Position numbers and translations under genes: made by a program
Notes under the pieces: generated by a model
Database searches by the model: none
What the model was told of the DNA's origin: nothing
Seen by the model: the letters and a program-made list of their open reading frames with translations, nothing else
Shown: piece by piece, positions 1-43,224 of the stretch
Numbering within the stretch: the first letter of the stretch is position 1
How the letters are laid out: each line of letters opens with the position of its first letter
Origin: Candidatus Woesearchaeota archaeon
GTDB lineage: Archaea > Nanobdellota > Nanobdellia > Woesearchaeales > JAIPIC01
Direction: 5' to 3'
DNA length: 43,224 nt
Assembly (NCBI GenBank): GCA_021734865.1
Contig: JAIPIC010000010.1
Location: 1 to 43,224 of the forward strand

Positions 1-134
1 TGGGAATGTTACGGGTGATGTAATAAAAAATTATATTTCCCAATCTCAAGGTGCTTGGAATTTTGTGCCACAAAGAAAAGTTACTTCCTTTGCTTAATTA
101 CTTGATACCTCGGACTTCAGTCCGAGGAGGTTCA
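1..134 (+). mobile_element. right end of an IS200/IS605-type element
   Basis: A perfect inverted repeat with 9-bp arms and a 2-nt centre (cctcggact tc agtccgagg) lies at 108-127. It is followed by aggttca, ending at 134. As I recall it, the right end of ISDra2 has the same layout: a hairpin with core GACTTTAGTC, then GAGGTTCAA. Such ends are recognised by the Y1 transposase TnpA. In tnpB-bearing elements the same DNA encodes the 3' part of the omega RNA, and the guide is read from the DNA just beyond the end. The element boundary at about 134 coincides with the first base of homology to the downstream tandem repeats (131), so the element appears to sit inside the repeat array. The left end and any tnpA lie outside the window. 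Confidence 0.5.
2..97 (+). CDS. C-terminal end of a gene cut by the window edge, possibly TnpB
   Basis: An open frame enters from the left edge and ends at the TAA at 95-97. It encodes 31 visible residues, ending in PQRKVTSFA. No domain can be seen in so short a tail. The short polar tail ending in a K-x-x-x-S-F type sequence is reminiscent of the C-termini of many TnpB proteins. A right-end hairpin of IS200/IS605 type begins 11 nt after the stop, which is where a tnpB gene normally ends. Both points make TnpB, the RNA-guided nuclease of these elements, the best guess. It could equally be an unrelated gene tail. The upstream sequence would settle it. Confidence 0.4.
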   Translation, partial: GNVTGDVIKNYISQSQGAWNFVPQRKVTSFA

Positions 135-150
135 TTTCATGTTAGTTTCC
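98..150 (+). ncRNA. possible 3' end and guide of an omega (reRNA) RNA
   Basis: If the left-edge gene is tnpB, the hairpin at 108-127 plus the gaggttca end would be the scaffold 3' end of its omega RNA. The following 16 or so bases (from about 135) would be the guide, and they are tandem-repeat sequence. This rests on the known organisation of IS200/IS605 omega RNAs. Only the hairpin and its position are seen directly. Confidence 0.3.
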
Positions 151-683
151 TATATATCTTAATATGTATTAATTCTAATATAATTATGTTTTTATCTAAT
201 ATTAATATCTTCAATTCATATGTCTATTTGTGATTTTAGTTGTTGTGTGTGTTCCTTGTTTGTCCGTTCTTTTCATATACCTCATATTCTTCATTTCATA
301 TTAGTTTTATATACAACTTAATATGTATTAATTCTAATATAATTATGTTTTTATCTAATTTTAATATCTTCAATTCATATGTTTATTTTTGATTTTAGTT
401 GTTATGTGTGTTCCTTGTTTGTCCGTTCTTTTCATATACCTCATATTCTTCATTTCATATTAGTTTTATATACAACTTAATAAGTATTAATTCTAATATA
501 ATTATATTTTTATCTAATATTAATATCTTCAATTCATATGTCTATCTGTGATTTCAGTTGTTGTGTGTTCCTTGCGTGTCAGTTCTTCTCATATACCTCA
601 TATTCTTCATTTCATATTAGTTTTATATACAACTTAATAAGTATTAATTCTAATAAAATTATATTTTTATCTAATATTAGTGT
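131..683. repeat. tandem array of a ~158-bp AT-rich repeat (about 3.5 copies)
   Basis: The word ttcatttcat starts units at 131, 290, 449 and 606, giving periods of 159, 159 and 157 bp. Each unit runs through a tagttttatatacaactta-like stretch, taattctaatataattat, tttttatctaatattaat, a tgtgtgttccttgtttgtcc-like stretch and catatacctcatattctt. Copies 2 and 3 are nearly identical. Copy 1 diverges slightly at its start and copy 4 breaks off near 683. Short open frames across the units are broken by stops and shared by chance between copies, so the array looks noncoding. The role is unknown. It could be a satellite, a binding array, or a spacer between the mobile element and the giant-gene operon. 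Confidence 0.85.
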
Positions 684-1278
684 GTCAATATTTTTGTATC
701 CAGTATCTATGTTTTCTCTGTTCAGTATCTATGTTTTTTATTATAATAATCATATTGGTTATCTTATCAATTGCCTTACATGGGGTGTGATGGGTCTAAC
801 TACATGAATAATATCCTATGTGTTATTTCCTTTATAATTAGTATTTTATAATGTAAATTTATAATTTATTCAAATTAATCATGAGGTCCTGTCTTGCTTA
901 TGGCCTGTCTTGCTTATATGTGTTAAATTAATATTCGATGATGCAGAAGTAAAATTTGATTGATTTCTTTGGCAGTATCAAACCCAAGATAGTCAAAAAT
1001 CTGTGCTGATAATTTTGTTTTCACTATTGTTTATTCAAGAGACATTCAGTACTTCAATCAAAATAAATCTATTTTATTATTAGTATTATTTATTATATAA
1101 TTAGTAATTTTTATAATTTAAATGGTTCTTTTAATTATATTATTAATCTTCTTGGTTTTATCAGTATTGATGTTTCTATTATCTGGATCTTGATAGTATA
1201 GGAATACGACCCCATAATCTAATATTATTATGGAATTTCTATTAAAATTGTTAAAATTTTACATTAAAATTAGAAATC
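684..1278. other. noncoding AT-rich spacer
   Basis: No gene of credible length or composition is seen on either strand. It holds a 14-bp direct repeat (cctgtcttgcttat) at 888-901 and 904-917, separated by 2 bp. It also holds an inverted repeat ccataat/attatgg at 1212-1218 and 1227-1233 upstream of the promoter. No tRNA-like cloverleaf or rRNA segment was recognised. It probably contains upstream regulatory DNA for the giant-gene operon. Confidence 0.6.
888..917. repeat. 14-bp direct repeat pair
   Basis: cctgtcttgcttat occurs twice in exact form with a 2-bp gap, giving a 16-bp centre-to-centre spacing. It stands out in otherwise AT-rich noncoding DNA. It could be a pair of protein binding sites or a small local duplication. 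Confidence 0.7.
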
Positions 1279-1316
1279 TTTATATATGGGTTTATTTTTG
1301 ACTCTCCTTATATACA
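1279..1316 (+). promoter_or_regulatory. two candidate archaeal TATA boxes for the giant-gene operon
   Basis: tttatata-like boxes lie at 1279-1287 and 1308-1316 (ttatatac). With the usual ~25-nt archaeal spacing, the first would start transcription near 1309, leaving a leader of about 35 nt. The second would start near 1338, making the mRNA almost leaderless at the ATG at 1344. This assignment is by position and sequence only. Confidence 0.5.
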
Positions 1317-1343
1317 CATTTGTACATTAGGGACTGACATAAT

Positions 1344-1880
1344 ATGGTTCATAGTAATCTAAGTGAAACGAGTATTTCTAATTTAGATAGGGATCTGGAT
1401 GCTATCAATGTCTTTGCATCAAACATTATGGATAAGTACGGAATGACCTATGATGATTTATTGGTTCAGATGGCGACCCTGAAGTCTCACGCAAAGGTAT
1501 CTGTTGTACCTTCTTGTATCTTCCGTAATAATTCTCTTGGTTTTATGGAAGCAGTAACAAAATATCTTAAGGAAAACTTATCCATGAAGTATGTGAAAAT
1601 TGCAAAGCTACTCAACCGGAATGAGCGGTCTGTATGGATAACTTACAACAAGGCAAGAAAGAAACAACCAAGGCCGTTTACCCTTGACAAACCTAACATA
1701 TGGATACCAATATCTGTTTTTAAGGATGCTGGTCTTGGACCGCTTGAAAGTCTAAGCATATATCTTAAAGACAAGTTAGATATGGAGTTTATAGACATAG
1801 CCAAACTAATTAACAGAAATAACAAGAGTATTTGGGCCTGCTATAACAAAGGGAAGAAAAGAGCAAAAGAGGGTCTATGA
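1344..1880 (+). CDS. tandem helix-turn-helix (sigma-70 region 4-like) DNA-binding protein
   Basis: This 178-residue protein has an N-terminal acidic helical part (residues 1-50) and two copies of a ~55-residue unit at about 53-107 and 119-173. Each unit reads roughly: P-x-x-x-F, a short helix with YLK, a hydrophobic spacer, then I-A-K-L-(L/I)-N-R-N-x-(R/K)-S-(V/I)-W-x-x-Y-N-K followed by a basic tail. The last part has the look of a helix-turn-helix of the sigma-70 region 4 class, with the recognition helix at NRNxxSVW. Two copies in one chain would bind a direct repeat or act as a pseudo-dimer. The stop overlaps the start of the giant gene (ATGA at 1877-1880), so it is translationally coupled to it and probably regulates this operon. 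I do not know a named family. DNA binding is an inference from the motif. Confidence 0.8.
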   Translation: MVHSNLSETSISNLDRDLDAINVFASNIMDKYGMTYDDLLVQMATLKSHAKVSVVPSCIFRNNSLGFMEAVTKYLKENLSMKYVKIAKLLNRNERSVWITYNKARKKQPRPFTLDKPNIWIPISVFKDAGLGPLESLSIYLKDKLDMEFIDIAKLINRNNKSIWACYNKGKKRAKEGL

Positions 1881-4800
1881 TGGATAGGTTAAATAAATGC
1901 GGAAAATTATTAATGGAAAACCTTCCTGTCTTTGCCATAGCTCTCACAGTAATCCTTGCAGCTCTCTTAATATACAATTCTGAACAGCATATAGTTTTAT
2001 CTGAAGAAATAAACATACCTAGATTGATTCTTAATACCTTAGAAGGAAATATTACTATTTCACCATTAGCAGATACTTCCAACAGTATTGTCTGGCTGAG
2101 GATGGATGGTCAATCACAAAGTCTTCCAATTCAGACCTTTGTTAGAGAAACCGCCTATGAAAGGACAGGTTACGGGTATTTTCCCAGTAATGGATATGGT
2201 TATGGTGACAATATAATTATTGATCTGTCAAAATATAATCTTTCTTTATCTGAAGAAGGTACATATAATATAACCATCGAGATCGAAAAAGAAAATCTCA
2301 TAATATATAGCAAATCATTAGATGTAGAAATTTTTCTAAATCGTCCCCCAATATTATTGATGCCCATCGCTGACATCGTACTTGAAAGAGGCAACACAAC
2401 CCAAATAAATATAAGTGAATATTTTGATGACCCTGATTATCAAAAGCTTACTTTTGGATATCTTCCAGTTGATAATATCTCAATATCCACAGAAATAACT
2501 GCAAGTGATTCTGAAGATGAGCTTCAACAAAATTCTGGTTTAATGAATATTGAACCAGATCCATGGTTTACTGGAACAAGGTATCTAAGATTTTATGCAA
2601 GTGACAGTCTGAATAAAACTTATACAAATAACATAACCCTAACCATAATAGATTCCAATAGAGATTCAAATGAATCATTAATACAATTAAACGCAGAAAT
2701 TCTTAGACCAGTGAAGTGGATTAAGAATGTAAATATCACAACAGAAGATATGGTCGGAGAAATCAGTCTGAATATATCATTGCCTAAAGATGCAACAAAA
2801 ATCATCGTAGTAAACAAAAGTAATAATGATGTGACACACCAAGCTGAGGTTAGAAATGTAAGTAATAGAACCCAAGCAACAGTCGAAAAGAAATTCTTAT
2901 GGTTTAAATACAATGACACCGAGATAGTCGAAAATGTGACTGGAATGATCGTAGAACTCAATGAGACTATCGATAAACGAGAATCTTTGGAATACAAAGT
3001 TCATTATCAGACAAAAGCGCCTGAGATAATCGAAACAGAATCATCAACAGCTTCCACAACCCTCAAAACATGGAATAAAGAAGTAACAATTAAGTCAGAT
3101 AATGATTACCAAAATGTACTTTCTTATTCGAGAATAATAGAGACCCTACCTAAAAATGTTAAATTGTACTGGTCAGTAAATATAACTGACGAACGAATAA
3201 AAAACACAACCATATATAATGCCGTATTGTCAAACATGGGTAAAGACGACAATAAAATACATCAAATTCGCATAGATCAGATCCCAGAATTCAAAACCGA
3301 ATATCTTGATACCAACGGTAACGGATTAATTGATATGGTCAAATGGTATACACCACACTTATCCGAACAATTATTTGAAATCCTCATAACATTGATGGAT
3401 CTTTCTGTTAATTCCCAGATTACTCAACAAAATTGGACAATTATATTCAATACTTCACAACATCAATCTTCACTTGGCTTTAATGTGATCGGCGGATCAG
3501 ACGCATTATCTTTCAATTCCTTTTATTATTATGATGATACCTTATTAGGATGGTACCCATATACTGAGGGGTATTTGTTGCAGGGCAACAATTTGAGTAC
3601 AACATGGAGCGGGATTACACATTCTAAAGGAAAGATTGTGTACAACATTTTGGAAATTGGGCGATACAAAGTTAACGTCACATTTGATCAAATGTCTGAT
3701 GTGGCAGAAAACTTTGACTATTATACACAGATTCAGCCATTTGTGCTGAATCTGTCATCCCCAATTTTCAATTTTCAATTATGCTCATTTAACCATACTT
3801 ATTGGGAGTGTAATCCAACAACAACTGATATAGGATATTACGGTGAAAACTCCACTTTAGATGACAATGAAACACAAAAATATCTAGTTATCCCAAAGAA
3901 CTCAACAGTAACAAATTATAGTATGACGATTGAACCAATATCAAATACTTCGATACAGAGTTTCAGTTATACAAGTACCTTCAGTGATACGCATATTGCC
4001 GCAGGAGATTTGTCATCTGCAACAAATGAAGAACTTGTGATCTCAACGGGAAATGAATTGAGAGTAACATCAGCAATCAATAATTCAATATGGAATAAAG
4101 TTCTGGATGAAACAATCAATGATGTGGCAGTTGGTAATATCAATTCAACATCCCCATATAGTGAAATTATGGTCGCTACAGACAGTTATTTGTATTTCTA
4201 TTCTTATGATGGAAACCAGATCCATAATATTTCCAATTATTTTACCAAATTATCTGTTGAACGTGTGAATCTTCAGTACACCGACTATGGCGAACAAGAT
4301 GGTAATTTTGAATCCATGGGCCGTATTTCCGGCAATGGTATGAACCAAACACACATATTAGATTATGAATTTGGAGATTTATCTAGTAATGATTGTTACA
4401 TTACATCGCCATTGAATTATGGTGGTTCAACCTCTGCCAATTTAACCTTTATACTTAATGGAACTTTGTATGATGTTGATGAGAATTATCTCGAATACAA
4501 TGATGAAAATAATTACAATGGAAGTGATGGGACTTCAGAAGATATGCTATGCATTGGCTGTCAAAATATAACTAAAAACGTTTTTAATCTATGGTTTAGT
4601 ATTCCACAGATTGATGCCGAAAGTTGCTACTTGGAATCAGCATTAAGTTTCTTTGGAAGTAAAGCTGGAACATTGAAATTTAACCTCAGCAACAAAACAT
4701 ATACTGTTGACACAGACCAGTTGAGTGCAGAAGTCTCATACACACAATATCAAAAAGATGATAATGAAACTAATTCATTAGGGAATATTGGATTCGAAAA

Positions 4801-7800
4801 TAATGCACAATCATATAATATACCTTTTGACATGGGTGATTTAACAGATTACATGTGTTACATAGATATACCGTTAAATTTCCATGGTTCTAACAATGGT
4901 AATTTAACCTTTGAACTCAATAATGTTAACTATGACATTGATGATAGCCAGGTATTGGAAAAAGATGAGTTTAATTATAATGCGACTGACTTAATTGTCG
5001 ACAATCAGTATGAGATTGGTACTACTCGTTATTCTAATGAAACCTTTAATCTTTGGTATAACCTATCGAATATTTCTGCAGACAAGTGTTATATTAAATC
5101 AGCGCTAAATTACTTTAATACCAAAGCTGGCGATCTGAAGATTAGTCTGAATGGTACTGAGTATGATATAGATGAGAACCAGATTGATGCTAATAGTACT
5201 CTGGAATACTCAATCCAAGGTTCTGATTTTAGTCCAGATTACTCACAGAAGATTGGGGTGGCTAATGACCAATTAAGATTTAACTTAGGATTTGATATGA
5301 TAAACCCAGTACCCGCAACAACCTGCTACCTCAAAACTGCTATCTGCTACGAAGGACAAAAAAATGGTAATTTGACATTTGATGTAACAAACTCACAAAC
5401 AGGAAGAATTTACCAAATTAATAAAAATCATATTAATTCTGCTTGTACTGAAGATAATTCTTCCTTCAACTGGATATATACACCAATGGACTGTTCGGAT
5501 ATTCAACAGAACGAAACAGTGAGAACCACCTGCTCTGGATGTGATACAAACAATCATTACAGGATTATGGGCGATAACGCTACAAATACCCCATATAGCT
5601 TTTATTGGGATGGTTCCCAAATGTATTATCCTGATTATGATTACATGATATCAGTATATAGTAACTACAGTAAGAATCACGATTGGATTGATACAGAAGT
5701 TAATTGTTCAGATCTTGCACAAAATATGAATGTAACCTTCAAATGTGCAGGATGTAGTGATACTAACTTCTACAATCTGATGACAGATACAAATACATCT
5801 GGTAATTCCTATTATTCAAATATTTCAGGTTCATATCTGATTTCAGAATATGATCATATGATCTCTGTTTACAGCAACACCTCATTTTCGAATACCAATA
5901 TAAGAACAGTTGTGGATTGTGAGGATTTAGATCAATACAACACAGTAATAGTAAATTGTACAGGATGCAATAGTACAGATTATTATAATCTAATGCAGGA
6001 CAGTAGTACTTCAGGTTCATCTTCATGGTATGATGGAAGCAGTTGGTCTTCTCATCAAGATAAGGACAATATCATACGCATGATAACATTCAACCAAAAC
6101 TTTGAATGGATCCCCACTCCTATTGATTGTATAGATATTAATCAGACAAAAAACTTGACTTACTGGTGTGAGGGTTGTAATGATAGTGAAAACTACAGAA
6201 TCATGCTGGATTCAAATTCAATGGGGCATTCTTATTATTATTCAGGTGATATCAATCAAATATCTGGTCATGATTATATGTCAAGGATATATATCAATAA
6301 ATCTCTTGAATACAGCTGGGTAAATACAGAAGTCAATTGTACAGATATTGGACCATACATCAATATATCATTCTTTTGTGATGACTGCAATGAAGAATCA
6401 TATTATAATGTATTGCAAGATACAAGTACTAATGGTAATTCATCATATTATAATGGCAGCCAGTGGGTGATTTATCCAGACAAAGACGATGGAATAATGG
6501 TCCGAACTGTTGGATTTACATCTTTATCTGAACTCATTGTTGCAGATGGTTTCAATAATCTTATGGTTTTTGATTCAGAATACAACCAAGAATGGAATTA
6601 CTCATTTGCTACAAGCATATACTCATTTGCTACAACCGATATTGTCAGTACTGATAATGGCAACGAACTTATTGTAGGTACTCTTGGAAAAGCATATATG
6701 CTTAATTCTAGCGGATCACAGAAATGGAATGTTAGCTTTGGATCTTATAAAGTCAATGCAGTTGCTGCTGGATATATTGGTGGACAGAACAAAATAATCC
6801 TAGGACTAAGTAATGGTGGGATTTATGAATGTGATGGTGTCGGTCAATGTACAAATGTATATAATTCAACTGCATCAGTTAAAAAAATAATTATTAATGA
6901 TGTGCTTGAGAAACAAGGTTATGAGATATCAATCTCTTTAATTAATGGTGTCCTATTAATATTGGATTCAGATTACACACTTCAAACAAGTTCCAAAATA
7001 AGTTCATCTATTGATGACTTGGAATCCCTGAATTTCAAACCGTTAACAGGCAATGAGATTGCAGTAGTCTCATCAGAGAGCCTAATACATATTCTTAATA
7101 TGCAAGAAACATCTGATCTAGAACTTACTGTTGGTGACTCACTAAACGTCTGGAATTACTCTGGAGTATTAAGTAGTACAGTAGTAGTAGACAATAGCAA
7201 TATTATTGATGCTTTCAATGAATACATCCTGACATGTACAGACAGCGAAAAGTTATGCACAATACCGATCAGCCTTAATTCATCATCACAGGGAAGAATT
7301 AATATCCGTAACCCTGTTCTTTCATATTCTTACAATGCCAGTGGAGAGATCTCAAGTGAGGATAATGTTTCCAAATATATGACAACTAACGATGTTTTGA
7401 TTAATGAACAAATTATGTACAATTCTATCAATATTTCTTATTTGACAAGACCCGCTGTTCCAATACATATTGGTTACATTGCTACTGATCAAGCGATAGA
7501 TTATGAGACCTATTTCAATGGGTATGCATGTGATGCATCCGCGCCATATGTCAACCTGGGGAACACAACCTTCGATGGAGAATCGATGGGTTGCGATCAG
7601 GATTACTATCTTTCAGATACCTATGACAAAAACTCCGATTACTTGTGGTACAATTCAACGCTTAAAGCGATTCCTGCTGTTCTTCAAACATCTGAAGATT
7701 TAATTAATGGAATTCAGACTTATAATATCACTATTTTTAGGAATACTACACATACAACGCAAAACCTTACTAATGTTACCATAAACATAACGATTGATGA

Positions 7801-10800
7801 TTCACAAAACACCGATTATATCGGATTGTATGTTGACTGGTTTAGTGATGGCAGTATTTACAATCTGTATCCATCAGAATTAAAAAACAATTGTAATAGT
7901 AGTGACCCAGAATATCAGATGATTAATATCAGTGATTATAATTTCTATGTTTGTGTCCAAGACATTAATAATAATTCCCGTCCCGATTTTATTAAATGGA
8001 AACAACCTGTATTAACTACCGTAAATCAGGATTTTAGTAATATATCTTATTCAATCAACTATTCTGTTAGAGAAACTCTAAACTTAAGCTTCCAGAATGA
8101 TTCAGATATCACCTTTAGAAATACAGTCATTAACTTATCTTCAATTGTATTCAATGACGACGGTAGTTATGGTAATTATTCTAATATGGACTGTTCTTGG
8201 TACATTAATGGGAACAATACACATAATTCATCTGTAATTGAAGGTGAATGCAATTATGTTTGGAACACTTCTTGTGGATCAGGCTATTTACCTAATACTT
8301 ATAATATTGAAGTAAGATTGACTGCAAATGACAGTTTTGCAGTTAATAATGCATCAGGCACATTGATTCTTATGGATTACTTAACAACAAACATGACATA
8401 TCCAAATGGGACAATCACGGGCCAGTATCAAGATATTGTCGGCCTGACATCAATAGTAAATGACAGTTGTGGAACACCAGACACTTCGTTAAGAAGTTAT
8501 CTCAAGTGGAGAGATAATTATGGTTGGGTAAACTCAGGGATAAATACTTCATACTACATAAATCGAGAAAGCGGCCTAATTGACTTCACTCAATACACTG
8601 ATTACCCATATTACATTCTCACAGAAAATGCAACAGGACGCATTATCCTTGATGATGTAATTAAAATAGTAATACTTACAGATGACCAATTTTACAGAAA
8701 TCAGTCAGTTACATCAGGAATGGATTTTACCATAAGAGCACAATTGTATACCGGTGATAATGTACCTGTCAATGACTCTGACTTAAATGATACAAATGAA
8801 TGGGCAAATTACAGTTGTAATTGGTCTGTTGATGGCGCATATATTGAAACAACAAACACTTCGATAAATGATGGTGTATGTACCTTTGACTGGAATGTTA
8901 ATTGTACAAACTATGATTTAGGTCAACATCTGATTGAGGTAGTCGTTGATAATACAACTGAGCTAACTTATAACTTCAGCCAGTCTGGTAATTCATCTCA
9001 AAATACATTCAGTCTATCTGATGAGTACGTAAATGTAACAATAATTCAACCTCTTGAATCTAATAAATATTACTATGGAGAAACAGTTATACTTAATTCA
9101 ACATTAAATGATAGTTGTGGATTATCCAATAAATCTTACACAATTAACTGGATATATAAAGACACAGACACTACAGTTAATCTTGGAAACGTAGATGAAT
9201 GGTATGTTGGAGCATATGCTTATGGAGAAGCAAATATGACCGCTAGAGCAACATATGATTATTATAGTACATCTGAAAGTACGACCTCAATTGCTGCATG
9301 GCGAAAAACAAAAATTAAATCACTGGATATCGTTGATTATCCTCCTAAAGATACAATTGTAGATGTTAATTGTTCAATTAATATTTCTGGATCTACAAGC
9401 AAAGCAGGATATTTAGTATCCTTGTTTTTGGATGAAAACTATACTAATCCAATGTCAGTGTACACTGATGAGTATGGAGTTGCAAGTTATGATTGGGATA
9501 CCACAGGGTATGCAGAAGGGCCTCATAGGTGGGAATGCAATATCAGTGATAATACTTCTATGTATTTTAATGCTTCAACAATCGAAGGAGAATATAACTT
9601 AGATAAAGTCGTAATTATACCAACTGATTTAATTGTTAATGCACATTTTATTGATAACCGAGAACTTAATCTATTTAACTGTGAACACTACATTCAAAAT
9701 AACACCGTTTTCCGCTCATCATCTGACTATTGGGATGAACCTGAAATTTTATTCTTAGGTGCAAATGTCTCAACAGTTTGGAATGCCTCAGGAGAACTTT
9801 ATCCGATGGATAATGTGACTGTACACTTCAATATTATGAATGAGAGTGGCTCAAACAAAGTCTATGAGTTAAATTGCACTACTAATTTGAGTGAGTTTAA
9901 TGATCGTGGTGATAATCCCATATCCTATGCATCTGAAAATCTTTGCGACCACTATTATAATGATTATGTTTGTATGGTTGAATGGGATGTACCTTTGACT
10001 ATATCCGTTGGTGAATATGATGTAATCATAAATGCAACAAAAGCAGACGGTTGGTCTTCAAATAGCATTACAGAACCTATTGTTGTAATGGGCATATTAA
10101 ATGTTACAATAAATGAAACTTTGGGCAATACAGAGGCTTGGACAGATGAAACTCTTAACTTGACCTCAATTGTTCATGATGATTCAGGGAATGTATTGAA
10201 CAACTCAAATGTATCTGTTGAGTACTATCTTAGGGGTTGGTATACATGTCCTGAAGATTATGCTAACATGCGATTAGCCAATATTTCAGGCAATGAAACA
10301 AATGGGAGCTTCTTTTACTCATGGGATGTTTGGACACATTACTTTATCGATGACTCTGATAAAAGAGATAGAAATTGGCAAATAACTGCTAAAGCATATG
10401 CTCCTTATTATGCAGCTGATGATCTTGTAACTCAGAGTAATCCAGAAAACCATCATTGTGAAGATTTCAGTTACAGAGATCATTGGGATATATCTGACCC
10501 CGAACTTTATCACAAAACTCAAGTTGAACTTACAGTTCCCAGTAGTAGCACCGCTGCAGTTAACCAGACAACCAAGCTAATAAATTTTACGTGCAGAGTT
10601 AATAGGGTTAAAGATTCTATGACTGTTTCATCAGGTTTCCCAGTTAATTTTATATGTAACAATTGTAATGAAACTGAAAATCAAGTACAAGTAGGAACAA
10701 CAGATCTTAATGGAGAAGCTAATTTTGTTATTAACTTTACCAATGAATCTGTTGGCGGTATGACTTACTATAATTTTTCTTGTGTATATGAAAATTATTC

Positions 10801-13800
10801 TTATTATAGAGTAAATGAATCAAGTTATGGTAATCATACACGTATGATCAGGATTGTAAATTACCTTGGCGCCGGAGAAGGTGAATGTGATTATGATTGT
10901 GATGCATTTGGTTCATGTTCAGATTCAACACCATGTGATGAAGGGGAAACTTGTTCAACCTGTCCATATGACTGTCATTTTGTAAATGGCACAAACAGAA
11001 ACTCAAATGATGATTTTGTTTATGGAAGTGTAGGGATTACATGGGACGATACATTAACAGGATGTGGATGCAACTATGAAGGATATGGAAGTTGCCAGCT
11101 TCAATATGAAGACAGTAGTTGCAGCGATTGTTATATCACAAATAACAATCGCACACCAAACGTAATAAATACGACAGCTTCAAAACTGTATGTTAAGAAT
11201 AATAGTGTTATAACTATTACCTCAAAAATACGCGATCTGGATAATGACTTGGATGATATATGGTTAACAAACAATGAAACTGGTCAATTTGTTGATTTCT
11301 TAAATACATCTGCAACTGGTGCTGCCATTGAATACCAAACCTACACTACAGGTGATGTTTTAGTCCAAGGAAATACATCATATCGTGTGTCTGCAAATGA
11401 TACTATGAATAATACTAATAATACAGAGGTTATAAGTATAATAATTGATGATGTGCTTCCCAATGTAATTAGATTTAATTCATCAGAATCTGATAATACA
11501 ACTCATGCAAATAACACTTACACATTCTTAGTTGAAGCAAATGATGATGATGACATTCCTGGTAATGTCACCTCTGTAAATATCAATGGGACTCCTATGA
11601 GCCTATACGTTGCAGAAGAAGATTTATGGAGATTAGTTTCAAATGCTTCCAGTTTTGGTTGTTATGATGAAGGAGTCTGCTTGTTAAGGGCATATATTTT
11701 TGATGCTCCTGGAAATAATGATACCATTGATTATACTCTTTTTGTGGATAATACTGCGCCTGTAATTAATCACTATAATTTTAGCAAAAACTATAATCTA
11801 TCAAGAAATGATGAAGTAGTCAACTTTTTTATTAATGCAACAGATGTAGATTCAATAGAAGGAAATATTTCATCATTGACTATTAATGGCACCTCACTAA
11901 CAATATTTAGTGACGACATTTACAGATATGACGGCTTATTGTCAACACTAGGATGTACAGAACAAGGTTTGTGCATTTTACAAATTCGTGCAGAAGATAG
12001 AGGTGGAAGTGTTGATACAGTCAGCTATGAATTATTTATAGATAATACTGTACCTGATATCTTTTCGATTGAATCAAATATTAGTGGTGGTGTAACAAGA
12101 AATGACGTACCAGTTAATTTTACGATCAATGCCTCTGATTTAGACTCTGTTATTGGTAATCTAACCAATGTTACAATAGAAAACGTAGCAATGAATTATA
12201 CTGGAGACAATATTTGGTCAATAGTTACTAACGTTTCTGCATTGGGATGTACTGATGAACTGGAGTATAATCTAACTGTATCTGTTGAAGACTTTGCTGG
12301 AAACACAAACGTCTCTTTGTACCCAATAATAGTCAATAACCAACTAATAGATATTGTGAGCAATACTCTTTCAAATACCTCATTTGACAATAGCCCATCT
12401 TTTTCGATTGAGACAACCGAAATTAGCACCTGTTATTACAGTCTGGATAATGAGACCTTTCATATTATGAATGTAACGGGAGATTTAATACACAACCAGA
12501 CACTGCCTGAGATGGAGATCAATTATACATCCATCCCAATAGCAAAATCAGGCTATAGCAATATTCAGAACTATAGATATATGGATAACAATTATACTCT
12601 ATATATTAACTGCACTGAAGTCTCAGGTGATAGTCTTACTAGAGATTATGACTTTGCATTAAAATCTCCCCTTAGAGATCGAGTTTTCTATGAAGAAAAT
12701 ACAACAGTAATACTCAATTTGACACTTGAAAAAGAAGGCCTTGACGTCAGTGCTGATTTCTCACAGCTAGATTCAGAGTATGGTCCTGCTCACAATGAAA
12801 CTGTTGTATCAACCGGAACCAACTATGTAATATCATACAATATATCAAATGACAACACACGTGATGCAGGTCATTACAAAATTTATGTTGTTGCAAGAGA
12901 TAACAACACAATTGATTCCAATACTTCAGTCTATATATCTTATATTAATAGTAATAATTGGACATGGGATATTGTGAACGATGCTTTGTCATGCAGGTCT
13001 GGTTCTCCAGGATGGTATTTTGATGAAGTGGATTGTCATTGGGATGCAGATATAAATTTTGCAGGTAAGAAATACGGCGGATCTCCACTTGAAGACCAAT
13101 GTACTGATGGTCTTGATAATGATGGTGGGTCAGATGTTGATTGTGCTGACATAGATTGTAGTGGTGTAAATTATGTGTGCAGAAATGATGACCTTATAGA
13201 ATCAGCTGTGTGGCTAGATGACCCCTGTGAGAATAACATTTGTCATATTCTCTCAAGTGTTATGGGCGGGACAGATGTATATTTTACGCAAAACGTAAAA
13301 CCTGGAGGAACATTGAAAGTATTGTTCTCACAGGCAGGTCTATCAGATAATTCAATATCTGTTCAGGTAAATTTCCTACCAGATAATTTTAGTGTTTCCA
13401 GTTCCACAACAACCATCTCCGACAACCTATCAACTAAGTTGGTAACATCTTCTTCATTAACAGCTAGAACAATTCCTGGAGAATTGTTTACTGGCGAGCT
13501 ATCAGAGTTATTAACAATAGATATACCTGACAATGATGATCTAATTGCAGATTATAGATCTGTAACAGTTTTAAGAAGCATAAATGATGGTGGAGGATCA
13601 GTTGAAAGTTTGTTTAACTTTTCAGTTACGTCAGGTGCAATAGAAAACGAATCTGATTATACCGAAAATATTGATGGATATGATGTTGCGAGTTACTGTA
13701 ATGATTCTATAGACAATGATTTAGATCGTAAAACAGACTGCACAAATGATTCTTTAACATGGGACACCTCTTGTAATAATAGTTATGTAATGTTTGATGG

Positions 13801-16800
13801 AAATATTGGTGTATGTCAGCTAGGTACTGAGCTAGACTGTTCAGATGGATTTGACAATGATCAGGACGGATTAGCAGATTGTCTTGATAGTGATTGTGCG
13901 GGAGAGATTGGAAATACTACTTTAGGTACCCTATGTTCACTCAATCGTGAAACTATTGGAGATGGTAATATTGGCATCTGTACAGATGGCTTTGATAATG
14001 ATGGTCGCAACTGGTATGATTGCAATCTCTTGGAGATTGAAAACGCAGCATACGGATATGACTATGCTGAATATGATTGTGCAGCCGCATGCCGAAGATG
14101 GGAACCATCAATTCCATTAACAGAATCTGTATGTAACGATTCAAAAGATAATGATATGGATGCATGGTATCCCAGTACTGCAGATTATCTGGATTATAAT
14201 TACTTAAGAAACCAATCTGGTGGATGGGACTGCAGATATACTGATTACGATGTTGACTGCAATAATACAGAAGTAGTATTTGGCAGTTCATCAGGAATCT
14301 GTCAACTCGGTGTTGAATTAAATTGCAGTGATGGTTTTGATAATGATAGGGATAGTAATCTGACATCAGATCCAGGATTAGACATAAGTGGAGCTGACTG
14401 TGATGATTATGATTGTTATTCAGTCACAGATGATTCAGGCAATTTCATATGCACAGAAAATGCTACTAACCAAGTCTCTCCTCAAGAAATTACATGTAAT
14501 GACAGTATAGATAATGATTTGGATGGCCTCTTTGACTGTACTGACCCAGATTGTTATGGGAAAGAAGGAACAAATGGAACCTGCCTTGAATACGAAATTT
14601 TCTCAATAAACGGCGGTGCATATTGTTCAGATGGATTTGATAACGACGGAGATGACATAAATAACACCAAAGTATTTTATGGAAACGGAACCGATTGCTA
14701 TGATGATGGTTGTTATCAGCAATTTGGCTCATGTCGTCCATGTTCATCAGTTGAAAACATTACTGCAGACTCGTGTGCTGATGGTTTTGATAATGATTAT
14801 GATGCATCTCCAGGTTCTAACACTACAGATTGTGCCGACCCAGATTGTGTTGGAAGAGTAGGACCTGCCGGTCAGATATGCGAACCTTCTGGAGAGACTT
14901 CCTGTACCGATGGTTTTGATAATGACGGAGACAATTTAATCGATTGTAATGATGATGATTGCGCATGCTATACAGATGAATTAGGGCCTGGACAGTGTAA
15001 AGATGGCTTAAATAATGATTTTTCAGGATTAATTGATTGTCAAGATTCAGAATGTGTCAACACATCATATTGTTTAGGTGCATCTAATACTTTCCCCAGT
15101 TTCAATTCAATTATGATAGGCAATGTTAATGTATTTTACAGCGACCTGATACATGTTGGAGAAAACATTACATTATATTATTATTCAACTGGTTTGTCAT
15201 CTGACAGTGTTACTTTATATGTTGGTACGTCCACATATCCTATCAATAGAATTGTTGATTCACCATATGACTCTTTAACATTCCAATCTTTCGTTGGTAC
15301 TGGTGGTAACAGTTTTGTTAAATCAGTGAATCAAAACAGTCTTCAATCTGAAGGGACAAATATCAATGGTTGGTTCAATCTTACACATAAACTTCAAGTA
15401 TCTGATACTGCTGATTTAGGCACATACACTTTTGAAGTGTACACTTCAATAGACCAGGCAAGTACTAGCCTCATTAACATCAGCATACTTGAAAATGAAA
15501 TTCCTACAGTAAATATTACATACCCTCTTAATGGAACAATAATAAATAATAGCCAATTCACAGCTTATGCAACAGCAAATGATAGTAGCGTATATGATTC
15601 AGGTATAGATCATTGTATGTTTAGGATTGACTCAGAATCATGGACAGATGATGATGATTGTGTCTACTCATACAGTGAAATTAGTGAGGGAGAACACTTA
15701 ATATCTGTAACTGCAATTGATGGAGCAGGTAATAATGCTTCAGTTAAAAACACAACAATATTCATTAACTTGACTGGCTCTCAGAACTTAAATATTACAA
15801 AACATTTTAACAATGTTCAACAAGAAATGAACTTGAATGCAACATTCACAAGTTATTATGGTTTCTTAGATAATGAAACCGGCTGTGAGGTTGTTGCTGT
15901 TGATTTAGAAGAGACAGAATATGTTATAGGTTCTATAGAGCTTAAATCAGATGCTGCTAACAATGCTACTTGTAATGGGACAATCAACTTTTCCGCATTG
16001 AGTTCAGGTTATTATAATTATTACCTCAGGGTAAACGACACTCAGGACCGAGTTATTACAAGTAATCAGGACTATTCTTATGTTTGTTATTATAAAGATT
16101 CAGAAGATTTTGAAGGGACAACTTGTAAAGACCAATGTGAAATCGATACCGAACCTCCAAACATAACAGGAGTATACATTAATGATTCAATTGTTATGAC
16201 CGACGCAGATATATTTGTCTGGGTTAATGTAAGTGATGAATCTTCCATTAGTTTGGTATCTGTTACTGCTGAAAGCCAAAATTTGAATTGGAATGGCTCT
16301 TTTTGGACAGGAGCAGTTTCCATCGATAATGACCTGTTTGTTAATGTCACAGTTATTGATATAGGTGGGTTCAATGATACCAATAATCTTACTGTTTACA
16401 CCATAGATGATCAAAGTCCGATTGCTCATACATTTATTAGTGATGATACTGATAACATCACACGTTCGTCAAAGCTAATCAACTTTACAGTGAATGTAAC
16501 TGATACGAATATTGCCAGGACTTTTCTGAATGGCACACCAATGAATCAATCCGGTGATATTTGGTATTTATACAGTAACACAACTGCACTTGGCTGTGAA
16601 AACGATGGGTTGTGTCTACTGTCAATTGTGGGTTATGATGAAGCTGATAACATAAATGTTTCTTATTATAATATCACAATAGATGATACCTATCCATCGA
16701 TTTCTTATCAAAATCCAACAGAACTGACAGATAATACTTTTTCAAGAGATTGGATTAGTATAAATGTCAGTGCAACAGATGTAATTGCAGGAGTTGATAC

Positions 16801-19800
16801 TATTATCATCTATTTATATAATGAATCACAAAGTTTAATAGACTCATCAAATCTTAGCTCAGATTTATTATTCTTTAATATTACTAGCTTATCAGATGGA
16901 GCATATTTCTTTAATGCAACAGTTAACGATAGTGCTGGAAATATTAATTCTGGACTTGCAACAAGAAATATCACTCTGGACACGATTCAGCCTGCAGTCA
17001 CAAATCCTGTTATCAATGATTCTGACTTGATATTTAGGATAAATGATTCTATAACAATAAATATTACAATTGTAGATATAAACATCGATAATGTAACAGT
17101 GTATAACCAGTCAAATGTAATAATGAGTAGGGTGGATTCAACCAACGACTGGACAGTCGAAACTGACGCTTATTCATTAGGATGTACAAATCTCTCCGGC
17201 AATTGTACGTTTTATTTTGTTGCAGTTGATAAAGCTGGCAATGAGAATTCATCTGAGAGTATTCAGGTAAGAATAGATCAAACAAACCCACAAATTTCTT
17301 ACACCACCGGTACAGAGACAAATGATACATACGCAAACCAGGACTGGATATATGTAAATGTAACATTGAATGCTGATAATATCAATATTACTTTTTATCT
17401 GTACAATGAGACAATGAATGTTATTAACTTGACATCGTTTGTTCCTGGAAATGATGATGAGAACACAAGTTTCAATTTTACCGGACTTGATAATGATAAA
17501 TATTATTATTACAGGGTGGCAGCTAATAATTATGTGGGCAATTCAAACACTACTGACTTATATAAGATAACACTAGATTCACTAACTCCTGTTGTCAATT
17601 ATCTTATAGTAAATGATTCAGATAATATCACACGATCTGATGCTCCCCTCAATTTTACTACTTCATTTATTGAAGTCAATCCAGAAAACGTAACTGTAAA
17701 TGAATCAACGATGTATCCTTATAATTCCACTTTGTGGTACACCATAAACAGTACAGGCGATTTTGATTGCACTAACGATGGAAATTGTACTTTCACAATG
17801 TCCATAGTTGATAAGATCGGCCATGAGAGTAACATGGACCTTCTCTTGTTTATTGATGACACAAAACCTGAAGTTACAGACTATTATGTAAATGATACTG
17901 ATATGATTGTAAAGAAGAGTCACCAAATAAACATCAATGTTACAGTTGTTGATCAGAATATTATGTCTGTTTCACTCTTTAATGAGAGCAGTCTTTCTAT
18001 GCATGCCATGGGTGAGGAAAATACTTGGGAAATAAACACAACTGCTGGATCTCTTGGATGTGATCAAGAAAATGGATATTGTACAATACACTTTGATTCA
18101 ACTGACTATGCTGGTAACCAGAATAATTCAATCAGTGTGCAATTGACTATTGATGATCTGGATCCTGTTGTTGATTATTCTTCTGGTACTGAAGAAACAA
18201 ATTCGTATTTTGATCGCGATTGGATTTATATTAATGTATCCATAACAGAAACAAACTTCCAAAATATTTCATATTATGTGTATAATTCATCCATGAATAT
18301 AATTAACTTTACATCATACAATGATAACATTACAAATATTACATTCAATGATCTTGACCTTGATATGTTATATTACTATAAAGTCCAAGTGCTTGACAAA
18401 GTTGGAAACTCAAATACTACTGAACTCTATAACCTAACATTAGACTCATTAACTCCCTTAATATATTCACCTGCTGTTAATGATACTGATAACTTGGTAC
18501 GTAAGAACGACTTTTTGAACTTTACAGTGACAGTGGAAGATCTTAACATTGATAATGTGACAATTGGAAATATGACATCAATTGATATGATTTATTTGGG
18601 TTCCAATATCTGGAGTGTTGGCACAACAGCAAATGATTTAGGTTGTACTCAGAACGATAGTAATTGCACTATATTTATTACGGCAAATGATTTGGCTGGA
18701 CACAGCAATAGTACAACAATCCAATTAATAATTGATGATAAACTACCACACATCCAATTTGAAATTCCAACTCAAGAAAATGGTATATATGTTGATGCCG
18801 ATTGGATATCCATAAACATTTCATATGTTGAAACCAATCTAAAAAATATAACTTATTACCTAATAAATTCGTCTAATGATGTAATAAATACGACTACCTA
18901 TAGTGATACGACCAGCATTAATTTCACGTCTCTTAAGAGAGATAGCTTCTATAAATATAATGTGACTATATATGATAAGGCTAACAACCATAATTCAAGT
19001 GACACATACAATATTACCTTAGACTCAACAACACCTCAAATAAACACTTTCATATCTAATGACAGCGATAATGTATCCAGATCTGACATTTTTATTAATT
19101 TCTCGGTAGTCTCAAGTGACACAAATATTGATAATGTTTCAGTCAACGGAAGCATCATGCAAAGACTTGGTAATAACTGGTTTACAATAAATAAAACAAG
19201 CGATTTTGGTTGTGGTACCAGCGATTCAGTATGTACACTATATGCAGTTGTATATGATAAAGCAGGCCACTATAATGAGACCTATTATAATATAACAATT
19301 GATGAAGAGGCACCTTACTTTAGTGACTTTTTAGTAAATGATTCTGATAATGTAATTCGGATCAATCAATCATTTAATCTGAATATCACAATCCATGATA
19401 ATAACATCCTGAATGCATCAATATCAAATCTGTCTTCTATTGAATTAGTCAGATTTGGCTCAACAGATATTTTTGGAATAAACAGCACTGCTAATGATTT
19501 AGGTTGTATACAAAGTGATAGCAACTGCACTTATACCTTTTATGCTGTTGATATGGCGAATAATGTTAATAATACACATACAGTCCAATTGACTATTGAT
19601 GATATAATCCCTCAAATCGAATATGCTGACGAAACAGTAGATAATTATACAAATAATGATTGGATTTTCATTAACGTAACAGTAGTTGACACCAATACTT
19701 TTAATACAAGTTTCAACTTGTATAATTCATCATTGGAATTAGTTTATCAAAATAATTTTATTGATGGCACATCCGAGATCAATTATACAAGTCTAGTTTC

Positions 19801-22800
19801 AGATATGATCTATTATTATAATGTCACTACGACTGACAAAGCAGATAACCAGAATTTCACCTCAACAAGGAATATAACACTGGATTCGACAAATCCAACA
19901 ATCACTGATATCAAAATTAATGATTCTGATCTACTTGTCAAAAAGACTTTTCCACTTCAGATAAATGTAACCATTAGTGAGACAAACCCATTTAATGTTT
20001 CTATTGGAAATGAAACAATAGTCCAGTTAACAAGAGTTGGATTGAGTGATACATGGTATACAGATACAACAGCAGCTGACATGGGATGCACTCAGATGAA
20101 TAGTAATTGTTCAGTGAGAGTCATTGCAACAGACATGGCAACAAACACAAATGACTCTGAAGTATTCCATCTGACTATTGATGATACATATCCTCAGATA
20201 AACTGGATCAGAAGTAATGATACTGACAATGTATCAAGATCAGATGCATTCCTTAATATTAGCATAAACATCACAGAAACTAATGTAAACTACCTTATAA
20301 TGAACTCATCTCAAATGGAAGGTTCACAAGAAATCTGGTATTCAATTAACACAACAGATCAATTTAATTGTAGCACAGATGAAAATTGTACACTTGAAAT
20401 AATCATCTATGATCTGGTTGGTAATAGTAACTCGTCAAATATTTCAATATTGGTTGACAATACTAGGCCATTTGTCTCAAATCCAGTGAACAATGATAGT
20501 GATAATCTTGTTGGTTTCTCTCAAGTTGTCCAAATAAATGTAACTGTTGAAGATAATAATACATACAATGTATCCGTTTCAAATAGTTCATCATTGTCAA
20601 TGTTACCAACATTAACAGATGATGTGTGGTCAATTGACACTAACTTATCTGCTTTGGGTTGTGCAAATGAATTGTACAATTGTACATTAAGATTTAATGC
20701 AATAGATAAAGCAGGTAACCAGAATGACAGTATTACAATGTTCATTAACACTGATGACGTACCCCCTTCAATATATCAACTTGAATGCAATGATTCTGAT
20801 AATGTAACAAGATCCGACGCATTGCTTAATTTTTCAGTAATAGTTGAAGATCCATTCCTGTATGGTGTCACTTTAAACGAAACAAACATGGGACAATTAG
20901 GTATTGTTTGGTATACACTTAATGACACATCTGACTTCAATTGCAATAATGATGGTCAATGTGAATTAACTAGCATAGCCACAGATATATTGTCTCAAAC
21001 AAACTCAACTAATTTTACTATCACAATCGATGATACCCCTCCAAGTGTAGACGATACTATGATCAATAATACCGATTTCATACTAAAGAAAACAGATCTG
21101 ATCTCAATAAACATATCCGTAGTAGATGATAATATTCTATCAGTATATGTACAAAATGAAACATCAATTCCGTTGGTTCATTCATCACCTTCAATCTGGG
21201 AACTAAACACAAGTGGAGAAGATTTAGGATGTCAGCAAAATGACAGTAATTGTTCTTTGATATTTACTGCAATTGACTTAGCAGGCAATGCCAATCAAAG
21301 CCATCTGATACATTTTACCATCGATGATGTGGCTCCTTCGATATATCAATTAGAATCAAATGATTCTGATAATGTGTCTAGGTCCGATGCAATGCTTAAT
21401 TTCACATTGATTGCGACAGATACCAATATTGATAATGTCACTCTAAATGATTCATTAATGGGTGGTGGTATTTCAAATTGGAATCTACAAAGTAATTCCA
21501 GTGATTTTGGTTGCGATGCAAGTGGGTATTGCATCCTTCAAGGGTTTGTTACTGATAAAGCAGATAATACTAATTACACGTCATACGAATATATTATTGA
21601 TGATTATTCTCCTCAAATTAACTTCAGTGGAGATACAGAACAGACTGGCGTATATCTTAACCAGGATCATATATATATGAATATCACAATAACTGAGTCT
21701 AATGAATATTATACCCTCTTTTTCTTATATAATTTGACCAATCAGTTAGAGAACGAAAGTGGCTATGAATCAAACAGGACTCATAATTTTACAAGTTTGA
21801 ACAGCAATATGGCCTATTTTTATAATGTATCTGTTTATGATAAAGCTGGGAATTATAATTCAACAGAAACAAGGAACATAACACTTGATTCAACTAATCC
21901 TTCAGTTGAGAATGCTACTATAAATGACACTGATAATATTGTAAGAAAGTCTGATTTAATTGAATATAACATTACATTGACGGAAACAAACATAGAAAGT
22001 GTTATTGTTAGAAACCTGACTAATGTATCAATGTCACAGGTTGGTACAACAGATATTTGGACTGTTACCACCAACGCTTCAGATTTAGGCTGTACGCAAA
22101 ATGATGAAAACTGCACTATTCAGATAATTGCAAGAGATCTGGCTGGAAATGTGAATGATTCTGTCAAAATCCAATTAACAATTGACGATGTCTCACCTGT
22201 ATTATCCAATTTTATATCAAACGATACTGATAATATCAGCAGATCCGATGTTCTCCTAAACTTCTCATTAACGGTAGTTGAAACCAATATTGATAGTGTA
22301 ACAATGAATGGAACAGTAATGAACCAGCAGGGTAGTGTTTGGTCAACCCTTAATGCTTCAGATGATTTTGGCTGTTCAAATAACAATGATTGCATACTTC
22401 GAGTAACAAGTGTAGATAAAGTTGGTCATTCTACTTTTATAGATACATCAATTACTATTGATGATGATGCACCATCATTGATGGATGCACAAGTGAATGA
22501 TTCGGACCTACTTGTAAGAAAAATTGATGAATTGTACATTAACCTTACTGTAACAGATCTTAATATTAAAAACGTAACAATAGGAAATGGTTCTGTTGTC
22601 CCTATGAATCGTGATGGATTGTCAAATCATTGGGATATCACTACCACTGCTCAGAATCTTGGCTGTACAGCCAGCAATTCAAAATGCATCTTAAGGTTTA
22701 ATGCATTGGATTATGCTGACAATGAAAATAGTTCATACTCTATCGAAGTTCAAATTGATGATCTCCACCCTTCATTAAATTTCACTGCAAGGACCCCTGT

Positions 22801-25800
22801 CAATGACAGTTACTATAATCAAGATTGGATTTTCATTGAAGTAAACATGACTGACACAAATGAGAAAAACATAACATATTATCTTTATAATTCTACAAAT
22901 CTAATCAATGCAACAACAACAGATAATAATACCGAATTAATCAACTTTACAAATCTTGACGAAAATGCCTACTATTTTGTGAATGTTACAACAATAGACC
23001 AAGCAGGCAATACTAACAAAACCGAGACAAGAAAAATCACATTAGATAATATAATCCCAATCATATTAAACCCTAATGTAAATGACAGCGATCTATTTGC
23101 GAAAAAAGGTGCAGTACTAAGGTTTAACATATCTGCATCTGATACTAATTTTGCAAATATCACAGTAGGTAATGAGACCATGTTGACAATGATAGATGGC
23201 GTTCTGAATGAAAAATATAGGACTGCAACACCTGATTCACTAGGTTGTGGTGCTGATGATGGTTCTTGCATAATACATTTCATAGCACAAGATAAAGCAG
23301 GAAATACTAATGATACTCATCAGATTGAGATTATTGTTGATGATATTTACCCTTCAATCCTAACATTATCTGTGAATGATTCAAACAACGTGATTAAATC
23401 AAGTCAATCATTAAATTTCTCAGTCATTGCAACTGATACCAATATTGAGAATGTAACAATGCGTGGTAATGGGAGAATCATAGAGTTAACTCAATCCGGT
23501 ACTATTTGGTCTTCAATTAATTCTTCAAATGAACTAAATTATACTACTGATGGAGTTTATAGAATTAATGCAACTGTAGTAGATATTGTAGGCCATACTA
23601 ATATTACCTCCTATCTTTTTACTGTTGATAATACTAATCCTTCGGTATCCAATGAATACGTTAATTCGAGCCGGAGAGTAGTTAAGAAAAGCAATGTACT
23701 TACATTCGCAATTGATGTTACTGATAATAATATGGATGCAAGTAGGGTTTACCTCGGAAATCAGTCAATGGAGCATATGGTACAATTAATCGGTAACACA
23801 TTTGCAAGAACAACAACAGCACAATCTCTCGGATGTATTCAGAACAACAGCAACTGCACAATCTTTTTCAAAGCCTATGATCAGGCAGATAATACTAACT
23901 CAAGCACGTATATTGAATTAACAATTGATGAGTATTCACCAAGCGTGCATAATTTAGTTTCAAATATAACCGGAAATAGGATTAATCCAAATTATGTAAC
24001 AAATTATAGTGTTAATTCAACAGATATTCATATCCAGAATGTTACGCTAAATGGTCATCCCATGAATCGCTCAGGAGATATTTGGATATTAGAAAACACG
24101 AGTTCAAACTTAGGTTGCGGTGCAGATGTAACAGATCTTGTCAATTGTACTTTGACAGTTCAGAGTACAGATAGTGTTGGAAACATTAATACTACAAATC
24201 TTACTATGTTCATTGATAATGTAGGTGTATTACTAACGAATCTCAATGCTACTAATGCACTTGCTGGATCAGCTGAGTACAATTATCTACCCGTAGTCTT
24301 CCCAGATACTGTAGTGATATGGAACATATCTGCAAATACGACTGACAATGATAATTTTACGATTTACTTGACATCAAATTCAACGTCTTGGAACGGTACG
24401 GAACTTATAATGCCATACTCTGGTTATGATGACATATATACAATTAATGCAACACCTGTCGATTTCAATTTAACCAATGGGACTTATTATTATATTGCTA
24501 CGGTTGTTGACAGCGTTGGAAATGAAAATTCTACATTCTTTGAAGTATTGGTAAGAGATGAACTTCCAAGTGTATACAATATTTCAGCTAACAGATCGAA
24601 TCTCGAAGTTAATACACCTGTTGGCATTAGATTCAATGCTAGCAGTACAATTAGAGTGGCTGAAGTTTATGTAAACTTCAGTACTGCTGATTATTCTGAA
24701 AAATATGTCCGACCCAATACGGCCGGCATTCATGAGTTTGAATACTACCCTCCAAGAGCAGGATATTATAATGTTTCCGTAGTGGTCAGAAATGTTGCTG
24801 GATCTGAGAATATGCAAGCTCTAGAAGAAGGTCTCTTCTATGCAATCGGTAACACCAGAACAAGCATAGTCCATTCAAATATATCATTAAATAATGATAC
24901 GATGTATGTATCAGAAGAAAATCGGACCTTTAGTAACATTTCACAAAACAATGAGGTTAGTTTCAGTATAAATATATCTTTTAGAAATACTGGTAATGTA
25001 ACGTTATACAATTCGTCAATAAGACAATTAGGCTATATTAGAGGCATTACTTATCTACCAGAATTACATCAATGTGGGAATCTGACAGCCAATTCAGAAT
25101 GTAAAACAACAATAAATATAACAATAAATGGGAACGCATCAGTCGGTGATCATGATATTACATCAATAGCATCATGGACTAACCCTGATTTGACATCTGG
25201 TTATGTAACAAATACTACATCAATAAGCATTGTTCCAAACCCAATTTTGAATGTTTTGGAAGAGACGATAAATATTACTAATATCAGATATCATCAAACA
25301 AGGAATGTTGCTAATATTACTCTTCATGCCTTTGGAAATACCGATTTGAATGATGTAACCTTCTCTCACGAAGGTAACTGTAATATTACCTTCGATCCTC
25401 AAAATATCTCGCGGATATCAAAAGGTGACTATGCAAAAGTGCAACTAAATGCAACATGTAGTGTTCTTGGTCTAACTAACACAACATTGTATATTAATTC
25501 TACAAGCAATTACACTTCAGATTATTATTCGGATGTTGTGTTTATTGAGAGTTCAGTAACAAACACTATTAATCTCAGTTTAATTGATCAATACACAGAA
25601 GATATTTATCGGGATGACCAAGATGGAATTCCAACGGTATTTAATTTGACAGTCCAAGCATCAATTGTTAACAACTCAATGACACAGCTGCTTGAAAATG
25701 TAACCGTCTGGTTTAGTAGTAATGGTGAAATCATTGGGAACTGTATTACTAACCAAACCGGTCATTGTGAATATAATCTGAACCCCGCCACTAATCAGCC

Positions 25801-28800
25801 AGTAGGTATTAAAGATCTAACCTTCTTTGCCAATTCAGAGAGTGAATACTATTTGAACTCTACACAGAAAGAGACTTATCTGACAATCAAAGCTTTCATT
25901 AATCCAGACTGGCAAAACCAGAATGTATCTGTCTCAATAAACCTGACATCTGATTATACATATCCGTTATTATGTTCAGTTAATGAAACATACAATGCTT
26001 CAAAAAGACTTTCAAATTACAACATAAGTCTGTTTGAGGTTTATCCTAGCACTTTTAACAAATCTGTATTTGATAAGAATAGTGGTTGGATCAACATAGG
26101 TCTTGGAGGAAATTATTCAATTACAGATTCAGGAATAAATATCACTACTAATACGACACATACTATCTCAAATATTACGCTCAATGAGATTCAGAATATG
26201 GATATATTAGAAGTCAGTGTACCATTCGTTTCACAAAACACTTACTGGTCACTTGATATTATAAATGAGAATGATTCGTCCATAACAATATTTAACTGGA
26301 CAAACCAATCATATGTCACTACCAATATTTCAGGTCATACAGTTAAAGGAGCATATTTTAAAGTCAACAGTACAGAAACAAACGTCGTGAAGCACATCCT
26401 TCTCGAAAAAATTGTCTTAATGGAAGAAGTAGTCTATACTCATACATATGAAATTGGAAATTCAACACCTTTCCAGAAAAACAATTATGAATTATCAGGT
26501 AGCTTGGATGAAATTACTTTATACAACCAATCGCCTGATTTTAATTCCAGTGGCTGGTTTATAACTGGAATAAATTCAACACTTAGTAATCATTCAAAAA
26601 AAGGTGATAGTAGCGTTTTGATAAACATGACTGAGTTTGAAGTTGGATCAGAAATTCGTTTGATCGGAGATTTCTATCCTTACATTAATGTCTCTGGAGC
26701 AAAATACTTTGAATTCTGGATGAAACATGTATCACTTACAAATAATACTAATAATACCATCGTATTTGTTAACATCTCAAAAGCTAATGAGTCCGGTAAT
26801 TCTGTGTGTTCAGTAACTTATAATATATCAAATTTGAATTATACACAGTTTTACTCTTGGAAGTATTACCAGATACCAACACAAAATATTTCAACTGAGT
26901 GTGGTGAATTTTCCTATCTGGATAAAATTGAATACATTGTGAGAAATGAAGGGGATGATAAAATTGTCGATAATGAAATCTTCATTGATGAAATCGGAAC
27001 TCTCTATCCTCTAAAAACAGATAGTGAGGGGTATATGCATGTAGATTGGCATCCACCATCCAGTGGGTATCATAGGATTATTAGTAATATAAGTGGTTCA
27101 GAATATTATAACACTTCATCTGATTCGGATACTGTACTGATTTATGTTGAAGATTTGTTAAATGGAGCTGACTCTGGAGCCAGTTCTGAAGAAGTGGCTG
27201 CTGAAGCTGAAACGTCAGGAGAAGACACTGATTCCGGCGCAACCACCCAACCTGAGTCTGGCACTTCATCAAGCAGATCATCTGGAAGTAGTGGAGCTGG
27301 AAGTGCAATAGGATTATCAACCAAAGTGTGTGGAGATGGGAAATGCGATTCAGGCGAGAACGAATCCACATGTCCACAGGACTGTAAAAAACAATTACGT
27401 ATAGTCGAGAGTTGTGGGAATAACATATGTGATTTGGGTGAAAATATTCAGAACTGTCCGATGGATTGTGCAAACCCTCCTGTTGATATAGAGACAACAT
27501 TAGTAAATCCAGAACTTCATGAAGGAGAAAACAGGAACTATTCAATTGAAATCCTAAATAGCTATAATCAGACTATCAATCCTATAATTGAAATATTGGG
27601 AGATGAAATTAGAAAATACATTAATCTCACAAATATCACATTAACAATCCTACCAGGAGAAATCAAAAAGGTTACAATCCCAGTTGATATCCCTGAAGGA
27701 GAAGAAGCAGGAATATTCTATGGAGATATGATTGTCCATTTGGAAAACCGGAAAATAATTGAACCAATAACACTGTCTGTTTTAAAACAGAAAATCAGTG
27801 ACATTAAACTAACAGCTGACGTTATCACAAAGAAAATAAAAATTGATGATGTTCTAAAGATCTATCTTAGCGCATTTAATCCAAATAACCAGGGGGATAA
27901 TGTTACACTTGAATACAAGATCATTAACGTTGAGACAGGTAACACAATCTTTGCAAAGTCTCAAGAAATGTATTTAAAGGATTTGAAAGCCTTCACATTG
28001 GAACTTAATCTAATGAATATGACTGAAAATATGCCAGGATTCTCTCCAATAACTGGAAATGCAATACAGAACATCACCTTTAGCAACATGATCGAACCTG
28101 GAACTTATATACTGGAAGTGAGGGCAATATCTTCAGGTCGACAGGTTACTGTCTCTGGCACATTTGATATATTTTCAGAGTTCTGGACACGCCAACGAAT
28201 ACTGTTTTTCCTCTCCATAATATCACTGATATCCATAACATTGGTATCTACTTATGCTGTTGTTAGATACAAAAATATACAAAAGAACAAGGCAAGGTAC
28301 TTATTCCCACTTAGCATGGCAAAGTTGCCACAAAAAACAGATGATTCATTAGCTATCGGTAAGATTGCTGGTACAGCCAACTATACTTACATGAATCCAA
28401 CTTCATTAACAACACATGCACTTATTGCTGGAGCCACAGGTTCAGGAAAAAGCGTAACAGCATCTGTTATTGTTGAAGAAGTACTTGATAAAAATATACC
28501 AGTCGTCGTGTTTGATCCGACTGCTCAGTGGACTGGATTTGTAAAACCCTGTAAAGATGAAAATCTCCTAAAATATTATAAGGAGTTTAAGCTCAAAATT
28601 GAAGATGCTAAACCATACAAAGGACTCATATATGATGTGGATGATCCAAATATTGAACTGGAATTCAAAAAATACATCAATCCTGGAGAAGTTACTGTCT
28701 TCAACCTGAATAAACTGAAATCAGGAGAATACGATCAGGCTGTTAAACACATAGTTGATACAATCTTCAAGATTAAATGGGAAGAATCATCAAAACTCAA

Positions 28801-29374
28801 AATGCTGTTAGTATTTGATGAGGTCCACAGATTACTTGAAAAATACGGAGGCAAAGGTGGCTATATTGCACTTGAGAGGGCCTGCAGGGAATTCAGGAAA
28901 TGGGGTATTGGTATTATTATGGTATCTCAGGTTAATGCAGACTTTAAAGAAGCAGTACAAGGTAACATCCTAACTGAAGTACAACTTAACACAAGATCGA
29001 TGGAAGACATTATGAGAGTCGAGAAAAAATATGGTATTGATTATGCCAAAAGGATCTCAGGTGAAGGAGTTGGAGTTGGAATGATACAAAATCCAAAATA
29101 CAATGAAGGAAAACCTTATTTTGTTAATTTCAGACCAACATTCCATTCACCACATAAGATCAGTGAATCAGAGATGAGAACATATGGTGTTTATACTAAG
29201 AAGCTGAAACAGATAGAATTATACCTCAAACAAATGTCAAAGAAAGGTATTGATGTTTCCGACATTGAAATAGAACTTAAACTAGCAAATGATAAACTAA
29301 AGACTGGCCATTTCAACATGGCAAAGGTCTACATGGAATCGTTATTAACAAGCATTAAGAACATAAAGAAATAA
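1877..29374 (+). CDS. giant (9,165-residue) modular surface protein with cytoplasmic HerA/FtsK-type ATPase
   Basis: This is an uninterrupted 27.5-kb reading frame starting at the ATGATG at 1877, with gaggg just upstream. Approximate residues: membrane segment 16-33; mixed beta domains to 690; first part of a beta-propeller (FG-GAP/VCBS-like strands) 690-790; two private repeat families 792-1540; rest of the propeller 1541-1745; Ig-like domains 2060-2990; Cys-rich segment 3000-3095; three Ig-like modules 3192-3491; 11 Cys/Asp repeats 3738-4398; 27 Ig-like modules 4844-7447; CARDB-like beta domains 7450-8425; Ser/Thr/Gly/Ala hinge 8429-8480; two Cys motifs 8485-8531; another beta domain ending in ITGNAI; membrane segment 8773-8797; cytoplasmic P-loop ATPase with Walker A GATGSGKS (K8858) and Walker B LLVFDE (D8981, E8982). 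The tail is a helical hairpin (9130-9165). The expected topology is an extracellular arm with both ends inside. The ATPase class moves DNA or protein as hexamers. The arm is dense in N-glycosylation sequons. The true role is unknown. Confidence 0.95.
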   Translation: MMDRLNKCGKLLMENLPVFAIALTVILAALLIYNSEQHIVLSEEINIPRLILNTLEGNITISPLADTSNSIVWLRMDGQSQSLPIQTFVRETAYERTGYGYFPSNGYGYGDNIIIDLSKYNLSLSEEGTYNITIEIEKENLIIYSKSLDVEIFLNRPPILLMPIADIVLERGNTTQINISEYFDDPDYQKLTFGYLPVDNISISTEITASDSEDELQQNSGLMNIEPDPWFTGTRYLRFYASDSLNKTYTNNITLTIIDSNRDSNESLIQLNAEILRPVKWIKNVNITTEDMVGEISLNISLPKDATKIIVVNKSNNDVTHQAEVRNVSNRTQATVEKKFLWFKYNDTEIVENVTGMIVELNETIDKRESLEYKVHYQTKAPEIIETESSTASTTLKTWNKEVTIKSDNDYQNVLSYSRIIETLPKNVKLYWSVNITDERIKNTTIYNAVLSNMGKDDNKIHQIRIDQIPEFKTEYLDTNGNGLIDMVKWYTPHLSEQLFEILITLMDLSVNSQITQQNWTIIFNTSQHQSSLGFNVIGGSDALSFNSFYYYDDTLLGWYPYTEGYLLQGNNLSTTWSGITHSKGKIVYNILEIGRYKVNVTFDQMSDVAENFDYYTQIQPFVLNLSSPIFNFQLCSFNHTYWECNPTTTDIGYYGENSTLDDNETQKYLVIPKNSTVTNYSMTIEPISNTSIQSFSYTSTFSDTHIAAGDLSSATNEELVISTGNELRVTSAINNSIWNKVLDETINDVAVGNINSTSPYSEIMVATDSYLYFYSYDGNQIHNISNYFTKLSVERVNLQYTDYGEQDGNFESMGRISGNGMNQTHILDYEFGDLSSNDCYITSPLNYGGSTSANLTFILNGTLYDVDENYLEYNDENNYNGSDGTSEDMLCIGCQNITKNVFNLWFSIPQIDAESCYLESALSFFGSKAGTLKFNLSNKTYTVDTDQLSAEVSYTQYQKDDNETNSLGNIGFENNAQSYNIPFDMGDLTDYMCYIDIPLNFHGSNNGNLTFELNNVNYDIDDSQVLEKDEFNYNATDLIVDNQYEIGTTRYSNETFNLWYNLSNISADKCYIKSALNYFNTKAGDLKISLNGTEYDIDENQIDANSTLEYSIQGSDFSPDYSQKIGVANDQLRFNLGFDMINPVPATTCYLKTAICYEGQKNGNLTFDVTNSQTGRIYQINKNHINSACTEDNSSFNWIYTPMDCSDIQQNETVRTTCSGCDTNNHYRIMGDNATNTPYSFYWDGSQMYYPDYDYMISVYSNYSKNHDWIDTEVNCSDLAQNMNVTFKCAGCSDTNFYNLMTDTNTSGNSYYSNISGSYLISEYDHMISVYSNTSFSNTNIRTVVDCEDLDQYNTVIVNCTGCNSTDYYNLMQDSSTSGSSSWYDGSSWSSHQDKDNIIRMITFNQNFEWIPTPIDCIDINQTKNLTYWCEGCNDSENYRIMLDSNSMGHSYYYSGDINQISGHDYMSRIYINKSLEYSWVNTEVNCTDIGPYINISFFCDDCNEESYYNVLQDTSTNGNSSYYNGSQWVIYPDKDDGIMVRTVGFTSLSELIVADGFNNLMVFDSEYNQEWNYSFATSIYSFATTDIVSTDNGNELIVGTLGKAYMLNSSGSQKWNVSFGSYKVNAVAAGYIGGQNKIILGLSNGGIYECDGVGQCTNVYNSTASVKKIIINDVLEKQGYEISISLINGVLLILDSDYTLQTSSKISSSIDDLESLNFKPLTGNEIAVVSSESLIHILNMQETSDLELTVGDSLNVWNYSGVLSSTVVVDNSNIIDAFNEYILTCTDSEKLCTIPISLNSSSQGRINIRNPVLSYSYNASGEISSEDNVSKYMTTNDVLINEQIMYNSINISYLTRPAVPIHIGYIATDQAIDYETYFNGYACDASAPYVNLGNTTFDGESMGCDQDYYLSDTYDKNSDYLWYNSTLKAIPAVLQTSEDLINGIQTYNITIFRNTTHTTQNLTNVTINITIDDSQNTDYIGLYVDWFSDGSIYNLYPSELKNNCNSSDPEYQMINISDYNFYVCVQDINNNSRPDFIKWKQPVLTTVNQDFSNISYSINYSVRETLNLSFQNDSDITFRNTVINLSSIVFNDDGSYGNYSNMDCSWYINGNNTHNSSVIEGECNYVWNTSCGSGYLPNTYNIEVRLTANDSFAVNNASGTLILMDYLTTNMTYPNGTITGQYQDIVGLTSIVNDSCGTPDTSLRSYLKWRDNYGWVNSGINTSYYINRESGLIDFTQYTDYPYYILTENATGRIILDDVIKIVILTDDQFYRNQSVTSGMDFTIRAQLYTGDNVPVNDSDLNDTNEWANYSCNWSVDGAYIETTNTSINDGVCTFDWNVNCTNYDLGQHLIEVVVDNTTELTYNFSQSGNSSQNTFSLSDEYVNVTIIQPLESNKYYYGETVILNSTLNDSCGLSNKSYTINWIYKDTDTTVNLGNVDEWYVGAYAYGEANMTARATYDYYSTSESTTSIAAWRKTKIKSLDIVDYPPKDTIVDVNCSINISGSTSKAGYLVSLFLDENYTNPMSVYTDEYGVASYDWDTTGYAEGPHRWECNISDNTSMYFNASTIEGEYNLDKVVIIPTDLIVNAHFIDNRELNLFNCEHYIQNNTVFRSSSDYWDEPEILFLGANVSTVWNASGELYPMDNVTVHFNIMNESGSNKVYELNCTTNLSEFNDRGDNPISYASENLCDHYYNDYVCMVEWDVPLTISVGEYDVIINATKADGWSSNSITEPIVVMGILNVTINETLGNTEAWTDETLNLTSIVHDDSGNVLNNSNVSVEYYLRGWYTCPEDYANMRLANISGNETNGSFFYSWDVWTHYFIDDSDKRDRNWQITAKAYAPYYAADDLVTQSNPENHHCEDFSYRDHWDISDPELYHKTQVELTVPSSSTAAVNQTTKLINFTCRVNRVKDSMTVSSGFPVNFICNNCNETENQVQVGTTDLNGEANFVINFTNESVGGMTYYNFSCVYENYSYYRVNESSYGNHTRMIRIVNYLGAGEGECDYDCDAFGSCSDSTPCDEGETCSTCPYDCHFVNGTNRNSNDDFVYGSVGITWDDTLTGCGCNYEGYGSCQLQYEDSSCSDCYITNNNRTPNVINTTASKLYVKNNSVITITSKIRDLDNDLDDIWLTNNETGQFVDFLNTSATGAAIEYQTYTTGDVLVQGNTSYRVSANDTMNNTNNTEVISIIIDDVLPNVIRFNSSESDNTTHANNTYTFLVEANDDDDIPGNVTSVNINGTPMSLYVAEEDLWRLVSNASSFGCYDEGVCLLRAYIFDAPGNNDTIDYTLFVDNTAPVINHYNFSKNYNLSRNDEVVNFFINATDVDSIEGNISSLTINGTSLTIFSDDIYRYDGLLSTLGCTEQGLCILQIRAEDRGGSVDTVSYELFIDNTVPDIFSIESNISGGVTRNDVPVNFTINASDLDSVIGNLTNVTIENVAMNYTGDNIWSIVTNVSALGCTDELEYNLTVSVEDFAGNTNVSLYPIIVNNQLIDIVSNTLSNTSFDNSPSFSIETTEISTCYYSLDNETFHIMNVTGDLIHNQTLPEMEINYTSIPIAKSGYSNIQNYRYMDNNYTLYINCTEVSGDSLTRDYDFALKSPLRDRVFYEENTTVILNLTLEKEGLDVSADFSQLDSEYGPAHNETVVSTGTNYVISYNISNDNTRDAGHYKIYVVARDNNTIDSNTSVYISYINSNNWTWDIVNDALSCRSGSPGWYFDEVDCHWDADINFAGKKYGGSPLEDQCTDGLDNDGGSDVDCADIDCSGVNYVCRNDDLIESAVWLDDPCENNICHILSSVMGGTDVYFTQNVKPGGTLKVLFSQAGLSDNSISVQVNFLPDNFSVSSSTTTISDNLSTKLVTSSSLTARTIPGELFTGELSELLTIDIPDNDDLIADYRSVTVLRSINDGGGSVESLFNFSVTSGAIENESDYTENIDGYDVASYCNDSIDNDLDRKTDCTNDSLTWDTSCNNSYVMFDGNIGVCQLGTELDCSDGFDNDQDGLADCLDSDCAGEIGNTTLGTLCSLNRETIGDGNIGICTDGFDNDGRNWYDCNLLEIENAAYGYDYAEYDCAAACRRWEPSIPLTESVCNDSKDNDMDAWYPSTADYLDYNYLRNQSGGWDCRYTDYDVDCNNTEVVFGSSSGICQLGVELNCSDGFDNDRDSNLTSDPGLDISGADCDDYDCYSVTDDSGNFICTENATNQVSPQEITCNDSIDNDLDGLFDCTDPDCYGKEGTNGTCLEYEIFSINGGAYCSDGFDNDGDDINNTKVFYGNGTDCYDDGCYQQFGSCRPCSSVENITADSCADGFDNDYDASPGSNTTDCADPDCVGRVGPAGQICEPSGETSCTDGFDNDGDNLIDCNDDDCACYTDELGPGQCKDGLNNDFSGLIDCQDSECVNTSYCLGASNTFPSFNSIMIGNVNVFYSDLIHVGENITLYYYSTGLSSDSVTLYVGTSTYPINRIVDSPYDSLTFQSFVGTGGNSFVKSVNQNSLQSEGTNINGWFNLTHKLQVSDTADLGTYTFEVYTSIDQASTSLINISILENEIPTVNITYPLNGTIINNSQFTAYATANDSSVYDSGIDHCMFRIDSESWTDDDDCVYSYSEISEGEHLISVTAIDGAGNNASVKNTTIFINLTGSQNLNITKHFNNVQQEMNLNATFTSYYGFLDNETGCEVVAVDLEETEYVIGSIELKSDAANNATCNGTINFSALSSGYYNYYLRVNDTQDRVITSNQDYSYVCYYKDSEDFEGTTCKDQCEIDTEPPNITGVYINDSIVMTDADIFVWVNVSDESSISLVSVTAESQNLNWNGSFWTGAVSIDNDLFVNVTVIDIGGFNDTNNLTVYTIDDQSPIAHTFISDDTDNITRSSKLINFTVNVTDTNIARTFLNGTPMNQSGDIWYLYSNTTALGCENDGLCLLSIVGYDEADNINVSYYNITIDDTYPSISYQNPTELTDNTFSRDWISINVSATDVIAGVDTIIIYLYNESQSLIDSSNLSSDLLFFNITSLSDGAYFFNATVNDSAGNINSGLATRNITLDTIQPAVTNPVINDSDLIFRINDSITINITIVDINIDNVTVYNQSNVIMSRVDSTNDWTVETDAYSLGCTNLSGNCTFYFVAVDKAGNENSSESIQVRIDQTNPQISYTTGTETNDTYANQDWIYVNVTLNADNINITFYLYNETMNVINLTSFVPGNDDENTSFNFTGLDNDKYYYYRVAANNYVGNSNTTDLYKITLDSLTPVVNYLIVNDSDNITRSDAPLNFTTSFIEVNPENVTVNESTMYPYNSTLWYTINSTGDFDCTNDGNCTFTMSIVDKIGHESNMDLLLFIDDTKPEVTDYYVNDTDMIVKKSHQININVTVVDQNIMSVSLFNESSLSMHAMGEENTWEINTTAGSLGCDQENGYCTIHFDSTDYAGNQNNSISVQLTIDDLDPVVDYSSGTEETNSYFDRDWIYINVSITETNFQNISYYVYNSSMNIINFTSYNDNITNITFNDLDLDMLYYYKVQVLDKVGNSNTTELYNLTLDSLTPLIYSPAVNDTDNLVRKNDFLNFTVTVEDLNIDNVTIGNMTSIDMIYLGSNIWSVGTTANDLGCTQNDSNCTIFITANDLAGHSNSTTIQLIIDDKLPHIQFEIPTQENGIYVDADWISINISYVETNLKNITYYLINSSNDVINTTTYSDTTSINFTSLKRDSFYKYNVTIYDKANNHNSSDTYNITLDSTTPQINTFISNDSDNVSRSDIFINFSVVSSDTNIDNVSVNGSIMQRLGNNWFTINKTSDFGCGTSDSVCTLYAVVYDKAGHYNETYYNITIDEEAPYFSDFLVNDSDNVIRINQSFNLNITIHDNNILNASISNLSSIELVRFGSTDIFGINSTANDLGCIQSDSNCTYTFYAVDMANNVNNTHTVQLTIDDIIPQIEYADETVDNYTNNDWIFINVTVVDTNTFNTSFNLYNSSLELVYQNNFIDGTSEINYTSLVSDMIYYYNVTTTDKADNQNFTSTRNITLDSTNPTITDIKINDSDLLVKKTFPLQINVTISETNPFNVSIGNETIVQLTRVGLSDTWYTDTTAADMGCTQMNSNCSVRVIATDMATNTNDSEVFHLTIDDTYPQINWIRSNDTDNVSRSDAFLNISINITETNVNYLIMNSSQMEGSQEIWYSINTTDQFNCSTDENCTLEIIIYDLVGNSNSSNISILVDNTRPFVSNPVNNDSDNLVGFSQVVQINVTVEDNNTYNVSVSNSSSLSMLPTLTDDVWSIDTNLSALGCANELYNCTLRFNAIDKAGNQNDSITMFINTDDVPPSIYQLECNDSDNVTRSDALLNFSVIVEDPFLYGVTLNETNMGQLGIVWYTLNDTSDFNCNNDGQCELTSIATDILSQTNSTNFTITIDDTPPSVDDTMINNTDFILKKTDLISINISVVDDNILSVYVQNETSIPLVHSSPSIWELNTSGEDLGCQQNDSNCSLIFTAIDLAGNANQSHLIHFTIDDVAPSIYQLESNDSDNVSRSDAMLNFTLIATDTNIDNVTLNDSLMGGGISNWNLQSNSSDFGCDASGYCILQGFVTDKADNTNYTSYEYIIDDYSPQINFSGDTEQTGVYLNQDHIYMNITITESNEYYTLFFLYNLTNQLENESGYESNRTHNFTSLNSNMAYFYNVSVYDKAGNYNSTETRNITLDSTNPSVENATINDTDNIVRKSDLIEYNITLTETNIESVIVRNLTNVSMSQVGTTDIWTVTTNASDLGCTQNDENCTIQIIARDLAGNVNDSVKIQLTIDDVSPVLSNFISNDTDNISRSDVLLNFSLTVVETNIDSVTMNGTVMNQQGSVWSTLNASDDFGCSNNNDCILRVTSVDKVGHSTFIDTSITIDDDAPSLMDAQVNDSDLLVRKIDELYINLTVTDLNIKNVTIGNGSVVPMNRDGLSNHWDITTTAQNLGCTASNSKCILRFNALDYADNENSSYSIEVQIDDLHPSLNFTARTPVNDSYYNQDWIFIEVNMTDTNEKNITYYLYNSTNLINATTTDNNTELINFTNLDENAYYFVNVTTIDQAGNTNKTETRKITLDNIIPIILNPNVNDSDLFAKKGAVLRFNISASDTNFANITVGNETMLTMIDGVLNEKYRTATPDSLGCGADDGSCIIHFIAQDKAGNTNDTHQIEIIVDDIYPSILTLSVNDSNNVIKSSQSLNFSVIATDTNIENVTMRGNGRIIELTQSGTIWSSINSSNELNYTTDGVYRINATVVDIVGHTNITSYLFTVDNTNPSVSNEYVNSSRRVVKKSNVLTFAIDVTDNNMDASRVYLGNQSMEHMVQLIGNTFARTTTAQSLGCIQNNSNCTIFFKAYDQADNTNSSTYIELTIDEYSPSVHNLVSNITGNRINPNYVTNYSVNSTDIHIQNVTLNGHPMNRSGDIWILENTSSNLGCGADVTDLVNCTLTVQSTDSVGNINTTNLTMFIDNVGVLLTNLNATNALAGSAEYNYLPVVFPDTVVIWNISANTTDNDNFTIYLTSNSTSWNGTELIMPYSGYDDIYTINATPVDFNLTNGTYYYIATVVDSVGNENSTFFEVLVRDELPSVYNISANRSNLEVNTPVGIRFNASSTIRVAEVYVNFSTADYSEKYVRPNTAGIHEFEYYPPRAGYYNVSVVVRNVAGSENMQALEEGLFYAIGNTRTSIVHSNISLNNDTMYVSEENRTFSNISQNNEVSFSINISFRNTGNVTLYNSSIRQLGYIRGITYLPELHQCGNLTANSECKTTINITINGNASVGDHDITSIASWTNPDLTSGYVTNTTSISIVPNPILNVLEETINITNIRYHQTRNVANITLHAFGNTDLNDVTFSHEGNCNITFDPQNISRISKGDYAKVQLNATCSVLGLTNTTLYINSTSNYTSDYYSDVVFIESSVTNTINLSLIDQYTEDIYRDDQDGIPTVFNLTVQASIVNNSMTQLLENVTVWFSSNGEIIGNCITNQTGHCEYNLNPATNQPVGIKDLTFFANSESEYYLNSTQKETYLTIKAFINPDWQNQNVSVSINLTSDYTYPLLCSVNETYNASKRLSNYNISLFEVYPSTFNKSVFDKNSGWINIGLGGNYSITDSGINITTNTTHTISNITLNEIQNMDILEVSVPFVSQNTYWSLDIINENDSSITIFNWTNQSYVTTNISGHTVKGAYFKVNSTETNVVKHILLEKIVLMEEVVYTHTYEIGNSTPFQKNNYELSGSLDEITLYNQSPDFNSSGWFITGINSTLSNHSKKGDSSVLINMTEFEVGSEIRLIGDFYPYINVSGAKYFEFWMKHVSLTNNTNNTIVFVNISKANESGNSVCSVTYNISNLNYTQFYSWKYYQIPTQNISTECGEFSYLDKIEYIVRNEGDDKIVDNEIFIDEIGTLYPLKTDSEGYMHVDWHPPSSGYHRIISNISGSEYYNTSSDSDTVLIYVEDLLNGADSGASSEEVAAEAETSGEDTDSGATTQPESGTSSSRSSGSSGAGSAIGLSTKVCGDGKCDSGENESTCPQDCKKQLRIVESCGNNICDLGENIQNCPMDCANPPVDIETTLVNPELHEGENRNYSIEILNSYNQTINPIIEILGDEIRKYINLTNITLTILPGEIKKVTIPVDIPEGEEAGIFYGDMIVHLENRKIIEPITLSVLKQKISDIKLTADVITKKIKIDDVLKIYLSAFNPNNQGDNVTLEYKIINVETGNTIFAKSQEMYLKDLKAFTLELNLMNMTENMPGFSPITGNAIQNITFSNMIEPGTYILEVRAISSGRQVTVSGTFDIFSEFWTRQRILFFLSIISLISITLVSTYAVVRYKNIQKNKARYLFPLSMAKLPQKTDDSLAIGKIAGTANYTYMNPTSLTTHALIAGATGSGKSVTASVIVEEVLDKNIPVVVFDPTAQWTGFVKPCKDENLLKYYKEFKLKIEDAKPYKGLIYDVDDPNIELEFKKYINPGEVTVFNLNKLKSGEYDQAVKHIVDTIFKIKWEESSKLKMLLVFDEVHRLLEKYGGKGGYIALERACREFRKWGIGIIMVSQVNADFKEAVQGNILTEVQLNTRSMEDIMRVEKKYGIDYAKRISGEGVGVGMIQNPKYNEGKPYFVNFRPTFHSPHKISESEMRTYGVYTKKLKQIELYLKQMSKKGIDVSDIEIELKLANDKLKTGHFNMAKVYMESLLTSIKNIKK
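3930..4255 (+). other. first part of a split beta-propeller domain in the giant protein
   Basis: Residues about 690-790 contain repeated strand patterns such as AAGDLSSATNEELVIST and VAVGNINS...SEIMVATDSYLYFYS. These resemble FG-GAP/VCBS or PQQ-like propeller blades. The same pattern resumes at about 6500-7110, after two unrelated repeat blocks. Confidence 0.5.
4255..5445 (+). repeat. private repeat family 1 in the giant protein (5 copies)
   Basis: Five modules of about 75-90 residues share the pattern D-x-x-x-C-Y-(I/L)-x-(S/I)-(P/A)-(L/I)-x-(Y/F), then a Gly/Lys-rich turn, (N/D/T)-L-(T/K)-(F/I), and (Y/T)-x-(V/I)-D-x-(N/D/S)-(Q/Y). They occupy residues about 792-1190. I do not recognise the family. 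One Cys per module could pair between modules. Confidence 0.75.
5460..6500 (+). repeat. private repeat family 2 in the giant protein (5 copies)
   Basis: Five modules of about 68-70 residues share a start (W/I)-(I/V)-x-T-x-(V/M/I)-(D/N)-C-x-D-(I/L), then C-x-(G/D)-C, (Y/F)-(Y/N)-x-(L/I/V)-(M/L)-x-D and S-(Y/W)-Y, usually ending in an acidic stretch before MI/V. They occupy residues about 1194-1541. The three Cys per copy include a CxxC-type pair. Family unknown. Aromatic and Asp residues are conserved, which could suit carbohydrate or metal binding, but that is a guess. Confidence 0.75.
6500..7110 (+). other. second part of the split beta-propeller
   Basis: Residues about 1541-1745 contain successive blades: ELIVADGFNNLMVFDSEYNQ, GNELIVGTLGKAYMLNSSGS, NKIILGLSNGGIYECDGVGQ and ISISLINGVLLILDSDY. 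This is the classic outer-strand pattern of FG-GAP/VCBS or PQQ-type propellers. With the block at 3930-4255 it would make one propeller interrupted by a ~750-residue insertion. Confidence 0.6.
11455..12350 (+). repeat. three outlying Ig-like modules of the giant protein
   Basis: Three ~90-residue modules (residues about 3192-3491) follow the same plan as the large array further on: a P-x-I start, an R/N-D-x-x-V-N-F-x-(I/V)-x-A strand, an LGC...C pair (the second Cys is missing in copy 3), a D-x-x-G-(N/S) turn and an (I/V)-DNT-x-P end. They are separated from the main array by the Cys/Asp repeat region. Confidence 0.7.
13090..15070 (+). repeat. 11 Cys/Asp-rich repeats (C-x-D-G-x-D-N-D-x-D) in the giant protein
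   Basis: Residues about 3738-4398 hold 11 copies of C-(S/T/N/A/K)-D-(G/S)-(F/L/I/K)-(D/N)-N-D, in most copies followed 8-20 residues later by D-C-x-D-x-(D/E)-C. The D-x-D-x-D-G spacing resembles EF-hand-like loops of dockerin and thrombospondin type 3 repeats, so calcium binding with disulfide stapling is likely. Copy length varies because short insertions lie between the two halves. Similar repeats occur in secreted proteins of archaea and myxobacteria. Confidence 0.75.
16410..24220 (+). repeat. 27-module Ig-like array in three flavours
   Basis: About 2,600 residues (4844-7447) consist of modules of roughly 75-100 residues joined by a linker such as (I/L)-D-(D/N/S)-x-x-P. Flavour A has S-N-D-S-D-N-(V/I)-(S/T)-R-S-D and LNF. 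Flavour C has V-N-D-(S/T)-D, a K-K or R-K pair and (I/L)-(N/x)-(I/V)-T. A and C usually carry a GC...C pair before a D-x-A-x-N turn. Flavour B has (Y/F)-x-x-(D/Q)-W-I-(Y/S/F)-(I/V)-N-V and no Cys. I read the order as A B C B A C B C B A C B C A C A C A B C A C B C A C A. An extended rod projecting from the cell is the expected structure. Confidence 0.8.
28370..29371 (+). other. cytoplasmic HerA/FtsK/VirB4-superfamily ATPase domain of the giant protein
   Basis: After the membrane segment come a basic stop-transfer stretch and ARYLFPLS, then GKIAGT, Walker A (28430-28453), PVVVFDPTAQWTGF, a D-E Walker B (28817-28822) followed by VHRLL, and a MVSQV sensor-like segment. It ends with a helical tail. 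The order matches DUF87-type (HerA-like) ATPases. The P-loop residues are all intact, so activity is plausible. Confidence 0.85.
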
Positions 29375-29398
29375 TCATAAGATAAAATAGGAATATTG

Positions 29399-31576
29399 GT
29401 GAGGAAATTGAAAAAAAGAGGTGAATCAATCAGAACTGCATATAATCTTATGTATAATCCTATGTATAATCCTATGTATAATCCTATGTATAATCCTATG
29501 ATTAATTATGTAGCCTGCTGTAAGAGTACAACCCGGATACTCTTATTATTATCTGTTGCCTTACTTATCCTCATATCTTCACTATTTTCATCTTTAGCAG
29601 CAGATTTACCAAGCGGCTCTTCTAATCAATCCAGTAATGAGACATATGGACAGTTTATAGAAGTGACTTGTGGGAACAATAAATGTGAATTAGGTGAAAA
29701 CATCGATAATTGTCCTCAAGACTGCGCTTCATCTCCTTTTAAGTATAAGACCGACATAGTAAATCCAAAACTGAACATTGGAGATATAAGGAATTATTCC
29801 CTAATATTGACTAATAATCTTAATGACTCATTACCTATGGTTTTATCTGCTAATGGTATCCATTTCAAAAGATATGTTGAATTCAGCAATACCAGTTTTG
29901 AATTATCTCCTTTTGAGGAAAGGAAAATTATCATTACCCTCAATCTAACAGATGCTCCTAATGCAGGTGTTTTCAACGGAGATCTAGTATTAATTGGGGA
30001 CTGGAAAAAAGTAGAAGTTCCAATAAAGGTAACCATTAATGAAGAAATGCTATATCCGACCGACTTAGGTATTCAGGTTTTTAATAAAGAATCTCAAGAA
30101 GATAAAGTCTTGAAACTTCAAGTCAGCCTATACAATCCTGCCAATGCAGGAAAAAATGTCAGCATTCAATACAATCTGAGGCATACGCAAACAGATGAGC
30201 TGGTTTATCAGGAAAATGAGACCATATCACTGAACTATTCAGAGAACATACTGAAATTTATCAATCTTACAAATATTAAACTTGGTAATGAGACAATTAA
30301 GCCAGGTGACTCTGAAGAGTTTTACATTGAAGTAGCTTTGTTGGATCAAAACATCTCTGAAAGAGATTCATTCACACTTTCCATGCCATTCTGGACATCA
30401 GCATTACTTAGAAAAGTCTTAGTATCCCTGGCAATTGTGACTACAATAGCAGGAATAATTTTTGGCATATATGTATACCGGAAGAAACAGAAGGAAAAAG
30501 CCAGATATCTCTTTCCATTAAGTCTTTCTAAACTACCTCAAAAGGATGACAGGGCACTTCTAGTTGGAAAAATCGCCGGCACAAAACATTTTACTTATTA
30601 TAATCCTAATAACCTGACTACTCACGCATTAATATCCGGAGCTACAGGATCAGGAAAGAGCGTCACAGCTTCTGTATTTGTTGAGGAGGCATCAATAAAG
30701 AACATTCCTGTTGTTATATTTGATCCAACAGCACAGTGGACAGGTTTTGTAAAAGCATGCAAAGATGATAATCTGCTTGAACATTATAAGGAATTCAAGA
30801 TGAATTCAGAAGATGCAAGACCCTTTAAGGGAATAATATACCAAGTTGATGACGCAAATATTAAATTAGACTTCAGCAAATATGTGAACCCAGGAGAAGT
30901 TACCGTCTTCAATTTGAATAAGCTTAAACCTGGAGAATATGACCAGGCTGTAAAACATATAGTCGACACAATCTTCAAGATTAAATGGGAAGAATCACCT
31001 GACATAAGATTATTGATTGTATTTGATGAAGTACACAGACTGCTTGAGAAATATGGAGGACAAGGTGGGTACATAGCACTTGAGAGAGCCTGCAGGGAAT
31101 TCAGGAAATGGGGTATTGGTATAATAATGGTCTCACAAGTAAATGCTGATTTTAAAGAAGCAGTACAGGGAAATATCCTTACAGAAGTCCAGCTCAATAC
31201 AAGATCAATGGAAGATATAATGAGAATTGAGAAGAAATACGGAGTTGAGTATGCCAAACGAATATCTGGAGAAGCTGTAGGTGTTGGAATGCTCCAGAAT
31301 CCTAAATATAATGACGGGAAGCCGTATTTTATAAATTTCCGTCCTACGTATCACTCACCCCACAAGATCAGTGAAGATGACATGAAATTGTATGCTGATT
31401 ATATCGATAAATTGAAGCATTTTGAGCAGGAAATCGCAAGAATAAATAAGTCTGGGAAAGATACATCAGATATTGAAATTGAAATGAAACTTGCATTTGA
31501 TAAGCTAAAGACTGGCCATTTTAAGATGACAGAGATATATCTTGAATCATTGAAAAATAGTATAAAGAACCTTTAA
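29399..31576 (+). CDS. short paralogue of the giant protein: membrane-anchored HerA/FtsK-type ATPase
   Basis: It begins 24 nt after the giant's stop, in the same operon. I chose GTG at 29399 with agga six bases upstream; TTG at 29396 or one of the ATGs from 29450 are alternatives. Layout (numbered from 29396): a cytoplasmic N-terminus with four MYNP repeats (19-34), a membrane segment or signal (48-68), one Cys motif C-G-N-N-K-C-E-x-G-E-N...C-P-Q-D-C (about 92-110), a CARDB-like beta domain (115-330), a second membrane segment (341-360), and a cytoplasmic ATPase with Walker A GATGSGKS (K421) and Walker B VFDE (D544, E545). From the Cys motif onward it is collinear with the C-terminal part of the giant. 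The two ATPase domains are identical over more than 50 consecutive residues around the sensor region. It probably co-assembles with the giant's ATPase. Confidence 0.93.
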   Translation: MRKLKKRGESIRTAYNLMYNPMYNPMYNPMYNPMINYVACCKSTTRILLLLSVALLILISSLFSSLAADLPSGSSNQSSNETYGQFIEVTCGNNKCELGENIDNCPQDCASSPFKYKTDIVNPKLNIGDIRNYSLILTNNLNDSLPMVLSANGIHFKRYVEFSNTSFELSPFEERKIIITLNLTDAPNAGVFNGDLVLIGDWKKVEVPIKVTINEEMLYPTDLGIQVFNKESQEDKVLKLQVSLYNPANAGKNVSIQYNLRHTQTDELVYQENETISLNYSENILKFINLTNIKLGNETIKPGDSEEFYIEVALLDQNISERDSFTLSMPFWTSALLRKVLVSLAIVTTIAGIIFGIYVYRKKQKEKARYLFPLSLSKLPQKDDRALLVGKIAGTKHFTYYNPNNLTTHALISGATGSGKSVTASVFVEEASIKNIPVVIFDPTAQWTGFVKACKDDNLLEHYKEFKMNSEDARPFKGIIYQVDDANIKLDFSKYVNPGEVTVFNLNKLKPGEYDQAVKHIVDTIFKIKWEESPDIRLLIVFDEVHRLLEKYGGQGGYIALERACREFRKWGIGIIMVSQVNADFKEAVQGNILTEVQLNTRSMEDIMRIEKKYGVEYAKRISGEAVGVGMLQNPKYNDGKPYFINFRPTYHSPHKISEDDMKLYADYIDKLKHFEQEIARINKSGKDTSDIEIEMKLAFDKLKTGHFKMTEIYLESLKNSIKNL
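29450..29497 (+). repeat. 12-bp microsatellite (atgtataatcct x4) at the start of the paralogue
   Basis: Four exact 12-bp units encode MYNP four times, preceded by a partial unit (tataatctt). The unit length is a multiple of three, so slippage would change the protein length without a frameshift. Each unit also supplies an in-frame ATG just upstream of the membrane segment. Confidence 0.9.
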
Positions 31577-32568
31577 TTATTCAGAACGAAATCAATCTGT
31601 TCTTTCTTCCAGCCATTTTCAAGAAGTTGCTTATAAAGCTCTTTTTGAGAACCTTTCTTGTCTAAAAATGCCTTAATAAATGATCTGAGTGTGTTTTCAT
31701 CTTGCTTATCAACAAATAAAACATCCGGAGTGGGCTCTTTATTTGATGTTTCAGAAACCTTCTTTGCTGGCCTATGTTTAAGTTCTCTTAGCCCATCAGT
31801 AAGCACTGATAATTCTTTGTTCATGTTATTAACTTCCTTTTCCAAATCATTTTTGGTTACTGAATGCTCAAGTTTCACATTTGCCTTATCTACTGTCTTA
31901 ACAAGATCTTGAACAAGATTTTCTAAATACTCGATTTTGCGATCATGATGTTCTATCTGTTTGACCTTTTTATTTATCTCAGTAAAGAGAACCTCAACTT
32001 TTGAAGCCTTTTGGTCAATATATCGCTTGGATTCCTTGATTTCAGTGAGTTTATGGTCAGTGTCTTGCATCAATTGAAATATATTTTCAAAACTTTTAAT
32101 CTTCTGCATGAGTTTTTGATAAGCCTTAAGTGTTTTAGTTAGCATCTGAATGTTAACATTGATCTTCTCTACAGAAAGATTGATTTGGGCTATTTCTTTT
32201 TCTTTCTCTTCAAACTTTTTCTGAATACGTTCTGGTTTTATGTCATGGACAGCATCTCTAATCTTCTCAAATTCAACTTCGTTTCTATCCAGTTTTTTTT
32301 CCCTACCCATAACCATCTGATTAAGTTCGCCAATCCTAGATGACAAATCAGTTATACGCTCATTTATGGCTTCTCTGGCACCTGTTCCAATCTCCAGTTT
32401 CCCATTGATCTTCTCAACACCCATGAGCAAATCATTAATCTGTTTTGTTACATCCGGTGATTTTTCAGAAGAATTATCTTCAGTCGTAGTTTTTTCAGTC
32501 TTTTCAGAACTCTTATCATTAACTCCTAAAATCTGCTTCTGACCTAAATTCATCCTGTTCAATTCCAT
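31573..32568 (-). CDS. cytoplasmic coiled-coil protein
   Basis: This 331-residue protein has no signal or membrane segment. Residues 1-40 are polar and Ser/Thr/Glu-rich. Residues about 40-255 are long heptad-patterned helices rich in Lys, Glu, Ile and Leu. A linker rich in Lys, Pro, Ser and Thr follows, and then a compact C-terminal helical domain (about 292-331): L-R-S-F-I-K-A-F-L-D-K-K-G-S..L-L-E-N-G-W-K-K-E-Q-I. It resembles the small UBA-like helical tails seen on many archaeal proteins. GGTG lies 8 nt before the start. The gene converges on the ATPase paralogue, and the two stop codons share ttaa. Its closeness to two cytoplasmic ATPase tails makes a scaffold role plausible, but no family is recognised. 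It recalls archaellum-type coiled-coil accessory proteins only in general form. Confidence 0.85.
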   Translation of the reverse strand: MELNRMNLGQKQILGVNDKSSEKTEKTTTEDNSSEKSPDVTKQINDLLMGVEKINGKLEIGTGAREAINERITDLSSRIGELNQMVMGREKKLDRNEVEFEKIRDAVHDIKPERIQKKFEEKEKEIAQINLSVEKINVNIQMLTKTLKAYQKLMQKIKSFENIFQLMQDTDHKLTEIKESKRYIDQKASKVEVLFTEINKKVKQIEHHDRKIEYLENLVQDLVKTVDKANVKLEHSVTKNDLEKEVNNMNKELSVLTDGLRELKHRPAKKVSETSNKEPTPDVLFVDKQDENTLRSFIKAFLDKKGSQKELYKQLLENGWKKEQIDFVLNN

Positions 32569-32603
32569 ATTCTGTGCACCTTTGTTAATTTACACCAAGA
32601 AAT

Positions 32604-32613
32604 GTATATAAAC
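32604..32613 (-). promoter_or_regulatory. TATA box for the coiled-coil gene
   Basis: On the minus strand it reads gtttatatac, 36-45 nt upstream of the ATG at 32568. The usual spacing puts the transcript start near 32583-32578, leaving a leader of about 10-15 nt that includes or abuts the GGTG at 32577-32580. Confidence 0.55.
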
Positions 32614-32765
32614 ATTTGTACTCATTTTATAGTGAATATATTGACATAGTCTCCTTGAATGTAGTGTTGTGATTAAGCACCTAGATTCATTTATGAAAGG
32701 AAGGTTGATTCCACGCAATTATTTAATCTCAGATAAGTCAAACGTATTGGTTACACCTTGGTGAT

Positions 32766-35700
32766 TTATGGATGTTTATGATGTTTTGTGTGATGTCTTT
32801 TTCCACCAATCTTTGCTTCTATATCCAAGTAAAGATTCTCGACAACAGAACCAGCAAGCATATTATGTTTATCAATTGTTTTGATCCTCTTGTAAAGGAG
32901 TTCAGCTTTGTAAAATTCGTTTTTTGCAAGATTTCTATGGCTTTCATTCAGAAGTTTTTCAGCTTTCTTTAATACCATATAGAGTTCCTGCTCTTTACCC
33001 TTAATATCATGAGACTTCATTCTTAGTACATACTTTGATACTAAAATCAGTGGGATAGTCAGCATCGCCAAAGCAAGATACTTCAGGAGTTCTTCTACTG
33101 ATGAAAAAAATCCTGTCCAGCGTGGATGCTCTTCATCTGGCTCTGTCGTAATATTAGACTCTGTTGGTATTTCAGGCGTGTTCTGGGTTTCGGGAACAAA
33201 TTCAGTAACATTTGTCCCATTATCGCTAAAATTGTCTTTAGCTTCATCTATTGTTTCATTATCTGTAACATTCAGTTTTATATCCGTCTGATTTTCATCA
33301 CTATCATTTTCGACAACGTAACTGTAAGACCCACCACTACTTCCTCCTGATCTTCTGGGAATCTGTAAGGGGCAGTCAATTGGACACCCTCCATAATTTT
33401 CCGAACTATCGCATGTACCATCCCCACAATATGCAATATAAAGATCAAATATTTCTGAAGTGCCCGTTCCTTTCTCACTGGTAGCAGTTATTGTACTATT
33501 TTGTGATCTTTCTCCAGTACTGTTAAGATACCAAGAAAAACTCTTGCTGGAATCAGCCGCAATATCAAGATATACTATTGTCTTGTTATTTGCAGAAATC
33601 GTAATATTAGAACTGTTATCATTATATGCAGAGATATTTAATAATTTTGCTCCTCCAGGATTAACTATTGTTACAGTCACATTGTGGAGTGAATAATTAT
33701 GAGTGTTTTGAAGATAAATAGGCAACTCGATTGTAGCATTTTGCCCTACCCTTAATTGTGAATTATGACCTGTGGTAAGCTCTACTTCTCTGTATCTCAC
33801 CCAGAAGAAACCAGTATCATTAACAAGAATATCAGTTGCACTCACATTAACACTCATATTCACCAGACCACTATCAACACCAAGAGCTTGCCAGGTTACA
33901 TTAACAGTCCTCAAAGGTTTAAGTTCTTCAATAAAAATATTTAGACTATCATTTGAAAAACTCACATTGTAATCACTGTATTCTGATATATTAACAGATG
34001 AAATATTTATTAACCCAAGAAAAGTTGCATTTATTGATATATTTGATATTGATTGAGAGACTTTGTTTCTGACACTTAGAATGAGGTCTTCAGTAGCATT
34101 GATATCAATGATAAAAGGAGTAAAAAGACTGATGTTAATTGGATTAACCTCATTGATGTATATTGACAAATTTGAAGTTTTCAATTCACTTTCAGAGGAA
34201 AAGACACTGCAATTAAATTCGTGTGCCCCTGAAAAATGTGACATCATAGTCCAGTTTAGGATGAGGCTTTCGTTAGTATCTAATTTGTAAAAATTGTATG
34301 TTTCATTACCAGTCATATTAAATGTAGCTGAATAATTCACAAAGACACTCACATTATATACTGGATGATCTTCAATATTTGTAATATTACAACTTAAATT
34401 GAATTCAGTAGATATGGTCGCATTATTTTGCCCAATAATTTCAACTCTTGTCTCATTTCCAACATATTCATAATAATTAGCATAAGCCTCCCAAAGAGCT
34501 GATGTCATAAATCCCTGGTTTTCAGGATTCTGGCAGGAATAAGAGGAATTCATTGGATTACAGCTTGAATCGTCCCTTAAGAAGTAAGTTGCGTTCAGGG
34601 CAAGCTGATAATAATCAGGATATCCGAGATGCTCATAAGCCATCCAATAAAGAATAATGCTTAAAGCATGATCTAAAGGATTTGGACAATTCACGCAGGC
34701 AGAATTATTAGTTATATTAATTGCTGCATCAAAATAAGTCAGATTGCCTGAATAATCATATGCATTGAATAAACCAATCCCAGCATAAAGATTAGTGCTA
34801 TTTAAACTAATTGATCCAAGCTTGTTTGCAATATCAAACAACCTGTAATCTCCTGTATTAATATAAATTTCCCAATACGCTGCTAACATAAGCCCAAGTG
34901 AAGTCTGATCTGAACAATTGATCTCTGCCTCCCACACATTACAATCTGATGCGTATCCAAAAGCATAAGATTGTGCTAACCTCAATAAAGATTCATTCTG
35001 CCCATTTGAATACGACTTAGCTAGACCATATATCAAGGATGCCTGTCTAATTCCTCCCTTTCTTTGGTAGGCCTCTCCGCTTGGCCAATTCCTGTTAATC
35101 TCATTACAGTTGAAATCTCCGTTTGCATGATCACATGTTGAATACCAACCATTCATATCAGTTGAACTCACAAAACTATCGTCGATTTCTGATATTCCTA
35201 CTAAATTTGAAAGATTATAACAGCTAATATTCCCACTAAGCATGGACGAATATGAGTATCCCATTACAGGCCAAGGTTGATAGAATTCATAAGTACAGCT
35301 AAAATCACCAGTTGTAATAGGAGAACAGTATGATTGAGAGTCAACACCGGTCATTTCAACCGCTTTGGTTCTAAGGCTTTCATTTGGATAACCCACAACA
35401 AATTTGATGCTTCCATTACCTGGAAACCTGTTCCCATTTTCCTCGATATAATACTCGTATGTTCCTCTCCTTAGAAATGACTCATTTGGTATCACAGCTG
35501 AGCCATCATTAAAATTAACATTCTGCCAATTATTGTCTGAAAGTTTTTTGAAATACAAAACCGGGCTGATATCCGGCGAATTTGTTTTAATGGTCACATT
35601 AAGCAAATTATCAAATGATGGTATTCCATTGATTCTTGGAGCATAGATATTACTGATATTTTTAATATTTCTAAAAGACATATATTGAGCCCAAGCCATC

Positions 35701-36938
35701 ACTCCCTGCTCTTCAGGATTGTCACAGCCGGTCCTTCGCACAGGAGAGCAAGAACCAGAATTATCTGCAGTAGCCTTTCTGTAAGCAGCCTTATAATAAT
35801 CATCTGAACCTGTTTGTTCATAAGCCATCCAATATCCAATAATATTCAAACCATGTTCCAAAACACTGCATTCACCGGATATACACTTATCGAGATTCAA
35901 ATTTGCCAGTGTCACAGCTCGATCCAAATATATGCTATTTCCTGAGATTTCATATGCTTTCCATAAACCCATCATAACATATTCGCTGTAATTAGCATCC
36001 AATAATGGCTCAGAAAGATTGATTGCAATTGTCCTATATACATCATCACCTGACTGCTCATAAGCTTTCCAGTAAGCCAGAGCCATCATACCTTGTTCAC
36101 TATTATTGTTGCAGTCAAAGTCTTCTGTCCACACATCACATACATCTGCACTCCCATTAGTATAATTAATTGCAATCTCTCTGAAGGTATTATTATTCTC
36201 TATACCATATATATACCACATACTGAATATCATTGAGGCCTGGCGCCGCGCACCGCTTATATTCCCATGGCCTAAAGCAACCTGAGACGAGCAATTATAA
36301 TCTCCATGAACATGGTTGCAGGTTGCTTCACCAGTATTTCCTGATCCTGATCCATGGTCATAATCTATATCATACTCTGCGAAGATATCTGACGAATTTA
36401 GATGACTCATATTAGCGGTCAATAGATAACTGCTTGAATAACCTATGATCTGCATTCCTTGGAAAGTTTCAAACTGACAGCTGAAAGTCTGTTGATTTAC
36501 AGGTTGGCAGAAGAAACTATTAGTACTGTCTAGCGACAGAAAATTATCCCCCTTTTCTTTGAAAGACGCATCTCCAACAGATGTAGCTAATTTCAAACTC
36601 CCATTATTTGGAAACCGACCAGATGGGTCTGAAAAATAGTATTCGATTATACCCTGTTGATTATTAGAATACCATGGAATAATTCCTGAATAAATGTTGC
36701 TTGACAGATTTATACTAACATTCTTCCAAGCATCTTCGTTTATTCCCTTGAACATAAGCACAGGATTATTTAAACCAGAGTAATTCTGCACACTAATAGT
36801 AATATTCTCTCCAGTTCTGATCCCAACTGGTATTTTGGGAGAATGGATATTCGTAGCTGATACAAAACCCATAAGAGCTAATGTTGCCACTATCACACTC
36901 AATAGATATACTATTCTGTGTGGCTTGAAATTTTTCAT
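32766..36938 (-). CDS. large surface protein with duplicated alpha/alpha-toroid-like module and cytoplasmic tail
   Basis: This 1,390-residue protein has a signal peptide (1-28). Two copies of a ~420-residue module follow (about 30-455 and 456-865). Each has an Ig-like N-terminal part ending in R-F-P-(N/G)-N-G-S-(L/I)-K, then a helical part with C-(N/D)-H-x-x-G-D-(Y/F)-N-C, R-Q-A-S-(M/L)-I, and repeated A-Y-(E/D) helices as in alpha/alpha toroids (six-hairpin or terpene-cyclase-like folds). I see no catalytic residues to assign an enzyme. COG1361/CARDB-like beta domains occupy 866-1160. A Cys motif C-G-D-G-T-C-D...E-N...C-P-I-D-C lies near 1168-1190, then an acidic linker and a membrane segment (1283-1303). 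The tail is a helical hairpin with a His-rich end, KRHHTKHHKHP. The start overlaps the upstream small gene by ATGA. It is probably an S-layer or polysaccharide-binding surface protein. Confidence 0.9.
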   Translation of the reverse strand: MKNFKPHRIVYLLSVIVATLALMGFVSATNIHSPKIPVGIRTGENITISVQNYSGLNNPVLMFKGINEDAWKNVSINLSSNIYSGIIPWYSNNQQGIIEYYFSDPSGRFPNNGSLKLATSVGDASFKEKGDNFLSLDSTNSFFCQPVNQQTFSCQFETFQGMQIIGYSSSYLLTANMSHLNSSDIFAEYDIDYDHGSGSGNTGEATCNHVHGDYNCSSQVALGHGNISGARRQASMIFSMWYIYGIENNNTFREIAINYTNGSADVCDVWTEDFDCNNNSEQGMMALAYWKAYEQSGDDVYRTIAINLSEPLLDANYSEYVMMGLWKAYEISGNSIYLDRAVTLANLNLDKCISGECSVLEHGLNIIGYWMAYEQTGSDDYYKAAYRKATADNSGSCSPVRRTGCDNPEEQGVMAWAQYMSFRNIKNISNIYAPRINGIPSFDNLLNVTIKTNSPDISPVLYFKKLSDNNWQNVNFNDGSAVIPNESFLRRGTYEYYIEENGNRFPGNGSIKFVVGYPNESLRTKAVEMTGVDSQSYCSPITTGDFSCTYEFYQPWPVMGYSYSSMLSGNISCYNLSNLVGISEIDDSFVSSTDMNGWYSTCDHANGDFNCNEINRNWPSGEAYQRKGGIRQASLIYGLAKSYSNGQNESLLRLAQSYAFGYASDCNVWEAEINCSDQTSLGLMLAAYWEIYINTGDYRLFDIANKLGSISLNSTNLYAGIGLFNAYDYSGNLTYFDAAINITNNSACVNCPNPLDHALSIILYWMAYEHLGYPDYYQLALNATYFLRDDSSCNPMNSSYSCQNPENQGFMTSALWEAYANYYEYVGNETRVEIIGQNNATISTEFNLSCNITNIEDHPVYNVSVFVNYSATFNMTGNETYNFYKLDTNESLILNWTMMSHFSGAHEFNCSVFSSESELKTSNLSIYINEVNPINISLFTPFIIDINATEDLILSVRNKVSQSISNISINATFLGLINISSVNISEYSDYNVSFSNDSLNIFIEELKPLRTVNVTWQALGVDSGLVNMSVNVSATDILVNDTGFFWVRYREVELTTGHNSQLRVGQNATIELPIYLQNTHNYSLHNVTVTIVNPGGAKLLNISAYNDNSSNITISANNKTIVYLDIAADSSKSFSWYLNSTGERSQNSTITATSEKGTGTSEIFDLYIAYCGDGTCDSSENYGGCPIDCPLQIPRRSGGSSGGSYSYVVENDSDENQTDIKLNVTDNETIDEAKDNFSDNGTNVTEFVPETQNTPEIPTESNITTEPDEEHPRWTGFFSSVEELLKYLALAMLTIPLILVSKYVLRMKSHDIKGKEQELYMVLKKAEKLLNESHRNLAKNEFYKAELLYKRIKTIDKHNMLAGSVVENLYLDIEAKIGGKRHHTKHHKHP

Positions 36939-37093
36939 TTTTTTGGTATTACATATACCTCTTTACCTATTAAGTCTACCGGAAGAGTAATTTTTGCGCT
37001 TGTTTTGTTATTTTTGGATACTTTCCTGATCAACGCATCATCGAAGGTAATTTTTTTTAGAATTAGTTCTCCTTTGATTCGTTTCCGTTCCAT
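36935..37093 (-). CDS. 52-residue AbrB/DUF2080-like small protein
   Basis: The translation begins MERKRIKGELILKKITF and ends A-K-I-T-L-P-V-D-L-I-G-K-E-V-Y-V-I-P-K-K. The (S/T)-A-K-(I/V)-x-L-P-x-x-(L/W)-I-G-K-x-V-x-V-I pattern is typical of DUF2080 (COG3466-type) archaeal small proteins. These are related to AbrB/SpoVT swapped-hairpin DNA binders and are often labelled transposon-associated. Its TGA overlaps the ATG of the 1,390-residue surface gene (aATGA), so the two are translationally coupled. Two tandem 11-bp repeats lie between its TATA box and its start, which suggests autoregulation. The role as regulator is inferred from position. Confidence 0.75.
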   Translation of the reverse strand: MERKRIKGELILKKITFDDALIRKVSKNNKTSAKITLPVDLIGKEVYVIPKK

Positions 37094-37105
37094 TTTGTAG
37101 CCTAC

Positions 37106-37136
37106 TAATAGACTATTAATAGACTATTATATATTA
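37106..37136 (-). promoter_or_regulatory. promoter and candidate operator of the small protein/surface protein operon
   Basis: A TATA-like box (minus strand aatatataat) lies at about 37126-37136. Two exact tandem copies of the 11-mer taatagactat (plus strand) lie at 37106-37116 and 37117-37127, between that box and the start codon at 37093, and just touch the box. Their junction forms the palindrome ctattaatag. A protein bound here would block transcription initiation. Confidence 0.55.
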
Positions 37137-37271
37137 AGGTTTTCTTTTTATAACACATTACCAGGATTTACATATAATCAGTTCACAAATACAGTGCAGG
37201 TCGGACCAAAGTAGAAAAAGTGTAATCCAATAAATCTGAGGGGTTGTTATTCTGTAGTACTCACACAATTA

Positions 37272-37280
37272 TTTATAGTA
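37272..37280 (+). promoter_or_regulatory. TATA box of the CorA/transglutaminase operon
   Basis: tttatagta at 37272-37280 predicts a transcript start near 37302. That lies upstream of the ATG at 37329 but downstream of the ATG at 37287, so it decides in favour of the shorter first gene. Confidence 0.5.
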
Positions 37281-37328
37281 TGATGAATGGGTAAACACAT
37301 ATATCTAGACGAAAAGGGGTTACAAAAT

Positions 37329-37568
37329 ATGGATGATGCCATGATTAATTTTTTCATCATAATCTTTGTGATGATAATCATTAATGTCATAACAATAATT
37401 TATATACGCTCCCTGTTCAAGCAAGTTGAAAAGAACATTGTTGATTTGGGAGGTAAAATTATATTCAATTTTGAACAGATTGTTGAATATATTGATCAGA
37501 AATTTATAGGAATATACAACAGAGTTGATTTTATAGTAAACGATCAAGAAAAGAATAGACCCAAGTAA
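37329..37568 (+). CDS. small single-pass membrane protein
   Basis: It has 79 residues from the ATG at 37329, which has gggg 9 nt upstream. An in-frame ATG at 37287 would give 93 residues but lies upstream of the expected transcript start. Residues 5-27 are a very hydrophobic Ile/Phe/Met/Val segment. The rest is an amphipathic helix (F-K-Q-V-E-K-N-I-V-D-L through Q-K-F) with a polar tail. No family is recognised. It lies 10 nt before the CorA-type gene, so a role as a small partner of the channel or of the downstream membrane proteins is possible. Confidence 0.75.
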   Translation: MDDAMINFFIIIFVMIIINVITIIYIRSLFKQVEKNIVDLGGKIIFNFEQIVEYIDQKFIGIYNRVDFIVNDQEKNRPK

Positions 37569-37578
37569 GGTATTTAAT

Positions 37579-38535
37579 ATGCTGAAAGTTTTTTCTTATG
37601 AGGGTGGGAAAACAATAGAAACTACCCTCTTTAAAATCTCTCAAAAAAAAAATGTTTGGATAGACATTAAAGATCCTTCAGATGCCGACATTCTCAAGAT
37701 ATCTGATATCACATCAGTTCCCAATCATTACATTAATGAATGCTTGGACGAAGATGAACGACCAAGGGTCACAGATTTTGGGAAATATTCTGTGATATTA
37801 TTCCGTGCACCTCAATTGATTCGTAATGAGACCAGGATTTCTACAGTCACATTCATAGTCACCAGTGAAATGCTGATATCTTTGCACAAGGGACGTATAA
37901 ACGGCATAGAGAGACTTCTTGAATCTTCAGACGAGAAAAAAGAGAGGCTGTTTTCAAAAGGTTCTGGATATCTTTTGTTCTTAATAATTGATGAATTCAT
38001 CAAAGATATGCAAAAGAAAATGGAAGAGATCGAGGAAGAAATCACTAAGCTTGAAAGTTCCTTGTTTTCAAAGAAAGTGCATGATACAACTAAAATAGTA
38101 TCACGAGATATATTCAAGATGAAGAAGGCTCTAATCTATTTTAGGAAAACATTTGCCACTAACAGAGATGTTATCGCACAGATAGAAAAGGGTTATGCTA
38201 TCGGAATCAATAAAAAATGCATCCAATATTACAGAGACCACTACAATGACCTGATTGAATTGATTGATATGGAAGGTATTTACAGCAACCTATTGACGGG
38301 AGCTCTTGAAATATATCTCTCATTGATATCCAACAATCTGAATGAGATTATGAAAAGGCTTACAGTCATTACAGCCTTCGTGCTGATTCCTACGCTTATT
38401 ACTGGTATATACGGAATGAACTTCAAGATTATGCCCGAGACAACCTGGGTTTTTGGGTACCCTTTTGCAATAATTTTAATGACTGTATCAGTTTTACTCG
38501 TGTATTTCTTCTTCAAAAAACAAAGATGGTTGTGA
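37579..38535 (+). CDS. corA: CorA-family divalent cation channel
   Basis: The protein has 318 residues, the usual size for the family. An N-terminal alpha/beta cytoplasmic domain (1-130) is followed by long helices (135-255), including the charged K-K-M-E-E-I-E-E-E-I region of the stalk, and two C-terminal membrane helices (about 262-281 and 291-311). The signature G-M-N ends the first helix (G279-M280-N281), followed by a short acidic loop (MPETTWVFG). The tail is basic (K-K-Q-R-W-L). CorA proteins form pentameric Mg2+ (or Co2+/Ni2+) channels in the cytoplasmic membrane. Its place between a small membrane protein and transglutaminase-fold surface proteins is unusual, and the gap to the next gene is 1 nt. 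The exact ion is not readable from sequence. Confidence 0.93.
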   Translation: MLKVFSYEGGKTIETTLFKISQKKNVWIDIKDPSDADILKISDITSVPNHYINECLDEDERPRVTDFGKYSVILFRAPQLIRNETRISTVTFIVTSEMLISLHKGRINGIERLLESSDEKKERLFSKGSGYLLFLIIDEFIKDMQKKMEEIEEEITKLESSLFSKKVHDTTKIVSRDIFKMKKALIYFRKTFATNRDVIAQIEKGYAIGINKKCIQYYRDHYNDLIELIDMEGIYSNLLTGALEIYLSLISNNLNEIMKRLTVITAFVLIPTLITGIYGMNFKIMPETTWVFGYPFAIILMTVSVLLVYFFFKKQRWL

Positions 38536-38536
38536 A

Positions 38537-40987
38537 ATGTCGAAAAATATATTATTGATTACCGTCTGCATTCTCGTAATTATTAATTCAGTTAATTCTC
38601 TTGAAATGACCAATGATTTCAGCACAGTGCAATCATCTGAACAACAACCCGACACATTATCTCTGCAGACAATATATGATAATACATTCATCACATACAT
38701 GGTTAACATCTCTCTTGATATTGAGATTGTTAAGCTGTTGCCAGAATCATCAATGGAATATGTTATGGCTACAATTTCAACAATTCCAACATCCAATTAC
38801 TATCAAGATATTGAGTTAATCTCTTCAAATATAGACCTAACAAACACCATAAACAATGATCAATCAGGCACTTTTAGTCAGGATATTGAGACTGCAGAAC
38901 AAATCAAATATTACGAGGAAAAACCAACAGGTAAAAAAACATTGTACTTATCTTATGTTGTCAATCGGTCAACCACTAATATTCCGATTACAACGACAAT
39001 TGATTACCCTCTTGCAGTATCATCCGAAGAATTCAAGCAATACCTTGAACCAGTAAATGCTAATGATTTTTCAGAACTCAAACAGGACGAGTATTTAAAT
39101 CAATATATTGAACAGGTTAGAGAGTTCGGACTTGACCAGGATAATACTCAAATACAAAATGATGATCCCTCAGATAATCGCCTTATGGATAAAAAAGAAA
39201 GTGATGATAATCAAAAAGACTTACTGACTATTGTTGTTAATACACAGGATCTTATTTTTAGGACATTAGATTATGAAGCAACTCTTAGCTCCACATCAAA
39301 AACTGTTGAGGAAATCCTTGATAACAAATACGGATCCTGCATCGACCATTCAATTTTATTTGTGCATACATTGCGATCTCTTGGAATCCCAGCTCGATTT
39401 GTTTATGGTGTAGTATATGATGTTTCTCAGAAAAGCGCACAAAAACATGTGTGGGCTGAAGTCTTTTTTCCAGGATACGGTTGGTTGCCTTTTGATCCGA
39501 CTACAAATAGCGGCCCAAATCTTGATCTCGCTCACATAAAGCTAAAACATTACTCAAAAGCTACAGAACCTTTAGTCACGTACAGTTTCGTGGGCGATTA
39601 TGTAGAACTGAAAAGATCTAATCCAAATGTGAATGTAATACCATTAAACATAGGACCAAAAGCCGATCCAAAAATTGAATTGAGCGCTTCATTACTCAAT
39701 GAACAAGTGGGTTTTAACTCGTATAATCTTATTCTAAGCAGACTCAAAAACAAACAGGATCAATATTTGGTCACTGATATCTTTATTAGACCTGATAAGG
39801 ATGTCAAGCTTGATAAATCAAAAAGGCAAAAGATGATTCTTAAGCCCAATTCAACTGAAAATATGGTCTGGCTCTTCAAAACATCTGAGGATTCAGCATA
39901 TGCCATTCAGGTATACACTTATGAGGATCAATCAGTGAGTCTTAGACTTCACGCCAGTAATCAATATGCAAACATATCTCCACAGCAAATCCTCGACTCA
40001 AAGAATACATTTGAAAAATATGGTACTCTCTCTCCTCTTGAATCGCTTGGAATCATTATCGAATGCAGCCTCAATGAATCCAGGATTTACAAATATGAAA
40101 ATACAACCATGCATTGCACCATCAACAACTCAGGTAATAAACAGATCCAGGGCCAGTTATGCTTTGATGGATGTAAACAAATTGCACTACAACCCTCTGA
40201 TTTCAGACAGTATGACTTTGATCTAATGGTGCCTTTTGATACACCAGAAGGCATTGAATACATAATGGATGGAACAGTAGCAATAGAAGGGATAACTCAA
40301 CCTCTTAAAGGATTAGTGCACGTTCTGAAAATTCCTGATATTGAAATTAGCATTGAGAATTATCCACTCATGATGTATATCAACTCCTCTGAAAAAGTAA
40401 CATTTTATTTGGATTATCCTGAGGGAAATATGGTCAATAATCTGACTCTTGAGATGAGAAACAATGGCAAAACCTTCTGGGAGTATTCATACGGAGAGCT
40501 GACCAAAAGAATGGAATTTGCAGTCCCTCTCGATGCAAAGCATCTTAATGAAGGAAATAACACAGTAGAACTGATAATAAATTACAATGGAGATAAAGGC
40601 AAACCATATACACGAAAACAAAGCTTTCCAATTCATCTGAAACTTGGTTCCATCCCTGATTACATCATGTACTACCAATCAAATTTAATGCTTGTTTTTG
40701 ATAAATTATTCTATATTGCGATAGGAATAGTGTTCTTTCTTCTGATTTTAGGTTATATATTAAATCCGAATACTGTCGATATCGGACTGAGGCTGCGAAA
40801 ACAAACAGTCCCAAAATTGTTTTTGGATAGGCTAAAACATGATGAAGAACTGATCGAGGGTCTTGAGCGTAAAATTGAACATCTTACAAAGGCAAATGAA
40901 GAAATGGACAGAAAAGAGAAAAACATTGAAAAAAGAGAAAAGATTCTGGAGGAATTTATACTTAAGAATGTTAGATACAAAAATTAA
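38537..40987 (+). CDS. membrane-anchored transglutaminase-fold surface protein 1
   Basis: This 816-residue protein has a signal peptide (1-21), an extracellular N-terminal beta domain, and a transglutaminase-like papain-fold core at about 240-340. The full triad is present: C268 (in YGSCIDHS), H304 (in KHVWAEVFF) and D320 (in PFDPTTN). Beta-sandwich domains follow to about 720. A membrane helix lies at about 727-748. The C-terminus (about 760-816) is a charged cytoplasmic coiled coil. Archaeal members of this superfamily may cross-link, cleave or transamidate proteins, and the sequence does not show which. The start directly follows the CorA stop. The next gene overlaps its end by 20 nt and is a divergent paralogue of the extracellular part. 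Confidence 0.9.
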   Translation: MSKNILLITVCILVIINSVNSLEMTNDFSTVQSSEQQPDTLSLQTIYDNTFITYMVNISLDIEIVKLLPESSMEYVMATISTIPTSNYYQDIELISSNIDLTNTINNDQSGTFSQDIETAEQIKYYEEKPTGKKTLYLSYVVNRSTTNIPITTTIDYPLAVSSEEFKQYLEPVNANDFSELKQDEYLNQYIEQVREFGLDQDNTQIQNDDPSDNRLMDKKESDDNQKDLLTIVVNTQDLIFRTLDYEATLSSTSKTVEEILDNKYGSCIDHSILFVHTLRSLGIPARFVYGVVYDVSQKSAQKHVWAEVFFPGYGWLPFDPTTNSGPNLDLAHIKLKHYSKATEPLVTYSFVGDYVELKRSNPNVNVIPLNIGPKADPKIELSASLLNEQVGFNSYNLILSRLKNKQDQYLVTDIFIRPDKDVKLDKSKRQKMILKPNSTENMVWLFKTSEDSAYAIQVYTYEDQSVSLRLHASNQYANISPQQILDSKNTFEKYGTLSPLESLGIIIECSLNESRIYKYENTTMHCTINNSGNKQIQGQLCFDGCKQIALQPSDFRQYDFDLMVPFDTPEGIEYIMDGTVAIEGITQPLKGLVHVLKIPDIEISIENYPLMMYINSSEKVTFYLDYPEGNMVNNLTLEMRNNGKTFWEYSYGELTKRMEFAVPLDAKHLNEGNNTVELIINYNGDKGKPYTRKQSFPIHLKLGSIPDYIMYYQSNLMLVFDKLFYIAIGIVFFLLILGYILNPNTVDIGLRLRKQTVPKLFLDRLKHDEELIEGLERKIEHLTKANEEMDRKEKNIEKREKILEEFILKNVRYKN

Positions 40988-42956
40988 TACTGCGAAAATA
41001 TCGATATTCATAATACTGATATCGTTATTAATATTTATGTTAATTCCTCTAACATTTTCTTACACCGAAGAAATGCAGTTAAGAGCATTGATTTCAACGC
41101 AAGCGAACATAAATTTCAAAGAGAAGGATTCATATGTTCAAAGTCTGACAGTCAATCTGTCTTATCTTCCGACTGATGATTACAGACAGACAGTGCTGAA
41201 TATCACACCTGCTGAACCAGGAGTCGTTCATGATGGTTATGTTCTCTTCCAATACAAGGACCTTCTGTCAGAGAAACTTACAATAGGTTACGAGACAAAT
41301 ATTATAACAAGATTCATCAGGCCCAGAGTAAGAAATAAGATTGATTTCCCACTTAAATTCATCGATAAGACAACCAGTGCTTATATTCAACCTACTGCCA
41401 ACATAGATTCTGATAACCCTAAAATTGCCAAGCAAGCATCCCAAATCGTCGATGGAGTTGATGATTATTATCAAGCAGTGTATAAATTAGCTGACTGGAC
41501 ACAACAAAACATCAAATACTCTCTGACAACCTTTACAGAAAACGCAACGCAAAAAAGCAGCTGGGTGCTTGAGAACCGTTATGGTGTCTGCGACGAATTA
41601 ACAGCTCTTTTCATAGGGATGTGCAGAAGTTTGAAGATACCGGCACGCTTTATATCAGGAGTCGCATACACTTCACTAATACCACCATCAGGAGGCTGGG
41701 GTCCGCACGGATGGGCAGAGGTTTATTTTCCTGAGATTGGTTGGATTCCATTTGATGTAACATACAACCAAATTGGATATGTAGATGCTACACACATAAA
41801 ATTAAAAGACAATCAAGACTCATCAGAGTCCTCCACAAATTATGGTTGGTCATCATATGAAGTCGATATAATTATAGGCTCTCTAGATTTTTACGTAGAG
41901 AAACTCAGCGAATCTGAAGCATCACCCTCCATTATAAGTATAGACTCTCACTTTGACCAGAAAAAAGTGGCACCAGGGTCTAATAATCTATTAGTAGTAG
42001 AATGGACAAATAACGTTGATTACTATGTGGTAGAACAGTATTATCTTACTGTACCTAATGGAATTGAAGTAGAAGGCAGTAAAAGATTCAATATAATGCT
42101 TGGCCCACATGAGGTAAAAAAAACCTACCATATTATCAAAACAGGTACTAATTTTGACAAAGATTATATCTACACCATACCAGCTGTTATTCCGGTCTCA
42201 CCTATTCAAAATGCAACTGCAAGTTATATTGTTAGTGTGGGTCATGACACATATGACCAAACTTACTTTGAAAATATTATCTCAAATGAAATCAGCTTCG
42301 ACATCGTCGAACAAAAAGGTGTATCACTAGACTGTTGGTCGGATAAACATGAATACATGATAAATGATAGCGGTACACTGTCCTGCAACATATCAAACAA
42401 TGGTCTGTCATATCTTGATGGGATTATTGTCTGCCAGAAAGAATGTCAGGAAATTGAACTAGGGATTACTCAGACAAAAGTGGTTCAATTTCCACTTGAC
42501 ATTTCATCGCAGGGACCACAGTCCGCCATAGTGACTCTAAAAAATGATGAAACACAGACGAATATTTCTGCACAATACTTGGTTTATGAGATTCCTGAAC
42601 TTCAATTCATTGTTTCACAACCTGAAATCTCAGCCGGTATCGACGAGCAGTTCAATATAGAGTTTAACCTTACGCAGACTGACAATTCACCCATATCTGA
42701 TCCTAAAGTTGAATTGGTGTATGATGATCGGAATATCAAAGAATTCCCAATATCTGATTTCAATGGTGTACAGACTTTCGACCTCGTTATGGACACAAGG
42801 AATCTTTTCAAAGAGGAGAATGAAATCTTTCTTACAGCCGTGTATAAAGACATAAACGGAAACCTGTTGACAACAGAGTCAAAAATTGTCATCAGATTTG
42901 ATAATCTGTCACTTATAGACCGCATATTCTTATTTTTTAGAGGATTACACTTCTGA
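40968..42956 (+). CDS. transglutaminase-fold surface protein 2
   Basis: I start this 662-residue protein at the ATG at 40968. That start gives a normal signal or anchor sequence (hydrophobic 11-28, then FSYTEE), whereas an upstream ATG at 40863 would add a highly basic stretch that only mirrors the previous gene in another frame. ggagg lies 15 nt upstream. The core domain (about 170-280) has C208 (YGVCDE), H247 (GPHGWAEVYF) and D263 (PFDVTYN). The rest is beta-sandwich domains. There is no clear C-terminal membrane helix, only a short hydrophobic end (R-I-F-L-F-F-R-G-L-H-F). It overlaps and is coupled to transglutaminase 1, so the pair may work as a heteromer on surface proteins. The enzyme reaction is unknown. 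Confidence 0.88.
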   Translation: MLDTKINTAKISIFIILISLLIFMLIPLTFSYTEEMQLRALISTQANINFKEKDSYVQSLTVNLSYLPTDDYRQTVLNITPAEPGVVHDGYVLFQYKDLLSEKLTIGYETNIITRFIRPRVRNKIDFPLKFIDKTTSAYIQPTANIDSDNPKIAKQASQIVDGVDDYYQAVYKLADWTQQNIKYSLTTFTENATQKSSWVLENRYGVCDELTALFIGMCRSLKIPARFISGVAYTSLIPPSGGWGPHGWAEVYFPEIGWIPFDVTYNQIGYVDATHIKLKDNQDSSESSTNYGWSSYEVDIIIGSLDFYVEKLSESEASPSIISIDSHFDQKKVAPGSNNLLVVEWTNNVDYYVVEQYYLTVPNGIEVEGSKRFNIMLGPHEVKKTYHIIKTGTNFDKDYIYTIPAVIPVSPIQNATASYIVSVGHDTYDQTYFENIISNEISFDIVEQKGVSLDCWSDKHEYMINDSGTLSCNISNNGLSYLDGIIVCQKECQEIELGITQTKVVQFPLDISSQGPQSAIVTLKNDETQTNISAQYLVYEIPELQFIVSQPEISAGIDEQFNIEFNLTQTDNSPISDPKVELVYDDRNIKEFPISDFNGVQTFDLVMDTRNLFKEENEIFLTAVYKDINGNLLTTESKIVIRFDNLSLIDRIFLFFRGLHF

Positions 42957-43017
42957 TGTGCATTGACCCATATTAATAAGGTATTGCATAGACGATAACC
43001 TCTAAAATATGCAGATA

Positions 43018-43023
43018 TTTTTT
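43018..43023 (+). terminator. candidate T-tract terminator of the CorA/transglutaminase operon
   Basis: A run of six T lies about 60 nt after the last stop, within atattttttatt. Archaeal transcription usually ends at such tracts. No strong hairpin precedes it. The palindrome cluster starts right at it. Confidence 0.4.
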
Positions 43024-43210
43024 ATTGAAAATCTCGCTTGCGAGGGTTTCATCGGGATTCAAATACCCCGCACTTTAGTGCGAGTTTTTCAATACAAAGA
43101 AATGCATATGCATTTCTTGTACAAAAAATGTACCATTTTTCCGTACTGATAATTGCGATTATCAGTTCCAAAAACTGCTCACACGAGTCCATACTCGTAT
43201 GTGCAGTTTT
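43023..43210. repeat. cluster of palindromes, possibly a small IS200/IS605-derived element
   Basis: Imperfect terminal inverted repeats tattgaaaatctcgc (43023-43037) and gcgagtttttcaata (43080-43094, 14/15) enclose two hairpins, ctcgc-tt-gcgag and gcact-tt-agtgc. Then come a perfect 22-bp palindrome centred on gcatatgc (43097-43118), a gtaca/tgtac hairpin (43119-43133) overlapping aaaaatg/cattttt (43124-43140), an actgataat/attatcagt hairpin (43145-43166), and an 18-bp imperfect hairpin (16/18 paired) at 43171-43188/43193-43210. The gcactttagtgc core followed by tttttcaa resembles the right-end hairpin at 108-134. No gene is seen on either strand from 42957 to the window end. Confidence 0.7.
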
Positions 43211-43224
43211 CTGTTACCAAAAAT

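Follow-up and report, generated by a model that had tools for sequence, protein, structure and literature searches.

The stretch of DNA analysed here, called the window, is a contig of 43,224 nucleotides (C97), one of 99 contigs in a 2.01-Mb genome that is 87% complete. It is dominated by a single unbroken frame of 27.5 kb, whose 9,165 codons contain no N and encode a giant arm joined through a membrane segment to an ATPase (Table 1). The frame cannot be chance, because the probability of meeting no stop in 9,165 codons, computed from the base composition of the window, is ∼10^-308; codon-position GC is alike across all three thirds of the frame. A misread frame or an artefact of assembly is scarcely credible. 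Metagenome assemblies can mis-join repeats, and a related 15,809-aa frame on contig C41 of the same genome contains a 16.6-kb run of N, but the window frame is free of N, and the same architecture recurs in the genome's second N-free giant and elsewhere, both in dozens of further genomes and in that of SG9, which is complete.

Table 1. Coordinates of the genes and features of the system in the window.
Feature	Position	Strand	Remarks
HTH gene, 178 aa, two sigma70-region-4-like repeats	1344..1880	+	stop overlaps the start of the giant (ATGA)
Giant arm-TM-ATPase protein	1877..29374	+	9,165 aa, about 1,023 kDa, ATG to stop
N-terminal membrane segment (predicted), signal peptide or anchor	1919..1975	+	residues 15-33
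N-terminal head, all-beta	1973..3457	+	conserved among the genome's three giants
Region with most of the 34 recognised 98-aa Ig-like repeat copies	11156..25186	+	residues 3094-7770
Two CGxxxCxxGENxxxCPxDC motifs	27329..27469	+	ahead of the membrane-proximal domains
Membrane-proximal beta-sandwich domains	27470..28186	+	conserved family-wide
Second membrane segment (predicted)	28199..28255	+	residues 8775-8793
HerA-class ATPase and C-terminal helices	28300..29371	+	Walker A 28430-28453, Walker B 28805-28834
Short-armed sister ATPase, up to 726 aa	29396..31576	+	signal peptide, short ectodomain, TM, ATPase
Coiled-coil partner protein, 331 aa	31573..32568	-	IGEL-type motif; convergent in the window

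Two further giants of the genome carry the same C-terminal ATPase. That of contig C93 has 11,928 aa without N and is cut by the contig end. In the C41 frame 5,549 residues (967-6515) correspond to the run of N, which leaves its length unproven, and we have rejected it as a record; the reading frame is the same on either side of the run. The three giants have the N-terminal head and the C terminus in common and differ in the middle. The ATPase family is present in 80 of the 353 genomes of the window's order, with relatives on contigs labelled Aenigmatarchaeota, Nanohaloarchaea, Micrarchaeota, Altiarchaeota, Pacearchaeota and Hydrothermarchaeum; labels of Omnitrophota and Heimdallarchaeota, on short metagenome contigs, may reflect mis-binning. 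The longest N-free frames of the family reach 12,145 aa, so that 9,165 aa is not exceptional.

The HTH gene that overlaps the start of the giant has a homologue in the same position at the C93 giant. We rejected it as a regulator dedicated to giants, because in other genomes its family, found in 64 of the 99 relatives searched, stands ahead of many surface genes; the next frame encoded a sequon-rich, probably exported protein for 15 of 20 sampled copies. A coupled regulator of surface genes is possible.

The arm and its topology

The arm has Ig-like domains: a 98-aa repeat can be recognised in it 34 times, and Pfam gives a match to Big_13 (E 9e-18). The N-terminal head is about 31% identical between the C97 and C93 giants, and its predicted structure reaches a pLDDT of only 67. 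The arm contains 517 N-x-S/T sequons as against 202 in shuffled sequences, or 5.9 per 100 aa where the C-terminal tail has 0.28, and is acidic (pI 4.05) where the tail is basic (pI 9.3). At the level of sequence, these contrasts show the arm to lie outside the cell and the tail inside; the motor in the tail has its motifs intact. The arm is probably N-glycosylated. Residues 15-33, after which no good AxA-type cleavage site was seen in the window giant, may serve either as a signal peptide that is cleaved off or as an anchor that stays in place, and the arm might have a tether at each end. A signal-peptidase site after the first membrane segment is not clear in any of the genome's three giants; the short sisters differ in this respect.

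Six motifs of the CxDGxDNDxDxxxDC type, probably metal-binding, lie within the arm at 13697-14960 (residues about 3941-4360). None was present in the four other giants examined.

The ATPase and its relation to SPEARE proteins

The C-terminal domain carries Walker A (GATGSGKS, residues 8852-8859), Walker B (LLVFDEVHRL, residues 8977-8986) and the motif REFRKWGIG (residues 9004-9012). An earlier note on this DNA had proposed a profile search of this domain as a test of its claim, and the Pfam search returned a P-loop ATPase, the DUF87/HerA central domain, above the cut-off (E 7e-12). The note's description thus holds: one 27.5-kb frame, two membrane segments, an extracellular-type arm and, joined to it through the membrane, a complete P-loop ATPase of the HerA class. 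The C-terminal 649 aa are predicted to fold with a mean pLDDT of 90.9, and HerA (4d2i) is the best PDB match by both fold and profile. The giant shares with HerA the ATPase fold and intact Walker A and B. It differs in that HerA has an N-terminal HAS barrel, for which Pfam gave no match on the N-terminal side of the giant's ATPase, where instead a TM helix and the giant ectodomain precede the core; no NurA gene was found beside it in the window. FtsK/SpoIIIE (PF01580) scored below threshold in the giant (16.7 bits; cut-off 24). Phage relatives were also considered and rejected: annotated phages gave no match, and PHROGs gave weak P-loop matches only.

The top NCBIfam match of the C terminus is CedD, at 48 bits, far below the equivalog cut-off of 600. 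In the crenarchaeal Ced DNA-import system, CedB and CedD are two paralogous, TM-anchored HerA/VirB4-like ATPases that have been proposed to co-assemble (PMC11868833). The window likewise encodes two TM-anchored paralogues of this kind, whereas Ced has no giant arm.

The joining of such ATPases to adhesin-like arms, which the earlier note had taken to be outside the norm, is a published architecture, and the ATPase family recurs in the 80 genomes above. SPEARE proteins of Nanohaloarchaeota have an adhesin arm, a TM segment and a cytosolic part, which was initially taken for a restriction enzyme (Hamm 2019, PMC6642349); a 2023 report (PMC10266531) instead identifies it as an ATPase resembling VirB4/TraG and notes another ATPase gene downstream. 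The window ATPase also matches the ResIII model of Pfam, which may explain the first of these readings. For SG9, the lengths given in PMC6642349 are 8,553, 655 and 3,315 aa; the frames found here are close to these, at 8,592, 677 and 3,488 aa. The ATPase of the 8,592-aa frame is 55% identical to that of the window (E 4e-136). An arm of thousands of residues, a TM segment near the C terminus, a cytosolic P-loop ATPase and C-terminal helices are common to SPEARE and the window protein, and a second ATPase gene (DUF87), of the kind reported in PMC10266531, lies directly downstream. This tandem ATPase is, however, a short-armed sister without PF03135, the VirB4 N-terminal domain, and the lineage differs, being probably woesearchaeal. 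Pfam found in the window arm neither a laminin-G domain (at E 0.01, a threshold at which a diverged copy may be missed), which belongs to the SPEARE description of Hamm 2019 (at least one per arm), nor a serine protease domain, which the original name implies and PMC10266531 disputes. By ATPase homology and architecture the window protein is of the SPEARE type, short of the full original definition. The arm-plus-motor architecture is therefore not new, having been described for Nanohaloarchaeota in 2019 and 2023. We found no earlier report in the literature of the features described in the next section, namely the coiled-coil partner, the short-armed sister found next to many long ATPases together with the concerted evolution of the two cores, and a long clade with a dead Walker B; the available text of PMC6642349 and PMC10266531 makes no mention of a coiled-coil partner gene.

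The reading published for Nanohaloarchaeota, in PMC10266531, is of a type IV secretion-like injector, in which the giant is a straw and protein effectors are pushed through it into a host. The second ATPase gene downstream speaks for it there, and a tandem ATPase is also present in the window. Nevertheless, we consider an injector unlikely here. VirB4/TraG ATPases belong with HerA to the common FtsK-HerA superfamily, but both fold and profile place the motor nearest HerA rather than VirB4. PF03135 was not found in the giant, in its short sister, in the 87%-complete genome or in the short partners of C41, SG9 and B1Br10, and the best candidate for a TrbL/VirB6 channel gene in the genome scored 16.8 bits against a cut-off of 25.9.

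The short-armed sister and the coiled-coil partner

Throughout the family, the only widely recurring neighbours of the giants are the sister ATPase and the coiled-coil protein. In the window the sister's ATPase core is about 82% identical to that of the giant. A tandem ATGTATAATCCT-type repeat (MYNP) occupies the start of its gene (29446-29505); where the gene truly begins is uncertain, and the length may differ.

Neighbouring long/short pairs recur in the family. In 12 adjacent pairs the ATPase segments are 56–99% identical and the roughly 245-aa membrane-proximal ectodomains 21–32%, and for most loci the ATPase tree places the long subunit together with the short one beside it. For SG9, B1Br10 and QJJ-5 the ectodomain tree joins long with long and short with short, while the ATPase tree clusters by genome. 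In AU tests on these three nanohaloarchaeal genomes, long with long was rejected for the ATPase (p = 0.008) and long with short for the ectodomain (p = 5e-8). By these comparisons the two kinds of subunit undergo concerted evolution in their ATPase cores and diverge in their ectodomains, a result shown statistically in Nanohaloarchaeota only; the window pair is compatible with it, its ectodomain tree being without resolution. The cores could also stay similar through shared selection, if both dock on one partner.

Homo-hexamers alone would give six giant arms per ring, with the short sister in a ring of its own and the similarity of the cores left over from recent duplication. We think this improbable. 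Local duplication would likewise cluster long with short in the ATPase tree, but among the six nanohaloarchaeal ectodomains the long and short forms predate the split of the genomes, so that recent duplication does not explain the cores. Single-copy giants do exist: many have no short partner within reach, and the Hydrothermarchaeum genome holds a single family copy of 10,846 aa, so a giant apparently can work without a short partner.

Further evidence comes from the catalytic motifs. Among 121 ATPases, 117 retain Walker A, Walker B and REFRKWG in intact form, and the remaining four are all long subunits in which the DE of Walker B has become DG. A wider sample contained nine long subunits without the Walker B glutamate (DG or DS), which form one clade (support 97). 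All nine of their genomes also hold an intact short subunit, and none of the 33 sampled long-only genomes has lost the glutamate (p 4e-5, a value that covers one event, since the clade represents a single loss and its nine genomes are not independent). A dead subunit could not run a ring alone, as homo-hexamers would require, and makes sense if it is joined to an active partner. Together, the pairing of short with long, the concerted evolution of their cores and the dead long subunits point to mixed rings rather than six giant arms, at least where a short partner is present.

These data also bear on the possibility that the protein is an adhesin whose ATPase ring serves mainly as an anchor, an assembly platform or a contact sensor and passes no substrate. 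No conserved channel, substrate or nuclease gene adjoins the family loci, and the long subunits of one clade are, by prediction, catalytically dead, both as expected of such a protein. We are doubtful of it, given the intact motifs of nearly all members and the intact short sister that accompanies every dead long subunit.

A homologue of the coiled-coil gene follows the ATPase gene in 61 of the 69 named loci with room for it, one per locus, always on the same strand and mostly less than 1 kb downstream; the convergent gene of the window is an exception. Of the 353 genomes, 80 have the ATPase and 75 of these also have the coiled-coil gene, which occurs in 14 of the 273 that lack the ATPase (Fisher p 1e-55). 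The similarity is unlikely to be mere coiled-coil composition, because there is one match per locus, at a constant position, and the IGEL-type motif is conserved among the homologues.

A possible contact machine

The explanation that we favour, evenly poised in our judgement between true and false, is that this DPANN archaeon encodes a cell-contact machine of the SPEARE type, with a mixed ring, a docked coil and translocation coupled to contact. A HerA-class ATPase would lie under the membrane, held by one TM helix per subunit, and carry an Ig-domain arm that reaches a partner cell. Most likely the ring would mix the two kinds of subunit, the short-armed ones making up the bulk of the motor and the giant-armed ones giving it a single giant arm or a few; the dedicated coiled-coil protein would dock on the cytosolic side. 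We infer the mixed ring and the docking from the pairing of the genes, their concerted evolution and their co-occurrence. Contact made by the arm may be linked to the ATP-driven movement of a substrate through the ring. Nucleic acid would be the likeliest cargo, since HerA and CedD, the closest motors, translocate DNA.

More tentatively, and with confidence a shade below even, we propose that the giants provide the arms in a membrane HerA machine that is hetero-oligomeric and has a dedicated coil partner, that gene conversion keeps the cores interchangeable within each locus and that in one clade the arm subunit is a dead scaffold driven by its short sister. If this is true, the number of giant arms per motor is set by the composition of the ring.

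How DPANN archaea grip other cells and exchange material with them is an open question, and the giants are among their largest genetic investments. The system is a defined module, made up of a long ATPase, in many cases a short one, and the coil, and one clade offers a natural pair of active and inactive subunits; it could therefore be expressed in pieces and tested.

Further genes for surface and membrane proteins lie beside this module in the window. A 1,390-aa surface protein (32766-36938, minus strand), which gave no confident Pfam match, has a signal peptide, a CGDGTC motif, a TM segment and a short cytosolic tail. Two adjoining transglutaminase-domain membrane proteins (816 and 697 aa; 38537-42956) follow a CorA-type transporter.
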